Shown here piece by piece: positions 1 to 64,000 of a DNA stretch of 64,000 nt; positions within the stretch are counted from its first letter, which is position 1, and every line of letters starts with the position of its first letter. The DNA is taken from contig NZ_JACSNQ010000004.1 of assembly GCF_016900315.1 (NCBI RefSeq), forward strand, positions 62,001 to 126,000, read 5' to 3'. The position numbers and the translations under genes are program-made. Origin of the DNA: Olsenella profusa (GTDB taxonomy: Bacteria > Actinomycetota > Coriobacteriia > Coriobacteriales > Atopobiaceae). Below the pieces are notes generated by a model, which had not been told where the DNA came from, made no database searches, and saw nothing but the letters and a program-made list of their open reading frames with translations.

Positions 1-349
1 CGCCTCCGGAAAGCGCGCCGATTGTGGCGCCGCCCAGGCTGTACCACCCCATGCAGCCCGCGATAGAGACGCCCTCGGTGAACGGGTAGCCCGTCACGAT
101 CGAGCAGACCACGCCGCCCGCAAGCGACCCCACGGTCACGCCCACGGGAATGACGAGCGCATGGGCTCGATGCTCGCGGAGCCGGCCCAGGATTCCCCGC
201 TGAAGGCCGATGCTGATGCCCACCGAGATCATGAGCAGGTTGAGGATGAGGTCGCTCGAGGAGAGCAGTGCGTCAAGCGCCGGCAGGCCGGCTCCCAGCC
301 GACCGAAGAGGACGCCCACGAGCAGGGCGACGAGGGCAATCACCACCAC
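1..349 (-). CDS. lysO: Lysine exporter LysO, C-terminal-type subunit (partial, runs off left edge)
   Basis: Reading the minus strand from a GTG at 349 gives a hydrophobic protein with at least three membrane segments. It contains the GWYSLGG stretch that matches the GWYSLSG signature of the LysO (YbjE, DUF340) family of L-lysine exporters. GGAGGGGGAG lies just upstream as a ribosome binding site. The gene follows the small DUF340-like gene at 352-627 with two bases between stop and start, so the two are translationally coupled and probably form the exporter as two polypeptides instead of one. The 3' end is outside the window, so completeness cannot be judged. Function is inferred from family. 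Confidence 0.75.
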   Translation of the reverse strand, partial: MVVIALVALLVGVLFGRLGAGLPALDALLSSSDLILNLLMISVGISIGLQRGILGRLREHRAHALVIPVGVTVGSLAGGVVCSIVTGYPFTEGVSIAGCMGWYSLGGATIGALSGG

Positions 350-351
350 GG

Positions 352-627
352 CTACTCCCCCTCCCGCCGAGACGCCGACCCTCGCGTGAGCGCGTAGACA
401 AGGGCCACGGACAGCGCCGTCGGGACCAGGCAGAACAGCGCGCTCTCCAGCCCAAAGCTCCCCAGGTTGCCGAGAAGCTCGTCGTTGGAGCCGATGGTGA
501 CGCCCATCGTGAAGATGAGCAGCGCGGTCAGAACCGTCTGCGTCCGAGCGTTCGCGCGCGCCCACCCACGCGGGAAGGCCCACCGCCCCACGACGGCGCC
601 CACGCACATCAGTGCAATCGTCAGCAT
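352..627 (-). CDS. lysO: Lysine exporter LysO, N-terminal-type subunit (DUF340)
   Basis: This 91-aa membrane protein starts at ATG 627 behind AGGGAACGAGGG. It has hydrophobic segments near residues 1-18, 35-52 and 60-80. It resembles the N-terminal third of single-chain LysO (about 300 aa), and the remaining part is encoded immediately downstream at 349-1. Such split LysO pairs are known in Firmicutes-like and actinobacterial genomes. The gene would help export L-lysine or toxic lysine analogues across the cytoplasmic membrane. It is divergent from the DUF1275 gene at 780; the 152-bp gap between them should hold both promoters. Confidence 0.7.
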   Translation of the reverse strand: MLTIALMCVGAVVGRWAFPRGWARANARTQTVLTALLIFTMGVTIGSNDELLGNLGSFGLESALFCLVPTALSVALVYALTRGSASRREGE

Positions 628-779
628 CCCTCGTTCCCTTCGATCGTCGTTCCCACAGAGGTTTACCGGGTTACGGCACGTGGCGCAAGTCGCGGGCAGG
701 GGATGACCCCTTCTCCACACCCGGGCCCGCCTGTACTAGGATTGCACCCGACCATTACGGGAAAGAGGGGGGACATACG

Positions 780-1487
780 ATGGGACAGGCTCAGCGGACA
801 AAAACGAAGGTCCCCGTGAGGCTCGGCCTCACGGTGATCTGCGCAGGCGGCCTCATGGACGCCTACTCGTACCTGGTGCACGGCCACGTCTTCGCCACGG
901 GACAGACCGGCAACATCGTGCTGCTCACCGTGCGCTCCGCCGGGGGCGACTGGCTCGGGGCGCTGGGGTGTCTGGTGTCGGTGCTCTCGTGCGCGCTTGG
1001 CATCTTCTTCTCGATGCACCTGCTGCACGGCGTGCACGGAGGCAACCGCTACCGCACGCAGCGCTGGGTCGCGGCGCTGGAGGCCGTGGTGTTCGCCGCA
1101 CTGGCCCTCGTGCCCGACGGCGTGCCCGACCTGCCCGTCAACTGCGTCATCTCGTTCTGCGCGGCCCTGGCCTTCGAGAACTTCCGTTCCTTCGGCACCA
1201 AGTCCACCTACGCGAGCGTCTTCTGCACCGGCAACCTACGCTCCTTTGCCGAGACCCTCTACCAGGGCCTCGTTGGCGGCGACCGGCACGAGCTGCACCG
1301 CGCGGAGCGCTACGCGGCGCTGATCGGGGCCTTCGTGGTGGGCGCGCTCGCCGGCGTGCTGCTCATCGGCGCGGTGGGGCGGCTCGCCTGCCTGGCCATC
1401 AGCGCGCTGTTCGTGGCGGTCTCGATTCACCTGGCCCTGCTGGACGAGGACCCCGACCGCGGCGGCGTCGTGATTCTCGACGACTAG
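780..1487 (+). CDS. YoaK/DUF1275 family membrane protein
   Basis: The 235-aa protein starts at ATG 780 behind GAAAGAGGGGGG. The first membrane helix carries the family-typical GGLMDAYSYL and GQTGNIV segments near residues 19-45, and about six hydrophobic helices follow. DUF1275 (YoaK) proteins are common polytopic inner-membrane proteins of unproven transport function. A start 168 bp further upstream in frame is possible but lacks this binding site and would run through the divergent promoter region. The protein ends in an acidic tail after the last helix. The gene appears to be a single transcription unit, since the next plus-strand gene starts 200 bp downstream past a REP-like palindrome. 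Confidence 0.75.
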   Translation: MGQAQRTKTKVPVRLGLTVICAGGLMDAYSYLVHGHVFATGQTGNIVLLTVRSAGGDWLGALGCLVSVLSCALGIFFSMHLLHGVHGGNRYRTQRWVAALEAVVFAALALVPDGVPDLPVNCVISFCAALAFENFRSFGTKSTYASVFCTGNLRSFAETLYQGLVGGDRHELHRAERYAALIGAFVVGALAGVLLIGAVGRLACLAISALFVAVSIHLALLDEDPDRGGVVILDD

Positions 1488-1505
1488 GGCTCGGACGGCT
1501 CGGCT

Positions 1506-1541
1506 CGCGCATGAGACAAATGAACCTGTCCCCATTGTCTC
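1506..1541. repeat. REP-like palindromic repeat, copy 1
   Basis: These 36 bases are identical to 5212-5247. The core reads GAGACAAATG, then AACCTGTCCC, then CATTGTCTC, so the ends pair (GAGACA-ATG with CATTGTCTC, one bulged A) to make a stem of about 9 bp. It lies 18 bp past the stop of the DUF1275 gene. The form resembles REP sequences mobilised by Y1/RAYT transposases; no transposase is in the window. Confidence 0.75.
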
Positions 1542-1686
1542 CCGGGTACCCGCTGGCGACCATTTATCCCCCGTCCGCCTACCTGACGCGCCATCTACCG
1601 AATTTTGAGCTCCATTTCAGCTACAACGGCTCCAACTTCCCCACGCGCGCCTGCGGCCCCGCCGCCGACGAGAAGGGAGCGGCCCC

Positions 1687-2652
1687 ATGTGCACCGCCAT
1701 CCGCTTCACCGACAAGACCGGCGCCATGTTCTTCGGACGAAACCTGGACTGGACCCAGGGCTACGGGGAGAAGGTGGTCGCGACGCCCCCGGCGGCCCAG
1801 GTCCCGGCGGCCTTCGAGCGCCCCGGGGACCCCGCGCGCGGGCACGCCGTGATTGGCATGGGCATCGTCGTGGCGGGCGTCCCGCTCTACTTCGACTGCG
1901 GCAACGACGCGGGGCTCGCCGTCGCGGGACTCAACTTCCCGCAGAGCGCGCGCTACGCCGCCGCGGCCGTGGACGGCACCACCAACGTAGCGGCCTACGA
2001 GTTCCCCTATTGGGTCGCGCGGAACTTCTCGACGCTCGCGGAGCTGCACGCCGCGCTCGCGCGCGTGACCGTGGTGGCCAAGCCGGTTAACGAGCAGCTG
2101 CCCGTGGCCAACCTCCACTGGATCGTGGGCGACGGAACCGGCAGTATCGTCGTGGAGTGCCTGGAGGGGGGCCTGCGCGTCTGGGAGGATGACGTCGACG
2201 TGCTCACCAACGAGCCCGACTTCGGCTGGCACCGCCAGAACCTGCGCAACTATCTCACGCTCACCGACGACCTGCCCGCGGCGGCCGGCTGGGACCGCGC
2301 GGAGCTCAGGCCCTTTGGCTCGGGCGTGGGCGTCCAGGGCCTGCCCGGCGACTACGGCGGCCCGGCCCGCTTCGTGCGCGCGGCGTTCGTCAACGCGCAC
2401 TATCCCGCGCAGGACGGCGAGAAGGCCAACGTGACGCGCCTCTTCCGCACGCTCGGCGCGGCCGCGGTGCCCGACGGCGTGGCCAGGATGGGCGACGGCG
2501 CCTACGAGAAGACCCTCTACACCAGCTGCTTCTCGGCGGGCTCGCTCACCTACTACCACGCCACCTACGACGACCCCGCCATCCGCGCCTACCCGCTCGC
2601 GGCCTGCGACCTGACCGGCACCGCCCCGCTCATCGCGACCGCCGCGGCCTAG
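1687..2652 (+). CDS. bsh: Choloylglycine (bile salt) hydrolase
   Basis: This 321-aa Ntn-hydrolase cleaves the amide bond of glycine- or taurine-conjugated bile acids in the cytoplasm. The initiator Met is followed by Cys2, which becomes the N-terminal nucleophile after Met removal. The other active-site residues known from characterised bile salt hydrolases fall at their standard positions: Arg18 and Asp21 in FGRNLD, Asn83 in AGLNFP, Asn175 in LTNEPDF and Arg228 in GGPAR. Length is normal for the family (about 315-330 aa). The start is fixed by Cys2 and by GAAGGGAGC upstream. An MFS pump gene follows 69 bp downstream on the same strand. Penicillin V acylases share the fold, but the position-perfect match favours bile salts. 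Confidence 0.93.
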   Translation: MCTAIRFTDKTGAMFFGRNLDWTQGYGEKVVATPPAAQVPAAFERPGDPARGHAVIGMGIVVAGVPLYFDCGNDAGLAVAGLNFPQSARYAAAAVDGTTNVAAYEFPYWVARNFSTLAELHAALARVTVVAKPVNEQLPVANLHWIVGDGTGSIVVECLEGGLRVWEDDVDVLTNEPDFGWHRQNLRNYLTLTDDLPAAAGWDRAELRPFGSGVGVQGLPGDYGGPARFVRAAFVNAHYPAQDGEKANVTRLFRTLGAAAVPDGVARMGDGAYEKTLYTSCFSAGSLTYYHATYDDPAIRAYPLAACDLTGTAPLIATAAA

Positions 2653-2721
2653 TTCGACCGCACGTCCGCACAACCAACCTGCCAAGCCCCCGGGTCCCGA
2701 ACCCGGGCGAAGGGAGTGCCC

Positions 2722-4449
2722 ATGAAGCGCACTGTCCCTGCGGCCCCGCCCAACCGGTCGGCGGCCCCCTCCGCCGACCCGACGGCCAAGCCCGCACCTA
2801 GCACGCGCGGCGAGAAGTTCCTCGTGCTGCCGATCGTCATCCTCATCCTGGCCCAGATGGGCGCCACCGGCGACAACGGCGCCCTCTCGCTCGCCGCGAC
2901 GGCGCTGACGAGCGACCTCGGGGCCACCACCTCCGACATCCAGCTCGCCAACATGATCTACCCGCTGGTGGGCGGCTCGTTCATGATCGCGGGCGGGCTC
3001 GCCGGCACGCTCGTCGGCTGGCGGAAGACCTTCCGCATAGGGGCGTCGCTCGCGACGGTCGGGGAGGTGGCGCTGGCCCTCTCCCCCAACATGACCGTGT
3101 TCATCTGGGTCGGGCGCGTGCTCGTGGGGCTGGGGGCGAGCTTCCTCATCCCCTCCCTTCTCGGCATCATCCCCTTCATCTATCACGGGTCCAACCGCAC
3201 CGTCGCCTTCGGCTGCATCGGCGCCGCGTCCGGTCTCTCGGCCATATTGCCGCTGGCCCTGGGCGTCGTCATGGAGGCGGCGGGGATGCGCGTCACCTTC
3301 CTCGTGCTCGCCGCCTACTTCGTCGGCGTGACAGCGCTCTCGCTGGGCCTTCCCAAGATCGACCAGCCGCACGAGAGGTCCCACTTCGACGCCGTCGGCG
3401 TGGCGCTGGCGGCCTCGGGGTTCTTCCTCGTGCTCATCGGCCTCTCGAGCATCTCGACGTGGGGGCTCGTCGAGCCGCTGCGCACCGCGCCCTTCACCCT
3501 CCTCGGCATCTCCCCGGCGCTCCCGCTCATCGCGCTCGGCGTCGTGGTGCTCGTCCTGCTCGTGGTGGTGGAGGGGCGTGCCGAGAAGCGCTACGGGCTG
3601 GTGGTGCTCCCGCGCTCGTTCATCACCACACCACAGGTGCTCGCCGGGCTCGTGACCAACGCGCTCATGTTCTTCTTCATGGGGGCGCAGTCGATCCTCA
3701 TGGCTCCCTACCTACAGCTTGTTGCCGACTGGACGCCCATCGAGGTCGGGACCATCTCCATCGCGACCGGCGTGCCCACCTTCGCTCTGGCGCTCGGCAT
3801 CCCCAAGCTCTTTCCCAGGGCCAACCCGCGCCACGTGATCCAGTTGGGCTACGTGGCCATGGCGGTGGCGCTGGGCATCATGGCCCTCTCGGTGACCATG
3901 GACGGCGCGGTGCGCGCGGGCGTCTACCTCGGCGCGTTCATGGCCGGCGTGGGCGCGGGCACCGTGTCCTCGCACGCGAGCAACGTGGTCGCGCTCGCGG
4001 TGAGCGACCGCGACGCGTCGCAGTCGGGCGGCATCCAGAGCACGATGCGCAACGTGGGCCAGGCCCTGGGCGTGGCGCTGCTCGGCGCGATCCTCATCTT
4101 CAACATCAGCTCCACCCTGCGCGGCGAGATGGCCGCCGACTCCTCGATCTCCGACGACGTGGCCCAGCAGGTCTCCAACCTCACGATCAACCTCGGCAGC
4201 AACACGGCCTTCGAGGACGAGATTGCCGACATCAAGATGAGCGACACCGAGCGCGCCACGCTGGTGGACCTGGAGGCCAGGGCCCGCTTTGACTCCACGC
4301 GCCTGGCCTACGGCGTGGGCGCGGTCATCGTGCTGCTCGGACTTCTCACGACGCCCGCGATCAAGACCCTCTCGAGGGACGACGGCACCGCGGGATCGGG
4401 CGCACCGGTACCCACGCCAGCCTCGCGGGCCAAGCATCGTCGCGGCTAG
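2722..4449 (+). CDS. MFS transporter, DHA2-like (about 14 TM)
   Basis: This 575-aa polytopic protein has a polar N-terminal tail of about 35 residues and then about 14 hydrophobic segments. It contains an MFS-type GWRKTFRIGA loop after helix 2 and GRVLVGLGASFLIPSLLG in the motif-C-like region. This is typical of DHA2 drug:proton antiporters (QacA/EmrB group). The ATG at 2722 is preferred over the GTG at 2716 because AAGGGAG is then correctly spaced. A polar loop near residues 465-520 precedes the last helix. Position directly after the bile salt hydrolase suggests export of bile acids or products, but the substrate is not shown by sequence. Confidence 0.85.
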   Translation: MKRTVPAAPPNRSAAPSADPTAKPAPSTRGEKFLVLPIVILILAQMGATGDNGALSLAATALTSDLGATTSDIQLANMIYPLVGGSFMIAGGLAGTLVGWRKTFRIGASLATVGEVALALSPNMTVFIWVGRVLVGLGASFLIPSLLGIIPFIYHGSNRTVAFGCIGAASGLSAILPLALGVVMEAAGMRVTFLVLAAYFVGVTALSLGLPKIDQPHERSHFDAVGVALAASGFFLVLIGLSSISTWGLVEPLRTAPFTLLGISPALPLIALGVVVLVLLVVVEGRAEKRYGLVVLPRSFITTPQVLAGLVTNALMFFFMGAQSILMAPYLQLVADWTPIEVGTISIATGVPTFALALGIPKLFPRANPRHVIQLGYVAMAVALGIMALSVTMDGAVRAGVYLGAFMAGVGAGTVSSHASNVVALAVSDRDASQSGGIQSTMRNVGQALGVALLGAILIFNISSTLRGEMAADSSISDDVAQQVSNLTINLGSNTAFEDEIADIKMSDTERATLVDLEARARFDSTRLAYGVGAVIVLLGLLTTPAIKTLSRDDGTAGSGAPVPTPASRAKHRRG

Positions 4450-4557
4450 GCTGCCGCGCCCAGACCAACCTCCCTCCCCCGTGACGGGCGGGACGTGGCC
4501 CCGGCCCCGGGGCCCGTTCCGCCCACTCGTGAGACGGGAAGGGGCGGCACGCTGGCC

Positions 4558-5190
4558 TCAGAGGTCGCGCGCGTCCAACTCCCGCACCAGGCCGCTGTTG
4601 AGCGCGCGATACAGGTAGCGCACCGCCGTCGACGCGTACGGGTGCCAGAGGTCGCAGACCACCGTGCGCACGGCCTCGTCGGTGACCGGGGCACCGTAGA
4701 GCCACTGGAACGCCTGGCGGAAGGCACCGTCCTCCACCGGCAGGATGTCGGGGCGCCCCAGGTAGAAGAGCAGGAACATGTCGGCGGTCCACTTCCCCAC
4801 GCCCGGGAGCGCGCAGAGCCGCTCGCGCACCACGTCGTCGGACAGCTCTCGGAGCACCTCGAGATCGTGCTCGCACGCATAGGCCGCCAAACCGACCAGG
4901 CTGCGCGCCTTGCGACCGGACATCCCGCACGCGCGCAGGTCGCCCTCACCGAGCGCGGCCACGGTCTCGGGCCGGAAGTCGTCGTCGCAGAGGGAGCAAA
5001 CACGCCGCTCAATGGTGGCTGCTGCCCTGATGGAGAGCATCTGCTCGATAATCGAGTGCGCCAGGCTGTGAAACGCCGAGGCGGGGACGCCATGCTCGAG
5101 CGGGCCTATTCGCCCGATGAGACGCGAGAGCCGCCAGTCGCGCTCGCGCAGGTGGAGAACCTCCGGGCTGTCGAGCGATATCGTCGGCAT
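4558..5190 (-). CDS. 3-methyladenine DNA glycosylase II-like (HhH-GPD, AlkA family)
   Basis: This 210-aa base-excision repair enzyme has the helix-hairpin-helix GPD signature near residues 130-160: LPGVGKWTADMFLLF, then PDILPVEDGAFRQAF. The Asp of VEDGAF aligns with the catalytic Asp of AlkA. It lacks the N-terminal TBP-like domain of E. coli AlkA, which is usual for the short bacterial group. Start ATG 5190 follows GGGAGGAGG. It lies downstream of tex on the same strand, separated by a REP-like palindrome that overlaps the tex stop codon, so the two may be cotranscribed with altered mRNA stability between them. Confidence 0.85.
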   Translation of the reverse strand: MPTISLDSPEVLHLRERDWRLSRLIGRIGPLEHGVPASAFHSLAHSIIEQMLSIRAAATIERRVCSLCDDDFRPETVAALGEGDLRACGMSGRKARSLVGLAAYACEHDLEVLRELSDDVVRERLCALPGVGKWTADMFLLFYLGRPDILPVEDGAFRQAFQWLYGAPVTDEAVRTVVCDLWHPYASTAVRYLYRALNSGLVRELDARDL

Positions 5191-5211
5191 CGAAGGCCTC
5201 CTCCCTCATCG

Positions 5212-5247
5212 CGCGCATGAGACAAATGAACCTGTCCCCATTGTCTC
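5212..5247. repeat. REP-like palindromic repeat, copy 2
   Basis: These 36 bases are identical to 1506-1541. In this copy the flanking bases extend the pairing to TGAGACA / TGTCTCA. Its right arm overlaps the last codon and stop (TGA, 5248-5246) of tex on the minus strand. It could act as a 3' mRNA stabiliser or weak terminator between tex and the glycosylase gene. Confidence 0.75.
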
Positions 5248-7393
5248 ACCGCACCATGGTGAGCGAGATACGGCCGTGGTCTCGGTCGACCTTCTCCACC
5301 CAGACCTTGACGGTGTCGCCGACGCTCACCACGTCGCTCGGGTGCTTGACGAAGCGACGTGCGAGCTTGGAGATGTGCACGAGCCCGTCCTGGTGCACGC
5401 CGACGTCGACGAACGCTCCGAAGTCCACCACGTTGCGCACGGTGCCCGCGAGCTCCATGCCCGGCTGAAGGTCGTCGATGGAGAGCGCGGAGCGGCTGAA
5501 GACGGGCGCCGGGGCGTCGTCACGCGGGTCACGGCCAGGCTTCTCCAACTCGGACATGATGTCGAGAAGGGTCATGAGGCCGCATCCCAGCTCGCCGGCG
5601 AGCGTGGCCGGGTTGCCCACGCGCTGCCGTATGTCGGGGACGCCGCCGCGTGCAAGGTCCTTCTCGCCCACGCCGGCGCGTCGGAGCAGCTCGCGCGCCA
5701 CGGCATAGCTCTCCGGGTGCACGGCCGTGGCGTCGAGCGGATTTGCGCCGCCCGGGACGCGCAGGAAGCCGGCGCACTGCTCAAAGGCCTTGGGGCCGAG
5801 CTTGGGCACGTCCCTGAGCTGACGGCGGTCCGCGAAGGCGCCGTGCTCCTCGCGCCAGGCCACGATGTTGCGCGCCACCGTAGGCGTGATGCCGGAGACG
5901 TAGCCCAGCAGGCTGGCGCTCGCGGTGTTGACGTTCACGCCCACGCGGTTGACCACGTCCTCGACCACGTTGCCCAGGGCGCGGGCGAGCTCGGCCTGGT
6001 CGAGGTCGTGCTGGTACTGGCCCACGCCGATGGACTGTGGCGGAATCTTGACGAGCTCGGCGAGCGGGTCCTGCAGGCGGCGGCCCAGGCTCATGGCGCC
6101 GCGCGTGGTGACGTCGAGGTCGGGGTACTCTCGGCTGGCGAGCTCGGAGGCCGAGTAGACCGAGGCTCCCGCCTCGTTGACGATGGTGTAGCGCAGGTCC
6201 GGGGCGGACTCGGCGATGAACTCCGAGACGACCTCCTCGGTCTCGCGGCTGGCGGTGCCGTTGCCGATCACGATGGTGTTAATGCGGTGGCGGCTCACGA
6301 GGCGCGCGAGCTCGCGCTTGGTGCCCGCGACGTCGTGGCGCGGCTTGGTGGGATAGACCACGCCGTGGTCGAGCAGGGTGCCGTACTCGTCCAGCACCGC
6401 AACCTTGCAGCCCGTGCGGTAGCCCGGGTCCAGCGCGATAATCCGCGCGCCGCGCACCGGGCGCGCCGAGAGCAGGCCCTCGAGGTTCTTGGCAAAGACC
6501 TTGATGGCGTCGGTCTGCGCGCGGAGCGTGAGCCTGGCGCGCAGCTCGCGCTCGAGCGAGGGAGCCATGAGGCGCTTGTAGCCATCCGCCACGGCCGCGT
6601 CCAGAATCGGCGCGAAGGGGCCCTGGCGGCGCGGCCAGCGGCTCCCCAGCCGCGCGACGGCGGCCTCCACGTCCACCCGCACGCGCACGCGGAGCTTCCC
6701 CTCGCGCTCGCCGCGGTCGACGGCGAGCACGCGGTGGTTGGGGATCTTGTGCGCAGGCTCGCTGAAGGCGTAGTAGGGCTCGTAGGGGGTCTTCTCGCCG
6801 GCATCCACCGCCTCGGATACGATGTCGGCCGTGCTCTCGGTGAAGGCACGCAGGTCGGCGACGTTCTCCGCATCCTCGGCCACCGTCTCCGCCACGATGT
6901 CCTGCGCCCCGGCGAGCGCCTTCTCCGGCGTGTCGAAGCCGGCCTCCGCGTTGACGTACTCCGCCGCGACGTCGAGCGGCGCGCCGGAGCCTTTGGGCGT
7001 GACCTGCATGATGATCATGTTGGCCAGCGGCTCGAGCCCCGCCTCGCGGGCCTTCTGCGCGCGCGTCAGACGCTTCTTGCGATAGGGCCTGTAGAGGTCC
7101 TCCACGCGCTGGAGCTGCGTGGCGGAGCGAATCTCCTCCTCGAGCTCGGGCGTGAGCTTGCCCTGCGCGTCGATGAGCAGGATGACGTCGTTCTTGCGCT
7201 GCTCGAGGTTGCGCAGGTAGGCCAGGCGCTCGTCGAGCGCACGCAGGGCCACGTCGTCCATGCCGCCCGTGGCTTCCTTGCGATAGCGGGCAATGAACGG
7301 AATGGTGTTGCCCTCGTCGATGAGCTTGACGGCCGCCTCGACGGCCGCGGGCCTGAGGCCGAGCTCCTCGGCCAGCGTTGCGATGATGTCCAT
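5246..7393 (-). CDS. tex: Tex-like transcriptional accessory protein (S1 RNA-binding)
   Basis: The 715-aa protein starts at ATG 7393 behind GAAGGGG. N-terminal helix-turn-helix: MDIIATLAEELGLRPAAVE, then the hallmark NTIPFIARYRKEATGG near residues 29-44. A YqgF/RNase H-like domain (IIALDPGYRTGCKVAV) is central. Helix-hairpin-helix segments follow (NTASASLLGYVSGI, LRDVPKLGPKAFEQCAG). A C-terminal S1 domain (GTVRNVVDFGAFVDVGVHQDGLVHIS) completes the normal Tex architecture and length. Tex binds RNA polymerase and RNA in the cytoplasm, and in other bacteria it affects toxin expression and recycling of stalled complexes. An in-frame upstream extension to 7900 exists but has no coding character. 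Confidence 0.95.
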   Translation of the reverse strand: MDIIATLAEELGLRPAAVEAAVKLIDEGNTIPFIARYRKEATGGMDDVALRALDERLAYLRNLEQRKNDVILLIDAQGKLTPELEEEIRSATQLQRVEDLYRPYRKKRLTRAQKAREAGLEPLANMIIMQVTPKGSGAPLDVAAEYVNAEAGFDTPEKALAGAQDIVAETVAEDAENVADLRAFTESTADIVSEAVDAGEKTPYEPYYAFSEPAHKIPNHRVLAVDRGEREGKLRVRVRVDVEAAVARLGSRWPRRQGPFAPILDAAVADGYKRLMAPSLERELRARLTLRAQTDAIKVFAKNLEGLLSARPVRGARIIALDPGYRTGCKVAVLDEYGTLLDHGVVYPTKPRHDVAGTKRELARLVSRHRINTIVIGNGTASRETEEVVSEFIAESAPDLRYTIVNEAGASVYSASELASREYPDLDVTTRGAMSLGRRLQDPLAELVKIPPQSIGVGQYQHDLDQAELARALGNVVEDVVNRVGVNVNTASASLLGYVSGITPTVARNIVAWREEHGAFADRRQLRDVPKLGPKAFEQCAGFLRVPGGANPLDATAVHPESYAVARELLRRAGVGEKDLARGGVPDIRQRVGNPATLAGELGCGLMTLLDIMSELEKPGRDPRDDAPAPVFSRSALSIDDLQPGMELAGTVRNVVDFGAFVDVGVHQDGLVHISKLARRFVKHPSDVVSVGDTVKVWVEKVDRDHGRISLTMVR

Positions 7394-7622
7394 GCGGTGA
7401 CGACCCCTTCGGTTGCATGCGGAGGGACAAGGATAGCCGTCCTGGGCCCGCAGGGCAAAGCCTGGCGAGAGTGGCGGGGGATGGGTTGAGGTGGGGCGCC
7501 GCGACAGGGGCGGAACGCGACCCGACGAGGCAGTCTGGTGAAAGCAGCGGCTCAAGACCGGTAGCCGCATCTCGACCGGCAGTCGAGCCAACAAAGCCGC
7601 CGGCCGGTTGAGAGCGAGGGCT

Positions 7623-8183
7623 CTACGCCGTCCAGCCGAGCTGCTCTCTCCAGCCCCCCGGCGGAACGGGCGCCTCCTCGCGAAGCGCTCCGGAGCCGGG
7701 AATGTCACCGGCAAGCATGCCGTGCGCAACGTCGAACAGCGCATCGGCGAGGTCCGCCCGGTATACCGCCGCGCGCTCACCCAGACGTTCCATCGCGTCT
7801 GCCGGAGCCCCCTGCACTCCCTCGCGCAAGCGCCGCTCGAGCGTCTCTCGCCTGAGCCCCAGGCTGCGAACATGGTCCGGATGTCGTGCCGCCGAGGCAA
7901 GAAACACCGCCGACTCCATAAGGCTCACGGGGCTCTCGGAAAGCCAGACGCCCGCCTTGCTGATCACGTATCCCCTGATGCCGCCTCTGAAGAAGCGGTC
8001 GAGGACCCAGAACTCACCCAGGTCACGCGCCATCGCCTCAAACGCCGAGGAAGGCCTGTGGGCGTCCTCCCACACGCCGACCCAGCGGTCAAGATATCGT
8101 CCGCTGACCCTTGGGACGGTGGGCGGGTCAATCTCTCTGAGCCGGGCAAAGCCCAGATTGTGATCACGCATGACCTTGGCCAC
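7623..8183 (-). CDS. Hypothetical protein, 186 aa
   Basis: I do not recognise this protein. It starts with GTG at 8183 behind GGAGAGG (an ATG at 8171 is the alternative). It is soluble, rich in Arg and Ala, has no signal peptide or membrane helix, and contains a pattern of predicted amphipathic helices (for example ERLGERAAVYRADLADALFD). Codon use is like its core neighbours, so it is probably native. It lies 229 bp upstream of the tex start on the same strand, but that gap makes a shared operon uncertain. No catalytic motif is visible. Confidence 0.55.
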   Translation of the reverse strand: MAKVMRDHNLGFARLREIDPPTVPRVSGRYLDRWVGVWEDAHRPSSAFEAMARDLGEFWVLDRFFRGGIRGYVISKAGVWLSESPVSLMESAVFLASAARHPDHVRSLGLRRETLERRLREGVQGAPADAMERLGERAAVYRADLADALFDVAHGMLAGDIPGSGALREEAPVPPGGWREQLGWTA

Positions 8184-8531
8184 GGCGCCTGCCTCTCCGC
8201 CAGAGACGTCACGATACGGTCGTTACGGCCCGCATCACCTTGCTAGGCCGGGCAGGGCTCGCCCGGACACCAGCCCAATCATACCGCGGCACGGCGGGCG
8301 ATCATCGCGTCCGAACCAGCGCACCGATGAGCGCGCCCCTGGAAATTGCCTGACGCCCATCAAAGACCGCCTACGGCCTCCACGGCGCCACTCACCGACT
8401 AGATAATTTAAATAAAAATACTCTCCGCCTGTCTGAGCTGCTCCGTCAGACAGACGGAAGACACCAAGCAGACAACGGTAAGCCCATCTTGCCTAGCATG
8501 GGCAAACCGTCCGGCAACGAAGGGAGAGAGC
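8184..8531. other. Intergenic gap with 12-bp inverted repeat and AT-rich patch
   Basis: This gap between divergent genes has no credible ORF. An AT-rich patch (8401-8420, AGATAATTTA AATAAAAATA) is followed by an inverted repeat with arms 8425-8436 (CCGCCTGTCTGA) and 8446-8457 (TCAGACAGACGG), one G-T mismatch and a 9-nt loop. It could be the promoter and leader hairpin of the 8532 gene. A second hairpin (CCGGGC / GCCCGG) lies near 8253-8272 without a T tract. Confidence 0.5.
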
Positions 8532-8810
8532 ATGAGCTTGTACTGGCCCCAGCAGAAGGTCGCGGTTGAAATCGTAGACGACCCTCTGGCGCAGCCGTTT
8601 GACCGTCTTGCCCATCCAGACGTACGCGTTCTCGAGGTGACATGCGCTGAGCTTGAGGACTGGGAGAGCAGCGTTCGCTTCATGGATCGTGTGTGCAGGG
8701 CCCTCGGACATCCCGCGCCACCCAAGACTCCCGAATGGCTTGCGGCAAACCGTGAGCTGCACAGGACGCTCACCGTACTCCTGCCGGTCCAAAGGGGGCA
8801 GGGGGCTTAG
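8532..8810 (+). CDS. Small protein, 92 aa, endonuclease-core-like N terminus
   Basis: Start ATG 8532 follows GAAGGGAGAGAGC, a good binding site, and the frame shows core-like codon use. The N terminus YWPQQKVAVEIVDDP has the look of a PD-(D/E)xK nuclease beta-strand pair (as in DUF559 or AbiEi-associated domains). However, the protein is too short for a full nuclease fold and I see no complete D-ExK set. It may be a truncated or accessory domain. The overlapping minus-strand frame lacks a ribosome binding site. Function unknown. Confidence 0.5.
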   Translation: MSLYWPQQKVAVEIVDDPLAQPFDRLAHPDVRVLEVTCAELEDWESSVRFMDRVCRALGHPAPPKTPEWLAANRELHRTLTVLLPVQRGQGA

Positions 8811-8996
8811 CACCTATCGGCCACTCCCGCTCAGTAATTGTCGGCGCGGGTGAGGGGGCTGCTTCATCTTCTGCTTCGCCGTTTACCAACATACTTACCC
8901 TATTCCACATGCACTCAAGATGGATTCACGCGGTCACCATCCCCATCACCCCTCCCCCCTTTGCGAATCATGGCGCAGAAGCGCCCCCCCCCGATA

Positions 8997-10202
8997 TTAG
9001 AATCCCTGTTCCCCGATGAGCCAACGGGCCAGATCGAGCACCCTGATGCCGTCAATCGTGTAGTCGTCGTGTCGTGTCCTCGCGATAAGAACCTTGGGGT
9101 AGGCATCGCGTATCGCACGCAGAGGAGCGAGCTCGCGCTCGAGCGTCTCGGGTGCGTCTACGTTATCGCTCACCTGAATGTAGACCTGCTCCGACCCTCG
9201 CTTGACGACGAAGTCGACCTCCTTCTGGTAGAGCTTTCCCACGTAGGTCTCGTATCCGCGGCGAATGAGCTCCAAGAACACCGAGTTCTCGTACATGCGG
9301 CCCCAATCCATGTTGCGCGTGCCGAGCACCGCGTAGCGCATACCCGTGTCGCACACGTAGTGCTTCGCCTGCGTGCTCAGGTACTTCTTGCCCTTGATGT
9401 CATAGCGCTTGGCCTCGTAGAAGACGAAAGCGTCCCTCAGGTGCGAGATGTAGCGCCCAACCGTGACGTGGTTGGTCGACACTTTGTTTGCATCGAGGGT
9501 GTTGGCGATGCTGTTCGGCGAGTTAAGGTTTCCGGTGTTGTCCATCATGTACTCGGCGAGCCGCTCGAGCACCAGCGTGTCGGGCAGACGGAACTTCTGA
9601 ACGAGGTCTCGCGTAAGGATGGTCCTGTAGACGTCCCTGATGTAGCCGTATGACTCTGCCATGTCACGATACTCATAGGATCCAGCGAGGCCCCCGCGTT
9701 CGATATAGCGGTCCAGCTCTTCGTCGATGGCCCCCTGTTCGCCGAAGTATGCGCGAAACTCGCTGAAGCTGAACGGCAGGACATGAATCTCACGGTGCCT
9801 GCCGGTGAAGAGCGTGGCGAGGTCGGAACTCAGAAGGAACGCATTCGACCCGGTGAGGTAGATGTCCCACCCTCCCCGGGCATGGATACTGTTGATCGCC
9901 CTCTCGAAGCCCTCGCACCGTTGCACCTCATCGATGAATAGACGGTTTCGCACGCCATCCTTGTGGGATTTGGCAATCCTGTCGTGCAGAGCGTGATACT
10001 CGAGCAGCTCTTCGTTGTCGAGGTCGAGCAGATCGATGTAGAGGCTGTTTGACAAAGGGTCCCGCTTCTTGAGCTCGGCGGAGAACGCCTTCATGAGCTC
10101 GGACTTGCCCGAGCGGCGAACGCCGGTTATGACCTTGATGTCGCCTGTCCCCTCCACGGAGCGGAGTCGCTCGAGGTACGATTCGCGCTCGACCCAAGGC
10201 AT
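8997..10202 (-). CDS. AAA_14 family ATPase with DUF4143 C-terminal domain (copy 1)
   Basis: This 401-aa protein has Walker A GVRRSGKS (residues 27-34), Walker B LFIDEVQ (88-94), sensor-like DIYLTGSNAFLLSS, and a C-terminal DUF4143 region. Its nuclease-like core reads EVDFVVKRGSEQVYIQVSD, where the usual ExK of PD-(D/E)xK enzymes is QVS. Family function is unresolved; these genes are abundant and mobile in gut bacteria. GC is lower than the flanks. Start ATG 10202 follows TTGGAG. The promoter carries two identical self-palindromic sites (10221-10257) around a -10-like TAAAAT, implying repression at this site. It is one of three family members in the window (also 24892-26166 and 29515-30816). 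Confidence 0.85.
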   Translation of the reverse strand: MPWVERESYLERLRSVEGTGDIKVITGVRRSGKSELMKAFSAELKKRDPLSNSLYIDLLDLDNEELLEYHALHDRIAKSHKDGVRNRLFIDEVQRCEGFERAINSIHARGGWDIYLTGSNAFLLSSDLATLFTGRHREIHVLPFSFSEFRAYFGEQGAIDEELDRYIERGGLAGSYEYRDMAESYGYIRDVYRTILTRDLVQKFRLPDTLVLERLAEYMMDNTGNLNSPNSIANTLDANKVSTNHVTVGRYISHLRDAFVFYEAKRYDIKGKKYLSTQAKHYVCDTGMRYAVLGTRNMDWGRMYENSVFLELIRRGYETYVGKLYQKEVDFVVKRGSEQVYIQVSDNVDAPETLERELAPLRAIRDAYPKVLIARTRHDDYTIDGIRVLDLARWLIGEQGF

Positions 10203-10220
10203 ACGAGCTCCAATCTCACC

Positions 10221-10257
10221 GGTTTCGAAACAACCATAATTTTAAAGTTTCGAAACC
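10221..10257 (-). promoter_or_regulatory. Double palindromic operator and -10 box of AAA_14 copy 1
   Basis: GGTTTCGAAAC (10221-10231) and GTTTCGAAACC (10247-10257) form a perfect inverted repeat, and each 10-bp core GTTTCGAAAC is itself a palindrome, centres 25 bp apart. The AT-rich spacer holds TAAAAT on the minus strand (10244-10239), matching the -10 consensus at 5 of 6 positions. The start codon is 19 bp away. Binding of a dimer to either site would block the promoter. Confidence 0.6.
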
Positions 10258-10855
10258 GCTGACGCAACGTCTCGCACGATAGAGGCGGTCGACGAGGAGG
10301 GCAACTAATTGCAGCACCTCATCTACCACACAGTGCCGCAATTCATAGTGCGGGACTGCGGTGGTAACCCTTGCAGCGGTGATGACCTCCGGCATCGGAG
10401 CGGGGCCCATCGTCACGGCTCTCGTCGGGTCGGACTTCTCGGGATTGGACGGCGCCGCGCTGGCGAGCACGTGCCTCGCATACTAGAGACGTCTATGCCG
10501 AAAGCAACATAGCAAGACCCATTATTTCCGCAGGTAGACCTGGCAATTGGCTTGCGAATACCACACGAAATCACAACAACGACGTGAACGAAAGGACACG
10601 AGAAAAAACGAGGGGAACCGCTTTCGGCCTCCCTCGCGAAGAGCCTCAACTATTCCCACTCGCGATCAAATCGTTCCTTTCCATGGCTCTCGTCCACATG
10701 ATGTAACGGTCGTCTCCCCATTCTCACCGGAATCAGGTGATTTCAGGGCACCCGAGCTGAACTCAAAAATGAACTCAACACCTCTATCGGTCGGCGGCTT
10801 CAGAGCAGTTTGCATCCCCGAGGAGAGCAGGCGCCTCCGGCATGACCGATACCTG
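10258..10855. other. Non-coding gap; includes a 147-bp diverged repeat
   Basis: I see no credible gene here. The segment 10651-10797 aligns along its length with 26383-26521; the best-conserved part is CCGGAATCAGGTG, then GAGCTGAACTCAAAA, then ATGAACTCAAC. On the minus strand this copy reads in part VEFIFEFSSGALKSP, while the other copy has stops at matching places, so if it was once coding it is decayed. Both copies lie upstream of an AAA_14 gene, in the same orientation relative to it. Confidence 0.45.
10651..10797. repeat. Diverged about 145-bp repeat, copy 1
   Basis: Colinear with 26383-26521, with many substitutions and small indels. The shared core includes AACTCAA repeated twice (TGAACTCAAAAATGAACTCA). 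It lies about 450 bp upstream of the start of AAA_14 copy 1; the second copy lies about 215 bp upstream of AAA_14 copy 2, suggesting both were parts of related acquired segments. Confidence 0.55.
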
Positions 10856-11377
10856 CTAGATGCGCACGATATAACCGTCTTTGCGCGGGGCGGCCGCGCC
10901 CTCGGGTCCCGCGGCGTATCCCAAGGCGATCGCACCCACGCCTCGCAGCGTCTCGGGCAGGCCCCACTCCCTGAGGAGCGCCTTGCCCTCAGCACCGTCG
11001 AAGATCTCGCGCTCGCGGTGGATCCAGCAGCTGGAGAGCCCCAGGGCGTGCGCCGCGAGCATGAGGTTCTCAAGCACGCAGGAGCCGTCCTCCACGAAGG
11101 TGCCGCGCCCACCGTCGGCGAGCACGACCACGATGACCGGGGCGTCGTAGTACGGGTCGGTGCCCCTGCCCATGACGGCGGCGTTGAGCCGACGCAGGCG
11201 CTCGCGGGTCCCGGGGTCGGTCACCGCCACGATCACCGGAGACTGATGGCCGCCGCCGGTGGGCGCGAAGGTGCCCGCCTCGAGCACCTGATCGAGCAGC
11301 TCATCCGGCACGGGCTCCGCCGTGTATGATCGCACGCTGCGACGCGTCTTGATGAGGTCGATAAGGTCGTTCGCCAT
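10856..11377 (-). CDS. Nitroreductase family protein
   Basis: This 173-aa FMN-dependent oxidoreductase-like protein contains the phosphate-binding RRSVRSY near residues 12-18, TFAPTGGGHQSPVIVAV near 36-52, and a C-terminal GVGAIALGYAAG. These are typical of short nitroreductases that act as dimers in the cytoplasm on nitroaromatics, quinones or flavins. Start ATG 11377 is supported by AAAGGAC upstream; longer in-frame starts run into AT-rich intergenic DNA. The gene is divergent from the EamA transporter at 11756, and the 378-bp gap holds the regulatory leader of that gene. The natural substrate cannot be told from sequence. Confidence 0.85.
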   Translation of the reverse strand: MANDLIDLIKTRRSVRSYTAEPVPDELLDQVLEAGTFAPTGGGHQSPVIVAVTDPGTRERLRRLNAAVMGRGTDPYYDAPVIVVVLADGGRGTFVEDGSCVLENLMLAAHALGLSSCWIHREREIFDGAEGKALLREWGLPETLRGVGAIALGYAAGPEGAAAPRKDGYIVRI

Positions 11378-11554
11378 GATGTCATGTCCTTTCTCCCGCT
11401 GGTGCTGTCTATATAGAAAGGCCGCCCGTCTGCCAGAGGCAGGCGAGCGGCGAAAAGATGACGGTATCCGGAAAAATCCGCTGCGATTTTCGAGACCCAT
11501 TATGGCCTCAACGTCAGCGCTGTCAAGAGCCGAGGGCGATCCGACCATTCCTGC

Positions 11555-11582
11555 TTGACATTTTCGAAGAACCCTCGACAAT
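11555..11582 (+). promoter_or_regulatory. Predicted promoter of the EamA transporter gene
   Basis: TTGACA at 11555-11560 is a perfect -35 box. GACAAT at 11577-11582 (4 of 6 matches to TATAAT) follows a 16-bp spacer. Transcription would start near 11590, giving a leader of about 165 nt before ATG 11756. The region is AT-rich compared with the flanks. Confidence 0.55.
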
Positions 11583-11597
11583 TTAGTCCGTCTAAAA

Positions 11598-11755
11598 ACG
11601 TGTGGACTTTTCTGGGCGCAAGCCACCTTTTTGCCACGCAACCGAGCATCGGTCGCGTGGTTTTTCCTGCTTGTCAGCAGGGCAACCTCTCCTCCAAAAG
11701 CTCGGGACTTATGGAGCCGAGCCCCGCACAGAGCGGGACAACGGAAGGAGTAGAT
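11598..11755 (+). promoter_or_regulatory. Structured 5' leader with attenuator terminator
   Basis: The leader holds an intrinsic terminator (11634-11665): CCACGC/GCGTGG enclosing ACCGA/TCGGT with a GCA loop, then TTTTT. Upstream CGTGTGG can pair with CCACGC, giving a possible antiterminator. Downstream are three more hairpins: CCTGC/GCAGG, GCTCGG/CCGAGC and CCCGC/GCGGG. The layout fits a riboswitch or attenuator, but I cannot match it to a known class. Confidence 0.5.
11634..11665 (+). terminator. Intrinsic terminator in the EamA leader
   Basis: A stem of 6+5 bp (CCACGC-A-ACCGA / TCGGT-C-GCGTGG) with a 3-nt loop is followed directly by TTTTT at 11661-11665. It lies between the promoter and the start codon, so it would cause premature termination unless refolded. 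Confidence 0.7.
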
Positions 11756-12718
11756 ATGGAAAACGCAATCGATTCTCCGATGTCGTCTACGGGCGCATCG
11801 TCTCCGGGGCATCGCCAGGTGGTAGCAGCTCTGCAGGTGTTTGCGGGCGGCGCCTGCTACGGCGCGATGGCAACCACGTACAAGCTTGCCTACGCAGCGG
11901 GCTTCACCTCCGCGCAGGTGGTGGCGAGCCAAGCGTGGTTCGGTTGCTTGTTCTTCGCGTTCGCGACGGCCGTGAAACTGGCGCGCGGCGGACATCTGAC
12001 TCGTCTTACGTGCACACAGGCGCTCAAACTCATGGGGCTTGGCGCCCTAACCTGCACCACCTCGATCCTGTACTGCTACGCCATGAGCGTGCTCCCCGCA
12101 CCCGTAGCGCTCACGCTGCTGTTCCAGTTCACCTGGATGGGACTCATCTGGCAGACCATCATAACGCGGCGGGCGCCCAAGCCCCTCGAAATCGCCTCGG
12201 CCGCGGTCATCGTGTTCGGCACCGTGTTCGCAAGCGGCGTCTACAAAACAGGGCTCGCCGGCTACGACCCCGTCGCCCTCGTCTGTGCCCTCGGAGCGGC
12301 TGTGACCTGCTCTCTGTTCGTCACGTTTTCTGGCAAGGTCAAGGTTAGCTGCTCCAACGAGCAGCGAGGCGTCATCGTGTGCCTCGGCGCGGGCATCATG
12401 TCGCTCACTGTGTGTCCCAACTACCTCGTCTCCGGCGTCGTCTTCCAGGGCATCCTGTCCTTTGCCGCCGCAGCGGGATTCTTCGGCCTCATGTGCCCGG
12501 TGCTGCTCTTCGGCCTGGGCTCCCCGCACCTGCCCGCCGGCCTCTCCACCGTCATGGCGGCCGCCGAGCTCCCCGCTGGTCTCTTTATCGCCATGATCGT
12601 GCTCGGCGAGCCCCTCGGCGCCGTGGAGTGGCTAGGCGTGGCCGTCATACTCGCTGGCGTGTGCCTTGCGCAAGTGCCCGCGCTGGGAGGAGCCCGCTCA
12701 CAGAGACCGACGGTATAG
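11756..12718 (+). CDS. EamA/DMT superfamily transporter
   Basis: This 320-aa protein has a short polar N terminus and about ten hydrophobic helices arranged as two EamA repeats. The first includes GGACYGAMATTYKLAYAAG and the second ends with VLGEPLGAVEWLGVAVILAGV, the conserved glycine/proline pattern of the final EamA helices. DMT carriers export or import amino acids, metabolites or drugs; substrate is not evident. Start ATG 11756 has an excellent GGAAGGAG. The long leader with an intrinsic terminator implies ligand- or translation-coupled control of this gene. Confidence 0.85.
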   Translation: MENAIDSPMSSTGASSPGHRQVVAALQVFAGGACYGAMATTYKLAYAAGFTSAQVVASQAWFGCLFFAFATAVKLARGGHLTRLTCTQALKLMGLGALTCTTSILYCYAMSVLPAPVALTLLFQFTWMGLIWQTIITRRAPKPLEIASAAVIVFGTVFASGVYKTGLAGYDPVALVCALGAAVTCSLFVTFSGKVKVSCSNEQRGVIVCLGAGIMSLTVCPNYLVSGVVFQGILSFAAAAGFFGLMCPVLLFGLGSPHLPAGLSTVMAAAELPAGLFIAMIVLGEPLGAVEWLGVAVILAGVCLAQVPALGGARSQRPTV

Positions 12719-12820
12719 CCAAGCCAATGAGACGGCTGCGGATTCGGAGCGACCAGCTGGAGGGAGCAGTCAGCAAGGATAATGGGGTTATTCAATCGGA
12801 ATGTGACAGGAGCGGGCATC

Positions 12821-13100
12821 ATGGAACTGAAGAAGCTCGATCAGGATTTCTCGGTATGCAAGGTGAAGGACTACTCGCTGGTAGGCCTTGGCGCAGAGTA
12901 CTGCTTCATCGGCAAGACGGATGAAGAGGACTCCCTGGTATGCGCCACCAGCGATGTCCCGTCGAACGTTGTTGAGCGCGACGACGGGTGGAAGGGCTTC
13001 CGCATCCAGGGGGTGCTGGACATTCTCGCTCATCGGGATACTGACCGGCATCGCGGAGATCCTGGCAGAGAACGGCATCTCGACGTCCTGCGCGAGGTGA
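12821..13100 (+). pseudogene. ACT domain-containing protein, frameshifted and truncated
   Basis: From ATG 12821 (behind GGAGCGGGC) the frame reads MELKKLDQDFSVCKVKDYSL through GWKGFRIQGVLD, as in small bacterial ACT-domain proteins of about 130 aa. At 13022 one extra A breaks the frame; the expected continuation FSLIGILTGIAEILAENGIS is intact in the next frame up to about 13087. After that the DNA switches to unrelated phage-type sequence and the frame ends in TGA at 13098-13100. The typical last third of the domain (the final strand) is absent. The gene was evidently cut by insertion or deletion at the border of the phage remnant, and the frameshift may have come before or after. Confidence 0.7.
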
Positions 13101-13489
13101 GCTTCCGGGGCGCGGCCTACGCCGCCGCCGAGATCGAGCGGAGGTGCGGCGTGCGCCACTCCGTTCGGGCGGTGGAGATGCGCGCGAGCAGGATCCACTG
13201 CTCGCTGGCCGTGCAGACGGTGTGCCCGCAGTGCGGGGCGGTGGGCGTGAAGATCAACCGCCAGACGGGCATGTGCCGGCGGTGCACCGAGGAGTACCAC
13301 CTCGCGCAGGAGCGGGCCTTCAACGAGCAGCTGGAGCGCGAGCGGGCGCACGCCGAGGACGCCGCCGACATAGACGACGTGCGGCGGGAGCGGGACAGGA
13401 TGCGGCAGCGGAACTCGCGGCTGTGCAGGAAGTACGGGCTTGCGGGGAAGCGGGAGCGGGGTGATTCGCTCCGCCGCTCTCACTCTTAA
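13088..13489 (+). pseudogene. Phage-type protein fragment, zinc ribbon plus coiled coil
   Basis: The open frame after the ACT junction encodes about 130 residues with a CPQCG...CRRC zinc ribbon (residues about 40-65 of the fragment), then a long charged helix (AQERAFNEQLERERAHAED) likely to form a coiled coil, and an Arg-rich tail. It has no start codon with a good binding site (GTG 13097 is possible), so it is probably the 3' part of a gene whose 5' part was lost at the junction with the ACT gene. I do not recognise the family. It could still be expressed as a fusion from the ACT gene if ribosomes stay in the original frame. Confidence 0.4.
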
Positions 13490-14046
13490 CCGTGGTACGG
13501 GCAGCGCGCGCCGATGCACGCGACGTTGTCCGACGAGACGGCGCAGACCGGCTCTGAGGTCGGCTGCCGAAGGTCAACGCCCAGCACCTCGTTGAACCAG
13601 CGGACCGCGCCCCGCACGGCCACGCGAGAGTCGCGCTTGCAGCAGCGCGGGGAGCCGGCCTGGGCAATCTGTCCCAGCAGGTCGGCGACCATCTTCTGCG
13701 TCTCGCTCCAGCCCTCGGCCTTGAGAGGGGCATTGCCAAGCAGGATCGAGAGCGCCATGCCGCACGATGCGGCAGCACCGCACACGCCCCAGCGCGCGCA
13801 CGCGCCGCCGGGAACCGCGCCAGAGCGCTCGGAGAGCTCCTGGAGCTGCCCCCTCAGGTCGCCCGAACCCGTGGCGTTGCGCACGGACGCCAGCAGGGCG
13901 GCCCCCACGAGGAAGTGGTGGACGGGGCCGAACGCCGCGCACTCGGGCGCTGCCATGAGGTCCTCCAGGATGTCCGCAGGGCTGGTCGAGGTGCTGTTCT
14001 CGCAGATGACGGAAGCCCAGGAAGGGACGTCGTTGCTCGTAGCCAT
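13486..14046 (-). CDS. DUF5714-like cysteine-rich protein
   Basis: The 186-aa protein starts at ATG 14046 behind AGAAAGGGGAG. It has cysteines in paired settings: CARWGVCGAAASC, then PRCCKRDSRVAVRGAVRWF, and a final CIGARCPYHG. This matches the pattern of DUF5714 proteins as I know them and suggests a metal or Fe-S site. It is divergent from the arsenate-reductase/ArsR fusion gene and shares its promoter region, so it may be under the same repressor and respond to metal or thiol-reactive stress. Its stop codon overlaps the end of the phage-type fragment at 13489 by four bases. Confidence 0.6.
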   Translation of the reverse strand: MATSNDVPSWASVICENSTSTSPADILEDLMAAPECAAFGPVHHFLVGAALLASVRNATGSGDLRGQLQELSERSGAVPGGACARWGVCGAAASCGMALSILLGNAPLKAEGWSETQKMVADLLGQIAQAGSPRCCKRDSRVAVRGAVRWFNEVLGVDLRQPTSEPVCAVSSDNVACIGARCPYHG

Positions 14047-14077
14047 GATAGCTCCCCTTTCTGTAAACACATTGATG

Positions 14078-14111
14078 GATGTCGAAATATTATACATCGA
14101 AGAACGTCGAT
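14078..14111. promoter_or_regulatory. Divergent promoter with ArsR-type operator candidates
   Basis: ATCGA (14096-14100), six bases, TCGAT (14107-14111) is an inverted repeat of the size bound by ArsR dimers. GATGT (14079-14083) with ACATC (14094-14098) overlaps it. TATAAT on the minus strand (14094-14089) can serve the DUF5714 gene, and TATATAGT just right of the operator can serve the plus-strand fusion gene. Binding would repress both genes. Confidence 0.5.
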
Positions 14112-14161
14112 ATATAGTAGAATAATTGCGTGAGTCACGCTTTCAGAACAGGGAGGGCCAC

Positions 14162-14857
14162 ATGGGAGCACGGAGCATCGGGCGGCCGCACGTCGCCTTC
14201 GTCTGCACGCACAACGCGTGCCGGAGCCAGATGGCGGAAGCAATAGCACGCCAAATCGCGGGCGACGTGCTTGACCCCTATTCCGCGGGCACCGACCCCA
14301 CGCCCGAGGTCGATCCCGGTGCGCTGCGGGCGCTCTCGGAGCTCTACGGCATAGACGGAACGGGCCTGCGCCCCAAGACGCTCGACGAGCTGGGAGAGGC
14401 GGACATCGTGGTGACTATGGGGTGCGGGGTCCGGTGCCCCGTGTTCCCGTGCGCGCACCGCGAGGACTGGGGGCTCGAGGACCCCGCCGGCCGCGGCCCC
14501 GAGGCGTTCCGGGAGACCGCCCGCGTCATCGAGGCGAGGGTGCGCGACCTGGCATGCCGCGTGGAGCGCGGCGAGATTCCCGGCGTGACCGCGCCCGTGC
14601 GCGCCGACGTCCTTCGGGCGCTCGCCGACGAGCGGCGGCTCGCTGTGGTCGCCTCCCTCGCCGAGGGCGGAGAGACCTGCGCCTGCGAGCTCCTCGAGGG
14701 CCTCGGCATCGGGCAGCCGACCCTCTCGCACCACATGAAGCTCCTCACCGAGTGCGGCTTGGTCAGCGCCCGAAAAGACGGTCGCTGGCTGCGCTACACC
14801 CTCGACCGCGAGCGCATCTCCGCGCTCGGGGACGCGCTGAAAGAGCTCGCCCGCTGA
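14162..14857 (+). CDS. Arsenate reductase-like phosphatase fused to ArsR regulator
   Basis: This 231-aa fusion has residues about 9-140 as a low-molecular-weight protein tyrosine phosphatase / arsenate reductase domain with the P-loop FVCTHNACRSQMAEA (CX5RS). Residues about 145-231 are an ArsR winged helix with CACELLEGLGIGQPTLSHHM, where CACELLE matches the As(III)-binding CVCDL-type motif, and then GLVSARKDGRWLRYTLD. Start ATG 14162 has AGGGAGGGCC; a TTG at 14126 is less likely. The enzyme domain would reduce arsenate while the regulator senses arsenite and controls the divergent promoter. No arsenite pump gene is nearby, which is odd. Such fusions are known but uncommon. Confidence 0.85.
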   Translation: MGARSIGRPHVAFVCTHNACRSQMAEAIARQIAGDVLDPYSAGTDPTPEVDPGALRALSELYGIDGTGLRPKTLDELGEADIVVTMGCGVRCPVFPCAHREDWGLEDPAGRGPEAFRETARVIEARVRDLACRVERGEIPGVTAPVRADVLRALADERRLAVVASLAEGGETCACELLEGLGIGQPTLSHHMKLLTECGLVSARKDGRWLRYTLDRERISALGDALKELAR

Positions 14858-14926
14858 CCCTTCTTGTGACGCGTGGCGAGAATCCACCGTGAGAAAGTCT
14901 ATCGACGTTTCACGGGGGTGATTCGC

Positions 14927-15349
14927 ATGGCGAGGCGTCCGAAGCTGACGCAGGAGATGGTGGACGAGGCAATCAGCCTCAAGGCGGACGGCCTCTCCAA
15001 CGGCGACATCATCTGCGCCCTGGGGATCCACGAGTCCACGTTCTACCGCTGGATCGGCGACCCGAAGAACAGGCTGCAGCGCGCGTTAAGCGAGGGGCTA
15101 AAAAAGGAGGAGTCGGCGTTCAAGCGGACGCTGCTCACCACGATCCGCTCGGCGGCGCTGGCGCGCAACCAGTACTGGACGGCGGCGGCGTGGCTGCTGG
15201 AGCGCAAGTACCCGGACGAGTTCGGCAAGGCGGATCGCCAGCGCGACGACGCCAAGGCGGACGCCGCGCCGAAGATCGTGCTCGGCGTGCTCGCGCAGCC
15301 GGTGCAGGAGAGGCTGCCCGGCCTCGACGGGGACGGCGCCGATGGTTGA
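14927..15349 (+). CDS. Phage terminase small subunit
   Basis: This 140-aa protein has an N-terminal helix-turn-helix of the terminase-small type (LSNGDIICALGIHESTFYRWI, residues about 24-45), a helical oligomerisation middle, and an acidic C-terminal tail. ATG 14927 follows GGGGGTG; a GTG at 14873 upstream is possible but adds a stretch with no homology-like character. It recognises phage DNA and loads the large subunit. The stop overlaps the start of the large terminase by eight bases, the usual coupling for these genes. It lies 69 bp after the arsenic fusion gene. Confidence 0.8.
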   Translation: MARRPKLTQEMVDEAISLKADGLSNGDIICALGIHESTFYRWIGDPKNRLQRALSEGLKKEESAFKRTLLTTIRSAALARNQYWTAAAWLLERKYPDEFGKADRQRDDAKADAAPKIVLGVLAQPVQERLPGLDGDGADG

Positions 15350-16613
15350 CGCCTCCTCGCTCGTCATCCCGCGCTTCCACGACGTGCTGGGCGACGTGAT
15401 GGCCCACGGGCACACGCACTACTGGCTCCACGGCGGGCGCGGCTCCACGAAGAGCTCGTTCATCTCCGTGTGCATCGTCCTTCTCCTCCTGGCGCGACCG
15501 GAGGCGAACGCGGTGGTGGTGCGCAGGTTCTCGAACACGCTGCGCGACTCCGTGTTCTCGCAGATGACGTGGGCGATCGCGGCGCTGGGGCTCGACGCGT
15601 GGTTCCGCGCGCGCATCTCCCCGATGGAGCTCACGTACCTGCCCACGGGGCAGCGCATCGTGTTCAGAGGAGCCGACGACCCGCTCAAGCTCAAGGGCGT
15701 GAAGTTCGCGCGCGGCTACGCGGCGGTGGTCTGGTTCGAAGAGCTGGACCAGTTCGACGGCATCGACGCGGTGCGGAGCATCCTGAACTCGCTTCGGCGC
15801 GGCGGGGACGACTTCTGGATCTTCTACTCGTACAACCCTCCCCGGACGCTCTGGAGCTGGGTGAACCGCGAGGAGCTGGAGCGGGAGCGGCGGGCTGACA
15901 CGCTCGTTCGCCAGAGCTCGTATCTGGATGTGGTGGACTCGCACCCCGAATGGCTCGGCGCCCCCTTCGTCGAGGAGGCGGAGTACCTGCGTGAGGTGGA
16001 CGAGCGTGCGTGGCTCTCGGAGTACCTGGGCGAGGTCACGGGGACGGGCGGCAGCGTGTTCAACAACGTGGTGAGCGTGCGGCTCTCCGACGCGGCGTGC
16101 CGGGGCTTCTCGCGCACGCGAAACGGGGTGGACTGGGGCTGGCTCCCGGACCCGTGGCGCTTCGTGAGGTGCGGGTGGGAGCCCGGCGAGCGCAGGCTCA
16201 CGATCTTCGGCGAGCTCTCGGCGAACCGCAAGACGCCGAGCGAGACGGCGGCGATGGTGGCCTCGGCGCTCACCTACGCGGACGGACCCGGCGAGGACGC
16301 CTACCTGCACGACGGGCTGATCTGGTGCGACGACACGCCGGACGGCAAGCAGAGCATGGCCGTGTGGCGGCGCGAGGCGGGGCTGCGCGTGCGCCCTGCG
16401 AGGAAGTCGAACATGCGCAGGCTCAGCTACGAGTGGCTGGCGGGGCTGCGTGAGATCTGCATCGACCCGGAGCGGGCGCCGCTCGCCTACGAGGAGTTCC
16501 GCCTCAAGGAGTACGACCGTGACGGGACGTGGCTCGATGACATTCCCGATGGCAACGACCACTCGATCGACGCGGTGCGCTACGCGATGATGGACGACGC
16601 GCTGAGGGGGTAG
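15342..16613 (+). CDS. Phage terminase large subunit (PBSX-type)
   Basis: This 423-aa protein, full-length for the PBSX family, has Walker A HGGRGSTKSS near residues 30-39, Walker B AVVWFEELD near 127-135, and a C-terminal RNase H-like nuclease with acidic residues in GVDWGW, LIWCDD and GNDHSIDAVRYAMMD. It would translocate and cut DNA during head filling. No frameshift is visible, so the enzyme may be intact even though head genes are missing. The gene is followed by two copies of the dispersed TTCTTCTCGCC word and then a GIY-YIG gene, instead of directly by the portal gene as in a normal packaging operon. Confidence 0.9.
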   Translation: MVDASSLVIPRFHDVLGDVMAHGHTHYWLHGGRGSTKSSFISVCIVLLLLARPEANAVVVRRFSNTLRDSVFSQMTWAIAALGLDAWFRARISPMELTYLPTGQRIVFRGADDPLKLKGVKFARGYAAVVWFEELDQFDGIDAVRSILNSLRRGGDDFWIFYSYNPPRTLWSWVNREELERERRADTLVRQSSYLDVVDSHPEWLGAPFVEEAEYLREVDERAWLSEYLGEVTGTGGSVFNNVVSVRLSDAACRGFSRTRNGVDWGWLPDPWRFVRCGWEPGERRLTIFGELSANRKTPSETAAMVASALTYADGPGEDAYLHDGLIWCDDTPDGKQSMAVWRREAGLRVRPARKSNMRRLSYEWLAGLREICIDPERAPLAYEEFRLKEYDRDGTWLDDIPDGNDHSIDAVRYAMMDDALRG

Positions 16614-16620
16614 CGGCGCG

Positions 16621-16635
16621 GGCGTTCTTCTCGGC
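16621..16635 (+). repeat. Dispersed TTCTTCTCGCC word (one mismatch)
   Basis: GGCGTTCTTCTCGGC lies 7 bp after the large terminase stop; it differs by one base from the word found at 17621-17635. Confidence 0.5.
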
Positions 16636-16691
16636 AGCTAAATGATGGTGCATGTATGTATGGACGTGCGATAGCCGGAAATGGTCGCCGC

Positions 16692-16705
16692 GCGTTCTTC
16701 TCGCC
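16692..16705 (+). repeat. Dispersed TTCTTCTCGCC word
   Basis: GCGTTCTTCTCGCC is found 43 bp before the GIY-YIG start codon; a matching copy follows the gene at 17621. Confidence 0.6.
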
Positions 16706-16747
16706 TAAAATGAACTAGTAAATTGCAGCTATGCGGGCAGGTGTGCC

Positions 16748-17617
16748 ATGAACATCCCTCTGAACAGCATCCTCAACCTCACGGAAGAGCGGATTGAGAA
16801 CAGCAAGATCGAGCTGAACATGAACGACGGAAAGACCAAGGAGCCGTTCATCGACCGATGGCTCGACCGTCCGGAGGACGAAAGAGCGGCCGGCCTGGCC
16901 AAGAGGTGCTCGTACTGGACCTGGTACAGGCCGGACCGAAGGAACTTCCGGGAGGGCAACTGGGTGTTCAGCTTCATGCGCCTCTACCGCCAGGACGAGT
17001 GGCTTTTCGTGTCTGCCGCCGAGATTGTGGACACACCTGAGTACGGGAGCGAGAACGGATATGCGACGGTACGGATTCTCGAGACCTACGCGCCCCTGTT
17101 CGGGAGGCTCATCATCAACCTCCACAAGGGCAACAAGTTCTCGCTCTACGTGTTCAGGCTCGACAAGTTCCTCGGCGAGGCGACGGTGAAGGAGATCCTG
17201 CCGGCGCTCTACACCGGCGAGGCGTTCGATGGGTACGACCGCGTGCACCTGCCCTACGCGAAGCTCGACAGGATTTTCAGGCGCGAGATCATGTCCTCCT
17301 ACCATGACGCACTAGAGAGCGTGACCGGGGTCTACTGCCTCACGGATACCAGGACCGGAAAGCTCTACATAGGCTCTGCCACCGGTGAGGGCGGCGTGGC
17401 GGCGCGCTGGGGCAGCTACCTTGACTCCAGGCACGGAGGCAACAAGAAGCTGCGAGAGCTCTACGATCGCGAGGGCGAGGGGTACTTCCGAGAGAACTTC
17501 GAGTTCACGCTCCTGGAGTACTTCGGCATGAGCTACGACCCGCAGAAGGTGCTGGAGCGGGAACAGTGGTGGAAGGACTGCCTCGACACGCGGGCTCACG
17601 GATACAACGATAACTAG
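16748..17617 (+). CDS. GIY-YIG nuclease family protein inserted in packaging operon
   Basis: The first about 190 residues of this 289-aa protein form a domain I do not recognise (mixed alpha/beta, many Tyr/Trp/Arg). The last about 95 form a GIY-YIG domain: GVYCLTDTRTGKLYIGSAT, then an Arg in ARWGSYLDSRH, and LEREQWWKDCLDTRAHGYN with the metal-binding Glu position. The gene sits between terminase and portal, genes normally adjacent, and is bracketed by copies of the GCGTTCTTCTCGCC word (16621, 16692 upstream; 17621 downstream). This looks like a homing-type or other mobile insertion. GC is lower than in the flanking phage genes, which supports separate origin. Start ATG 16748; the binding site is weak (GGCAGGTGTGCC). 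Confidence 0.75.
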   Translation: MNIPLNSILNLTEERIENSKIELNMNDGKTKEPFIDRWLDRPEDERAAGLAKRCSYWTWYRPDRRNFREGNWVFSFMRLYRQDEWLFVSAAEIVDTPEYGSENGYATVRILETYAPLFGRLIINLHKGNKFSLYVFRLDKFLGEATVKEILPALYTGEAFDGYDRVHLPYAKLDRIFRREIMSSYHDALESVTGVYCLTDTRTGKLYIGSATGEGGVAARWGSYLDSRHGGNKKLRELYDREGEGYFRENFEFTLLEYFGMSYDPQKVLEREQWWKDCLDTRAHGYNDN

Positions 17618-17620
17618 ACG

Positions 17621-17635
17621 GGCGTTCTTCTCGCC
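17621..17635 (+). repeat. Dispersed TTCTTCTCGCC word
   Basis: GGCGTTCTTCTCGCC lies 4 bp after the GIY-YIG stop codon, in the same orientation as the upstream copies at 16621 and 16692. Confidence 0.6.
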
Positions 17636-17709
17636 TGGCGCTCTTTGTTCTTTGCCCTTTGTGACGGGCGGGTTCAATGGGCGTGTTCGGACGAGGCGGG
17701 AGGTGCGCT

Positions 17710-19005
17710 GTGCAGGGGCTGGATGACGAGTACTGGGTGCCGGAGCATGTGAGGGAGTGGCTGAGGTCGCTCGGGTTCTCGCTGCCGCTGGAGGACATGG
17801 AGCCGCACATCCGGGCGTGGGACCGGTGGATGCGGGCGCTCGGGGACTTCTACGACTACCGCGACACCGACGGCGTGGGGCGGGTGTACGAGGTGCACCG
17901 GCGCTCGATCCACCCCGCCATGCGGGTGTGCCGGGAGTGGGGGTCGCTGCTGCTGAACGACAGGACGCAGGTGGCGTGCGAGGAGCAGGCGTGCACGGAC
18001 TGGCTCGCGGCGTGGATGGCGCGGACCGGGTTTCTCGCCTCGGCGCAGGAGTGCGTGGTGCGGGCGTTCGGCCTGGGGACGGGCGCGTGGGCGCTCTGGG
18101 TGGACGCGGGCGCGGGCGAGGTGCGCGTGCGGAGATACGACGCTCGCATGGTCGTGCCCCTCACGTGGGACGAGGAGGGCGTGACCGAGTGCGCGTTCGT
18201 GACGCGGGCGTTCTGGAGGGGCAGGGCCGTCGACCAGGTGCAGCTGCATCTCAAGGGCGCGGGCGGGACGTTCTTCTCGCCAGGCGAATCTCTCGGAGAG
18301 GGCGTGGGCGCGGGTTCTTCTCGCCTGACTGACGATGCAAGCGAGGGCACGTACCGGATCGTCACGGCGTGCTTCGACCGAGACGGCAACAGGGTCGAGC
18401 CGGAGGGCGTGTGCCCGGTGTACGACACGGGATCCGTGTGGCCGACCTTCTCGATAGTCAAGCCCGCCATCGACAACACGCGGGTGGACATGTCGCCCTA
18501 CGGGCAGAGCGTCTTCGCGGACGCGGTGGACGCGATCCAGGCGGTCGACCTCTGCTACGACGCGATGATGTCGGAAATTGACAACGGCAAGATGCGCGTG
18601 TTCCTCTCGGACGTGATGTTCGATACGGAGCGGGACGGCAAGGGCGGGCGCGTCTCCATCCCGTTCGGCAAGGCGGACTGCACGGTGTTCAGGAAGGTCA
18701 TGAGCACAGAGGACACGATCCACGAGTTCGCGCCGACGCTGCGCACCGAGGCGCAGGCGCGGGCGTTCAGGGTCGCGCTGCAGACGCTCGGCGACCTCTG
18801 CGGGTTCGGCATCAACTACGTCGACCTCGAGAACGTCGGGTACGTGAAGACCGCCACGGAGGTGTCGGCCGACAACTCGGCCCTCATGAGGAACATCCGC
18901 CGTCACGAGCGCGCGCTCGAGGGCGCTCTGGCGGGAATCTGTAGGGCTCTGCTGGCGGCCGAGCGCAGGCTCGGCGCGGAGACGCGCGCCGCAGGGCGGG
19001 CGTGA
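17710..19005 (+). CDS. Phage portal protein (SPP1 Gp6-like), possibly C-terminally altered
   Basis: From GTG 17710 (behind GGGAGG; an upstream ATG at 17677 has no good site) this encodes 431 aa. Features of SPP1-type portals are present: a central YGQSVFADAVDAIQAVDLCYD segment (residues about 265-285), followed by NVGYVKTATEVSADNSALMRNI. The protein ends soon after this helix, shorter than usual portals, which continue about 30-50 residues. A linker near residues 186-205 encodes two copies of the TTCTTCTCGCC DNA word in two frames (TFFSPG and SSRLTD), looking like sequence inserted into the gene. Portals form the dodecameric DNA gate of the capsid. No capsid, protease or tail gene follows. 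Confidence 0.75.
   Translation: MQGLDDEYWVPEHVREWLRSLGFSLPLEDMEPHIRAWDRWMRALGDFYDYRDTDGVGRVYEVHRRSIHPAMRVCREWGSLLLNDRTQVACEEQACTDWLAAWMARTGFLASAQECVVRAFGLGTGAWALWVDAGAGEVRVRRYDARMVVPLTWDEEGVTECAFVTRAFWRGRAVDQVQLHLKGAGGTFFSPGESLGEGVGAGSSRLTDDASEGTYRIVTACFDRDGNRVEPEGVCPVYDTGSVWPTFSIVKPAIDNTRVDMSPYGQSVFADAVDAIQAVDLCYDAMMSEIDNGKMRVFLSDVMFDTERDGKGGRVSIPFGKADCTVFRKVMSTEDTIHEFAPTLRTEAQARAFRVALQTLGDLCGFGINYVDLENVGYVKTATEVSADNSALMRNIRRHERALEGALAGICRALLAAERRLGAETRAAGRA
18267..18281 (+). repeat. Dispersed TTCTTCTCGCC word inside portal gene
   Basis: GACGTTCTTCTCGCC is read as TFFSP in the portal frame. A second copy lies 30 bp on at 18311 in another reading frame. Confidence 0.5.
18311..18325 (+). repeat. 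Dispersed TTCTTCTCGCC word inside portal gene
   Basis: CGGGTTCTTCTCGCC is read in a different frame (GSSR) from the copy at 18267, so the shared bases are not explained by a shared peptide. Confidence 0.5.
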
Positions 19006-19442
19006 CGACGGCGTGCGCGCCCGCGTCGGTCGCTGCAGGCCGCGCGAGAGCGGAGGGAAGCGGCTTAGCCCCCCTGGCGAGGGCAGACCGCGCAGCGGGC
19101 TGACCCGAGCCGGCGGCGAAGACGCGACCGGAGCGGGGCGCGGCCGTGAGGGGGACTCCCGCGCGCACGACGGCGGCACGTACGCCCCGTGCGCGCGACG
19201 CAGCGGCGGCGGTCACGGCGCGCTCGGCCCCTGGTTGGCAGCGGCCGGTGGCGGCGATGCCGGGTGGGCGGCGAAACAATCGCCCTTCTCGTCCTTCTCG
19301 ACGTTCTTCTCGCCCTGTACTTGTCGACAATTCTTTATCGTCTGTCGAAAACGAGGCGCAGGTCAGACGTAGTGTTACGAAGCGTCGTCCCTCTCATCAT
19401 CCCTTGTGGGACAATCGTCTCGGACGAGGAAGGGAGGACGTC
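19006..19442. other. Gap after portal; phage gene debris
   Basis: No gene is supported here. The DNA is very GC-rich (19006-19260), then has a run of related words ending in ACGTTCTTCTCGCC (19299-19314), preceded by CCCTTCTCGTCCTTCTCGA, and then a more AT-rich stretch that may hold the promoter of the 19443 gene. The normal capsid genes that follow a portal are absent. Confidence 0.5.
19299..19314 (+). repeat. Dispersed TTCTTCTCGCC word
   Basis: CGACGTTCTTCTCGCC is preceded by two partial copies of CCTTCTCG (19284-19298), as if the word had been partly duplicated in tandem. Confidence 0.5.
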
Positions 19443-19838
19443 GTGGAGGGACGCGACGTCGCGCGGTTCGCGCGTGAGCTCAGGGAGATGATCGAGGAGC
19501 GGGGCGCCGCCGCGCTTGATAGGTTCGACTGGGCGGAGCGCTTCTGGGGGCTCGGCTTCAGGATGGACTGCGGGCACTCGTACGAGGAGCGCTACGACAT
19601 CGCCCTGCACGACGTGCGCGGCCTCAGGCGCGGACTCTCGCGCATCGACGACGTGCAGACGCTCGGGGACGCGTGCTTCTCGCAGTGCCGCTACATCACC
19701 CACTGGGCGATGGGCCCCTGCGACGATCTGGTCGAGTGGCTCGGGGTCGCGCTCGCGAGGCTCGAGGAGCTCGCCGGCGGCGTCGAGCTCGCCTGGGACG
19801 ACGAGGCGGACGCCTGGCGGAGGGCTGGCGACCGCTGA
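19443..19838 (+). CDS. Hypothetical protein, 131 aa, phage-region
   Basis: It starts with GTG 19443 behind AAGGGAGGACGTC. The protein is helical and acidic with a central FRMDCGHSYEERYDIALHD and several Cys and Trp residues (CFSQCRYITHWAMGPCDD). No membrane segment. I do not recognise the family. It follows the portal remnant by 437 bp and may be a cargo or accessory gene of the degraded phage, or the first chromosomal gene beyond it. Codon use is GC-rich like its neighbours. Confidence 0.55.
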   Translation: MEGRDVARFARELREMIEERGAAALDRFDWAERFWGLGFRMDCGHSYEERYDIALHDVRGLRRGLSRIDDVQTLGDACFSQCRYITHWAMGPCDDLVEWLGVALARLEELAGGVELAWDDEADAWRRAGDR

Positions 19839-20181
19839 GGGCGCGGCCGCGACCGGGACCGGCGGAGCCGGACCGCGCGCAGCGCTGTTGATGTGCAATA
19901 GGAAGTGGTCCAAATGAGCGCCGGCTTCTGAGCAGCGCGTGTATCAAAATGTGAGCAATTTTGGCATGAAGGCCGCACCCAGGAACCAGGACCACGGCCG
20001 CCCCCTCTAGCGCGGCGATGTTGGATGGCTCCTCCCTCGGAAGCTCCAGGAAGGCGAATCGGAACGCAGCTACGGTGCCTGGTGCGATAAGATTCATCTT
20101 GGGTCTCCCCTTCTCGTCGAATCCGAATCCAACTCGAAGGGCAAGGAAAGCCCGTCTCCATATCAAACCAACCGAAACCAT
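19839..20181. other. Gap upstream of the GmrSD-type gene
   Basis: No gene seen. GC drops toward 20000-20180, fitting the left edge of the acquired block. No clear promoter boxes or repeats could be defined. Confidence 0.4.
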
Positions 20182-22059
20182 ATGCCGTATAACGAAGGCC
20201 GGGATGAGATGATCAAGAACGTAAGTGACCCCTCCGTAGCCAACATCCTATCGACCGATGCGCTGAAGGTCTACAACATACCCCGTTACCAGCGTGAGTA
20301 CACATGGGGCCAGCGAGACTGGGCGAACCTCTACGACGACGTCTTCGACAATGACCCAGGCTACTTCCTCGGGTCCATCATCGTCATCCAGGGCGAGATC
20401 GACCCGAAGACCAACATAGTGGACTTCGAGGTCATCGACGGCCAGCAGAGGCTTACTACCATCAGCCTGCTACTCGCAGCGCTGTACGCCCGCATCAACG
20501 AGCACCCAGACGCCATAGACGAGGACATGCAGCTCGACGACATCAGGCCGCTGCGCAACAGGCTCGTCCTCAAGTCGAACAAGGGCATGACGCGCGTGGT
20601 GCCTCAGGTTCAGAACCACAACCAGGACGACTACCGCTGGATCCTCAAGGAACGCGTCGGACTCGCAGTCGTGATGCAGCGGCCCAAGTACCACGGCGTG
20701 CGCAAGATGTCGAAGGCATTCGAGTACTTCTATGACCGGCTCGGCGAGGAGATCTCCGGCATGGGTGATGACGATGCCGTGAGCACCCTGCTCGACAAGA
20801 GCAGGGTGCTCTGCTCGGCCGTGCTCGTGCAGATCAACGTAGACAGCCACGCAGACGCCTACACGCTGTTCGCATCGCTGAACAACCGAGGCGTGCCCCT
20901 CTCCGCCGTGGACCTAATCAAGAACACCCTGCTTGCGAAGGTGGTCGACGCCGATGGTGACGAGCTCGACTACTACTTCGAGCAATGGCAGGAGGTGCTT
21001 CGCAACCTCGGCGACGACTACGCCACCCAGGAGCGCTTCTTCCGCCAGAACTACGACGCCTTCCGCCGCGACGTGAACAGGCCCTTCGTGCAGGAGGGCG
21101 GCGCACAGCTGCCGCTCGGCTCGGTGGCCACCCGCTCAAACCTGCTCAAGATCTACGAAATGAGGATCGGCCAAGACCCCGGCGCGCTTGGGGTGCTCGA
21201 CGAGCTCATCGGCAACTCCGCCATCTATTCGCAAATCATCGGGGTTGACCGCGAGGGCATGGACGCCGGGCTCGTACGCCAGCTCGCGGAGATTGCACGC
21301 GCTCAGGGCGTCCCCTCCTACCTGATGCTCCTCTACCTCATGAAGAAAAGGTCGGAGCTCGACCTGGACGACAGCCTCATCGCCGGAATCGCCGCGCTGC
21401 TGGTCAGGTTCTTTGTGAGGCGCAACGTGACCGACACGCCGCCCACCCGCGATTTGGAGCGCCTTTTCATTAGCATCTGCGAGGGCATCGAGGACGAGCG
21501 GATGAAGGGCGTAGACGTCGCCCGCTACATCAAGCGGAGGCTTGTCGACGTTTCGTCAAGCGACGCGACCTTCAAGGAGCGGCTTGAGGGACCGATATAC
21601 GACGTGAACCCGGACATGACGCGCTACATCCTCACCGTGCTCGCGGAGCCGAGCGTCACCAAGGAGATGAAGGGGCTCTGGGAGCGCTACCCGTCAGGTA
21701 ACTACGTGTGGACCATCGAACACGTGCTCCCCCAAGGCGAGAACATCCCAGCGAGCTGGGTGGACATGATCGGTGGTGGCGACAAGGCGAAGGCCCGGGA
21801 GATTCAGGCTGCATACGTCCACACCCTCGGCAACCTGACCATCACCGGCTACAACTCGAAGCTGAGCAACATGCCCTTCATCGAGAAACGCGACCGCAAA
21901 GACTCAAACGGCTCGAACGTCGGGTACCGCAACGGACTCAACCTCAACGACGACCTCGTGAGCGTGGACAGCTGGACGAAGGAGCAGATTGAGGCGAGAA
22001 CCGAGAAGCTCGTGAAGCTCGCATTGAAGGCATTCACGTTCGACGACATCGAGTTTTAG
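20182..22059 (+). CDS. GmrSD-type restriction protein (DUF262 + DUF1524)
   Basis: This 625-aa single chain carries both halves of the GmrSD type IV restriction enzyme. The N-terminal DUF262 has IPRYQREYTW (residues 33-42) and DGQQRLTT (86-93), the ParB-like nucleotide-binding motifs. The C-terminal DUF1524 HNH nuclease has WTIEHVLPQ (about 510-518), HTLGNLTITGYNSKLSN (about 549-565) and a following FIEKR. Family members cut modified phage DNA or act with partner proteins. The start may instead be ATG 20209. Only 15 bp separate it from the 811-aa gene downstream, so they form an operon. Completeness of all motifs suggests the enzyme is active. Confidence 0.88.
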   Translation: MPYNEGRDEMIKNVSDPSVANILSTDALKVYNIPRYQREYTWGQRDWANLYDDVFDNDPGYFLGSIIVIQGEIDPKTNIVDFEVIDGQQRLTTISLLLAALYARINEHPDAIDEDMQLDDIRPLRNRLVLKSNKGMTRVVPQVQNHNQDDYRWILKERVGLAVVMQRPKYHGVRKMSKAFEYFYDRLGEEISGMGDDDAVSTLLDKSRVLCSAVLVQINVDSHADAYTLFASLNNRGVPLSAVDLIKNTLLAKVVDADGDELDYYFEQWQEVLRNLGDDYATQERFFRQNYDAFRRDVNRPFVQEGGAQLPLGSVATRSNLLKIYEMRIGQDPGALGVLDELIGNSAIYSQIIGVDREGMDAGLVRQLAEIARAQGVPSYLMLLYLMKKRSELDLDDSLIAGIAALLVRFFVRRNVTDTPPTRDLERLFISICEGIEDERMKGVDVARYIKRRLVDVSSSDATFKERLEGPIYDVNPDMTRYILTVLAEPSVTKEMKGLWERYPSGNYVWTIEHVLPQGENIPASWVDMIGGGDKAKAREIQAAYVHTLGNLTITGYNSKLSNMPFIEKRDRKDSNGSNVGYRNGLNLNDDLVSVDSWTKEQIEARTEKLVKLALKAFTFDDIEF

Positions 22060-22074
22060 CGGGACATAGCTGGA

Positions 22075-24510
22075 ATGAACAATACGGTCGCAGCTGCTTT
22101 CTTCATGGATGACGACAGGCCGCTCATCCAATACGAGCTCGCATTCCAAGAGAAGCCAAAGCTCCTCGTGGCTGAACCCAGTTCTTTCGGAAGCTCATCG
22201 GGTGCCAGAGAGGTTTATGCTGGCGTGACCGAGACACTTGAGGACAGCATCAAGTGGGAACCACACGTAGACGAGGCGGACAAGCTCGACTACATCGTCG
22301 CGGTGAGCAGCGGCGTCCTTTCCGGCCTTATTGATGTCTTCTACATGGGCGAGCTCTCCCTCGACCACGCAAGCGAGTGGGGCAGGGACAAGATCGAGAA
22401 GGTGGTGATGAAGGTCGCCCGCGTGGAAGGCTACTCCGGGAATGACTTAAGCGACGCGATAAAAACGCTCGAGAAGAACCACCCGCTTGCGGCTGATGGC
22501 AACACCAACGACTTCGGCGGAGGACTGCAGCACCACCTTCGCGACTTCTCACACCATTTCAGCATCGGCGGCCTGTTCTTCTCGATATTCACCCAGTTCA
22601 CCGGGCTTGTCGTGGGAACCGACAAGGCAGGCATGCCGCACGTCGTTCCCGTCCCCAAGTCGCACAGGGCCTGCATCGGAAAGAACTTCCAGGAGAAGAT
22701 CGCCTTCGGAACCATCGGCTGGTTCTTCCACATGGTAAGCGACATGGCAGGCTCCAGCGGTGCGCTCATGGGCGGCACCGGCATTCCCGGCCCGCTCATA
22801 TCGTTCATGAAGGAGCTCTCGGCGCTCCCGTTCTTCAAAGAGTCCGGCGACGGAGACATGGGCTTCCGTCTGTGGGTGACCAAGCTCTTCAACGGAACCT
22901 TGCTTGCCGACCACGACGAGAACGGCAGGATAATCAAGGACAGCGTCAGGAAGTTCGACCTGCGCACCGAGGTCGGCATACTCGGCGAGGTCGGAAGGCA
23001 GACCATCCCGGTGCTCATAAACCAGTGCGTCGTGCGCGGGTTCTACTTCTGCAGGAGGCTTGCCCGCGAGGTCCGGGACCTTGGGATACGCTGCATTGGC
23101 GACCTCGAGCGAATCGCCCCCGAGGACATTCTTCCCTGGGGCACCCCCGCCATGCGCCGCATGGTCACCGTGTCGAGCGGCGTCTTCACTGGCGTGGACA
23201 TCGCCGACGCCGCCGTGAGGGCCATCATGGGCAAGGACCCCGTCACGTTTTTCCTACGTGTGAACTACGTGGGCGTGGCGACTTTCATGATCGCCTGCGT
23301 CGTAGACGTAAACGCCACGCTCAAAGACAGGGAGTTGGAAGAGGGCGAGAGCCCAGAGGAGGCATACGAGCACGGGCTTTCCGACCTTGGCTGCCTCAAG
23401 CTCGACTTCATGCAGGCGCGAATGCTGCACTCGATCGAATACGCCATCGTCGCCCACGACATCACAGAAGAGAAGCACCCAAAGCGCGCCGAGAGGAAGC
23501 GCGCATGGCTCAAGGAATGGAGCGAGATGGTCGTCGAAACGGTCGACCTCGTTTGGGCAGCAAGCGCCGGGTACTTCCTAGGCAGTGATGCCATATACGA
23601 CTCCGTCGCGACACGACTCGATAACCGCGCAAACAGCTCCTGGCTGTGGCTCATCGCGATGGAAGCAAAGCGGTTCAAGCCCTACGTTCCGCTACATGGC
23701 GACAACGACAAGCTCTACAAGGGGCTCAAGCTCGGCAGCGACTACCTCGGCGAGGTATTCTGCGAGCGCCAAAGCGTCGTGGAAAAGAAGGACCTCACGA
23801 AGCTAGACAAAGCGGTTAACAGCGCACGCGGTAAGCTTGACGGTGCCGTTACCAAACGTGTCGTTGGAGCTGCAGGAACCGTGGTTGTCGTGGCAGCGAC
23901 TGGTGGTCTCGCGTTCTACTTCGCACCCGCCATAGCACCGACATTGGCAGCGGCTCTGGGGCTTGAGGCGGCCGCGCTGCACGGAGCCGCTCTCACGAGT
24001 GCCAGCCTTGCATTTCTTGGCGGCGGCGCCATCGCCGCCGGTGGCACCGGCATGGCAGGCGGGACTATGCTCATAGCCGGCGGTGGCGCGCTGCTCGGAG
24101 CCGTCGGTGGTTCCGGCGTCTCTGCCGCGACGTCGATGGCACTTGTGACGAACGGGAGCTATGTACTGGACGAGTGCGCCAAGCTCGTGGCCTTCTGCAA
24201 GGAAGTGCTTATCGGGCGGTACGACGACCTCAACTCCGTCACTGAGATCCATACCGTGCTGAACCAGCGGATACTCGAGCTTGAGGTGGAAATCGAGACG
24301 ATAAAGCGTGGAGTGCCTGACGATAAGGTGCCCGATGACGATAACGATGGAGCGGATGACAAGGATGAGATCAGCCCGAAGAAGATGATTAAGATCCTGA
24401 ACCGGAGTCGGAAGTTCATGCGACGCAGCAGTGATGAGCTCGCCAAGACTCTGAAGACGGCGACCAAGAAGATAAGCGCCTTGCCAGCTGGTGGTAAGAT
24501 GGGGTCATGA
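22075..24510 (+). CDS. Unrecognised 811-aa protein with glycine-rich membrane domain
   Basis: I cannot name this family. Residues about 1-580 look soluble or peripherally hydrophobic and contain a His-rich LQHHLRDFSHHFSIGGLFF (about 150-168) that could bind metal. Residues about 597-690 are hydrophobic and glycine-rich (for example GGGAIAAGGTGMAGGTMLIA), like glycine-zipper membrane hairpins of pore or membrane-damaging effectors. A coiled-coil and an acidic linker (PDDDNDGADDKDE, about 755-767) precede a basic C terminus. Start ATG 22075 follows AGCTGGA. It is coupled to the GmrSD-type gene (15-bp gap), so the pair may act together, for example as sensor/nuclease plus membrane effector. That is inference from context only. 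Confidence 0.6.
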   Translation: MNNTVAAAFFMDDDRPLIQYELAFQEKPKLLVAEPSSFGSSSGAREVYAGVTETLEDSIKWEPHVDEADKLDYIVAVSSGVLSGLIDVFYMGELSLDHASEWGRDKIEKVVMKVARVEGYSGNDLSDAIKTLEKNHPLAADGNTNDFGGGLQHHLRDFSHHFSIGGLFFSIFTQFTGLVVGTDKAGMPHVVPVPKSHRACIGKNFQEKIAFGTIGWFFHMVSDMAGSSGALMGGTGIPGPLISFMKELSALPFFKESGDGDMGFRLWVTKLFNGTLLADHDENGRIIKDSVRKFDLRTEVGILGEVGRQTIPVLINQCVVRGFYFCRRLAREVRDLGIRCIGDLERIAPEDILPWGTPAMRRMVTVSSGVFTGVDIADAAVRAIMGKDPVTFFLRVNYVGVATFMIACVVDVNATLKDRELEEGESPEEAYEHGLSDLGCLKLDFMQARMLHSIEYAIVAHDITEEKHPKRAERKRAWLKEWSEMVVETVDLVWAASAGYFLGSDAIYDSVATRLDNRANSSWLWLIAMEAKRFKPYVPLHGDNDKLYKGLKLGSDYLGEVFCERQSVVEKKDLTKLDKAVNSARGKLDGAVTKRVVGAAGTVVVVAATGGLAFYFAPAIAPTLAAALGLEAAALHGAALTSASLAFLGGGAIAAGGTGMAGGTMLIAGGGALLGAVGGSGVSAATSMALVTNGSYVLDECAKLVAFCKEVLIGRYDDLNSVTEIHTVLNQRILELEVEIETIKRGVPDDKVPDDDNDGADDKDEISPKKMIKILNRSRKFMRRSSDELAKTLKTATKKISALPAGGKMGS

Positions 24511-24578
24511 GCGACATTGAGGGACAAGCGCCAGCTGCCAACAACGTTGTTCCGACAATAAGCACTGATGCGCTCTAA
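24507..24578 (+). CDS. Tiny ORF (23 aa) overlapping the 811-aa gene; DUF262-like N terminus
   Basis: ATG 24507 overlaps the preceding TGA (ATGA), the usual sign of translational coupling. The peptide ends NNVVPTISTDAL and then stops. In the GmrSD-type gene upstream the corresponding stretch reads SVANILSTDALKVYNIPRYQ, so this may be the decayed start of a second DUF262 gene, or a genuine micro-protein. No homology continues after the stop in any frame that I can see. Confidence 0.35.
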   Translation: MSDIEGQAPAANNVVPTISTDAL

Positions 24579-24730
24579 GAAACGCAAGGGGTTTGTCGAC
24601 AATTCCATAAGCGAAACTGTACAAAATGCGGCTGGCAGCTCACCGCCGAGCGATATCGGAGCATGAATGTCATCGTTGTTCGAAAGCTCTAGCGTATTTA
24701 AGTCTCTCACCTGCCCTGCCCTTCATGCCG

Positions 24731-24775
24731 AGTAGATGAGAGTAGGTCCGAGTAGGTTAGAGTGGATAAGGGTAG
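24731..24775 (+). repeat. 10-bp tandem repeat array A (4.5 units)
   Basis: Units read AGTAGATGAG, AGTAGGTCCG, AGTAGGTTAG, AGTGGATAAG and a partial GGTAG, exactly 10 bp apart. A second array of the same family lies at 24863-24892. One-helical-turn spacing places each unit on the same DNA face. Confidence 0.75.
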
Positions 24776-24862
24776 CCAGCGAACAACCCAACCATCATCA
24801 GAATAGAAGACCGCAGTTCAGCTTCATGTCACGCAGCTTGCTAAGCAATTGGCGCGGGTCAG

Positions 24863-24892
24863 AGTAGGGCCGAGCAGATAAGAGTAACTTCC
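24863..24892 (+). repeat. 10-bp tandem repeat array B (3 units)
   Basis: Units AGTAGGGCCG, AGCAGATAAG and AGTAACTTCC are in 10-bp register with each other. The last one touches the end of AAA_14 copy 2 (stop at 24892). About 87 bp without repeats separates arrays A and B. Confidence 0.65.
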
Positions 24893-26166
24893 TAGTAGTC
24901 CACTTCCGGCAAGGCGCTCGCTTGTTCCAACCCGAACGTCCGTCCCTCCCCGATCAGCTCCGTCACGTTCTCGTGCACGATGCCGCTACGGTGCTGGATG
25001 GGGTCGTTGCGCGTGATGACGAACTTGGGCCAGTTGTCCCGTATCTGCTCGAGCGGGCGGTACTCGCGGTCCTCGGTCGAGAGGCTGTTCATGATGGTCA
25101 TCGCCACCTGCACGTAGGCGTACTCCATCTCGGGCGACCTCATGACGAAGTCGCACTCGAGCTTGCCGATACGCCCCACGCTCACCTCGTAGCCCAAGCT
25201 CCGCGCGTAGCTGTACACGATGTTCTCCAGCACGGGCCCGTAGTTGATGCGGTTGTCCGTGTTGAGCGCGAAGTAGAAGCTCAGGTCGGCGAGATAGTAC
25301 TTCTGCTCGCCTCGAAGCGACCTGCGCGACTTCATATCGAAGCGCTCGCAACGTCGTATGATCTTGGCGTCCTCGAGTATCCGAAGGTAGCGGTCCAGCG
25401 TCTCGCGCTTAATATGGACACCCTGCTTCGCAAGGTCGTCAAGGATATTAGTCAGGCTTGTCGTTGCCCCAAAATTGTTCGTGATGTACTTTCTGACCGT
25501 TTCGAACACGGGCATGTTACGAACTTGGACCCTGCGACGGACGTCCTTCTCCAGAATCTCCGCGACAACGGACTTGACGTAAGCTCGCTTATCGACGAGC
25601 GCCTCGTATCCGAGCGCCTTGGGAAAGCCGCCCTCCAAGATGTAAGCATCGAGCTCTACCACGGGATTGGGGTTGACCGACTTGCCGAGAAATACCTTCA
25701 TGTCCTCGTATTCCTTGAAGGTGAGCGTCTGCATCTCGAACTCGATGTAGCGACCGGTCAGCTTGGTCATGAGCTCGCCCGAAAGCAGGTAGCTGTTAGA
25801 GCCGGTGATGAAGATGGACCAACCCCCATCGGTGCGAAAGGCGTTCACAACCTCCTCGTAGCCTCTCACGTTCTGAACCTCGTCAATGAACAGGTATTTC
25901 AATCCGTCAGGTGCGCCGGCGGAAGCACTATCGATCGCTGCCTCGAGCTCGTCGGCAGTCTTGACCTTCCGCAGCTTGCGGCTGTCGAGATCGAGGTAGA
26001 CGATGGAAGCCGAGCTGATGCCACTCTCGACGAGCTCTTGGGCAACGGTTTGCATAAGACAGGACTTTCCGCAGCGCCGCACGCCGGTGATGACCTTTAT
26101 GATCTCGTCATCATGATAGAAGCCCCTAATCTTCCTGAGATAATTCTCACGCCTGAATAGCTCCAC
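24892..26166 (-). CDS. AAA_14 family ATPase with DUF4143 C-terminal domain (copy 2)
   Basis: This 424-aa protein starts at GTG 26166 behind GATGGAGG. It has Walker A GVRRCGKS near residues 28-35, Walker B YLFIDEVQN near 90-98, sensor IFITGSNSYLLSG, and a C-terminal nuclease-like core KLECDFVMRSPEMEYAYVQVAM in which the ExK position is again replaced (QVA). It is a close structural parallel of copy 1 and less like copy 3. The promoter region carries a perfect 16-bp inverted repeat (26205-26254), different in sequence from those of the other copies. The 3' end abuts a 10-bp repeat array. Family role is unresolved; context here is a defence-like island. Confidence 0.85.
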   Translation of the reverse strand: MELFRRENYLRKIRGFYHDDEIIKVITGVRRCGKSCLMQTVAQELVESGISSASIVYLDLDSRKLRKVKTADELEAAIDSASAGAPDGLKYLFIDEVQNVRGYEEVVNAFRTDGGWSIFITGSNSYLLSGELMTKLTGRYIEFEMQTLTFKEYEDMKVFLGKSVNPNPVVELDAYILEGGFPKALGYEALVDKRAYVKSVVAEILEKDVRRRVQVRNMPVFETVRKYITNNFGATTSLTNILDDLAKQGVHIKRETLDRYLRILEDAKIIRRCERFDMKSRRSLRGEQKYYLADLSFYFALNTDNRINYGPVLENIVYSYARSLGYEVSVGRIGKLECDFVMRSPEMEYAYVQVAMTIMNSLSTEDREYRPLEQIRDNWPKFVITRNDPIQHRSGIVHENVTELIGEGRTFGLEQASALPEVDY

Positions 26167-26204
26167 TTTCCACCTCCATCGTCGTTCTTTGCTTCATTCG
26201 TACC

Positions 26205-26254
26205 CAAGTTAGGGGGTATTTAGCACATAATTTCAATGAATACCCCCTAACTTG
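26205..26254 (-). promoter_or_regulatory. Perfect 16-bp inverted repeat upstream of AAA_14 copy 2
   Basis: CAAGTTAGGGGGTATT (26205-26220) and AATACCCCCTAACTTG (26239-26254) are exact reverse complements, separated by 18 AT-rich bases. The nearer arm lies 39 bp from the GTG start. The AT-rich spacer can hold promoter elements, so the repeat is placed as an operator. Confidence 0.65.
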
Positions 26255-26311
26255 AACAATTAGACAATGGGAGCCCAAAAGAGACCAGCAAGTTTGGCAA
26301 AGAGGCTCTTC

Positions 26312-26343
26312 AAAAAATGGAGCCATGGGGTTGCCATGGCTCC
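26312..26343 (-). terminator. Intrinsic terminator on minus strand
   Basis: On the minus strand GGAGCCATGG, loop CAACC, CCATGGCTCC form a perfect 10-bp stem followed by ATTTTTTG. It stops transcripts coming from the HEPN-like gene side before AAA_14 copy 2, showing that the gap between them is transcribed leftward. Confidence 0.8.
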
Positions 26344-26382
26344 GAGAGGTGGTATTATACGTATATACGAACGTGTGTTCGC

Positions 26383-26521
26383 TATTCCCGCTCAGTAATC
26401 AAAATGTGCACTCTCATCACCGTTCGTCTACGCGGTGTACCGTCGTCTTCCAATTAACCGAAATCAGATGGTTTCCGGGTGCCTGAGCTGAACTCAAATG
26501 AACTCAACGCCGATTTGTCGG
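26383..26521. repeat. Diverged about 145-bp repeat, copy 2
   Basis: Colinear with 10651-10797. It contains CCGAAATCAGATGGTTTC and GAGCTGAACTCAAATGAAC. The 13-mer CCCGCTCAGTAAT at its left end also occurs at 8827-8839, next to the 3' side of AAA_14 copy 1. Confidence 0.55.
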
Positions 26522-26715
26522 ACGGGGGCGACGCCGTCTTCGGAATCTCGCAGGGATGAGTGCAGGACACGAAAACGCGAGGCAACGCTTAACTCGCACG
26601 GAGAATGGGATCCCCCTGTTTATGACCCAAAAGCAAGTAGCGCTTTTATCACTCGGGGGGCGCCTGTGTACCGGAGCGGTTTTTGCTTCAGCGGAGCCCC
26701 GGCGGGCTAATACGG

Positions 26716-26745
26716 TTATGACGATACACCCCAATCGTGTATACT
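26716..26745 (+). promoter_or_regulatory. Promoter with overlapping palindrome for a small RNA
   Basis: TTATGA (26716-26721), an 18-bp spacer and TATACT (26740-26745) form a -35/-10 pair. ATACAC (26724-26729) and GTGTAT (26737-26742) are an inverted repeat with a 7-bp spacer overlapping the -10 box, like a repressor site. Transcription would begin near 26752. Confidence 0.5.
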
Positions 26746-26751
26746 TCGGCC

Positions 26752-26813
26752 ATGTGAAAAGCCTCGGGCTTTTAGCGGCTGCGGGTACCTGTACCTTCAG
26801 CCGTATTTTTCAC
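26752..26813 (+). ncRNA. Candidate small RNA, about 62 nt, with intrinsic terminator
   Basis: From the predicted start the RNA can form hairpin 1 (AAAAGCC, loop TCG, GGCTTTT; 26757-26773), then a strong hairpin 2 (CGGCTG...CAGCCG enclosing GGTAC/GTACC; 26776-26803) followed by TATTTTT, an intrinsic terminator. The 5' GTGAAAA can alternatively pair with the 3' TTTTTCAC (26806-26813), excluding hairpin 1. No ORF lies inside. Its role is unknown; alternatively it is the attenuated leader of something lost. Confidence 0.45.
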
Positions 26814-27449
26814 TCGATCGCTCACAGTCAATGCGGGGAACGACCTGTGGCGAACGATGAGAACATCGTCCAAGTTTTCGACTTCCGTATGAGCACGGCT
26901 CTATTCGAATCCACAGGCAGCCCAAGTTCTCTTTGGGCCCTCTAAGACATCTGGGCTGCCCTCGTTACCCGCTTATGACGGGAAGAGCCAATACAAGCGC
27001 GGTGAACTGATCGCCGTCCTCCAAGACAGAACCCAGCGTCTCGATCCATTCCGGTCATTTTTTGGACATAGCAGCACTGCTGCCCAGAAAAATGTCAAGA
27101 ATAACGCATCCTCGTAAGGGGTCATTTAGCGTCGAATATGCCTCCGATGCCCCATAACCGCAAATATCCCGCTCCCACTCGATGGGATCGCGCTTCGTAA
27201 GTCTCCAAACACCATACCGCTCAAACTGTCAACACCCATCGCATCCATACTTCATGGCAACCAATTTAACTAAACCCAATCGTTACCCGACTGTTACAGA
27301 CACCAAAACGACGCTTGTCGTTAGCTCTAAACTCAAGCCGAAAATAACCCTAGGCTCAAACGACAAAATGATGGCCGCGGAAGGATTCGTTACGGACCCT
27401 ATACAATCATCTCCCCCTCCATCTATAGGTTGCCTTCGACTGTCTCTCC

Positions 27450-29462
27450 CTACTTCGCCAACCCAAGCTCTCTCGCCAGGCGAAACACGCTTTCATCGTA
27501 GTATGGCCAATCAACGAATGAATCCAAGCCTCCAAGCCCACTCTTCCTCATCAATTCTTCGTTGATTTTCAGGGTAATAGCTATAAGCAACGACAGAAGC
27601 TTGAAATAGTCTGCTCGAATGTCATCTGCTTGAGGATCATCAATAGATGAATTGGCATGATCGTATCGATTACGAAGACCAGCAGAATTCGAAAAAGACG
27701 CATCGTTGAACATGTAGTCAAGATAGTCGGACTCAAATGGCGCAAACAGTTTATCGCAGTAGCTGATAGTATGCCGACTTGCCAATGACTCGACAATTTC
27801 TAGATCCCTTTTTCCAAGTCGAAACAGGGGCAACGCATCGTGCTCCCATATGATTTTGAGGCAAACGGCATAATCCGTTGGCTCCAACCTCCCATTTTCA
27901 TCGTGTTCAATTACAAACTCGTTTTTTATGAGTTCATTCAGGTTCGGTTGTAAATACTCTGGGTAATCGCCTCGCGTCACATGGTGGTTCACCATCATCT
28001 CGTAAAAACTCGATTCACTTATCTTTTCTGCATGTAAATACGAGAGCATGCACTGATCTGAAAACAAGAGGCTGCCAAATCGCTCAAAACTTGATCCTGC
28101 AATGGCGTACTTCTTGCCGTCCAAAGCCGTGAGAGATGAAAAGGACCTCATGCTCTCATGGGGAAAATACTCATCATCTATCACGCCATATTTTGAATAG
28201 AGGGAATATGCCTTTACAGCTCGCTCAATCTCGGGCCCAATCGCCTTGCATTTGTCCAGCCACGTTGCCTTTTCCGAAGGCAGGGCAAGCGAAAAACCGG
28301 TTATGTCGAATTCCTCCGCGAAATATTGGTTGTAAACCCATTCGATTGCCGATTCCAGGCGACCCCCGTTTGTCTCAAGGAAATTCGCATACGCCATGGT
28401 TTCGAGATGCGTTAGGCCGCTGCGCATCTGAAATCCAGTTGTTTCACGATACTCCCCTTTTACGTGCATACCCAAGGTCGCCATAATTCCATGCTCCTCA
28501 TGCTTCCGCGCAGGCGCCTGCATGAGACCATGCGAATCAACAAAATCAAATACATAAATCAGATTGTTCATCACGGTTGCGGGATCCATATACTTTTTCA
28601 GCCAGCGTCCGCTGAAAGAATGCGTTAGGCTAAAACCTTCTCTCGTCACTCCCTTACAGGCGTTTTGCCTCATATCGATTACTACGCCCGTGCCGTACCT
28701 AAGCCCGGTCCCATTCCGGAACAAATCATCCATAGATTTATCGTATTGCCGCTTAGCTTTTACGCGAACCTCCGGAGACGGATTGTACCGAGCCGCCTTA
28801 CCTGACGGCCAATTTCGCAAAGCAGACACGTAATTCGGATTTGCGGTTTCACTATTGATGTAACTAAGCATGATGCCGTCTATTTCCGAATTTCCCAAGT
28901 TTTGCGGCAAGTTGAGAGCCTTCTCACTTGTCTCCTCAGCAGCAAGACGGCCTACGATGAGCTCGGCAGAATATCTCGGATTGTTGATCAGGGCGCGTTT
29001 AATCTCGTCCGCAAAGCACTCAACCGGTTTCTTGTATTGCAAGACCATACCAAGGCATTCCGGATGATCCATCAACAACTTCTCAAAGTCGGGCGATTTC
29101 ATCTTCTGCCATGCTCCGCATGCTTCCATAAGCTCCCAGAATTCCTTCCCGTACTGGAGCTCAACTTGATCGTAGACTTCCCCAATGCTCTTATTCTCCA
29201 GCTCAGAAGACACAAGCCTGCATGCTTTGGAAAAAAGGATTGTCGCTCGTCTCGGATGATCCTCGATTGATTGGCCTAGAAATAACTCGGGGATGCCCTC
29301 GACCGTCAGCTTTATTTGATGGGCCTCAATAGCTTCGTTTATCGAAGTGAGGTCGACGATTTCCGCACTTGCTAGCACAGACAGGCATCTATCTCTATGG
29401 ACACCCGCCGCATAATCATTGCGCCCGTAATAAACAACCCTCTTTTCATCGAAATCACGCAT
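27450..29462 (-). CDS. Large unknown protein with C-terminal HEPN-like motif
   Basis: This 670-aa protein starts at ATG 29462 behind AGAGAGGTGATT. GC and codon use are much lower than the neighbours, showing recent acquisition. I do not recognise a family for the first about 580 residues. Near residues 595-602 GLRNRYDHA contains R-x4-H (RNRYDH), flanked by predicted helices, as in HEPN ribonucleases and DUF4209-type proteins with LRN..H. HEPN domains are common toxins of abortive-infection systems. The gene stands alone between two AAA_14 genes, 52 bp downstream (in transcription order) of copy 3, so it may be cotranscribed with it. A defence role is inference. Confidence 0.6.
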   Translation of the reverse strand: MRDFDEKRVVYYGRNDYAAGVHRDRCLSVLASAEIVDLTSINEAIEAHQIKLTVEGIPELFLGQSIEDHPRRATILFSKACRLVSSELENKSIGEVYDQVELQYGKEFWELMEACGAWQKMKSPDFEKLLMDHPECLGMVLQYKKPVECFADEIKRALINNPRYSAELIVGRLAAEETSEKALNLPQNLGNSEIDGIMLSYINSETANPNYVSALRNWPSGKAARYNPSPEVRVKAKRQYDKSMDDLFRNGTGLRYGTGVVIDMRQNACKGVTREGFSLTHSFSGRWLKKYMDPATVMNNLIYVFDFVDSHGLMQAPARKHEEHGIMATLGMHVKGEYRETTGFQMRSGLTHLETMAYANFLETNGGRLESAIEWVYNQYFAEEFDITGFSLALPSEKATWLDKCKAIGPEIERAVKAYSLYSKYGVIDDEYFPHESMRSFSSLTALDGKKYAIAGSSFERFGSLLFSDQCMLSYLHAEKISESSFYEMMVNHHVTRGDYPEYLQPNLNELIKNEFVIEHDENGRLEPTDYAVCLKIIWEHDALPLFRLGKRDLEIVESLASRHTISYCDKLFAPFESDYLDYMFNDASFSNSAGLRNRYDHANSSIDDPQADDIRADYFKLLSLLIAITLKINEELMRKSGLGGLDSFVDWPYYDESVFRLARELGLAK

Positions 29463-29514
29463 ACAATCACCTCTCTCTGCTGTCTGCAGCAAGAACCCCA
29501 AAGTGAGCGACTGG

Positions 29515-30816
29515 CTACCCCCACAATCCCATGTTCGACATCGCGTACAGCGGAACGTTCCTCATCCAGTCCTGCTCGCGATAGCCCGACAGACTGAAAC
29601 GGACGGACTTGATCTTCGGGTGGGACTCCTTGAACGCCCTGAGGCTCTTGGCGCGCAGGTTCTCCTCCGCCTTCACCTCGATGGCGTAGACGCTGTTCGG
29701 CCCCTGCGCCAGGAAGTCGACCTCACCCGATGAGTTCTCGGCCGACCAGTAGTACGGCATGAGCCCGCAGTCGGAAACGAGCTGCTGGCAAACGTACTGC
29801 TCGGTGAGGGAGCCCTTGAACTCCTCGAAGATCTCGCTGCCCCCGATGACCGTCTCCTTGTCCAACCCCGCCATCGCGCCCAGCAGGCCGACGTCCACCA
29901 GAAAGAGCTTGAACGCCGCGTCGTCGGCGTAGGGAGCCAGGGGGATACCGGGCTTCGAGATCCTGCGGACGAGGGTCGTGATGCCAGCCTGCGTGAGCCA
30001 CGTGATCCCCGCCCGGTAGTTCCGCGCCCGCGCGCCTTGCACGATGTGGCTGAACACGAACTTCTTGTTCTCCCTCCCAAGATGGGACGGGATCGAACGC
30101 CACGCGGCGAGCGCGTACTCAGTCTCGACCCTGCCGAGGTGCTTCGAGATGTCGCGCTCGTAGCCGCGCAGAATATCGAGCTGCACCTCGCGCGCATCCT
30201 CCAAGAGACCTCGCTCAAGAAAGGCGCTCACCGCCTCCGGCATCCCCCCGACGTAGTAGTACTGACGAAGGGGCGGAACGAACTTGCTTGAGAAGCCGTT
30301 GATGAGGCTCGTGTCTCCCGTGTCGATGAGGTCGCAGAGCGTCCGGTTCCCCGTTGCGACAAGAAACTCCCGAAAGCTCAGGGGATGGAGATCGAGCGTG
30401 TTCACCTTCCCAACGGGGTACCCGCTTCCCTCGTGCACGGTGATGCCCAGAAGCGAGCCGGCCGCAGCCACCACGTACCCGGGCGCGTCCTCGCAGAAGT
30501 ACTTGAGGGAGGTGAGCGCCTTCGGGCACGCCTGGATCTCGTCGAGGACGATGAGGGTGCCGCCCTCGGACACGACCTCCCCCGTCTCGAACTGGATGGC
30601 CGAGACGATGCGCGGGATGTCGTAGCCCAGCTCGAACTGCTCGCGCATCCTTGGGTTGTCGTCGAGGTTCACGTACGCGACGTTCTCGAACTGCGTCCTG
30701 CCAAACTCCTTGAGCAGCCACGTCTTGCCCACCTGGCGCGCACCGTTGAGGATGAGCGGCTTGCGGCGGGGCCCGTTTTTCCAGGCAACAAGCCCATCCA
30801 TGAGGAATCGTTCCAT
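29515..30816 (-). CDS. AAA_14 family ATPase with DUF4143 C-terminal domain (copy 3)
   Basis: This 433-aa protein has Walker A LNGARQVGKTWLL near residues 23-35, Walker B TLIVLDEIQACP near 86-97, AAAGSLLG sensor region, and a C-terminal DUF4143 domain. Its nuclease-like core is intact: EVDFLAQGPNSVYAIEVKAEE, with D and ExK, unlike copies 1 and 2. Start ATG 30816 follows TAGGAGAGGAG. A perfect 17-bp inverted repeat lies 24 bp upstream. It is on the same strand as guaA (stop at 30915) and as the HEPN-like gene downstream. GC is close to the core genome, so it may be an older resident than copy 2. Confidence 0.87.
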   Translation of the reverse strand: MERFLMDGLVAWKNGPRRKPLILNGARQVGKTWLLKEFGRTQFENVAYVNLDDNPRMREQFELGYDIPRIVSAIQFETGEVVSEGGTLIVLDEIQACPKALTSLKYFCEDAPGYVVAAAGSLLGITVHEGSGYPVGKVNTLDLHPLSFREFLVATGNRTLCDLIDTGDTSLINGFSSKFVPPLRQYYYVGGMPEAVSAFLERGLLEDAREVQLDILRGYERDISKHLGRVETEYALAAWRSIPSHLGRENKKFVFSHIVQGARARNYRAGITWLTQAGITTLVRRISKPGIPLAPYADDAAFKLFLVDVGLLGAMAGLDKETVIGGSEIFEEFKGSLTEQYVCQQLVSDCGLMPYYWSAENSSGEVDFLAQGPNSVYAIEVKAEENLRAKSLRAFKESHPKIKSVRFSLSGYREQDWMRNVPLYAMSNMGLWG

Positions 30817-30839
30817 GCAAGCTCCTCTCCTAAAATAGA

Positions 30840-30881
30840 TACGGCCTTATTTTCGCACAGAATGGCGAAAATAAGGCCGTA
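30840..30881 (-). promoter_or_regulatory. Perfect 17-bp inverted repeat upstream of AAA_14 copy 3
   Basis: TACGGCCTTATTTTCGC (30840-30856) and GCGAAAATAAGGCCGTA (30865-30881) are exact reverse complements with an 8-bp spacer (ACAGAATG). On the minus strand the hairpin lies between the guaA stop and the ATPase start and is followed by TCTATTTTAGG, so it could also end guaA transcripts. The parallel with copies 1 and 2 favours an operator role. Confidence 0.6.
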
Positions 30882-30914
30882 ATAAAGCAAGTTTTGGAGA
30901 AAATCAGGTGGAAT

Positions 30915-32516
30915 TTATTCCCACTCTATCGTGGCGGGCGGCTTCGGCGTGACGTCGTACACCACGCGGTTGACGCCCTCGACCTCCGCCACAATGCGGC
31001 TCGAGATCTTTCCGATCACGTCGTACGGCAGCTTCGCCCAGTCCGCAGTCATCGCGTCGCTCGACTCAACGGCGCGCACGATCACCGGACGCGCGTAGGT
31101 GCGCTCGTCGCCCATCACGCCCACCGAGCGGATATCCGGCAGCACGGCAAAGTACTGCCAGCAGCTGTGCTCGCTGTTGCGCTCACCGGTCTCCTCAAAG
31201 AGGTGCTCGTTGTAGGCGTCGAGCTCCTCGCGCACGATGGCGTCAGCCTCCTTGAGGATCGCGAGCTTCTCGCCGGTCACCTCGCCGATGATGCGGATGG
31301 CCAGGCCCGGGCCCGGGAACGGCTGGCGGTAGACCATCTTGTCCGGCAGGCCCAGCGCCACGCCCAGCTCGCGCACCTCGTCCTTGAAGAAGTGGTCGAG
31401 CGGTTCGATCAGGTCAAAGTGCACGCCCTCGGGGAAGGGGATCAGGTTGTGGTGGCTCTTGATGGTGGCTGCCTTGCCGCCGGTCTTTCTCGCCCCGGAC
31501 TCGATGATGTCGGGATAGATGGTGCCCTGTGCCAGGAGCTCCACGTCGCCGATCTTCTGGGCCTCGTCAAAGAAGACCTTCCAGAACTCGGTGCCGATGA
31601 GCCGGCGCTTCTGCTCGGGGTCGGTCACGCCGGCAAGCAGCCTGGCGTAGCGCTCCTCGGCGTGCACGTGCACGAGCGGCACCTGGAACTGGTCACGGAA
31701 GACCTCCTCGACCATCTCCGGCTCGCCCTTGCGCAGCATCCCGTGGTTCACGAAGACGCACGTGAGCTGGTCGCCCACCGCGCGGTGCACCAGGGCCGCC
31801 ACCACGGACGAGTCGACGCCGCCGGAGAGGGCCAGGATGACCTTCTTGTCACCCACCTGCGCGCGAATCTCCGCGACCTTCTCGTCGATGATGTTGTCCA
31901 TGGTCCAGTTGGGCTCGAGCCCGCAGATGCCAAAGAGGAAGTTCTCGAGCAGCTGACGGCCGCACTCGGTGTGGCGCACCTCCGGGTGGAACTGCGTGGA
32001 GTAGAGCCGGCGAGAAGGACACTCCATGGAGGCAACGGGGCACACCCCGGTGCTCGACGTGACGACAAACCCCTCGGGCGCGCGGCTCACCGCGTCGCGG
32101 TGGCTCATCCAGACGGTCTGTTCGGCCGGGGTCTCACCGAAGAGCGCGGACTCGCCGGAGCGGGCGATCGTGGCGGGGCCGTACTCGCCCACCTCGGAGT
32201 GAGCCACCTCGCCGCCCAGCGTCACGGCCATGATCTGGTGGCCGTAGCAGAAGCCGAGCACCGGCACGCCCAGCTCGAGCACGCCCGGGTCGATCTTGGG
32301 CGCGTCCTCGGCGTAGACGCTCGCCGGGCCGCCGGAGAGGATGAGCGCGGAGGGTCCCATCGCGGCGAGCTCGTCAGCGGGGATGTCGCACGGGACGATC
32401 TCCGAGTAGACGTGCAGGTCACGCACGCGGCGCGCGATCAGCTGCCCGTACTGGGCACCAAAGTCCAGGACGGCAACGAACTGCTTGGGGCTCGGCTTGG
32501 CGCTCGAATCGCTCAT
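30915..32516 (-). CDS. guaA: GMP synthase (glutamine-hydrolysing)
   Basis: This 533-aa cytoplasmic enzyme converts XMP, ATP and glutamine to GMP in purine synthesis. The class I glutamine amidotransferase domain has the nucleophile Cys in GFCYGHQIMA and the His-Glu pair in STQFHPEV. The ATP pyrophosphatase domain has the PP-loop ALSGGVDSSV, and the C-terminal dimerisation domain has RQPFPGPGLAIRI and the terminal TPKPPATIEWE. Full length for the family. Start ATG 32516 follows CGGAGGACAC. It is divergent from the LCP gene across a 240-bp AT-rich gap and lies just upstream of AAA_14 copy 3. Confidence 0.97.
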   Translation of the reverse strand: MSDSSAKPSPKQFVAVLDFGAQYGQLIARRVRDLHVYSEIVPCDIPADELAAMGPSALILSGGPASVYAEDAPKIDPGVLELGVPVLGFCYGHQIMAVTLGGEVAHSEVGEYGPATIARSGESALFGETPAEQTVWMSHRDAVSRAPEGFVVTSSTGVCPVASMECPSRRLYSTQFHPEVRHTECGRQLLENFLFGICGLEPNWTMDNIIDEKVAEIRAQVGDKKVILALSGGVDSSVVAALVHRAVGDQLTCVFVNHGMLRKGEPEMVEEVFRDQFQVPLVHVHAEERYARLLAGVTDPEQKRRLIGTEFWKVFFDEAQKIGDVELLAQGTIYPDIIESGARKTGGKAATIKSHHNLIPFPEGVHFDLIEPLDHFFKDEVRELGVALGLPDKMVYRQPFPGPGLAIRIIGEVTGEKLAILKEADAIVREELDAYNEHLFEETGERNSEHSCWQYFAVLPDIRSVGVMGDERTYARPVIVRAVESSDAMTADWAKLPYDVIGKISSRIVAEVEGVNRVVYDVTPKPPATIEWE

Positions 32517-32758
32517 GTGTCCTCCGGTTTCGAAGTTGGTCGCTAGCCACGCAGGCGGTGCCCCTCCCTGCGGACGGGGCGAGCTCGCGCGGGCAACAGG
32601 TTTTGCTCCATTATTACATTTTCCTAAGACGGGGTGCGTTTTGGCGCTCCTTCATGCGCCCTACACCTCCTTTACGTATTATTCTGCAACTAAGACGACA
32701 AGCAGAACGGGGCCGCCGCGCCTCGCCACGACCAAGCAGACAATCAGAAGGGGAGCTC

Positions 32759-34291
32759 GTGGCTGACAGAAAGCCCCATAGGCGCATGACCCATGCCGAG
32801 CAGGTTCGCCGCTCGCAGAGCCACTACGGAAGCGGCTACTCGGGGGTCGCCCCGTCTCACGTGCGCATAGACGCCGAGCAGCCCCGTACTTCTCGCCGCC
32901 CGGGCGCCTCCTCGCGTCACGTCGCCTCGAGGGCAGACGGGTCGGGCGCCTACGCTGCGCGACGCAAGAAGAACGGCCGCGGCCGCGTTCTGCGCGGCGT
33001 GCTCGTGGCCTTTCTCGTCGTGCTCGTGGGCGTGGGCACCGCCGCGGCGCTCTACATCTCCCGCATCAACAGCAGCCTGAACGAGGGCGTCTCTGACGAG
33101 CTCCGCCAGCAGCTCGTTGCCGTTGAGCCCCAGCAGCCGTTCTACATGCTGCTGCTTGGCGTCGACAAGAGCGAGGGCCGCGCCGAGGAGTGGGGCGACT
33201 CCACGGCCAACTTCCGCGCAGACACCATCATCCTTGCCCGCGTCGACGCGCCCGCCCAGCGGGTGACGCTCGTCTCCATCCCACGCGACACCCTCGTTGA
33301 CATGGGCGAACACGGCGAGGACAAAATCAATGCGGCCTACTCCTATGGCGGTGCCGCCTACATGGTCGACGTGGTCTCGGACTTTGCGGGCGTCGACATC
33401 TCCGCCTACGCGGAGATTGACTTTGAGCAGTTCACCTCCATCGTGGACACCATCGGCGGCATCGAGGTCACGCTACCGGTTGACGTGGTGGACGAGACCT
33501 ATGCCGGCATCAACCTCACCGCCGGAACCCACCAGCTTGACGGCGCCACCGCACTCGCCCTCGTTCGCACGCGCCACGCCTACGACGAGTACGGCGGAGG
33601 TGACTTCTACCGTGCCGCCAACCAGCGCGCCGTCATCGCCGCCATCGTCAGGAAGATTCTGCAGCAGGACCCGATGACCATGGCCACCACGGTCTCGCAG
33701 CTTGCCGACAGCGTCACCACCACGATGGGCGTCACCGACATCGTCGGCCTGGCCATGCAGTTCAGGAACCTCGACGTCGACCATGACTTCTACTCCGGCC
33801 AGTGCCCGACGATCTCCGAGTACGTGAACAACATCTGGTACGAGCTGCCCGACGAGGCCGCCTGGCAGGAGATGATGCGGCGCGTGGACGCCGGCGAGTC
33901 CCCCTACTCCGACGCTAGCCAGGACTTCACCTCGGACGCGGCGATCGCCATCGGCGACGGCACCACGATCTCCGATGACGGCGCAGGCGCCTCCTCCGGA
34001 GGGCGGGCAACGTTCAGCGGCTCGGTCCTCGTGCTCAACGGCGCGGGCGTGGACGGCCTGGCCATGTCCAAGTCCACCGAGCTGGAGTCCGCGGGCTTCT
34101 CGCCCTATGCGGACACCGCCAGCTCGTCCAACCACACCACGAGCATGGTCTACTACAACGCGGACAACCGCAGCGCCGCGCTTGGCGTGGCCCAGACCCT
34201 CGGCATCAGCGCCGACAACGTCGCCGAGAACACAGAGGGCTACTCCACCCGTTACGACGTCATCGTCGTGCTTGGCGCCGACCAGGCATAG
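32759..34291 (+). CDS. LytR-CpsA-Psr (LCP) family cell wall ligase
   Basis: This 510-aa protein starts at GTG 32759 behind GAAGGGG. Basic N-terminal tail of about 75 residues, one membrane anchor (about 78-100), then an extracellular LCP domain with RADTIILARVD, SIPRDTLVDMG, DKINAAYSYGG and the RTRHAYDEYGGGDFYRAANQ loop whose Arg residues bind the lipid pyrophosphate. A C-terminal LytR_C domain follows (about 415-508). LCP proteins attach wall polymers such as teichoic acids or capsule to peptidoglycan. TATTAT (32677-32682) in the upstream gap is a possible -10 box. It ends just before a terminator-like hairpin at 34341. Confidence 0.9.
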   Translation: MADRKPHRRMTHAEQVRRSQSHYGSGYSGVAPSHVRIDAEQPRTSRRPGASSRHVASRADGSGAYAARRKKNGRGRVLRGVLVAFLVVLVGVGTAAALYISRINSSLNEGVSDELRQQLVAVEPQQPFYMLLLGVDKSEGRAEEWGDSTANFRADTIILARVDAPAQRVTLVSIPRDTLVDMGEHGEDKINAAYSYGGAAYMVDVVSDFAGVDISAYAEIDFEQFTSIVDTIGGIEVTLPVDVVDETYAGINLTAGTHQLDGATALALVRTRHAYDEYGGGDFYRAANQRAVIAAIVRKILQQDPMTMATTVSQLADSVTTTMGVTDIVGLAMQFRNLDVDHDFYSGQCPTISEYVNNIWYELPDEAAWQEMMRRVDAGESPYSDASQDFTSDAAIAIGDGTTISDDGAGASSGGRATFSGSVLVLNGAGVDGLAMSKSTELESAGFSPYADTASSSNHTTSMVYYNADNRSAALGVAQTLGISADNVAENTEGYSTRYDVIVVLGADQA

Positions 34292-34324
34292 GGGTCGCCG
34301 GCCTGCAGCGCAGCCCCGCGACAC

Positions 34325-34337
34325 GGCGAGAAGAACC
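34325..34337 (-). repeat. Dispersed word (GGCGAGAAGAACC, inverted)
   Basis: Inverse orientation of AGGTTCTTCTCGCC, 34 bp after the LCP stop and immediately before a 12-bp-stem hairpin. Confidence 0.6.
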
Positions 34338-34340
34338 TGC

Positions 34341-34368
34341 GCCCCGCACGCCGTATGGCGTGCGGGGC
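34341..34368. terminator. Strong hairpin after the LCP gene, no T tract
   Basis: GCCCCGCACGCC, loop GTAT, GGCGTGCGGGGC: 12 perfect base pairs. It may end LCP transcription or stabilise the 3' end; the absence of a T run makes intrinsic termination uncertain. Confidence 0.5.
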
Positions 34369-34415
34369 GTCGTCGTCACTAGAGACAGACGCAAGCCGGC
34401 ATGCGGCGTTCGGGA

Positions 34416-34650
34416 GCTTGGGGAATCGTGACTTGTCGTTGGGAGCCGTCCGCCGCTTACAGAATTGCTGTCGATGCAGCAAAAGGGCTACCAGCTGCTT
34501 AGAGAATCGCGACTGATGCAGCAAAGGAGCCGTCGAGCGCTTAGGAAATCACGGGCAGGGTACTTCTCGCCGCGCTACGTCAGTCGCGATTTTGAAAGCA
34601 CCCGCCACCCCAAACGGTACGTCAGCCGCGTTTTCGTAAGCACCCTCGCC
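34416..34650. repeat. 42-bp tandem repeat block with inverted half
   Basis: Four direct units begin GCTT at 34416, 34455, 34497 and 34539 (39, 42 and 42 bp apart) with shared GAATCGCGACTGATGCAGC-like cores. Two further units are inverted, with TACGTCAG at 34576 and 34618 (42 bp apart); their complement reads GCTTTCAAAATCGCGACTGA. The dispersed word (as GTACTTCTCGCC, 34560-34571) sits at the junction of the two halves. No gene is in this gap. Confidence 0.65.
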
Positions 34651-34724
34651 CGCAACACGCGGGCACGCCGCGCAAAGCCGCAGGAAACCCCGCCGCAGCG
34701 CCCAAACGCCCCACGCGGTGGCGC

Positions 34725-35402
34725 TCAATCCCTCAGCAGCTGCGAAGTGAACCCGCGCGCCACGAGAAGCTCGTAGGCAGCCGTCACGTCCGCGGGAACG
34801 TCCTGCGGGGTCTGCCAGCCGCGCCGACCGTACTCGACGATTCTCTGGACGTCCCCCACGAGCACGGACACAAACTCCTTGACGGAGATTGGCCCCTCAT
34901 TTGTGTAGACGTCGAGAAACTCCTCAAAGTCGAGCGTCGGCGACGCCATGATGAAGTCGAGCTCGGGCCACTGCGCCTCGAGCGCCGAGCGCGTCCTTCT
35001 CCCCCTAAACGGAATCTCGACCACGATGGCGCGCGCGTCCCCCATGCCGGCCTCGGCAAGCAGCCGCCGCGAGTGAGAGATGTTCTCCCCCGTGTTGGTT
35101 GAGGTGGTGTCCAGCAGGATGTCCTTCTCGCGGACGCCCATCCGCTCCGCCACGCGGGCAAACCGCTCGGCCTCGGGGACGTTCCATATCTTCCTGGTGA
35201 TGCGGCCGAGCCCTCCCGTAAACAGGACCTTGTCGACCAGCCCCTCAAGGTAGAGCTCCGCAGCCCGACGCGCCACGTACTCGCTGTGGTTGCCAAACCC
35301 GATGGCAACGTCCCTGCGCTCAAGGGGATCGTCAACGCGCTCGTAGTCAAAGAGCGTCCTCGCCGCAGCCAGTGTGCTCTCGTCAAGACGGTTATCGGAC
35401 AT
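34725..35402 (-). CDS. YdcF/DUF218 family protein
   Basis: This 225-aa protein has no membrane segment. It has the DUF218 pattern VAIGFGNHSEYVARRAAELY near residues 32-51, KVLFTGGLGRITR near 58-70, and the DTTSTNTGENISHSRRLL segment near 98-115, typical of YdcF proteins, which bind S-adenosylmethionine-like or other small ligands; the E. coli member is of uncertain function. Start ATG 35402. It follows ychF (43-bp gap) on the same strand and could be the last gene of the 37873-34725 operon. Confidence 0.8.
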   Translation of the reverse strand: MSDNRLDESTLAAARTLFDYERVDDPLERRDVAIGFGNHSEYVARRAAELYLEGLVDKVLFTGGLGRITRKIWNVPEAERFARVAERMGVREKDILLDTTSTNTGENISHSRRLLAEAGMGDARAIVVEIPFRGRRTRSALEAQWPELDFIMASPTLDFEEFLDVYTNEGPISVKEFVSVLVGDVQRIVEYGRRGWQTPQDVPADVTAAYELLVARGFTSQLLRD

Positions 35403-35445
35403 AGCCCCTCACCACCACCTCGGCGCCGGCACCCGGCCGCTCGCC

Positions 35446-36522
35446 CTACACGTTGAACCGGAAGTGCATCACGTCGCCGTCCTGGACGACGTAGTCCTTG
35501 CCCTCGATGCGCAGCTTGCCCGCGGCGCGGCACCCCGCCTCGCCGCCGAGCTCGACGTAGTCCTCGTAGCTCGCCACCTCGGCCTTGATGAAGCCACGCT
35601 CGAAGTCCGAGTGGATCACGCCCGCCGCCTCGGGGGCCTTGGCGCCAATCCGCACGGTCCAGGCCTTGACCTCCATCTCGCCGGCCGTGAAGTAGCTCTG
35701 GAGGCCCAGCAGGTGGTAGGCCGCCTGCGCCAGCGTCTCGAGGCCGCTGCGCTCGAGGCCCAGGTCGACCAGGTACTCGGCCGCCTCGTCGGGCTCCAGC
35801 TCGGAGAGCTCGGCCTCCACCTTGGCGCAGATGGGGATCGGCGTCACGCCGTCGATGGGCGCGAGCTCCTGGCCCAGCTGGTCCTCGTCCACGTTGGCCA
35901 CGTAGAGGATCGGCTTCATCGTGAGCAGGAAGAGCCCCTTGGCGGCCGCGCGCTCGTCGTCGCTCATCTCCATCGTGGCGGCGCGCCTGCCGTCGTTCAG
36001 CCAGTCGAGCAGGCGGCGCGCCACGTCGGCCTTCACCGCGAGGTCCTTCTCGCGCTTGGCGTCCTTCTCCAGCTTGGGGAGCTGCTTCTCAAGGGACTGG
36101 ATGTCAGCCAGGATGAGCTCGGTCATGATCGTGTCGGCGTCGGCCGCCGGGTCCACGAACTCGCCCACGCGCCCGACCTCGCGCATGACGTTGGGGTCGG
36201 TGAAGTAGCGCACCACCTCGCAGATGGCGTCGGTCTCGCGGATGTTGGCCAGGAACTGGTTGCCCAGGCCCTCCCCCTCGTTGGCGCCCTTGACCAGGCC
36301 GGCGATGTCGACGAACTCCACCGTGGCCGGCACGATCCGCCCCGGGTGCACGATCTCGGCGAGCTTGCCGAGCCGCTCGTCCGGCACGTCCACGATGCCC
36401 ACGTTGGGGTCGATCGTGGCGAAGGGGTAGTTGGCCGCCAGCCCGCCCTTCTTGGTGAGCGCGGTGAACAGGGTCGACTTGCCCACGTTGGGCAGGCCCA
36501 CGATTCCGATGGAAAGGGACAC
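35446..36522 (-). CDS. ychF: Ribosome-associated ATPase YchF (OLA1 family)
   Basis: This 358-aa universal translation-factor-related P-loop protein has G1 [11 protein letters not shown] near residues 8-18, switch region [13 protein letters not shown]3 DIAGLVKGA, the altered G4 NVDEDQL (NxxE, which prefers ATP over GTP) and the C-terminal TGS domain ending [11 protein letters not shown]. Start is GTG 36522 with an ideal AAGGAGAAGAAC; there is no upstream coding signal. It lies 10 bp after the ferredoxin-like gene at 36533, so both are read from one mRNA. It acts in the cytoplasm on ribosomes. Confidence 0.96.
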
Positions 36523-36532
36523 GTTCTTCTCC

Positions 36533-37873
36533 TTACTTGCCTTGCTTGGCGCTCTTCTCGCCGGGGCGGGACAACGCGGCCCCGGATGCCGGCGCGTCGT
36601 CGTCCGCAAGCCGCTCCAGCGCGTCCGCCGCGCGGTTCAGCTGCTTCTTGCCCTGCTCGAGGTACTTGCTTGCCTGCTCCTTGGCCTCGGCCTTCTTGCG
36701 CGCGACCTCCTCGGCCACCTTGTCCGGGATCACGAGCTCGCTCACGTCCATCGGCTCCATGGCCAGCGCGCCCTCCGGGCACACCTTCACGCACGCGGCA
36801 CAGCTCACGCAGTAGGCGCTCTGCACCGTGACGTTGCCGGCCTTGTCCAGGTCCAGCGCGTGGGTGGAGCACGTCTTGGCGCAGTCGCCGCACGCCGTGC
36901 AGAGCGCGGAGTCCCACACCGGCACCTCGAGCTTCACCAGCGCGGCGAGGTCCTCGTTGTGCTGCAGCGCGCCCATCATGAGCTTGCGGCCCTGCGTGAG
37001 CGTGCGCAGGCGGCTGCCGGAGGTCTTGGCGCCCACGGCGTTCTCGAGCTCCTTCTGCAGCCGGTTCAGGCGCTGGGTGTGGTCGGAGAGCTTCTTGGCC
37101 ACCGCCTTGGCGCCCGCGAGGGCCGGCGTGCCACGCGAGACCAGGCGCTCGGCGGAGTGGATGGCCCCGCTCACGAACTGGCTGCGCTTGTAGGCGCGCG
37201 TGAGCTCGTGTGTCATCGCGGACTGCTCGACCTCCAGGCCCAGCGCCGCGTCAGCCCACTCCTCGGCGGTGCCGATGGCGTCCACGTAGGTCTGCTCGCC
37301 GGTGGTGGTGCGGCAGCGGTCACAGATGCCCACGGGCAGGTAGACGTTGATGTTGTCATAGTCGGCGAGCAGCGAGAACCACATCTCGGTGGAGATGGAG
37401 CCCACGCAGCCCAGTACGATCTCGTTGCCCTGCGGCAGGCGCTTGAGCGCGCGCGTGCAGGTGACGTAGCACTGCTCGTAGGACGAGGCGGCACGGGCGA
37501 TCTGGTCGTAGACCTGGCGCGGCGAGTGACGGCGCGTGGCAAACGTCTCCGTGGGGCACACCGCGCAGCACAGGCCGCACTTGCGGCAGTCCTCGCTCAG
37601 CGTCACCGACTTGTTGTGGATGGTGATCGCGTGCGTGGGGCACACCTCCAGGCAGCGCGAGCACACGTCGTCACGGCCGGACGCCACGCGCAGGCAGCGG
37701 CTGGAGTTGGCGAAGGGCTTCTCCTTGTAGTCCGCGGGGTTGAAGACCTTGCGCTCGCCGTTCTCGTCGACGAGCGAGCTGACCATGGAGTTGGGCAGCT
37801 CCTTGAGGGAGCGCCAGTCGCTCTGCAGGTCGATCAGCTCATCGAGCAGGTCCCTCTTCTCGGCCACGGGCAA
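36533..37873 (-). CDS. Multi-cluster 4Fe-4S protein
   Basis: This 446-aa protein has four ferredoxin-type Cys clusters: CSRCLEVCPTHAI (about residue 71), CRKCGLCCAVCPTE (about 95), CTACGDCAKTCSTHAL (about 325) and CVSCAACVKVCPEGAL (about 350). A central region has CDRCRTTTGE, and a long charged helical C-terminal tail (KKAEAKEQASKYLEQGKKQL) follows. No signal peptide. It would carry electrons in the cytoplasm or associate with a membrane complex not seen here. The start appears to be TTG 37873 (behind GAGAGGACGG), with GTG 37867 as alternative. The partner enzyme is unknown; it is cotranscribed with ychF. Confidence 0.75.
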   Translation of the reverse strand: MPVAEKRDLLDELIDLQSDWRSLKELPNSMVSSLVDENGERKVFNPADYKEKPFANSSRCLRVASGRDDVCSRCLEVCPTHAITIHNKSVTLSEDCRKCGLCCAVCPTETFATRRHSPRQVYDQIARAASSYEQCYVTCTRALKRLPQGNEIVLGCVGSISTEMWFSLLADYDNINVYLPVGICDRCRTTTGEQTYVDAIGTAEEWADAALGLEVEQSAMTHELTRAYKRSQFVSGAIHSAERLVSRGTPALAGAKAVAKKLSDHTQRLNRLQKELENAVGAKTSGSRLRTLTQGRKLMMGALQHNEDLAALVKLEVPVWDSALCTACGDCAKTCSTHALDLDKAGNVTVQSAYCVSCAACVKVCPEGALAMEPMDVSELVIPDKVAEEVARKKAEAKEQASKYLEQGKKQLNRAADALERLADDDAPASGAALSRPGEKSAKQGK

Positions 37874-37940
37874 ACCGTCCTCTCGTCATCGTCACCGATG
37901 CTTCATTGTACGCCTTGCCGCCGCCCCGGGCCGCAGCGGG

Positions 37941-37954
37941 AGGTTCTTCTCGCC
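37941..37954 (+). repeat. Dispersed word AGGTTCTTCTCGCC
   Basis: Exact 14-base copy, also found at 40547 and 63016. Confidence 0.7.
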
Positions 37955-38170
37955 CGCGGCTTTCCCGTTGCGCCGTTATCTACCCCGACTCGGGTAGATG
38001 ATTGACCGACGACTGCACGACGGCTGTCTGCGACCTGCGGTTTCTTTGAAACTTAACTGATTTATTGCCCTTAGAAGAGGCCAATAACCATGACGGCCCA
38101 CTCAAGCGGGACGGCCCCAAAGACTCGGTGAACGGCATGGGGAGGCGCGTCCGCCGGACGGCCCCGCCCC

Positions 38171-38184
38171 GGCGAGAAGAACCT
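38171..38184 (-). repeat. Dispersed word (inverse orientation)
   Basis: GGCGAGAAGAACCT, exact reverse complement of the 14-base word, 17 bp from the stop of the glycosyltransferase at 38201. Confidence 0.7.
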
Positions 38185-38200
38185 CGCGCCCCGGGCCCGC

Positions 38201-39193
38201 CTACCCCAGCGGGGGCATCGGCTCCCAGGTGGGGTCGTGCTGGATGCGGCGCTGCGCGCGCCACCCGGCAAACAGCCGCCTGGTACCGCTGACGAGGCTG
38301 CCGCGGTCCACCAGGACGATCCGCGCGAGCTCCTTGCCAAAGGTGAGCAGCGTGCCCGCCGCAAAGCCTATCGGGTTGTAGTCCCCATGGAGCTGGAAGT
38401 AGCGCGCCAGGTAGCCGCGGTTGCGCGTGATGTAGTAGCGCGTCATGTCCGAGGTGGAGTTGAGCTGGCGCACCGTGCCGATCCCCTGGTTCTTGACCTC
38501 GCGGCTGCGGCTGAGCACGTAGTCGGGCACGTAGTAGACGGGCGTGACCTTGCTCGCCAGGTATCCGTAGAGCGCATCGTCCAGGTAGATGAAGAAGCGC
38601 GGGTCGGGCAGGCCGATCTTCTCGACCACCCGGCGCGAGAAGCACGACCCCTCGAAGCACAGCACGTTGCAGAGCTTGTAGCGCTCCCCCTCGCGCCAGG
38701 CGTCGCGCGAGAACGGGTTGTAGATCCCCAGCACAGTGGAGAAGCGGTGCTGCCAGAAGAAGTGACCGCCGTCGAAGTCGTGCCGCTGGCCCATGATGGC
38801 CTCGGCCTCGCGGGACCAGCGCGCCAGCACGTCGAGGCCCCCGGGCTCCACCACCACGTCGTCGTCCATCACCCAGAACCACTCGGCGCCAAGATCGAAG
38901 GCGCGGCGCACGCCCTCGGAGAACCCGCCGGAGCCGCCGGTGTTCTCCTCCATCGGGTCGTAGACCACGTGAGAGAGGCCGCCCTCGGCGTCGGGGTCAT
39001 CCGCGGTGGGGCCCCACTGGGCGTCGGCGCGGGCGCCGAAGTCGCCCACGATCTGCGCGGTCTCGGCGGAGTTCTCGTTGTCCACCACCACCACGCGCCA
39101 CGGCTCGCGCGTGAGCCCCAGGATGGAGTCAAGCGCCCGCCGCAGCAGCTCCTGACGCTTGTACGTCACGATGACGATCGCGGGACGTCTCAT
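38201..39193 (-). CDS. Glycosyltransferase family 2 (GlfT-like)
   Basis: This 330-aa GT-A enzyme has an N-terminal VIVTYKRQELLRRALDSIL, GGSGGFSEGVRRAFD for sugar-nucleotide binding near residues 97-111, the metal-binding VMDDDVVVEPG near 122-132, and a catalytic-type FIYLDDALYGYLASK. The set resembles galactofuranosyl or rhamnosyl transferases that build wall or capsule polymers. Start ATG 39193 follows GAGAGGGG; longer frames upstream are not supported. It is divergent from the second GT2 gene at 39368, with a 174-bp gap between. Exact sugar specificity is not visible. Confidence 0.8.
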   Translation of the reverse strand: MRRPAIVIVTYKRQELLRRALDSILGLTREPWRVVVVDNENSAETAQIVGDFGARADAQWGPTADDPDAEGGLSHVVYDPMEENTGGSGGFSEGVRRAFDLGAEWFWVMDDDVVVEPGGLDVLARWSREAEAIMGQRHDFDGGHFFWQHRFSTVLGIYNPFSRDAWREGERYKLCNVLCFEGSCFSRRVVEKIGLPDPRFFIYLDDALYGYLASKVTPVYYVPDYVLSRSREVKNQGIGTVRQLNSTSDMTRYYITRNRGYLARYFQLHGDYNPIGFAAGTLLTFGKELARIVLVDRGSLVSGTRRLFAGWRAQRRIQHDPTWEPMPPLG

Positions 39194-39367
39194 CCCCACC
39201 CCTCTCTGCTCCGAACGTTCTGGCTGGCGGCCAGCCCCCGGCAGACCGTCGGGCCCGCTCGCCGCCCACGGGTCGGCAGGCGGGCGCGTCGCGCCCCCGG
39301 CCGCCCCGCTCTGGCTCGACGCCCTATTATAGGGTAGCCCGCTCGGAGCCCGACCCCAGGGGAGCAC

Positions 39368-40489
39368 ATGAGCACTTCCATTACAGACGCCCAGAAGCAG
39401 CTGGTATCGGTGGTCATCCCGGTCTACAACGCCGAGGGGACCCTCGACGAGTGCCTCGACAGCATCGAGGGGCAGACCCACCGCGACCTTGAGATCGTCT
39501 GCGTCAACGACGGCTCAACGGACGGCTCGGCCCAGATCATGCGCGCCCACGCGGCACGCGACCCCCGCATCGTCATCGTGGACAAGCCCAACGAGGGCTA
39601 CGGTGCCTCCTGCAACCGCGGCATCGACGTCTCCCGCGGGGCGTGGGTGGCCATAGTCGAGCCGGACGACACGCTCGAGCCCACCTGCTACGAGGAGCTC
39701 CTTGCCTGCGCGGCGCGCTACGGCGGCGAGAAGAACGTCGACGTGGTGAAGGCCGCGTACTGGCGCGTCTTCCCCGGCGAGAACGGCGCGGGCGAGCTCC
39801 GCGTGAGCTGCCCGTACCACGGGCGCGTCCGGCCGCGCCGCCAGCCCTTCGCCGTGGGCGAGGGCGTCGAGCTCCTGCGCCACCACCCCGCCATCTGGGC
39901 GGGCATGTACCGGCGCGGCTACCTCCTCGAGCAGCGCATCCGCTTTGTGGAGGTGCCGGGCGCCGGCTGGGCCGACAACCCCTTCCTGGCAGAGACGCTC
40001 TGCCACACGGACCGCATCGCCTACACCGACGCGCGCGTCTACGACTACCGCGAGCGTGACCTCAACGAGGCCGAGTCCTTCGCGGGCCGCTCCCCGCTCA
40101 CCCCGCTCGAGCGCTGGAACGACATGATGGACGCCGCGGAGCGCGCCGGCGAGAAGGACCCGCGCGTCCTCTCCGCGCTCGCCCTGCGCGGGGTCAACTA
40201 CGCCCTCATCACCGTCCAGGGGGCCGGGCTCGACGCCCCGGGCGTGCGCGAGCTCGTGACGAGCTCGATGGGGCGCCTCGACGCCAAGGCCGTGCTCGCC
40301 GACCCCACGATCAGCCCCTCCGGCAAGCGGCTCTTCGCCGAGGCCCGCGGCCTGCCCGCGCCGCGCGGCGGCAGGCTGGGCTACCTCGCGCACCTCGCGG
40401 GCGAGGCCCTCTACCGCGTGCGGGAGAACGGCCTGGGGTTTGCGCTCAGGACGGCGCGCAGCCGTCGCGAGGGCAACCGCCTCGGCTAG
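39368..40489 (+). CDS. Glycosyltransferase family 2
   Basis: This 373-aa enzyme starts at ATG 39368 behind CAGGGGAGC. N-terminal GT-A domain: VSVVIPVYNAEGTLDECLDSI (about 13-33), VCVNDGSTDGS, and IVEPDDTLEPTC as the DxD-like site. The C-terminal part is helical, with YRVRENGLGFALRTARSR near the end that may contact the membrane. It probably adds sugars to a cell-surface polysaccharide, as do the flanking transferases at 38201-39193 and 40575-41663. It ends convergently with the latter, with one exact copy of the dispersed word in the 85-bp gap. Confidence 0.82.
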   Translation: MSTSITDAQKQLVSVVIPVYNAEGTLDECLDSIEGQTHRDLEIVCVNDGSTDGSAQIMRAHAARDPRIVIVDKPNEGYGASCNRGIDVSRGAWVAIVEPDDTLEPTCYEELLACAARYGGEKNVDVVKAAYWRVFPGENGAGELRVSCPYHGRVRPRRQPFAVGEGVELLRHHPAIWAGMYRRGYLLEQRIRFVEVPGAGWADNPFLAETLCHTDRIAYTDARVYDYRERDLNEAESFAGRSPLTPLERWNDMMDAAERAGEKDPRVLSALALRGVNYALITVQGAGLDAPGVRELVTSSMGRLDAKAVLADPTISPSGKRLFAEARGLPAPRGGRLGYLAHLAGEALYRVRENGLGFALRTARSRREGNRLG

Positions 40490-40546
40490 ACGGGTCGGGG
40501 CCAGGGGCGGGAGGGCCGGGCGCGGCGAGGCGGCACGGCAGCCCGC

Positions 40547-40560
40547 AGGTTCTTCTCGCC
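40547..40560 (+). repeat. Dispersed word AGGTTCTTCTCGCC
   Basis: Exact copy lying between two convergent glycosyltransferase genes (stops at 40489 and 40575). Confidence 0.7.
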
Positions 40561-40574
40561 CGCGTAAGAGGGTG

Positions 40575-41663
40575 CTAGATGAAGGCGTCGGGGACCGTCG
40601 ACTCGGCAACCCGGCCGCGACGGAACAGGGAGAGCAGCCGCGCCTGCGCGCAGACAAGGGCCGTGTTGCGCGCCCGGATGGGGGCCATGAGGGACCGCGC
40701 GTGGCTCCCGCTGGGGTGTGCAACGCTCACGGCGACGCGCGCCTGGTCGGTCCCGAGCATCCCCTCCACGATCTTGCGGCACTGTGCCAGGTCGGCGGGG
40801 CCACCGACACGGCACACGTCCTCGATGCAGTCAATGAGCTGGCCCACGTAGCGGTCCTGGATGGTCTCCATGCTCGCCGCGTCGCCCTCGAGGCCCCAGT
40901 GGCGGTAGAGCTCCAGCAGCGCCGCGTGCTCGGCCTCAAGACGCCGATACCACGCCCGCTCCGTGCCCGGGCGACTTGCCGACAGCCGGCGTGACACGTG
41001 GTAGCAGGTCCCGGGAAGCACGCTCACGCGCTCCGTCTCACGGAGATAGGAGAGCACGAAGGAGTGGTCGTCCTCGGCCTCCCCGTCCGCCGCGAAGCGT
41101 GCCCCGCACGCCTCGGCCCTCTCCCTCGAGAAGAGCTTGGCGCTGGCGGGAAGCAGCTGCCCGGAGCCCAGGAGGCGCCACGCGTCCGAGCGGAAGTCGT
41201 GCTGCGTGGGGTAGTCACGTCCCTCGTCCTCGACCGTGACCTCCGACGGGCGTCCGTCGCCCTCGGAAACGGCCAGGGAGTAGCCCCCCACCACGAGGTC
41301 CGCGGAGCGCTCCTCCGCACGTCCGAGAAGGTCGGCGAGCATGGTCGGACGCGCCCAGCCGTCGGTGTCCATCACCGCGAGCCACGCGCCGTGGGAGCGC
41401 TCGAGGGCGAGGTCGAGCCCCCTCTGGCGCCCGCAGCGGTCCGCATGGACCACAACCACGCGCAGGTCGCGCTCCGCGATGGCGTCCAGCTGGCGTGCCG
41501 TGGAGTCCTCCGACCCGGCGTCCACGACCACGAGCTCGATGCGCGTGAGGGTTTGGTTCTGGAGGCTCTCGACCGCGCGGCGGACGGACCTCTCGGCATC
41601 ATGGGCAACCATGAGCACCGAGACCGTCGGTGATGTAGACGTGTAATGCGGCAACTCCCGCAC
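40575..41663 (-). CDS. Glycosyltransferase family 2
   Basis: From GTG 41663 (about 362 aa; upstream GGGAGGGGAGG) the N terminus reads TVSVLMVAHDAERSVRRAVE, then ELVVVDAGSEDSTARQLD, and AVMDTDGWARP as the acidic metal site. C-terminal half helical with EDDHSFVLSYLRETERV. This is a family 2 transferase of the wall/capsule type, like its two neighbours, and unlike them it is convergent with the 39368 gene. A longer in-frame GTG at 41696 is possible. Substrate unknown. Confidence 0.78.
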   Translation of the reverse strand: MRELPHYTSTSPTVSVLMVAHDAERSVRRAVESLQNQTLTRIELVVVDAGSEDSTARQLDAIAERDLRVVVVHADRCGRQRGLDLALERSHGAWLAVMDTDGWARPTMLADLLGRAEERSADLVVGGYSLAVSEGDGRPSEVTVEDEGRDYPTQHDFRSDAWRLLGSGQLLPASAKLFSRERAEACGARFAADGEAEDDHSFVLSYLRETERVSVLPGTCYHVSRRLSASRPGTERAWYRRLEAEHAALLELYRHWGLEGDAASMETIQDRYVGQLIDCIEDVCRVGGPADLAQCRKIVEGMLGTDQARVAVSVAHPSGSHARSLMAPIRARNTALVCAQARLLSLFRRGRVAESTVPDAFI

Positions 41664-41823
41664 CCTCCCCTCCCAAGGGACCGCGCGCCAGAGCACACCT
41701 GTAAGAGTATCAACGCCCCAGCCAAGCTGGGGGCACGCTGAGAGTCCTTGGCAAAATGAGCACAGGCGGGGCTGGTACGGGCGGGACGGAACTGCCGCAA
41801 GGTCCTGCCGGCACGCCTCGCGC

Positions 41824-41837
41824 GGCGAGAAGGACCT
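41824..41837 (-). repeat. Dispersed word variant (GGCGAGAAGGACCT)
   Basis: One base differs from the exact word. It is part of a hairpin with AGGTCCT (about 41811-41817) pairing AGGACCT, 10 bp past the stop of the LCP-like gene at 41847. Confidence 0.55.
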
Positions 41838-41846
41838 CGACGCCGC

Positions 41847-42632
41847 CTACGCCGCCGGAACCAGCGTACCGAGGGCCACGTCGAGCTGCGTGCTGTCGAG
41901 CACCTGGGTGCCCGTCTCCACGACGTTGCCCGCCTCGTCGGTGGCGGTGCCGGCCGCGAGCGGGGCGTCGGCCGTGGCGAGGTTGGAGACGCCGATGCCG
42001 GAGAGCGTCTCGGCCAGCGAGAGGAGCCCCGCCGCGTCGAGGTCGGTCCGCATGCGGGAGAGCAGGTCGGAGGCCGAGCGCACGAGGCTGCCCGGGTCCG
42101 TGCCGGCAAGCGACGCGGCGCTGTCGATGACGTCCCCGGTGGTCACGATCACGTGCGAGAAGCTCACATTGGCGGCGGAGGCCAGCGGCGCCACGCAGGC
42201 GGCGTACCCCTGCGAGGAGAAGAGCTCGCCCAGGGTGGTGGTGGCGTCCCCCGCGGTCAGGGAGACCTCGACGGGCACGGTGACGAGGGTCGCCGTCCCC
42301 TGCGTGGAGTTGACGGAGAGAATCTGTGCGGAGGTGAGCGTGGCGCCCGTGGCGTCGAGGGAGTCGGCGGTGAGCAGCAGCGTGCACGCCACGTCGTCGG
42401 TCGAGGCCGTGTAGCCCCCGTCCGGCACGACAGCCGACGCCTGCCCCTCAAGCGCGTCGGAAAGGCCCCTATCGCCCAGGTGGCTCTCCAGGCTCACCCG
42501 GTTCCACACCAGCGCCACGACGACGGCCACCGCAACGAGCACCACCACGCAGACGATGGCACCGATGACGTTGGTGTACGGCCCGACCTTGGGGACGTCG
42601 GTACGATCGAACCTCTCTCGCTTCCTTGCCAT
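41847..42632 (-). CDS. Membrane-anchored LCP-like protein lacking key residues
   Basis: This 261-aa protein starts at ATG 42632 behind GATCGGAGGG. Short basic tail, one membrane anchor (about 20-45: VIGAIVCVVVLVAVAVVVALVW), then an extracellular domain whose order of strands (ILSVNSTQGTATLVTVPVEVSL, TLGELFSSQGYAACVAPL) resembles an LCP domain. The Arg/Asp residues that bind pyrophosphate in real LCP enzymes (SIPRDT, DKIN, RTRH) are replaced here. It may be a scaffolding or regulatory relative. It lies between glycosyltransferase and metal-exporter-like genes on the same strand. Confidence 0.55.
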   Translation of the reverse strand: MARKRERFDRTDVPKVGPYTNVIGAIVCVVVLVAVAVVVALVWNRVSLESHLGDRGLSDALEGQASAVVPDGGYTASTDDVACTLLLTADSLDATGATLTSAQILSVNSTQGTATLVTVPVEVSLTAGDATTTLGELFSSQGYAACVAPLASAANVSFSHVIVTTGDVIDSAASLAGTDPGSLVRSASDLLSRMRTDLDAAGLLSLAETLSGIGVSNLATADAPLAAGTATDEAGNVVETGTQVLDSTQLDVALGTLVPAA

Positions 42633-42697
42633 GGCAGTCCCTCCGATCGGGCTTCTCGCCGTGCCTGGGCGCCGGTCTGTGGCCGCGGCGCCCCGTC

Positions 42698-43684
42698 TTA
42701 GAACAGGATACCCAACGCACCCACCGCAAGGCCAGCCACCACGGCCACGGCGTAGACGAACGCGGTGATCGTGAGGTTCAGGCGGGCGCCCGCGTTGGTG
42801 CGCCACAGCACGAGCAGGCCCATGCCGCCGGAGGCGAGCAGTCCCGCCACCATCGGGCCGGTGGCGAGCACGCCGTCCAGGTAGAGCTCCGTGATGGCCA
42901 CGCTCGCGCCGCAGTTGGGAACCAGTCCCACGAGGGCGGCCACGAAGGTCGCCCGCACGGGGTGGTCGGCCAGCAGGGCCCCGAGGCTGTCCTGGCCCAC
43001 GCCCTCGATCACCAGGCCAAAGACGAGGGTCACCACAAAGATGAAGAGCGTCACCTGCACCGTGTGGATTGCCGCGGAGCGCACGATGGCCCAGCGGCCA
43101 TGGCCGTGGGCGTGACCGTGGTCGTGAGCGCAGCCGCAGGAGGGGTCCTTCTCGCCGTGGATGGCGTCGACGGCGCCGTGGTCGTGGTCATGGCCGTGCT
43201 CGTCGTGGTCGTGGTCCTCGCAGCCGCAGTGGGCGCGCTCGCAGAGCTCGCTGATGTGGGGGCGGCCGTCGCCCGCACGGTGCCGGGCGCGCAGCACGGC
43301 GTCCACGGCAAGGCCCACCACCAGGCCCACGGCCACCTTGAACGCCATGATGGCGAGCATCCGCCCCAGCGGCGCCTGGTGCGCCAGGAACACGGGCACC
43401 ATCTCGTCGGAGGTGGAAAGGATCACGGCGACGAGCGTTCCCACCGTGACCACGCGGCCCGCGTAGAGGGTCGCCGCCATGGCAGAGAAGCCGCACTGCG
43501 GGAGCGCGCCGAGCAGGGCGCCCACGACGGGGCCCGCCTTGCCGGAGCGCTCGACGACGCGCTGGACGCGGTCGCCGGCGGAGTGCTCGATGGCCTCCAT
43601 GGCCAGGTAGGTCAAGAACAGCAGCGGTACCAGCTCGAGCGTGTCCAAGAGACTGTGCTCGAGCTCGTGAAGAAGCAGCTCCAC
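42698..43684 (-). CDS. Putative heavy-metal exporter-like membrane protein with His-rich loop
   Basis: This 328-aa polytopic protein has an internal repeat: GALLGALPQCGFSAMAATLY near residues 55-74 and VGLVPNCGASVAITELYLD near 252-270. These paired P-x-C-G motifs are typical of the PF11449-type ArsP-like / putative manganese exporter family. A cytoplasmic loop (about 150-200) is packed with His, Asp and Cys (HDHDEHGHDHDH) and would bind metal. Starts with GTG 43684 behind GGAAGGAAC. It is 32 bp from truA on the same strand. The metal exported is unknown. Confidence 0.78.
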   Translation of the reverse strand: MELLLHELEHSLLDTLELVPLLFLTYLAMEAIEHSAGDRVQRVVERSGKAGPVVGALLGALPQCGFSAMAATLYAGRVVTVGTLVAVILSTSDEMVPVFLAHQAPLGRMLAIMAFKVAVGLVVGLAVDAVLRARHRAGDGRPHISELCERAHCGCEDHDHDEHGHDHDHGAVDAIHGEKDPSCGCAHDHGHAHGHGRWAIVRSAAIHTVQVTLFIFVVTLVFGLVIEGVGQDSLGALLADHPVRATFVAALVGLVPNCGASVAITELYLDGVLATGPMVAGLLASGGMGLLVLWRTNAGARLNLTITAFVYAVAVVAGLAVGALGILF

Positions 43685-43716
43685 GTTTTGTTCCTTCCAG
43701 GCTGAACCGCCGGGAT

Positions 43717-44508
43717 TTACTCCCAGGGCGTAAGAGTTAGCTCAGGGTATTTTACCCCGACGAAGGTGAGTCCTTTCGCGGGGGCGCACGGCCCCGCGGC
43801 GGTGCGGTCGCACGCGGCCAGGACGTCGGCCGCCCACGAGGGGTCGCGGTGCCCGCGGCCCACCTCCACGAGGGTGCCGGCGATGGTGCGCACCATGTTG
43901 TGGAGGAAGGCGTTGCCCGTGACGTCGATGGCCACGAGCTCCTCCCCCGCCTCCTCGACGCGATGCACGCGCAGGCGGGAGACGTTGCGGCAGGTGGGCT
44001 TGCCCTCCGCCGAGGACGCCTTGCAGAAGCTCTTGAAGTCGTGCTCGCCGATGAGCGGCCGTGCCGCGGCGTCCATGGCCTCCACGTCAAGGGCGCCCCT
44101 GTACCACCACGCGTGGTCCCACGCCAGCACCGGGCGCGCCTCGGACGCCGCGATGCGGTAGCGGTAGCTGCGGCTCAGTGCGTCAAAACGCGCCGAGAAG
44201 CCCGCGGGCGCGCGTAGCAGGGCGCGGACGGAGAGGTCGTCGGGCGTGAGCGCCACGAGGCTCCGCATGAGCCGCCAGGCAGGGAGGTCGAGCTCGTCGT
44301 CAAAGACGGGCAGGCTCACGTGCTGCGCGAGAGCGTGCACCCCGGCGTCCGTGCGGCCCGCGCAGGTGAGCTCCACCGGGCGGCGCAGGGCCGTCTCCAG
44401 CGCGCGGCGCAGCTCGCCGGCAACGGTGCGCACGCCGGGCTGCTCCGCAAAGCCCGCGAAGGCCGCCCCGCGGTAACCGAGCCTGATGACGAGCGTTCCC
44501 TCTGACAT
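43717..44508 (-). CDS. truA: tRNA pseudouridine(38-40) synthase
   Basis: This 263-aa cytoplasmic enzyme converts uridines 38, 39 and 40 of tRNA anticodon arms to pseudouridine. It has the catalytic Asp in TCAGRTDAGVHALAQ, the tRNA contact FDALSRSYRYRI, and FLHNMVRTIAGTLVEVG near the C terminus. Start ATG 44508 follows GAGAAAGG. It is the last clear member of the ribosomal/ECF block (rplQ, ecfA, ecfT, truA), the usual order in Gram-positive bacteria, and is separated from ecfT by about 146 bp of GC-rich DNA. Confidence 0.95.
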   Translation of the reverse strand: MSEGTLVIRLGYRGAAFAGFAEQPGVRTVAGELRRALETALRRPVELTCAGRTDAGVHALAQHVSLPVFDDELDLPAWRLMRSLVALTPDDLSVRALLRAPAGFSARFDALSRSYRYRIAASEARPVLAWDHAWWYRGALDVEAMDAAARPLIGEHDFKSFCKASSAEGKPTCRNVSRLRVHRVEEAGEELVAIDVTGNAFLHNMVRTIAGTLVEVGRGHRDPSWAADVLAACDRTAAGPCAPAKGLTFVGVKYPELTLTPWE

Positions 44509-44654
44509 GGGGTGCCTTTCTCCTTGGGTAAGCCGGGCGCAGGTGCCCGGCTCGATGATACGCGATGGCGCCCGACCGAGCGGCCGGGCGGGCCTAGAGC
44601 GTGCGGGGAGCGCCTTGACGTTTGCGCGCGTCACGGGCACCCGAACAGGCGGGC

Positions 44655-45413
44655 CTAGAGCAGCACCGCCGCCACGGCCCATGCCGCCCCGACAGCAAGC
44701 ACCACGACGTCGCGGGCGGCCAGCGGCCCCGCAAACGAGGTCTGCTCCCCCGTGTAGCTGCGGTCCGTCATGGCGGAGGCCAGCTCGTCGGCGCGGCGGA
44801 AGAGGCTCACGAGCAGCGGCACGAGCACCTGCCCCCAGCCACGCAGGCGCGCGAGGGGGCCACCCTCGTCAAGCCGGGCGCCACGGGCGCGCTGGGCGCT
44901 GCGGATGCGCTCGGCCTCCTCCATCGTGAGCGGGATGAAGCGCAGCGCCATCGAGAGCATCATCGCGAGGTCCCCCACCGGCAGGCCCAGGCGACGCAGC
45001 GGCGCCAGCAGGGCGGAGAGCGCGTCGGCAATGGCGGGCGGCATCGTGGTCGCGGAGAACACGAGCGCGAACCCCACCACAAGCACGATGCGGCAGACCG
45101 CGGTGGCGCCCCGCGCCAGGCCCGCCCACGAGATCCCCGGCTGCCCCACGAGCACCACGGCGTTGGCCACAAGGGAGAGCCCCAGCACCACCAGCGCGGG
45201 CCGAAGGCCGAGAAGAACCTCGTACGGGGAGGTTCTGCTCGCCACGAGGGCGCAGGCGAGCCCGAGTGCCACTACCGCCAGGCCGATGGGCACGGGCGCG
45301 GCGAAGGAGGCCACGGAGGCCAGTAGCAGCACGACGAGCTTTGCCCGCGCGTCGACGCGGTGCAGGGGCGTTCGCCGGTCGACGTAGGTGCCGAGCGTGA
45401 CGGCCCTACGCAT
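44655..45413 (-). CDS. ecfT: ECF transporter transmembrane component EcfT
   Basis: The 252-aa protein has about five membrane segments and the coupling motifs of EcfT that contact the ATPases: ALRFIPLTMEEAERIRSAQRARGA near residues 150-173, and RRADELASAMTDRSYTGE near 210-227. Start ATG 45413 overlaps the end of the ATPase gene by 8 bp, so they are translated together. It energises uptake of vitamins or metals when joined with a substrate-binding EcfS. No S component lies adjacent, as in group II ECF systems where separate EcfS genes share one module. Confidence 0.9.
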   Translation of the reverse strand: MRRAVTLGTYVDRRTPLHRVDARAKLVVLLLASVASFAAPVPIGLAVVALGLACALVASRTSPYEVLLGLRPALVVLGLSLVANAVVLVGQPGISWAGLARGATAVCRIVLVVGFALVFSATTMPPAIADALSALLAPLRRLGLPVGDLAMMLSMALRFIPLTMEEAERIRSAQRARGARLDEGGPLARLRGWGQVLVPLLVSLFRRADELASAMTDRSYTGEQTSFAGPLAARDVVVLAVGAAWAVAAVLL

Positions 45414-47010
45414 GGAGGCTCGCCTCCTGCCGGGCGCGCAGGCGCACCGTGAGCGGAGGAGTGAGCCCGGCGCGCTCGAAGAGCTCGGGCGAGCGGGCGA
45501 CGAGCCCGGCGTCCTCGTGGGCGACGACGTGGCCGGACGCCAGGAGGTAGACGTCGTCCGCCTCGGCGAGCCAGTCCCCGGCGTCATGGGTGATCACGAC
45601 CACAGGGGCGCCGGAGTCGACGAGCGTATGTACGAGCGCACGCAGCTGGCGGCGCGCCGGGGCGTCGAGGCCCGCCGTCGGCTCGTCAAAGACGAAGGCC
45701 GCGGGACGTGCCGCCACCACGGCCGCCAGGGCCACGCGCCGCATCTGGCCGCCCGAGAGCTCGAAGGGCGAGCGGGAGAGCAGCCCGTCCGCAAGGCCCA
45801 GCTCGCAGGCCACCTCACGGGCCCGGCGCTCCGCCACCTCAGCCGGGGCGCCCGCCGCTCGCGGGCCGTAGGCAAGCTCGTCGAGCACGGTGTCGCAGAA
45901 GAGCTGGTCCTCGGGGCGCTGGAACACAAGACCCACCTGTCCGGCGCGCACCGGCGCGCCGTTGAGCTCCGCCTGGCCCGCGTCAGGCCGGAGGACCCCC
46001 GCGAGCACGCGCGCCGCGGTGGTCTTGCCGGAGCCGGAGGCACCCAGAACGAGCGTCAGACCGGAGGCGGAGAGGGTCACGTCGTCGAGCGCGACGAGCC
46101 CTTCGTAGTCGACCCGCACGCGGGACAGCGCAAGCATGGGAGGCTCAGGCGCGAGGCACGGCGGCACGGCGCCCGAGGCTGCTGGGGGCACCGGCTTCGA
46201 CGCTGGCGCGGGGAGGTGCGCGGCGAGCGCGTCCACATCCGGGCGCGCGCCAAGCGCATGGCCCGCCCGGACGGCTCCCCGCAGCGCCTCCGTGAGGGCG
46301 TCGCCGCGCCAGTCAAGCGCGCCAAGCGCCTCCTCGGAGGAAAGGAGCTCCTCGGGCGCGCCCTCCCAGGCCAGCTCGCCCGCCCTAAGCACCAGCGCGC
46401 GAGACGCGCCAAACAGGTCCTGGGGGCCGTGCGCCACCTCGACCACGCCGACGCCCTCGGCCACGAGCGTTCGGACGACGGCGCGGACGCGCTCGCGCGA
46501 GGCCTCGTCAAGGTGCGCCCCCACCTCGTCGAGCACGAGGTAGCGCGGGCGCATCGCAAGGACCCCGGCGATGGCCAGGAGCTGCTGCTGTCCTCCCGAG
46601 AGCTCGGTCGTGAGGCGGTCACGGAGGTCCGCGATGCCGCACTGGCCGAGCGCCCACCCCACCCGCTCGAGCACCTCATCACGCGTAAGGCCGAGGTTAC
46701 GCGGCCCAAAGGCCACCTCGTCGGACACGAGGGCGCTCACGATCTGGTTACGCGGGTCCTGCCGCACGTAGCCCACGAGGCGGACCAGCAGGCGCGGGTT
46801 CTTCTCGCCGTCCACGGAGACGGAGCCGGAGGCAGGTGCGAGGCCACCGTTGAGCAGCCTGCCGAGGGTGGACTTGCCCGAGCCGTTGACGCCCAGAAGC
46901 ACCACGCGCTCCCCGGGCCGCACGGCAAGCGAGACGCCGTCCAGGGCGGGCGTTCTCCCGGCGTAGGCAAACCGCACGTCACGCACCTCGATCAAGCGTC
47001 TCACCCCCAT
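45406..47010 (-). CDS. ecfA: Fused EcfA1-EcfA2 energy-coupling ATPases
   Basis: One 534-aa chain carries two ABC domains. Domain 1: Walker A GVNGSGKST near residues 40-48, LSGGQQQ and YLVLDEVGAHLD. Domain 2: GASGSGKTT near 318-326, LSGGQMRR and AFVFDEPTAGLD. A Pro/Ala-rich linker (about 250-285) joins them. In most bacteria the two ATPases are separate genes. Start ATG 47010 lies just beyond the rplQ terminator, so it has its own promoter or reads through. Its stop overlaps ecfT. Confidence 0.9.
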   Translation of the reverse strand: MGVRRLIEVRDVRFAYAGRTPALDGVSLAVRPGERVVLLGVNGSGKSTLGRLLNGGLAPASGSVSVDGEKNPRLLVRLVGYVRQDPRNQIVSALVSDEVAFGPRNLGLTRDEVLERVGWALGQCGIADLRDRLTTELSGGQQQLLAIAGVLAMRPRYLVLDEVGAHLDEASRERVRAVVRTLVAEGVGVVEVAHGPQDLFGASRALVLRAGELAWEGAPEELLSSEEALGALDWRGDALTEALRGAVRAGHALGARPDVDALAAHLPAPASKPVPPAASGAVPPCLAPEPPMLALSRVRVDYEGLVALDDVTLSASGLTLVLGASGSGKTTAARVLAGVLRPDAGQAELNGAPVRAGQVGLVFQRPEDQLFCDTVLDELAYGPRAAGAPAEVAERRAREVACELGLADGLLSRSPFELSGGQMRRVALAAVVAARPAAFVFDEPTAGLDAPARRQLRALVHTLVDSGAPVVVITHDAGDWLAEADDVYLLASGHVVAHEDAGLVARSPELFERAGLTPPLTVRLRARQEASLHA

Positions 47011-47016
47011 CCTCAC

Positions 47017-47046
47017 GAAAAAGGCCCCAGCGCGTGGCCGGGGCCT
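47017..47046 (-). terminator. Intrinsic terminator after rplQ
   Basis: On the minus strand AGGCCCC and GGGGCCT form the stem around an 11-nt loop and are followed by TTTTT. It ends the alpha-operon transcript 27 bp past the rplQ stop and precedes ecfA. Confidence 0.85.
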
Positions 47047-47072
47047 CATGCGTCTCTTGCGAGAAGTGCCGA

Positions 47073-47588
47073 CTACTCGGCGCTCTCCTCGGTCGTCTCG
47101 GCCTCCTCGGCGGGAGCCTCCTCAGCGATGGCCTCCTCGGTGGTCTCCTCGGCCTTCGGCTCCTCGACGGGGGCCTCCTCGACCTTGGTGACGGTGGCCG
47201 CGGCCTTCTTGGCCTTCGGCTGGACCGGCTCGGTGACGAGCTCCATAATCACGATCTCGGCGGCGTCACCCTTGCGGGGGCCGAGCTTCATGATGCGGGT
47301 GTAGCCACCATTGCGGTCGGCCCACATGCCCTGGGCGGCCTTCTCGAAGACCTCACGGACGAGATCCTTATCGCCCACCTTAGCGATGGCCAGGCGACGG
47401 CTGGCGATGTCGCCCTTCTTGGCCCAGGTGATGACGCGGTCGACGTCGCCACGAATGGCCTTTGCGCGCACGTCGATGGTCTTGATGCGGTCGTTCTCAA
47501 ACAGGGCGCGGACCAGGCTCTTCTTCATCGCCTTGGTGTGGCTGGCGTCGGTGCCGAGCTTCATGCCCTTCTTCTTGTTGTGTCGCAT
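47073..47588 (-). CDS. rplQ: 50S ribosomal protein L17 with acidic C-terminal tail
   Basis: L17 core (MRHNKKKGMKLGTDASHTKAM through YTRIMKLGPRKGDAAEIVIMEL, about 120 aa) sits near the peptide exit tunnel. After residue about 125 a 45-residue tail rich in Glu, Ala, Pro and Thr follows; such tails are frequent in actinobacterial L17. It is last gene of the S10-spc-alpha cluster, followed by an intrinsic terminator. Confidence 0.96.
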   Translation of the reverse strand: MRHNKKKGMKLGTDASHTKAMKKSLVRALFENDRIKTIDVRAKAIRGDVDRVITWAKKGDIASRRLAIAKVGDKDLVREVFEKAAQGMWADRNGGYTRIMKLGPRKGDAAEIVIMELVTEPVQPKAKKAAATVTKVEEAPVEEPKAEETTEEAIAEEAPAEEAETTEESAE

Positions 47589-47618
47589 TTCTTGCTTCTC
47601 CTAAATCCGGCAGCGCGC

Positions 47619-48560
47619 CTAGGCCTTGAGGGACAGGCCCATGGTCTCGAGCTTGTCCTTGACTTCCTCGATGGACTTGACGCCAAAGTTTCTAATGTTG
47701 AGCAGGTCGTTCTCGGAGAACTCGACCAGCTGGCGCACGGAGTGGATGCCGGCGCGCTTCAGGCAGTTGTAGGAGCGGACGGAGAGGTCCAGGTCCTCGA
47801 TCTGCTTGTCAAGCTCGACGTTGTCCTCAACGGTGCCCGCAGCGAAAATCGAGGCGTCCTCCACCGGCTCGTCCTCATCGGTCAGGCTCATGAACGCGGT
47901 CATGTGCTGGTTGATGATGTTGGCGGCCTCGACGATGGCGTCACGCGGGGAGATGGAGCCGTTGGTCTCGATCTCAAGCACGAGACGGTCATAGTCGGTG
48001 TGGCGGCCGACGCGGCAGGCCTCGACGGCCTTGGCGCAGCGGCGGACGGGCGAGTAGAGCGAGTCGACGTGAATGATCCCGATGGGGTCGTTCTCGCGCT
48101 CGTTGTCCTCGCCAGAGACGTAGCCACGACCCACGCCAATGCGCATGCGCATCGTGAGGTGGGAGCCCGCGCCAAGCGTGCAGATGACGTGCTCGGGGTT
48201 CACGAGCTCGAACTCGGCCGGAATCTCGAAGTCGCCGCCGGTGACCGTGGCGGGACCGTCAATCGAGATGGAGGCCTCAGCCTCGTCGCCGGTGCCCATG
48301 GAGCGGAACACCAGGCCCTTGACGTTGAGCACGATGTCGGTGACGTCCTCGTAGACGCCAGGGACGGTGGTGAACTCGTGCTGCACGCCATCGATCTGGA
48401 TGGCCTCGACCGCAGCGCCCGACAGGGACGACAGCAGGACACGGCGCAGGGAGTTGCCCAGCGTGTCACCATAGCCACGCTCGAGCGGCTCGGCGCTCAC
48501 GCGGGCGAGGTTGTCGCTGATCTCCTCGACCGACACCTGGGGTCGGATGAATTCGGACAT
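47619..48560 (-). CDS. rpoA: DNA-directed RNA polymerase subunit alpha
   Basis: The 313-aa subunit dimerises to start polymerase assembly (N-terminal domain, with LGNSLRRVLLSSLSG near residues 38-52) and contacts UP elements and activators through the C-terminal domain (CLKRAGIHSVRQL, FGVKSIEEVKDKL). Start ATG 48560 has GGAGGTAGC. It lies between rpsD and rplQ as in the standard alpha operon; the 30-bp and 24-bp gaps show cotranscription. Confidence 0.98.
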   Translation of the reverse strand: MSEFIRPQVSVEEISDNLARVSAEPLERGYGDTLGNSLRRVLLSSLSGAAVEAIQIDGVQHEFTTVPGVYEDVTDIVLNVKGLVFRSMGTGDEAEASISIDGPATVTGGDFEIPAEFELVNPEHVICTLGAGSHLTMRMRIGVGRGYVSGEDNERENDPIGIIHVDSLYSPVRRCAKAVEACRVGRHTDYDRLVLEIETNGSISPRDAIVEAANIINQHMTAFMSLTDEDEPVEDASIFAAGTVEDNVELDKQIEDLDLSVRSYNCLKRAGIHSVRQLVEFSENDLLNIRNFGVKSIEEVKDKLETMGLSLKA

Positions 48561-48584
48561 TGCTACCTCCAAATCTGGTCGGGC

Positions 48585-49178
48585 CTACTTGGAGTAGAGC
48601 TCGACGATCAGCTGCGCGTCAATGTCAAGGTCGATCTGATCGCGCGTGGGGAGCTGGAGGACAGTGCCCTTGAGCTTCTCGATGTCAACCTCGAGCCAGG
48701 CCGGCACGGCCATGTGCTCGGAGGAGATGAGGGCCTCCTTGATGGGAAGCAGATCCTTGGCCTTCTCGGCCACGGCGACGACGTCGCCGGCCTTCACCTG
48801 GTAGGAGGGGATGTCGACGCGCTTGCCGTTCACGGTGATGTGGCCGTGACGGACGGTCTGGCGGGCCTCCTTGCGGGTGCGGGCGAAGCCGAGACGGAAC
48901 ACCACGTTGTCGAGGCGGCACTCGAGGATGCCCATGAGGTTGTCGCCCGTGATGCCCTCGCGCTTGAGGGCGAGGTCGTAGTAGTGGTGGAACTGCTTCT
49001 CGAGAACGCCGTAGATGAACTTGGCCTTCTGCTTCTCGCGAAGCTGCATGCCGTACTCGCTCTCCTGACGGCGACGGCGCTTGGGCTCGCGGTGGGAGGT
49101 CTTGTTAATACCCATCACAACGGGGTCGATGCCGAGCTGACGGCACCTCTTGAGGACCGGGGTCCTATCGATAGCCAT
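48585..49178 (-). CDS. rpsD: 30S ribosomal protein S4
   Basis: This 197-aa primary 16S rRNA binder has the S4 RNA-binding domain (RLDNVVFRLGFARTRKEARQ near residues 89-108, then GHITVNGKRV). The N terminus lacks the four-Cys zinc site of some S4 proteins (a single Cys in KRCRQLGID). In other bacteria S4 represses the alpha operon by binding its mRNA. Located between rpsK and rpoA. Confidence 0.97.
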   Translation of the reverse strand: MAIDRTPVLKRCRQLGIDPVVMGINKTSHREPKRRRRQESEYGMQLREKQKAKFIYGVLEKQFHHYYDLALKREGITGDNLMGILECRLDNVVFRLGFARTRKEARQTVRHGHITVNGKRVDIPSYQVKAGDVVAVAEKAKDLLPIKEALISSEHMAVPAWLEVDIEKLKGTVLQLPTRDQIDLDIDAQLIVELYSK

Positions 49179-49193
49179 TGATATTCCTCCTAG

Positions 49194-49595
49194 CTACACG
49201 CGGCGACGCTTGCTCAGACGGCAACCGTTGTGCGCGATGGGGGTCTTGTCCTGGATGCCCGAAACCTCGAGGCCAGCAGCCTGGAGGGAGCGAATCGCGG
49301 TCTCGCGGCCGGAGCCGGGGCCCTTGACGAACACGGCAACCTTGTGCAGGCCGTGCTCCATGGCCGCCTTGGCGGCAGCCTCGGCGGCGAGCTGGGCGGC
49401 GAACGGCGTGGACTTGCGGGAGCCCTTGAAGCCGACGGTGCCGCCGGACTGCCAGGAGATCACGTTGCCCTGGGGGTCGGTGATAGAGACGATCGTGTTG
49501 TTGAACGTGCTCTTGATGTGGGCCTGGCCCACGGCGATGTTCTTGCGCTCGGAGCGGCGAACGCGGGTAGTGCGCTGGTTCTTCTTCTGCGGCAT
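49194..49595 (-). CDS. rpsK: 30S ribosomal protein S11
   Basis: This 133-aa platform protein contacts the Shine-Dalgarno helix. Seen: [20 protein letters not shown] near residues 27-46 and the C-terminal [16 protein letters not shown]. Follows rpsM by 10 bp. Confidence 0.98.
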
Positions 49596-49605
49596 TGTCT
49601 ACTCC

Positions 49606-49977
49606 CTAGCCCCTCTTCTTAGCACCGATCTGACGCTTCTTGCCCTTGCGGGTGCGAGCGTTGGTGTGGGTGCGCTGACCGCGGACAGGAAGGCCCTTGC
49701 GGTGACGGAGGCCACGGTAGCAGCCAATCTCCATCAGACGGGCGGTGTTCTGACGCACCTCGCGGCGAAGGTCGCCCTCGGTGGTGTAGTTGGCATCGAT
49801 GTAGTCACGGATCTTGGTGACCTCGTCCTCGGTCAGATCCTTGACGCGGGTGTCCGGGTTCACACCGGTCTCCGCGCAGATCTTGGTGGCGCGGGTCTGG
49901 CCGATGCCGTAGATGTAGGTGAGTCCGATCTCAACGCGCTTCTCGCGCGGCAGATCGACGCCGTTGATACGGGCCAA
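49606..49977 (-). CDS. rpsM: 30S ribosomal protein S13
   Basis: This 123-aa head protein contacts P-site tRNA. Seen: [18 protein letters not shown] near residues 17-34 and a basic C-terminal tail ([20 protein letters not shown]). The gene is preceded by rpmJ (15-bp gap) and followed by rpsK. Confidence 0.98.
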
Positions 49978-49992
49978 TTTGGAGCTCCTTCC

Positions 49993-50106
49993 TTAGCCCT
50001 GACGCTGCTTGTGGCGCGGGTTCTCGCAAATGACGTAAACCTTGCCGTGGCGACGGATGATCTTGCACTTGTCGCACATCTTCTTGACCGAAGGACGTAC
50101 CTTCAT
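49993..50106 (-). CDS. rpmJ: 50S ribosomal protein L36
   Basis: A 37-aa protein read from ATG 50106: [20 protein letters not shown], then [17 protein letters not shown]. It has the zinc-binding C-x2-C...C-x4-H set (CDKC, CENPRH). It lies between infA and rpsM, its usual place. Confidence 0.97.
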
Positions 50107-50197
50107 GAGTCTTTCCTTCCGGTAGCTCTAACACAAACTATCTACTCGCCCAGCCGCTGGCGTGAATATCCACAGCTGAGGGGAGCGCCGCCCCCGC

Positions 50198-50416
50198 CTA
50201 CTTGTAGCGGTAGGTGATGCGCCCCCTGGTCAGGTCGTACGGGGAGATCTCCACGACGACCTTGTCGCCCGGCAGGATGCGGATGTAGTTCATCCTGATC
50301 TTGCCGGAGATGGTGCAGAGAATGGTCTTACCGTTCTCAAGCTCGACGTTGAACATGGCGTTAGGCAGCGGCTCAACGACCTTGCCCTCGAGCTCGATGG
50401 CGTCCTGCTTACTCAA
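50198..50416 (-). CDS. infA: Translation initiation factor IF-1
   Basis: This 72-aa OB-fold protein blocks the ribosomal A site during initiation. The product starts [20 protein letters not shown] after the initiator and ends [15 protein letters not shown]. The start codon must be TTG 50416 behind GGAGGGAACGAAGA because the ATG further upstream would add about 28 non-conserved residues. A TTG start is unusual for such a highly used gene and suggests IF-sensitive control. Next gene is rpmJ, 91 bp on. Confidence 0.95.
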
Positions 50417-50512
50417 ATCTTCGTTCCCTCCACGCTGACAGCGACTGTTAATCATACCGAAAACACACAGGCTCGTCCATGCTGCATCAATCAAACACAA
50501 CAGGGGCGGCCG

Positions 50513-51304
50513 CTAGTCCTCGGTACCTCCCTGCATCGCGCACCAGGGGCCCTTCTCGTCCTGGGTCAGGATGACCGGGCCGTCCTGGGTGATGGCGACG
50601 GTGTTCTCGTAGTGGGCGGCCGGGGTGCCGTCGTCGGTGACGACCGTCCAGCCGTTGGCGAGGGTGTGGCAGTCGTAGCCGCCGAGCGTTATCATCGGCT
50701 CGATGGCAAGAACCATGCCGGCCTGGAGCTTGACGCCACGGCCGCGCTTCCCGTAGTTTCTGACCTCGGGGTCCTCGTGCATCACGCGGCCGACGCCGTG
50801 GCCCACGTAGTCGCGCACCACGCCGTAGCCGTTCGACTCGGCGAGCTCCTGCACCGCGGCCCCGATGTCACCGAGATGGTTGCCAGGCACGGCCTGCTCG
50901 ATGCCGGCCTTGAGGCAGTCGCGCGTGCATTCGCAGAGCGCCTGCCACTCGCGGGACGGCTCGCCCACGTAGAAGGTCCACGCGTTGTCGCCGACCCAGC
51001 CCTGGTAGGTGGCGCCGGTGTCGATGGAGATGATGTCGCCCTCCTGCAGCACCACCTGCGGGGACGGGATGCCGTGGACGATCTGCTCGTTGACGGACGA
51101 GCAGATGCTGCCCGGGAAGCCGCCATAGCCCTTGAAGGTGGGAACGCCGCCGTGCAGGCGGATGAAGCCCTCCACCACCTGGTCGATCTCCCTGGTGGTG
51201 GCGCCGGGCCGCACGAGTGCCCCGGCACGACGAAGGGCCGCCTTGGACAGAGCCCCGGCGGCCTTCATCTGCTCGATTTCTGCGGGTGACTTGATGATGA
51301 TCAT
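50513..51304 (-). CDS. map: Type I methionine aminopeptidase
   Basis: This 263-aa metalloenzyme removes initiator Met in the cytoplasm. Metal ligands seen in order: ISIDTGATYQGWVGDNAW (Asp pair), GHGVGRVMHEDP (His), MVLAIEPMI (Glu), and a final VAITQDGPVILT (Glu/Gln-position of the fifth ligand region). Start ATG 51304 overlaps the adk stop (ATGA), giving coupling. It has the standard place between adk and infA; it is the gene whose product the high number of small ribosomal proteins upstream require. Confidence 0.96.
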   Translation of the reverse strand: MIIIKSPAEIEQMKAAGALSKAALRRAGALVRPGATTREIDQVVEGFIRLHGGVPTFKGYGGFPGSICSSVNEQIVHGIPSPQVVLQEGDIISIDTGATYQGWVGDNAWTFYVGEPSREWQALCECTRDCLKAGIEQAVPGNHLGDIGAAVQELAESNGYGVVRDYVGHGVGRVMHEDPEVRNYGKRGRGVKLQAGMVLAIEPMITLGGYDCHTLANGWTVVTDDGTPAAHYENTVAITQDGPVILTQDEKGPWCAMQGGTED

Positions 51305-51927
51305 AGACCCAGGAGCGTCTTGACGTCGGCGTACACCTCGTCGACCGGACGGTCTCCGTCAACCTCCCTGAGAATTGAGTGACCCTTGTAGTACTCCACG
51401 AGCGGCGCGGTCTGCGTCTGGTAGACGTCAAGACGGTGCTGGATGGTCTCCGGCTTGTCGTCGTCACGCTGGTACATCTCACCGCCACAGCGCGGGCACA
51501 CGTCCACCCCGGCAGGCGCGGTGTAGCCGCAGGAGCGGCAGGTGCGCCGGGAGCTGAGGCGCTTGACGATGACGTCGGGCTCAACGGCCACGAGCAGCGC
51601 GGCGTCAAGCGTGCGGCCCATGTTGGCAAGCTCGGAGTCAAGCGTGACGGCCTGCGCGGTGTTGCGCGGGAAGCCGTCCAGGATGAAGCCGGCCTGCGCA
51701 TCGTCGGCGGTCAGGCGCTCCTTCACCAGGTCGACCACGAGGTCATCGGGGACGAGCTGCCCCTGGTCCATGTAGCCCTTGGCCTTCTTGCCCAGGCGCG
51801 AACCCTCCTTGATGGCGGCCCTCAGAAGGTCACCGGTAGAGATGTGGGCAAAGCCGAACTCAGCGACGAGCTTCTGTGCCTGAGTTCCCTTGCCCGCTCC
51901 CGGGGCGCCGAGAAGAACGATGTTCAT
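51301..51927 (-). CDS. adk: Adenylate kinase
   Basis: This 208-aa enzyme balances ATP, ADP and AMP. P-loop GAPGAGKGTQAQKL at residues 7-20, AMP site STGDLLRAAI, and a LID with four cysteines (CRSCGYTAPAGVDVCPRCGG) that bind zinc, as in Gram-positive long-form enzymes. GFPRNTAQA is the conserved core. It follows secY by 49 bp and overlaps map. Confidence 0.98.
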   Translation of the reverse strand: MNIVLLGAPGAGKGTQAQKLVAEFGFAHISTGDLLRAAIKEGSRLGKKAKGYMDQGQLVPDDLVVDLVKERLTADDAQAGFILDGFPRNTAQAVTLDSELANMGRTLDAALLVAVEPDVIVKRLSSRRTCRSCGYTAPAGVDVCPRCGGEMYQRDDDKPETIQHRLDVYQTQTAPLVEYYKGHSILREVDGDRPVDEVYADVKTLLGL

Positions 51928-51976
51928 TGATGACCGCCTTTCCCTAGCCGTGCCGACCCTTGACGCGACGCGCTCC

Positions 51977-53254
51977 CTACTTGAAGAAGCCGTCGTAGTT
52001 GTGCATCTTGAGCTGGCTCTCGATGGAGGAGAGCGTGTCCATGGCCACGCCGACCATGATCAGGACCGAGGTGCCGCCAAACGCCTGGATGAGCGAGTTG
52101 TTCGTGAACCAGAAGATGATGGTGGGCACGACGGCGAGAATCGCCATGAAGAGCGCGCCCGGCAGCGTCACGTGGTCGATGGCCGCCTTGATGTAGGCAG
52201 CGGTGGCGGCGCCCGGACGAACGCCGGGGATGAAGCCGCCCTGCTTGCGCAGCTGGTCTGCCGTCTCGGTGGGGTTGAACACCATCGAGGAGTAGAAGTA
52301 GGCAAACGCCACGATCAGCACGACCGAGAGCACCCAGTTGATCCAGCCGGCAGAAAGCGCGTTGGCGAACGCCTGCACCCAGCCGACGGTCGGGAAGAAC
52401 ACGGCAAGCTGCGCCGGGAGGTACAGAATCGCCGAAGCGAAGATGATCGGCACCACGCCAGCGGTGTTGACCTTGATCGGCAGGTAGGTGGACTGGCCGC
52501 CCATCATGCGCCGGCCCACGACGCGCTTGGCGTACTGAATCGGGATGCGGCGCTGGCCGCGCTCCACAAAGACGATGATCGGGACGATGGCCACGATCAC
52601 CACCAGCGTCACCACCGTCAGAACGATGTTGCCGGTGGAGGTCACCGAGGAGATCAGCGAGGTGGGCAGGCCCGACATGATGTTCGCAAAGATGATGAGC
52701 GACATGCCGTTGCCCACGCCCCTCTGCGTGATGATCTCGCCGAGCCACATGATGATGATGGCGCCCACGACCATCGTGAAGACCACGACGAAGTCCATGA
52801 GCAGCTCGGGCAGCGCCAGGCCCGAGAGACTCACGCCATAGCTCCTGAACAGGAAGAGGTAGCCAATGGCGTTGAGCAGGGCGAGGCCGATCGTCAGATA
52901 CCGCGTGTACTGCGTGATCTTGCGCTGACCGGCCTCGCCCTCACGGGCAAGCTCGCCGAGCGAGGGAATCACGGCCTGCAGCAACTGCAGAATGATCTGC
53001 GCCGTGATGTAGGGCATGATTCCGAGGCTAAAGACGGACATGCGGGAAAGCGCGCCACCTGAGAACAGGTTGAGCACGGCCATCGCTCCGCTCGAGGACA
53101 TGGCAGCCTGGTAGTTGCCAAGAAGGTCCTGGAACGGCGCGCCCGGAACGGGCAGATACGCACCGAAACGGTACAGCAGGAGGATTCCCGCCGTCAGAAG
53201 AAGCTTCTGCCTGAGCTCCGGAACGCGAAACGCGTTGGCGATTCCCTTTAGCAC
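51977..53254 (-). CDS. secY: Preprotein translocase subunit SecY
   Basis: This 425-aa channel subunit has ten membrane segments; TM2-plug area [19 protein letters not shown] near residues 82-100 and the cytoplasmic loop [20 protein letters not shown] near 226-245 are typical. It forms the SecYEG pore for protein export. Its start overlaps the rplO stop by 7 bp, and adk follows. Confidence 0.97.
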
Positions 53255-53697
53255 GCCTGCTCGACCTTTCCTCCGGCCGCCTCGATCTTAGCCTTGGCAG
53301 AGGCGGAGACCTTGTCCACCTTGACGGTGAGCTTCTTGGTGATCTCGCCGTCGCCGAGGACCTTCACGGGAATATAGTTGTGCTTGATGACGCCCTTGGC
53401 AACCAGGGTGTCGGCGTCGACGGTCTCGCCGTCGGCGAACAGCGCCTCGAGACGGGCCACGTTCACCGGGGCGTACTCGACGCGGTTGTGGTTGGTGAAG
53501 CCGGGGAGCTTCGGCAGGCGCATGGCGAGCGGCTGCTGGCCGCCCTCGAAGCCCTTGCCCTTGCCGCCGCCGGAACGGGACAGCTGGCCCTTGGTGCCGC
53601 GGCCCGCGGTGGTGCCGTGGCCGGACGAGTTGCCGCGGCCGATCCGCTTGCGGTTCTTGCGCGAGCCCTCAGCGGGACGCAGATCGTTGAGCTGCAT
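53248..53697 (-). CDS. rplO: 50S ribosomal protein L15
   Basis: This 149-aa late assembly protein has a Gly/Arg-rich N-terminal tail ([20 protein letters not shown], residues 19-38) that penetrates 23S rRNA and then a globular C-terminal domain. Coupled to secY by overlap. Confidence 0.97.
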
Positions 53698-53706
53698 GAG
53701 TGACTC

Positions 53707-53892
53707 CTAGTTCTCTTCCACGACAACAAGGTGCTTGACCTTGAAGATCATTCCACGGATGCTCGGGTTGTCCGGCTGCTCGACGACGTCGCCGATCTTG
53801 CGGAGGCCGAGGGCACGGCAGGTGGCCGTCTGGTCCTTCTTCACGGAGGCGACGGCGCTGCGCACGAGCTTAATCTTGAGGGACTGAGCCAT
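53707..53892 (-). CDS. rpmD: 50S ribosomal protein L30
   Basis: This 61-aa protein has the usual short form: [20 protein letters not shown], then [12 protein letters not shown]. It is separated from rpsE by two bases and from rplO by nine, the standard spc order. Confidence 0.97.
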
Positions 53893-53894
53893 CG

Positions 53895-54416
53895 TTAGTT
53901 CTCCTTCCCGGCGAACATCTCGCTGACGGTGATGCCGCGGCGCTCAGCCGTCTCAGCGGGGCTGGAGAGCTGCTTGAGGCCCTCGGCGGCGGCCTTGATG
54001 ATGTTCATGGCGTTGCTGGTGCCGAGGGACTTGGAGAGCACGTTGGTGATGCCGGCGAGCTCGAAGAGCGGACGGACGGGGCCGCCAGCGATGACGCCGG
54101 TACCCTCGATAGCCGGCTTGATCAGAACGTGGCCGGCGCCGTAGTGGCCCTCAACCGCGTGGGGGATGGTGCCGTGCTCGGTGACGGCCACCTTGAACAT
54201 GTTCTTCTTGGCGTCCTCGACGCCCTTCTGGATGGCCAGGGGCACCTCGGCGGACTTGCCCATGCCCAGACCGACGTTGCCCTTGCCGTCACCGACGGCC
54301 ACGAGGGCTACGAGGGACATGCGACGGCCGCCCTTGACGGTCTTAGAGACGCGGTGAATGAAGACGACGCGCTCCTGAAGATCGGTGTCCTCGCGGCGCT
54401 TGCGATCACGTGCCAT
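53895..54416 (-). CDS. rpsE: 30S ribosomal protein S5
   Basis: This 173-aa protein has the RNA-binding N domain ([20 protein letters not shown] near residues 17-36) and the [17 protein letters not shown] loop, where mutations give spectinomycin resistance or ram phenotypes in other bacteria. Next to rplR and rpmD. Confidence 0.97.
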
Positions 54417-54425
54417 TGAATCCTC

Positions 54426-54794
54426 CTAGAACTTCAGGCCCGCGCTGCGGGCACCGTCTGCCAGAGCCTTGACACGGCCGTGATAGATGCGGCCACCGCG
54501 GTCGAACGTGACCTCGGTGACGCCCTTCTCGACGGCGCGCTTGCCCACGAGCTCGCCCACGAACGTAGCGGCCTCCTTGTTGGAGCCGAGCTTGCCGGTG
54601 GCGCGGAACTCGGGGTCGAGGGTCGAGGCAGAGCAGATGGTCTTGCCGTCGGCGTCATCGATGACCTGAGCGTAGATGTTCGCGTTGGTGCGGTGCACGC
54701 TGAGGCGCGGACGCTCAGCGGTGCCGAAGATCTTGGCGCGGACGCGGCGCTCGCGGCGCTTGAGACCGGCCTTCTTCGCCTGCTGCTTGTTCAT
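54426..54794 (-). CDS. rplR: 50S ribosomal protein L18
   Basis: This 122-aa 5S rRNA-binding protein has [18 protein letters not shown] near residues 29-46 and ending [20 protein letters not shown]. Standard position between rplF and rpsE; the 66-bp gap to rplF contains a small hairpin (CATCACC/GGTGATG, 54814-54833). Confidence 0.97.
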
Positions 54795-54860
54795 TCATTC
54801 TCCTTAGACGTGCCATCACCTGACGGGGTGATGGTCTTTTGCTATGCAGGGCTACTTAGC

Positions 54861-55397
54861 CTACTTGGCCGCCTTGCCGAGCTTCCTGCGGATGTGCTCG
54901 CCCTCGTAGTGGATGCCCTTGCCCTTGTACGGCTCGGGCGGGCGCTTCATGCGGATCTCGGCGGCAACCTGGCCGACCTGCTCCTTGGAGATGCCCTTGA
55001 CCGTGATGTGGGTGTTGTCCGGCACCTCGAAGGAGATGTTGTCCGGGCAGGCGTAGATCACGGGGTGGGAGTAGCCGAGGGAGAGGTCGAGGTCCTTGCC
55101 CTTGAGCGCGGCACGGTAGCCGACGCCGGTCAGCTCGAGCTTCTTCTCGAAGCCCTCGGAGACGCCGACGACCATGTTGTGAAGAAGGGTGCGGGTGAGG
55201 CCCTGCTGGGCGTTGGAGGCGGTGGTGTCGTCAACGCGGACAACGTGGAGCTCCTCGCCCTCCTCCTTGATCTCAACGAGGTCGGAGAAGGTGCGGGTGA
55301 GCTCGCCCTTGCCGCCCTTGACGGTAACGGTGGTGCCATCGACTGTCACAGTGACTCCGGCCGGAACCTGGACAGGCTTCTTACCAATACGAGACAC
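54861..55397 (-). CDS. rplF: 50S ribosomal protein L6
   Basis: This 178-aa protein has two L6 folds in tandem; the C-terminal PEPYKGKGIHYEGEHIRRK is diagnostic. It lies near the sarcin-ricin loop and factor site. Standard place after rpsH. Confidence 0.98.
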   Translation of the reverse strand: MSRIGKKPVQVPAGVTVTVDGTTVTVKGGKGELTRTFSDLVEIKEEGEELHVVRVDDTTASNAQQGLTRTLLHNMVVGVSEGFEKKLELTGVGYRAALKGKDLDLSLGYSHPVIYACPDNISFEVPDNTHITVKGISKEQVGQVAAEIRMKRPPEPYKGKGIHYEGEHIRRKLGKAAK

Positions 55398-55425
55398 GGT
55401 TGTCTCCTTTCATTCCTGCCGAGAG

Positions 55426-55824
55426 TTACCAGACGTAGGCGATGACCTCGCCGCCGATGCCCATCTTGCGGGCGTCGCGGTCGCACATCATGCCCTTGGA
55501 GGTGGAGATGACGGCGGTGCCGAGGCCGCCGAGCACGCGCGGGAGCTTGTCGGCGGTGGAGTAGATGCGCAGTCCCGGCTTGGAGATGCGACGAATGCCA
55601 CGGATGACCTTCGCGTGGCGGGCACCGTACTTAAGCGTGATGTGGAGGGTCTTCTGCGGGGTCGTGTCCTCGACCTCGTACCCGGCGATGTAGCCCTCCT
55701 CGCAGATGACGCGGGCAACCTCAACGAGCACCTTGGTCGAGGGCATGGACACCTCGGCCTTGTTGGCTGCGTTCGCGTTGCGGATGCGCGTCAGCATGTC
55801 GGAAATGGGGTCAGTGATCTTCAT
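55426..55824 (-). CDS. rpsH: 30S ribosomal protein S8
   Basis: This 132-aa central-domain rRNA binder starts [20 protein letters not shown] and ends [20 protein letters not shown] plus a short strand. In E. coli S8 is the spc operon repressor. Follows rpsN by 88 bp. Confidence 0.98.
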
Positions 55825-55912
55825 GGATCCTTCTCCTTAGGTAATGATGAACCTGCGCGTTCGGTTCGCTCGAGCCCGTGGCAGGAGCGCCTGGACGCCA
55901 GAGCCCTGCGTC

Positions 55913-56098
55913 CTACCAGCTTGCCTTGCGGACGCCAGGAAGCTCGCCCTTGCTCGCAAGCTCGCGGAAGCACACACGGCAGAGGCCGAACTTGCGATAA
56001 ACGGAGTGGGGACGCCCACAGCGCTGGCAGCGGTTCTGCTTGCGGGTCGAGTACTTCGGCTCGCGCGACGCCTTGACGATCATCGATGTCTTAGCCAC
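55913..56098 (-). CDS. rpsN: 30S ribosomal protein S14, type Z (zinc form)
   Basis: A 61-aa short S14 with C-x2-C...C-x2-C ([20 protein letters not shown], then CF) for zinc. The start is GTG 56098 right behind AAGGAGGATTT; the upstream ATG at 56119 would only add MHFEGGF from the binding-site region. The C-plus form is the zinc-replete version. Between rplE and rpsH. Confidence 0.96.
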
Positions 56099-56163
56099 AA
56101 ATCCTCCTTCAAAGTGCATCTAGGCGCCCGGCCGCGCCGGACGCCGCTGAAACCTTATCTGAC

Positions 56164-56724
56164 CTACTCAGCCTTGAACGGGAAGTGGAAGGCGGAGAGA
56201 AGCGCCTTGCCCTCCTCGTCGGTCTGGGCGGTGGTCACGATGGTGATGTCCATGCCACGGGTGCGATCGACCTTGTCGAAGTCGATCTCCGGGAAGATGA
56301 GCTGCTCGGTGACACCCATGGAGAAGTTACCACGGCCGTCGAAGCTCTTCGGGGAGATGCCGCGGAAGTCGCGGATGCGCGGGATGGCCATGGAGATGAG
56401 ACGGTCGAGGAACTCCCACATGCGGTCGCCGCGCAGGGTCACCTTGGCACCGATCGGCATGCCGGCACGCAGGTGGAAGGTGGCGATGGACTTGCGGGCG
56501 TGGGTCACGAGCGGCTGCTGGCCGGTGATGGCGCGCAGGTCGGCAACGGCGCCGTCAATGGCCTTGGCGTCCGTGGCGGCCTCGCCGACGCCCATGTTCA
56601 CGACGATCTTCTCGATCTTCGGAATCTGGTGGACGTTCTTGTAGCCGAACTGCTTCTGGAGCTCGTCACGCACGGTGGCGAAATACTGCTCCTTGAGACG
56701 CGGGACGTACTTCTCGTCTGCCAT
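56164..56724 (-). CDS. rplE: 50S ribosomal protein L5
   Basis: This 186-aa protein binds 5S rRNA and contacts P-site tRNA. Seen: [19 protein letters not shown] near residues 36-54, [16 protein letters not shown], and [20 protein letters not shown]. Start ATG 56724; upstream in-frame extensions have no homology. It is preceded by a 382-bp gap containing a conserved-apex hairpin, unusual inside the spc operon. Confidence 0.97.
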
Positions 56725-56816
56725 GTTCACTCCTTCAACTCTTGGGGCTTTAAGCACGGGGTTTCCAACCTCGTGCCTCCTGACCTTGGCAGGGCCAGGA
56801 GCCGTTGTCATGCGCC

Positions 56817-56829
56817 GGCGAGAAGGACC
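56817..56829 (-). repeat. Dispersed word variant (GGCGAGAAGGACC)
   Basis: Same one-base variant as at 41824; located in the rplX-rplE gap, 93 bp upstream of the rplE start codon. Confidence 0.5.
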
Positions 56830-57015
56830 GCTCTGTCGAGACAGAACTCTCCCTATCAACAGACGCAAAGAGACATGTTATTCCTTCGTCCACATAAAAT
56901 CCAGCCAACACCGCACATCAGCGCAACTCCACAATTCCCCGCCCCCAGCCCCGCCAAACAACCGAGCACAGACCAGGGCGGCGCCGAGAGGAGCCGACGG
57001 TCACCTTGACAGCAA

Positions 57016-57081
57016 GAGGCCCTCCGCTTATCGGAGGGAAGTTTCGCGTAGTGCACTTCCCGGAGATAAGCGGAGGGCCTC
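57016..57081 (-). terminator. Conserved-apex hairpin A, after rplX
   Basis: The outer stem is 16 perfect pairs (57016-57031 with 57066-57081, GAGGCCCTCCGCTTAT and its complement). After a 4x4 internal loop comes a 7-bp inner stem GGGAAGT/ACTTCCC and a 12-nt loop TTCGCGTAGTGC. The apex is shared with 63258-63323 while the outer stem is unrelated. It lies 26 bp past the rplX stop. No T tract, so factor-independent termination is not certain. Confidence 0.6.
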
Positions 57082-57106
57082 CCCCACTGCAAGGTCTAGC
57101 GGGCCC

Positions 57107-57424
57107 TTAAAACTCGGCGCCGCACTTCTTGCAGACGCGGACCTTCTTGCCCTCGGAGTTCACGGCGTGGCCCATGCGAGAGGGCTTGCCGCACTTGGGG
57201 CAGACGACCATGACGTTGGAGGCGTCGATGGCGGCCTCCTTCTCCACGATGCCACCCTGCTGGTTCTGGGCAGTGGGGCGCATGGCCTTCTTGACGACGG
57301 CGACGCCCTCGACGACGACCTTGCCCTCGGAGGGCTTGGCAACCAGGACGGTGCCCTCCTTGCCCTTGTCCTTACCGGAGAGGACGACGACCTTGTCGCC
57401 CTTCTTCACGTGCATCTTAGCCAT
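57107..57424 (-). CDS. rplX: 50S ribosomal protein L24
   Basis: This 105-aa assembly initiator has a KOW motif ([18 protein letters not shown], residues 7-24) and an extra four-Cys C-terminal ribbon ([12 protein letters not shown], then CKKCGAEF), which probably binds zinc, as seen in actinobacterial L24. Confidence 0.96.
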
Positions 57425-57437
57425 TCGTCCTCACTCC

Positions 57438-57806
57438 CTAGAGCGTCTCAGGCGCGAGCGAGACGATCTTCATGTACTTGTGGTCGCGGAGCTCGCGAGC
57501 CACGGGCCCGAAGATACGGGTGCCCTTGGGCTCGCCCTCCTTGTCGACCAGCACGCAGGCGTTCTGGTCGAACTTGATGTAGCTGCCGTCCTTGCGACGG
57601 GTCTCCTTGGTGGTGCGCACGATGACGCAGCGAACGATGTCGCCCTTCTTCACCGAGCCGCCCGGGGTGGCCTCCTGCACGGCGCCGATGATGACGTCGG
57701 CCAGGCCGGCGTAGCGACGCTTGGAGCCACCGAGGACCTTGACGCACTTCACGCGTCGGGCGCCGCTGTTGTCAGCGACGTTGAGCATGGTCTCCATCTG
57801 AATCAT
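57438..57806 (-). CDS. rplN: 50S ribosomal protein L14
   Basis: This 122-aa protein starts [20 protein letters not shown] and ends [21 protein letters not shown] 57806 follows GGAGGAAC. It bridges to the small subunit. Upstream in-frame residues do not belong to the family. Confidence 0.98.
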
Positions 57807-57883
57807 TGGTGTTCCTCCGAACCTGCCCTCCCAGAGGTGCGCCCAGAAGAGCGACGCACATGGGATGGACTCGTCACTGATAC

Positions 57884-58147
57884 TTACTTGGCGCGCTCGA
57901 CGATCTCGACGAGACGCCAACGCTTGGTCTTGGACAGCGGGCGGGTCTCCATAATGGTGACGAGGTCGCCAATGCCGCACTCGTTCTTCTCGTCGTGAGC
58001 GTGGAACTTCTTGGAGACGGTCATCATCTTGCCGTACTTGGGGTGACGCTTGCGGTAGTCAGCCTTCACCGTGATGGACTTGTCGCCAGAGATGGAGACG
58101 ACAGTCCCGGTGATGACCTTACGCGCGTTTCTGGTGGTCTCAGCCAT
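57884..58147 (-). CDS. rpsQ: 30S ribosomal protein S17
   Basis: This 87-aa OB-fold 16S binder has [20 protein letters not shown] and [23 protein letters not shown] 58147 is chosen because AGGAG is then seven bases away; ATG 58153 would be too close. Confidence 0.96.
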
Positions 58148-58164
58148 AGTCATTCTCCTGCGAT

Positions 58165-58380
58165 CTAGTTCTCGGCGGCGGACTTCTCCGCGGCGATCTG
58201 ACGGGCGCGCTGCTCGGTGAGGACGCGCGCGATGTCCTTCTTGACGGTCTTGACGCGAGCCGTGTTGTCAAGCTGGCTGGTGGCCATCTGGAAGCGGAGG
58301 TTGAAGAGCTCCGCGCGGCCCTCCTCCAGCTTCTTGGCGAGCTCCTCGTCGCTCATGGCCTGGATGTCCTTGTACTTCAT
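58165..58380 (-). CDS. rpmC: 50S ribosomal protein L29
   Basis: This 71-aa two-helix protein at the exit tunnel carries [20 protein letters not shown] near residues 18-37. Gap of 3 bp to rplP shows tight coupling. Confidence 0.97.
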
Positions 58381-58383
58381 TGA

Positions 58384-58809
58384 CTATTCCTCCCCGTCCT
58401 GCTCGGTGCGGGTGACGATCTTGGTCTTGATGGGCAGCTTGTGCTGGGCAAGACGCAGGGCCTCGCGGGCGACGTCCTCGGGGACGCCGTCGATCTCGAA
58501 CATGATGCGGCCCGGCTTGACGACGGCCACCCACTCCTCGGGGTTGCCCTTGCCGGAGCCCATGCGGGTCTCGGCCGGCTTCTTGGTGATGGGCTTGTCC
58601 GGGAAGATGGTAATCCAGACCTTGCCGCCACGCTTCATGTAGCGGGTCATGGCGACACGGCAGGCCTCGATCTGACGGTTGGTGATCCAGTGCGCCTCGA
58701 GCGCCTGGATGCCGTAGGAGCCAAAGTGCAGCTCGGTGTTGCCCTTGGCGTGACCCTTCATCGAGCCGCGCTGGACCTTGCGGTGCAGGACGCGCTTAGG
58801 TGCGAGCAT
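58384..58809 (-). CDS. rplP: 50S ribosomal protein L16
   Basis: This 141-aa protein near the A site and peptidyl-transferase centre starts [20 protein letters not shown] and contains [20 protein letters not shown]. It overlaps rpsC by one base. Confidence 0.98.
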
Positions 58810-59519
58810 TAGCGGCCCCTCCTCTCATTGCGACCACGGCGAGGACGCGAGGAGCCCTCGAGGGCCGGGCGCGGGGTGGCCTGGCCGGGCAGCTTCTCAC
58901 CGAGGTAGATCCAAACCTTGACGCCGCAGGCACCCATGGTGGTGCGGGCGGTGGACTGGCCGTAGTCGATCACGGCACGCAGGGTGTGCAGGGGCACGCG
59001 ACCCTCGCGATACCACTCGCGACGGCCCATCTCGGCGCCGTTGAGGCGGCCGGAGCACTGGATGCGGATGCCCTTGGCACCGGCCTTGCGGGCGGACTGG
59101 ACGGCCTTGCGCATGGCGCGACGGAAGGCTACGCGCTGCTCGAGCTGCTCGGCGATCGACTGGGCGACCAGGTTGGCGTCGAGCTCGGGGCGCTTGACCT
59201 CGACGACGTCAACGGAGACCTGGCCCTTGGCGACGCCGGCGACCTTCTCGAGGTCGGAGCGCAGGGCGTCGATGTCGGCGCCCTTCTTGCCGATCACGAT
59301 GCCCGGGCGGGCGGTGTAGATGGTGACCTTGACCTTGTCGCCGGCGCGCTCGATGTCAACGCGGGAGAGGGCGGCCTTGGCGAGGCGCTTCTCGAGGTAG
59401 GAGCGGATGGCGAGATCGTTGCCGAGGGTCTCGGCGTAGTTCTTATCGGCGTACCAGCGGGAACGCCACTCCTCGGTGATGCCGAGACGGAAGCCGGTCG
59501 GCTGAACCTTGTGACCCAT
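58809..59519 (-). CDS. rpsC: 30S ribosomal protein S3
   Basis: This 236-aa protein has KH type 2 domain ([20 protein letters not shown]) and C-terminal S3 domain ([20 protein letters not shown]), forming the mRNA entry site. The C-terminal tail is short and Arg-rich. Confidence 0.98.
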
Positions 59520-59525
59520 GCTCGC

Positions 59526-59885
59526 TTACGCCTCCTTCCGGGGAGCAACGACGACAGTAATGTGGCTCATGCGCTTGTTGATGCGGGAAGCGGAGCCCTT
59601 GGCGCGAGGACGGATGCGCTTGAGCGTGGGGCCCTCGTCGACGTAGGCGAGCTTCACGTAAAGGTTGTTGGCGCGCAGGCCGTTGTTGTTCTCGGCGTTC
59701 GCGATCGCGGAGCGAAGCACCTTGGCCACGTCCACGGAGGCGGCGCGGGTCGAGAACTGGAGGACCTCGAGGGCCTTCTCAACGGGGAGGTTGCGGATCA
59801 GCGAGACGACGGCACGGGCCTTGCGCGGAGCGACGCGCACGTACTTGGCCGTGGCACGGACCTCGTTGGTGTTGGTGTTAGCCAT
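59526..59885 (-). CDS. rplV: 50S ribosomal protein L22
   Basis: This 119-aa protein lines the exit tunnel with [20 protein letters not shown] at its beta-hairpin and carries the typical [17 protein letters not shown] start. Macrolide-resistance mutations map to this hairpin in other bacteria. Confidence 0.98.
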
Positions 59886-59900
59886 TTAGTTCCCTACCCC

Positions 59901-60161
59901 CTAGTTGGCCTTGTGACCACGGAAGGTGCGCGTGGGGGCGAACTCGCCCAGCTTGTGACCAACCATGGACTCGGTGACGTACACGGGCACGTGCTTGCGG
60001 CCGTCGTGGACGGCGATCGTGTGACCGACCATCTCGGGGAAGATGGTCGAGGAGCGCGACCAGGTCTTGATGACCTCCTTGGTGCCGGCCTCGTTCTGGG
60101 CGGCGACACGCGCGAGGAGGCGAGTCTCCACAAACGGGCCCTTCTTGAGACTTCTGCTCAT
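59901..60161 (-). CDS. rpsS: 30S ribosomal protein S19
   Basis: An 86-aa head protein, [20 protein letters not shown] to [18 protein letters not shown]. Standard place between rplB and rplV. Confidence 0.98.
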
Positions 60162-60191
60162 GCTTTCTATCTCCTACTACTCGTGTTCCGG

Positions 60192-61028
<837 letters not shown>

Positions 61029-61163
61029 TGACTCTTTCCCTTCTTTTCCGCTGGCCGTCCCGCTCAGGGAGTGGCGGGCGACACCGGATTACCACGGTAC
61101 CGCGCGTATCCATCATGCGCGGCAGAGCAGCCCGAGCCCCCAAGGGGGCCCGGGCGCGAAACC

Positions 61164-61463
61164 TTACTCAGCGGCCTGGTTGCCGAAGATCTCGATCGTC
61201 TCGCCGGCGGCGAGGGTCACGACGGCCTTCTTCCAGGAGCGCGTGGTGCCAGGGGTCTGGTAGCGAACGCGCTTCTTCTTGCCGGAGACGTTCATGGTGT
61301 TGACCTTCACCACGTGGACGCCGAACAGCTTCTCGACGGCGGCGGCAATCTCCTCCTTGGGGGCGGACTTGGCCACCTCGAAGGTGTACTTGCCCTGCTC
61401 CATGAGGTCGAAGGAACGCTCGGAGACGACCGGGCGGATGATCACGTCGTAGGCGGAGTTCAT
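61164..61463 (-). CDS. rplW: 50S ribosomal protein L23
   Basis: This 99-aa protein at the tunnel exit, docking site for SRP and trigger factor, has IIRPVVSERSFDLMEQGKYT and VNTMNVSGKKKRVRYQTPGT. Overlaps rplD by one base. Confidence 0.97.
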   Translation of the reverse strand: MNSAYDVIIRPVVSERSFDLMEQGKYTFEVAKSAPKEEIAAAVEKLFGVHVVKVNTMNVSGKKKRVRYQTPGTTRSWKKAVVTLAAGETIEIFGNQAAE

Positions 61464-62089
61464 TATGCGAGCACCTCCTCGAGCTGCTTGGCGACGCCGG
61501 CGGTCATGACGAGGGCGCCGTTGTCGATGAGGTTACGGGTGTTGGCCTCGGAGACGCCGATGATGTTGACCTTCTCGAGGTTGCGGAACGAGAGGTACGC
61601 GTTGACGTTCTCGTCGTCGACGACGACGGTCACGCGCTTGTCGGCGACGCCAAGGGCAGCGAGAAGGGCCACGGCCTGCTTGGTGGACGGCTTCTCGAAG
61701 GCGATGGCGTCAACGAGGACGAGCTCCTCGTCGGCAACCTTGCCAGAGAGAACCGAGCGCATGGCAAGCTTGACCATCTTGTTGTTGATGCGCTTGGAGT
61801 GGTCACGCGGGGTGGGCCCGAAGATCACGCCGCCGCCGGTCCACTGACCGGCACGGATGGAGCCCTGGCGGGCACGACCGGTGCCCTTCTGGCGATACGG
61901 CTTCACGCCGCCGCCCGAGACCTCGTGGCGGTTCTTCACCGAGTGGGTGCCCTGACGGGCGCCGGCCTCGATGGCCACCACGGCCTGGTGGATGACGGGG
62001 ATGTTCGGCTCGATGCCGAAGACGTCGGCGGAGAGCTCGGCCTGGCCGACCTCAGCCCCCTCGACGTTCTTGATAGCGTACTTGGACAT
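61463..62089 (-). CDS. rplD: 50S ribosomal protein L4
   Basis: This 208-aa protein has an extended loop [20 protein letters not shown] reaching the exit tunnel. In E. coli it also represses the S10 operon through the leader RNA; the structured leader before rplC here (62784-62843) is a possible equivalent. Start ATG 62089. Confidence 0.97.
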
Positions 62090-62126
62090 TCTGTCCTCCT
62101 TGTTAGCCTAAGAGATTTCCTGGCAC

Positions 62127-62747
62127 TTAGGCCATGCGGACCTGGACGAGGGCGTTCTTGCCGCCGGGGACAGCGCCCTTGACGAGCATGAGGTTCTGCT
62201 CGGCGTCAACGCGGACGAGCTTGAGGTTCTTGACCGTGACGCGCTCGTCGCCCATGTGGCCGTACATGTGAAGGCCCTTGCGGACGCGCGCGGGGTAGGC
62301 GCACTGGCCGATGGAGCCCGGCTTGCGCTGGTTGCGGGAGCCGTGGGTCATGGGGCCACGGGAGAAGTTCCAGCGCTTGATGGTGCCCTGGAAGCCCTTG
62401 CCCTTGGAGGTGCCGATGACGTCGACGGCCTTGACGTCAGCGAAGTCGGCGACGGTGACGACGTCACCGGTGTGGTGCTCCTCGCCGTTCTCGACGCGGA
62501 CCTCGCGCAGGTAGCGCATCGGCTCGACGCCGGCGGCCTTGAAGTGGCCGGCCATGGGCTTGTTGACGTGCTTGGCGGAGATGTCTCCGAAGCCGATCTG
62601 AACGGCGTCGTAGCCGTCGGTCGCCTTCGTCTTGACCTGCGAGACGGTGCAGGGGCCAGCCTGGATGACAGTGACGGGCACGACGTTGTCGTTCTCGTCC
62701 CAGATCTGCGTCATCCCAAGCTTGCGGCCAAGGATCGTGCTGACCAT
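62127..62747 (-). CDS. rplC: 50S ribosomal protein L3
   Basis: This 206-aa protein starts at ATG 62747 behind AGGAAAGAGC: MVSTILGRKLGMTQIWDEND. It contains KGKGFQGTIKRWNFSRGPMT, whose loop reaches the peptidyl-transferase centre. The longer frame upstream reads through the leader and is not used. The gene has its own promoter (62886-62914), splitting it from rpsJ. Confidence 0.97.
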   Translation of the reverse strand: MVSTILGRKLGMTQIWDENDNVVPVTVIQAGPCTVSQVKTKATDGYDAVQIGFGDISAKHVNKPMAGHFKAAGVEPMRYLREVRVENGEEHHTGDVVTVADFADVKAVDVIGTSKGKGFQGTIKRWNFSRGPMTHGSRNQRKPGSIGQCAYPARVRKGLHMYGHMGDERVTVKNLKLVRVDAEQNLMLVKGAVPGGKNALVQVRMA

Positions 62748-62783
62748 GCTCTTTCCTAACCTCCGGTGGTCATGGGACCTTGG

Positions 62784-62843
62784 GACACCCGTTGCCCCTC
62801 CCCAGCGGACCACGTCCTGTATCTGCTGCTCAGAAGGGGTGTC
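62784..62843 (-). promoter_or_regulatory. Structured leader RNA of rplC
   Basis: The transcript between the promoter and rplC can fold as one long imperfect hairpin: GACACCC/GGGTGTC outside, CAGC/GCTG, then GGAC-GTG-GTCC at the tip. Its place resembles ribosomal-protein leaders where L3 or L4 family proteins give feedback; no match to a known leader class is claimed. Confidence 0.45.
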
Positions 62844-62885
62844 GTGACCTCTCGGCACACTAGTCCCTTTTTGCGCAGCCTGTTA

Positions 62886-62914
62886 AGTCTACACGCCTGA
62901 TAGGGAATTCACAA
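62886..62914 (-). promoter_or_regulatory. Predicted promoter of the rplC operon
   Basis: Minus strand: TTGTGA (62914-62909), 17-bp spacer, TAGACT (62891-62886), each matching consensus at 4 of 6 positions, in an AT-rich pocket. Start near 62879 gives a leader of about 130 nt. Confidence 0.55.
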
Positions 62915-63015
62915 TGTCTACGCAGAATTTTTTAGCCCTCTGAGCTGCGGCGTCACTTTCCGCGCCACCGGGCGTATCCATAGGTGCTTGCGATGCCGTC
63001 CGGCATCCAGGCCGC

Positions 63016-63029
63016 AGGTTCTTCTCGCC
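63016..63029 (+). repeat. Dispersed word AGGTTCTTCTCGCC
   Basis: Exact 14-base copy in the rpsJ-rplC gap, close to a GATGCC/GGCATC hairpin (62993-63008). Confidence 0.65.
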
Positions 63030-63122
63030 GGGCGGGTACTTCCTGGACGGGGTTGGGTGTCGTGTTCGCGCGTGCTCGCGCTCTCATTTGCGCCCGCATC
63101 CGCGCTCGCGTTAGGTTTTGCC

Positions 63123-63204
63123 GCATCTTAGTGCGATTGCACCCCATTTGATTAGGAATCGGGGCATCTTAGTGCCCCATCCCACTAACATGCCCCACTT
63201 TCTA
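63123..63204. repeat. 41-bp direct repeat in rpsJ-rplC gap
   Basis: GCATCTTAGTGC occurs at 63123 and 63164, 41 bp apart; the second copy lies inside GGGGCA/TGCCCC. A weaker third register follows (ACTAACATGCCCC). The period is close to that of the block at 34416-34650 but the sequence differs. Confidence 0.5.
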
Positions 63205-63257
63205 ACCGTGCATCCACCCCACCCCCACGGCGGTTGGGCCTCGCCGCCCGAAACGCA

Positions 63258-63323
63258 GGGAGCCCCGACCTTCCGGAGAGAAGTTCCGCGTAGCGCACTT
63301 CTCGAAGGAAGGTCGGGGCTCCC
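63258..63323 (-). terminator. Conserved-apex hairpin B, after rpsJ
   Basis: Outer stem of 17 perfect pairs (63258-63274 with 63307-63323, GGGAGCCCCGACCTTCC and complement), a small internal loop, inner stem GAGAAGT/ACTTCTC and a 12-nt loop TCCGCGTAGCGC. Compared with 57016-57081 the inner stem shows a compensated pair change (G-C to A-T) and the loop is of equal length. It lies 22 bp past the rpsJ stop. Confidence 0.6.
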
Positions 63324-63345
63324 CCGCTGCGTTTAGGAGATCGGC

Positions 63346-63654
63346 CTACAGCTTGATCTCGATGTCGACGCCGGCCGGCAGGTCAAGACGCATGAGCGAG
63401 TCGACCGTGGACGGGGACGGGTCGAGGATGTCGATGAGGCGCTTGTGGGTGCGCATCTCGAACTGCTCGCGGGAGTCCTTGTCCTTGTGCGGCGAGCGGA
63501 TGACCGTGTAGAGGTTGCGCTCGGTGGGCAGGGGGATGGGGCCGGACACGCGGGCACCAGTCTTCTGGGCGGTGTCCACGATGAGCTTCGCGGACTGGTC
63601 AACGACCTCGTGGTCGTAGCCCTTGAGGCGAATCCTGATCTTCTGGCTTGACAC
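63346..63654 (-). CDS. rpsJ: 30S ribosomal protein S10
   Basis: This 102-aa protein, also NusE in antitermination, runs [40 protein letters not shown], ending [11 protein letters not shown]. It follows fusA by 39 bp and is separated from rplC by 598 bp, so it seems to belong to the str transcript. Confidence 0.98.
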
Positions 63655-63693
63655 TGTGTACCTCCAAATGAGCTAGGGCTCGTGATCGTTGAC

Positions 63694-64000
63694 TTAGGAA
63701 GCGTTTCCGCCGTTCTTGGCGACGATCTCGTCGCGAATGTTCTTCGGGACGGGCTCGTAAGAGTCGAACTGCATGGTGTAGCTCGCGCGGCCCTGGGTCT
63801 GGGAGCGGAGGTCGGTGGCGTAGCCGAACATCTCGCCCAGCGGCACCTTGGCGCGAATCACCTTGGTGTCGCGACGGTCCTCCATGCCCTCGATCTTGCC
63901 GCGACGGCCGGAGAGGTTGCCCATGACGTCGCCCATGTACTGCTCGGGGGTCTCAACCTCGACCTCCTCGATCGGCTCGAGAAGAACCGGGTTGGAGCGA
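63694..64000 (-). CDS. fusA: Elongation factor G, C-terminal part (partial, runs off right edge)
   Basis: The last 101 codons encode domain V of [59 protein letters not shown] and a Met-rich end. EF-G is the translocation GTPase. The beginning of the gene lies outside the window. tuf does not follow; rpsJ does, after 39 bp. Confidence 0.97.

Follow-up and report, generated by a model that had tools for sequence, protein, structure and literature searches.

The three AAA_14/DUF4143 ATPases encoded in a stretch of 64,000 nucleotides from Olsenella profusa (assembly GCF_016900315.1, contig NZ_JACSNQ010000004.1, positions 62,001 to 126,000 of the forward strand; hereafter the window) very probably each act as the repressor of their own transcription, with a specificity distinct from that of their paralogues. 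This reading is drawn from the covariation of protein residues with the bases of a repeat upstream of the gene, together with the location of these residues in the recognition helix of a structural model. One branch of the family apparently reads its repeat via three residues, which makes it most likely that each copy silences itself and spares its sisters. AAA_14/DUF4143 genes are very common in bacteria, unexplained and often counted as candidate anti-phage genes. A private repeat lies next to most family copies, and the pattern is thus wider than the three genes of the window.

The window genes and their private repeats

All three window proteins score above the Pfam cut-offs of both AAA_14 and DUF4143 and match PADLOC models for PDC-S01 with E-values from 4e-126 to 1e-167, a family which we take to be COG1373. 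PDC-S01 has been described as the fusion of an ATPase with a PD-(D/E)XK-type domain and is reported to rank fourth in frequency among the defences of prokaryotes (PMC12988326), and the window proteins are candidate anti-phage genes. Copy 1 (8997..10202, minus strand, 401 aa, model PDLC04787) contains AAA_14, winged helix and DUF4143 domains, copy 2 (24892..26166, minus strand, 424 aa) matches the same model and copy 3 (29515..30816, minus strand, 433 aa) matches PDLC04786. The C-terminal motifs are IQVS, VQVA and IEVK, respectively, in agreement with the original prediction that copy 3 retains the EVK nuclease motif and copies 1 and 2 have QVS and QVA in its place. The genes lie in an island next to guaA, with other defence candidates around.

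As had been predicted, each of the three genes carries a perfect inverted repeat at its promoter. The repeat of copy 1 (10220..10258) consists of CGGTTTCGAAAC, a 15-bp spacer and the inverse and is located 18-56 bp upstream of the start; its perfect arms are 12 bp long, one more than the 11 noted before, while the arm lengths given for the other two copies were correct. Copy 2 has CAAGTTAGGGGGTATT with 16-bp arms around an 18-bp spacer (26205..26254, 39-88 bp upstream), and copy 3 has TACGGCCTTATTTTCGC with 17-bp arms around an 8-bp spacer (30840..30881, 24-65 bp upstream), immediately preceded by the stop of guaA. Chance, already considered an improbable source of such repeats, gave an inverted-repeat score of at least 12 in none of 605 dinucleotide shuffles (five for each of 121 upstream regions from the genus). 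The palindromes are also private to their genes as anticipated: across the 31 congeneric genomes searched, the copy 1 pattern occurs in three, the copy 2 pattern in two and the copy 3 pattern in six (once in its own genome), every time beside the corresponding ATPase gene and never away from it.

Within the genus, significant upstream repeats, inverted or direct, are present at 86 of 121 DUF4143 genes among the matches listed, against 25 of 160 control genes, which bears out the excess over matched genes that the original prediction implied; among the same matches, 35 of the 121 have no individually significant repeat. Among the matches listed, 144 were reduced to 134 by requiring a Walker A motif and a usable start, to 125 by removing duplicates and to 121 by requiring enough upstream sequence; all 121 were tested, and 160 of 305 controls were drawn at random. 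Beyond the genus, in other phyla and on viral contigs, about half of the DUF4143 genes have upstream repeats (40 of 81 genes from genomes and 19 of 39 from viral contigs, compared with 9 of 95 controls; 132 genes, 120 after short and duplicate upstream regions were dropped). AAA_14/DUF4143 paralogues reach up to 63 matches within one genome, and the genome of the window has seven DUF4143 matches, one of them under the family cut-off. Four of the seven have perfect palindromes. Of the others, judged by eye, one has a palindrome of 14 bp with a single mismatch, another has a series of four or five direct repeats in tandem, and the match under the cut-off has a short inverted repeat (7 bp) and one additional copy of it. 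A palindrome is not the rule for the family as had been supposed, and cluster alignments show tandem direct repeats in its place in many subfamilies. In clusters 7, 8 and 12 the arms or tandem copies change jointly, as seen by eye in the alignments.

The repeats could in principle be targets of another local factor, either a regulator or a recombinase acting for example on an invertible promoter, with the ATPase as a passenger. The location of the window genes in an island beside guaA among defence candidates would suit such a factor, but each window palindrome is found solely at its own gene and, across phyla, the bases of the repeat covary with the adjacent ATPase's own residues, which makes this explanation extremely improbable. 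An invertible promoter was rejected since the aligned members of clusters 5 (seven genes) and 19 (three genes) have a single spacer orientation. In cluster 9 the spacers of two genes (L002 and L016) are mutual reverse complements; they are near-palindromic, differ in two bases and were taken as a chance occurrence.

Position of the repeats in the promoter

In the copy-1 family the repeated or symmetric putative operator lies over the gene's own promoter. Measured from the axis of the repeat, the -35 element of the best promoter falls at 0 to +5 and the -10 element at +23 to +28 in 28 of 51 copy-1-like genes, which places the right half-site between them. In the remaining 23, including copy 1 and its orthologues, the scan placed the best promoter elsewhere. 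The tentative promoter of copy 1 itself comprises a -35 element TTGCGT (10262..10267, minus strand; three mismatches to TTGACA) and a -10 element TAAAAT within the spacer of the repeat (10239..10244, minus strand), with a spacing of 17 bp and the left arm between both elements; for two copy 1 orthologues the scan picked other promoters.

It is possible to read the repeats as RNA, forming hairpins in the 5' leader that act as attenuators or stabilisers, or as terminators of the upstream gene (guaA in the case of copy 3). Palindromes with perfect arms and a loop fit this description, as does the position of the copy 3 repeat directly after the guaA stop. However, the right arm lies between the -35 and -10 elements in those 28 of 51 copy-1-like genes, where a hairpin would consequently not be transcribed, other subfamilies hold direct repeats in the same place, and the choice of bases tracks protein residues. 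The copy 3 palindrome, moreover, is found in just the six genomes mentioned above and always at the ATPase gene. A search of positions 8900-31000 against Rfam gave no match over the gathering thresholds. An RNA leader or intrinsic terminator was rejected on the direct repeats of many clusters, the right arm upstream of the -10 element and the Rfam result, and is very unlikely; the position of the right half-site in much of the copy-1 family argues for a DNA operator.

The protein may instead bind to the repeats as an activator, or mark the locus for its nuclease-like domain. The evidence for binding is silent on the sign of regulation, and in 19 of the 51 copy-1-like genes the best promoter of the scan has its -10 element on the far side of the axis. 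Against activation, the half-site sits between near-consensus -35 and -10 elements (TTGA.. and TATAAT), which is the classical position of a repressor, and promoters of this kind need no activator. Marking for the nuclease is opposed by copies 1 and 2, which do not have the EVK motif and for which cutting is unlikely. Activation or marking is, overall, improbable, and repression is the sign that the promoter sequences favour.

Covariation of protein residues with operator bases

In the AlphaFold model of copy 1 (pLDDT 91.2), the ATPase domain is separated from the nuclease-like domain by a winged helix composed of helices 209-221, 229-238 and 245-257 and strands 261-268 and 273-283, with ten-residue means of pLDDT of 84-96 over residues 201-290. 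Residues 244-246 (N244-H245-V246; codons at 9465..9473, minus strand) are confidently predicted to begin the recognition helix. The closest structural matches of this model in the PDB are SSO1545 (2fna) and DNA-bound Orc1/Cdc6 (2qby and 2v1u; E 3e-6, TM-score about 0.3). A PDB sequence search with copies 1 and 3 gave no match, and the copy 3 model is poor (mean pLDDT 52.3, 5 sequences).

Across a set of 61 copy-1-like genes, drawn from several phyla, the identities of residues 244, 245 and 246 vary with those of three neighbouring half-site bases, x7, x9 and x8, respectively. The clearest case is residue 245, where Asp goes with G and His with C at x9 in 59 of 59 genes and the switches of residue and base coincide in six out of six cases on a tree built without the winged-helix domain. 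No column matched this covariation in 300 permutations over 23 clusters, which count clusters of 75% identity as independent. When whole clades are left out, residue 245 predicts x9 in 59/59 genes, compared with 45/59 for the nearest relative and 37/59 for the majority base. For x8, residue 246 ranks second after L200. Residue 230 (N230 in copy 1; codon at 9513..9515, minus strand), at the beginning of helix 2 of the winged-helix domain, covaries more weakly with x10 and predicts it in 45/56 genes, against 50/56 for the nearest relative.

These genes were obtained from 226 matches, of which 207 were kept and 80 had enough upstream sequence and at least 50% identity to P0001, L131, L138 or L141. 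Half-sites agreed in 62 of the 80, of which nine were excluded because they were out of register or ambiguous, and the half-sites of nine genes were read by eye before the protein columns were printed, adding eight and re-entering one unchanged. Six of the 19 leftover genes have residues without an entry in the code, and prediction of the half-site word in the other 13 held-out genes gave moderate support: the predicted 6-letter word occurs at least twice in 8/13 (in one of them because the word is self-palindromic and was counted on each strand), compared with 5/125 for other word sets, and the 7-letter word, in which one position varies within the TTCA group, in 3/13 compared with 0/191 for other words.

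A more distant group of 127 genes, of which 61 have a site-like pair and 38 were used, again has residue 246 as the top column for base index 8 (z 5.0); residues 244 and 245 are the top column for no base in these 38 genes, and the top columns for indices 2, 4 and 7 fall outside the recognition helix (z 5.0, 11.2 from one gene, and 4.9). The idea that the repeat follows one protein domain stands for the copy-1 family, where half-site bases covary with winged-helix residues. It found no support across the genus, where 105 within-cluster gene pairs showed no partial correlation between operator sharing and recognition-helix differences at fixed overall identity, in a crude test based on exact repeated 8-mers and a single alignment across divergent subfamilies, with 105 of 240 pairs usable. 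In the copy-2 family, three genes (L435, L436 and L438) retain KRET in the helix, yet their half-sites have diverged. All of the residue-level evidence comes from the copy-1 family, and for copies 2 and 3 the putative operators are suggested by family-level conservation of the repeats.

Proposed self-repression and related systems

It is proposed that the winged helix binds to repeated half-sites, whose arrangement is inverted in some subfamilies and tandem in others and which overlap the -35/-10 region of the protein's own promoter, and that the protein would assemble on them in an ATP-dependent manner. Which bases are read would be set by a small number of residues where the recognition helix begins, possibly also in other subfamilies, and paralogues in one cell would therefore keep separate, non-interfering operators, with each copy lowering its own expression and leaving its sisters untouched. 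The original prediction that each protein recognises its own palindrome is supported in its autoregulatory form by the enrichment, the linkage and the copy-1-family covariation, and found no support in its other form, a site by which self is distinguished from other copies in some further process. Tentatively, one polypeptide may even combine a sensor ATPase, a sequence-addressed repressor and, in EVK copies, an effector nuclease, with orthogonal addresses given by a near one-residue-to-one-base code and each such alarm unit freed when an invader or a change in nucleotide state draws the protein off its operator. If so, a cell could hold many independent, self-silenced units of this kind.

No settled function was found for PDC-S01 in the portions of the literature available, whose descriptions state no DNA-binding role, although one Thermus gene is given 'HTH motifs' and a predicted role in 'transcription regulation'. 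In those portions, with subscription papers and preprints outside the scope, no report of promoter repeats or autoregulation was found for PDC-S01 or DUF4143; a search for DUF4143 with inverted repeats returned no paper, and COG1373 was in none of the best 15 of 5,151 matches from a broad search. Reading of its own promoter by identifiable residues would be the first concrete activity for the PDC-S01 family, and the promoter could serve as an assay for finding the trigger. The correspondence of residues 244, 245 and 246 to three adjacent bases would amount to a natural DNA-recognition code that is testable by single-residue swaps.

SSO1545 and Orc1/Cdc6 resemble copy 1 in that an AAA+ ATPase is followed by a winged helix, and Orc1/Cdc6 likewise binds to repeated DNA sites, which are often beside its own gene. 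Unlike in both of these proteins, a nuclease-like domain follows in the AAA_14/DUF4143 proteins and, unlike those of Orc1/Cdc6, the repeats overlap the ATPase's own promoter elements and vary with each paralogue. Defence islands are reportedly also repressed by stand-alone regulators with WYL domains. Control of a defence locus is likewise described for RptR (PMC12255303), but RptR is a separate small protein, whereas in the AAA_14/DUF4143 proteins the predicted DNA-reading domain is built into the ATPase, with a separate site for every paralogue.

Repeats upstream of the DUF4143 genes

The three AAA_14/DUF4143 ATPase genes lie on the minus strand at 8997-10202 (copy 1), 24892-26166 (copy 2) and 29515-30816 (copy 3), and just upstream of all three is a perfect inverted repeat, with arms of 12 bp (10220-10258), 16 bp (26205-26254) and 17 bp (30840-30881), respectively. 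As first described, the three repeat sequences, compared in the window, are mutually unrelated. The C-terminal motifs of copies 1, 2 and 3 are IQVS, VQVA and IEVK, of which only the last retains the full nuclease-like motif. The palindrome pattern of copy 3 is present once in its own genome and in six of 31 genus genomes, every time at the copy 3 orthologue, while a seventh orthologue, L019, carries a variant; the copy 1 and copy 2 patterns occur in three and two of the 31 genomes, always at their orthologues, and none of the patterns was matched elsewhere among these genomes. The genome that the window comes from holds seven DUF4143 matches (one under cut-off), four with perfect palindromes; of the remaining three, judged by eye, one has an imperfect palindrome, one a tandem array of direct repeats and one a short inverted repeat. 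Two genomes hold far larger sets, namely G032 of the Bacteroidia with 63 matches (some of them fragments or under cut-off) and G036, a 1.6-Mb Bacilli genome, with 31; these contain loci L138 and L149 and are good material for the number of orthogonal operators per cell.

Repeats at DUF4143 genes exceed chance. Among the matches listed for the 31 genomes, 121 genes were searched, and an inverted-repeat score of at least 10 was found at 53 of them versus 4 of 605 shuffles and 38 of 274 control genes with intergenic upstream regions, a set which still contained some reverse-strand frames sharing a DUF4143 repeat and terminator-like palindromes. In a per-gene test with cleaner controls (100 shuffles, inverted or direct repeats, p ~0.01), 86/121 genes had a significant repeat compared with 25/160 controls, bearing out the expected excess over control genes, and an individually significant repeat was absent at 35/121. 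Beyond the genus, the counts are 40/81 for genes of named genomes and 19/39 for viral contigs versus 9/95 controls.

All 24 multi-member clusters (60% identity) have a repeated upstream motif in alignments read by eye. Roughly half of these motifs are inverted repeats and the rest tandem, and their sequence differs between clusters. The palindrome is not the only form; tandem repeats are also used. Inside a cluster the repeat copies vary jointly (by eye, upstream alignments): in cluster 7, L113 and L050 carry TTGGCAG and L103 and L107 carry CTGGT; in cluster 12, L067 and L040 carry GTCGGAAAAA and L090 and L095 carry TCTATTGAG; and in cluster 8 individual changes are paired between the copies, though not always completely, as L084 has one mismatch and L035 has two. 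The best direct repeat is offset by 32-34 bp in 38/49 copy-3-like genes versus 23/400 controls, and this is the majority offset in nine of ten copy-3-like clusters. Among 35 copy-2-like genes, those above about 60% identity mostly retain the helix residues KRET together with the half-site core GGGGGTAT, a pairing that spans several Coriobacteriia families; L435, L436 and L438 retain KRET with a diverged half-site. Five cluster 1 loci (L027, L026, L028, L044 and L029) have a palindrome, GATGATACGAAGGGA ctg TCCCTTCGTATCATC, at -144 to -111, which may be no operator but a dispersed intergenic element, since a similar palindrome, AAAGGGA ctg TCCCTTT, precedes a control gene in L063.

Promoter position and residue-to-base covariation

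Sigma-70-like promoters were scanned in 51 copy-1-family genes with a clear repeat axis. The family keeps a constant geometry: measured from the axis, the best promoter in 28 of these genes puts the -35 box at 0 to +5 and the -10 box at +23 to +28, with the right half-site (+12 to +17) between the boxes and therefore not transcribed; in the other 23 it lies at another place. By these predicted promoters the repeat is placed as an operator would be, which speaks against an RNA hairpin. The scan gives copy 1 itself TTGCGT-17-TAAAAT, a weak match (3 and 1 mismatches) with the left arm between both boxes, and chose otherwise in its two orthologues.

In the AlphaFold model of copy 1, built from 30 sequences (mean pLDDT 91.2, pTM 0.90), three helices (209-221, 229-238 and 245-257) lead into two strands (261-268 and 273-283), a block placed between the ATPase and nuclease-like domains and read from the model as a winged helix. 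Winged-helix proteins contact bases at the starts of the second and third helices, which in the model are opened by residue 230 and residues 244-246, respectively.

For 61 copy-1-like proteins aligned with their half-sites (read inward as T, x7, x8, x9, x10, A), residue 245 tracks x9 without exception (His/C 37, Asp/G 22), residue 244 tracks x7 (Asn/T 44, Asp/C 8, His/A 5, three other cases), residue 246 tracks x8 (Lys or Arg with C 39, Thr/G 6, Val or Ile with T 13, Val/A 3) and residue 230 tracks x10 more weakly. On a tree that leaves out residues 218-268, the changes in base, in residue and jointly number 6, 6 and 6 for x9 and 245; 8, 8 and 9 for x7 and 244; 3, 6 and 6 for x8 and 246; and 4, 4 and 5 for x10 and 230. 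When each 75% cluster is represented by a single gene (23 clusters, 307 columns), residues 244, 245 and 230 rank first for their own base and 246 ranks second for x8, after L200; the observed values were unmatched by any column in 300 permutations, which treat clusters as independent. When bases are called solely from genes less than 75% identical, residue 245 is correct in 59/59 (nearest relative 45, majority base 37), 244 in 52/60 (45 and 45) and 246 in 46/61 (37 and 39), and residue 230 does not outperform relatedness (45 versus 50 of 56). The predicted word was found at least twice in 8 of 13 held-out genes, or 7 when a self-palindromic word is discounted, versus 5 of 125 other word sets.

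Support for this code from a more distant group of 38 genes, whose repeats have a different geometry, is partial and limited to one base: residue 246 is the top column for index 8 (z 5.0), residues 244 and 245 are top for no base, and index 9 has no clear column. Indices 2, 4 and 7 vary little there, and the columns ranking highest for them fall elsewhere than in the recognition helix (z 5.0; 11.2, which rests on one gene; and 4.9). A genus-wide pair test of operator sharing against recognition-helix differences, with overall identity fixed, gave a null result; the residue-level support comes from aligned sequences of the copy-1 family. Four copy-1-like loci (L126, L127, L311 and L317) have a new residue set, N230 with T244 R245 K246, and GTGGGAATA repeated in direct orientation, a candidate new code entry.

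Island setting at guaA

Between copies 1 and 3, a block adjoining guaA runs from a terminase gene of a prophage remnant (15342-16613) through a UzuA-like gene with a sub-cut-off GIY-YIG match (16748-17617), a GmrSD-type restriction gene (20182-22059; PADLOC Orf5 and HEC-06 models) and a BnzB-like gene (22075-24510) to a PDC-S56 gene (27450-29501), a defence-island setting compatible with a possible defence role. Imperfect 10-bp tandem repeats, GAGTAGATAA (24730-24775, 4.6 copies), sit between the converging BnzB-like gene and copy 2.

The 16-bp ATTCCCGCTCAGTAAT at 26384-26399 has a one-mismatch copy at 8823-8838; 0.34 are expected within 3 mismatches and at least two occurred in 3/100 shuffles, the pattern being drawn from these sites. 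It resembles, by eye, the guaA 3' end (30915-30935), and related sequences occur at 4 of 17 loci examined, directly before cluster 0 genes in L038, L108 and L110 and directly after the copy-1 orthologue in L083. ATTCCCGCTCAGTAAT may be the repeated attachment site of islands that have inserted at guaA. In different species (L112, L116, L003 and others), genes of clusters 0, 5 and 20 start soon downstream of a sequence that by eye resembles the end of guaA (GAGTGGGAATAA or similar), which points to a hotspot.

Proposed autorepression and related proteins

Each ATPase is very probably a repressor of its own promoter, which it would bind at its own repeats through the winged helix. Paralogues would not silence one another because their reading residues differ, and it is probably the ATPase that controls assembly at the repeats or else release. 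The autorepressor role put forward in the original prediction gains support from the operator-like promoter position and the residue-to-base covariation of the copy-1 family; the case is weakened very slightly by the distant group, which agrees with the code at a single base, and by the three copy-2-like genes that deviate from it. Thermus thermophilus TT_P0211 (AAA_14/DUF4143/HTH), one of 12 genes listed in section 7 of PMC4406477, is up 6.6-fold with plasmid in the Argonaute-bearing strain, a possible hint of induction. The closest solved structure to the copy 1 model is SSO1545 (E 2.4e-8), followed by DNA-bound Orc1/Cdc6 (E 3e-6).
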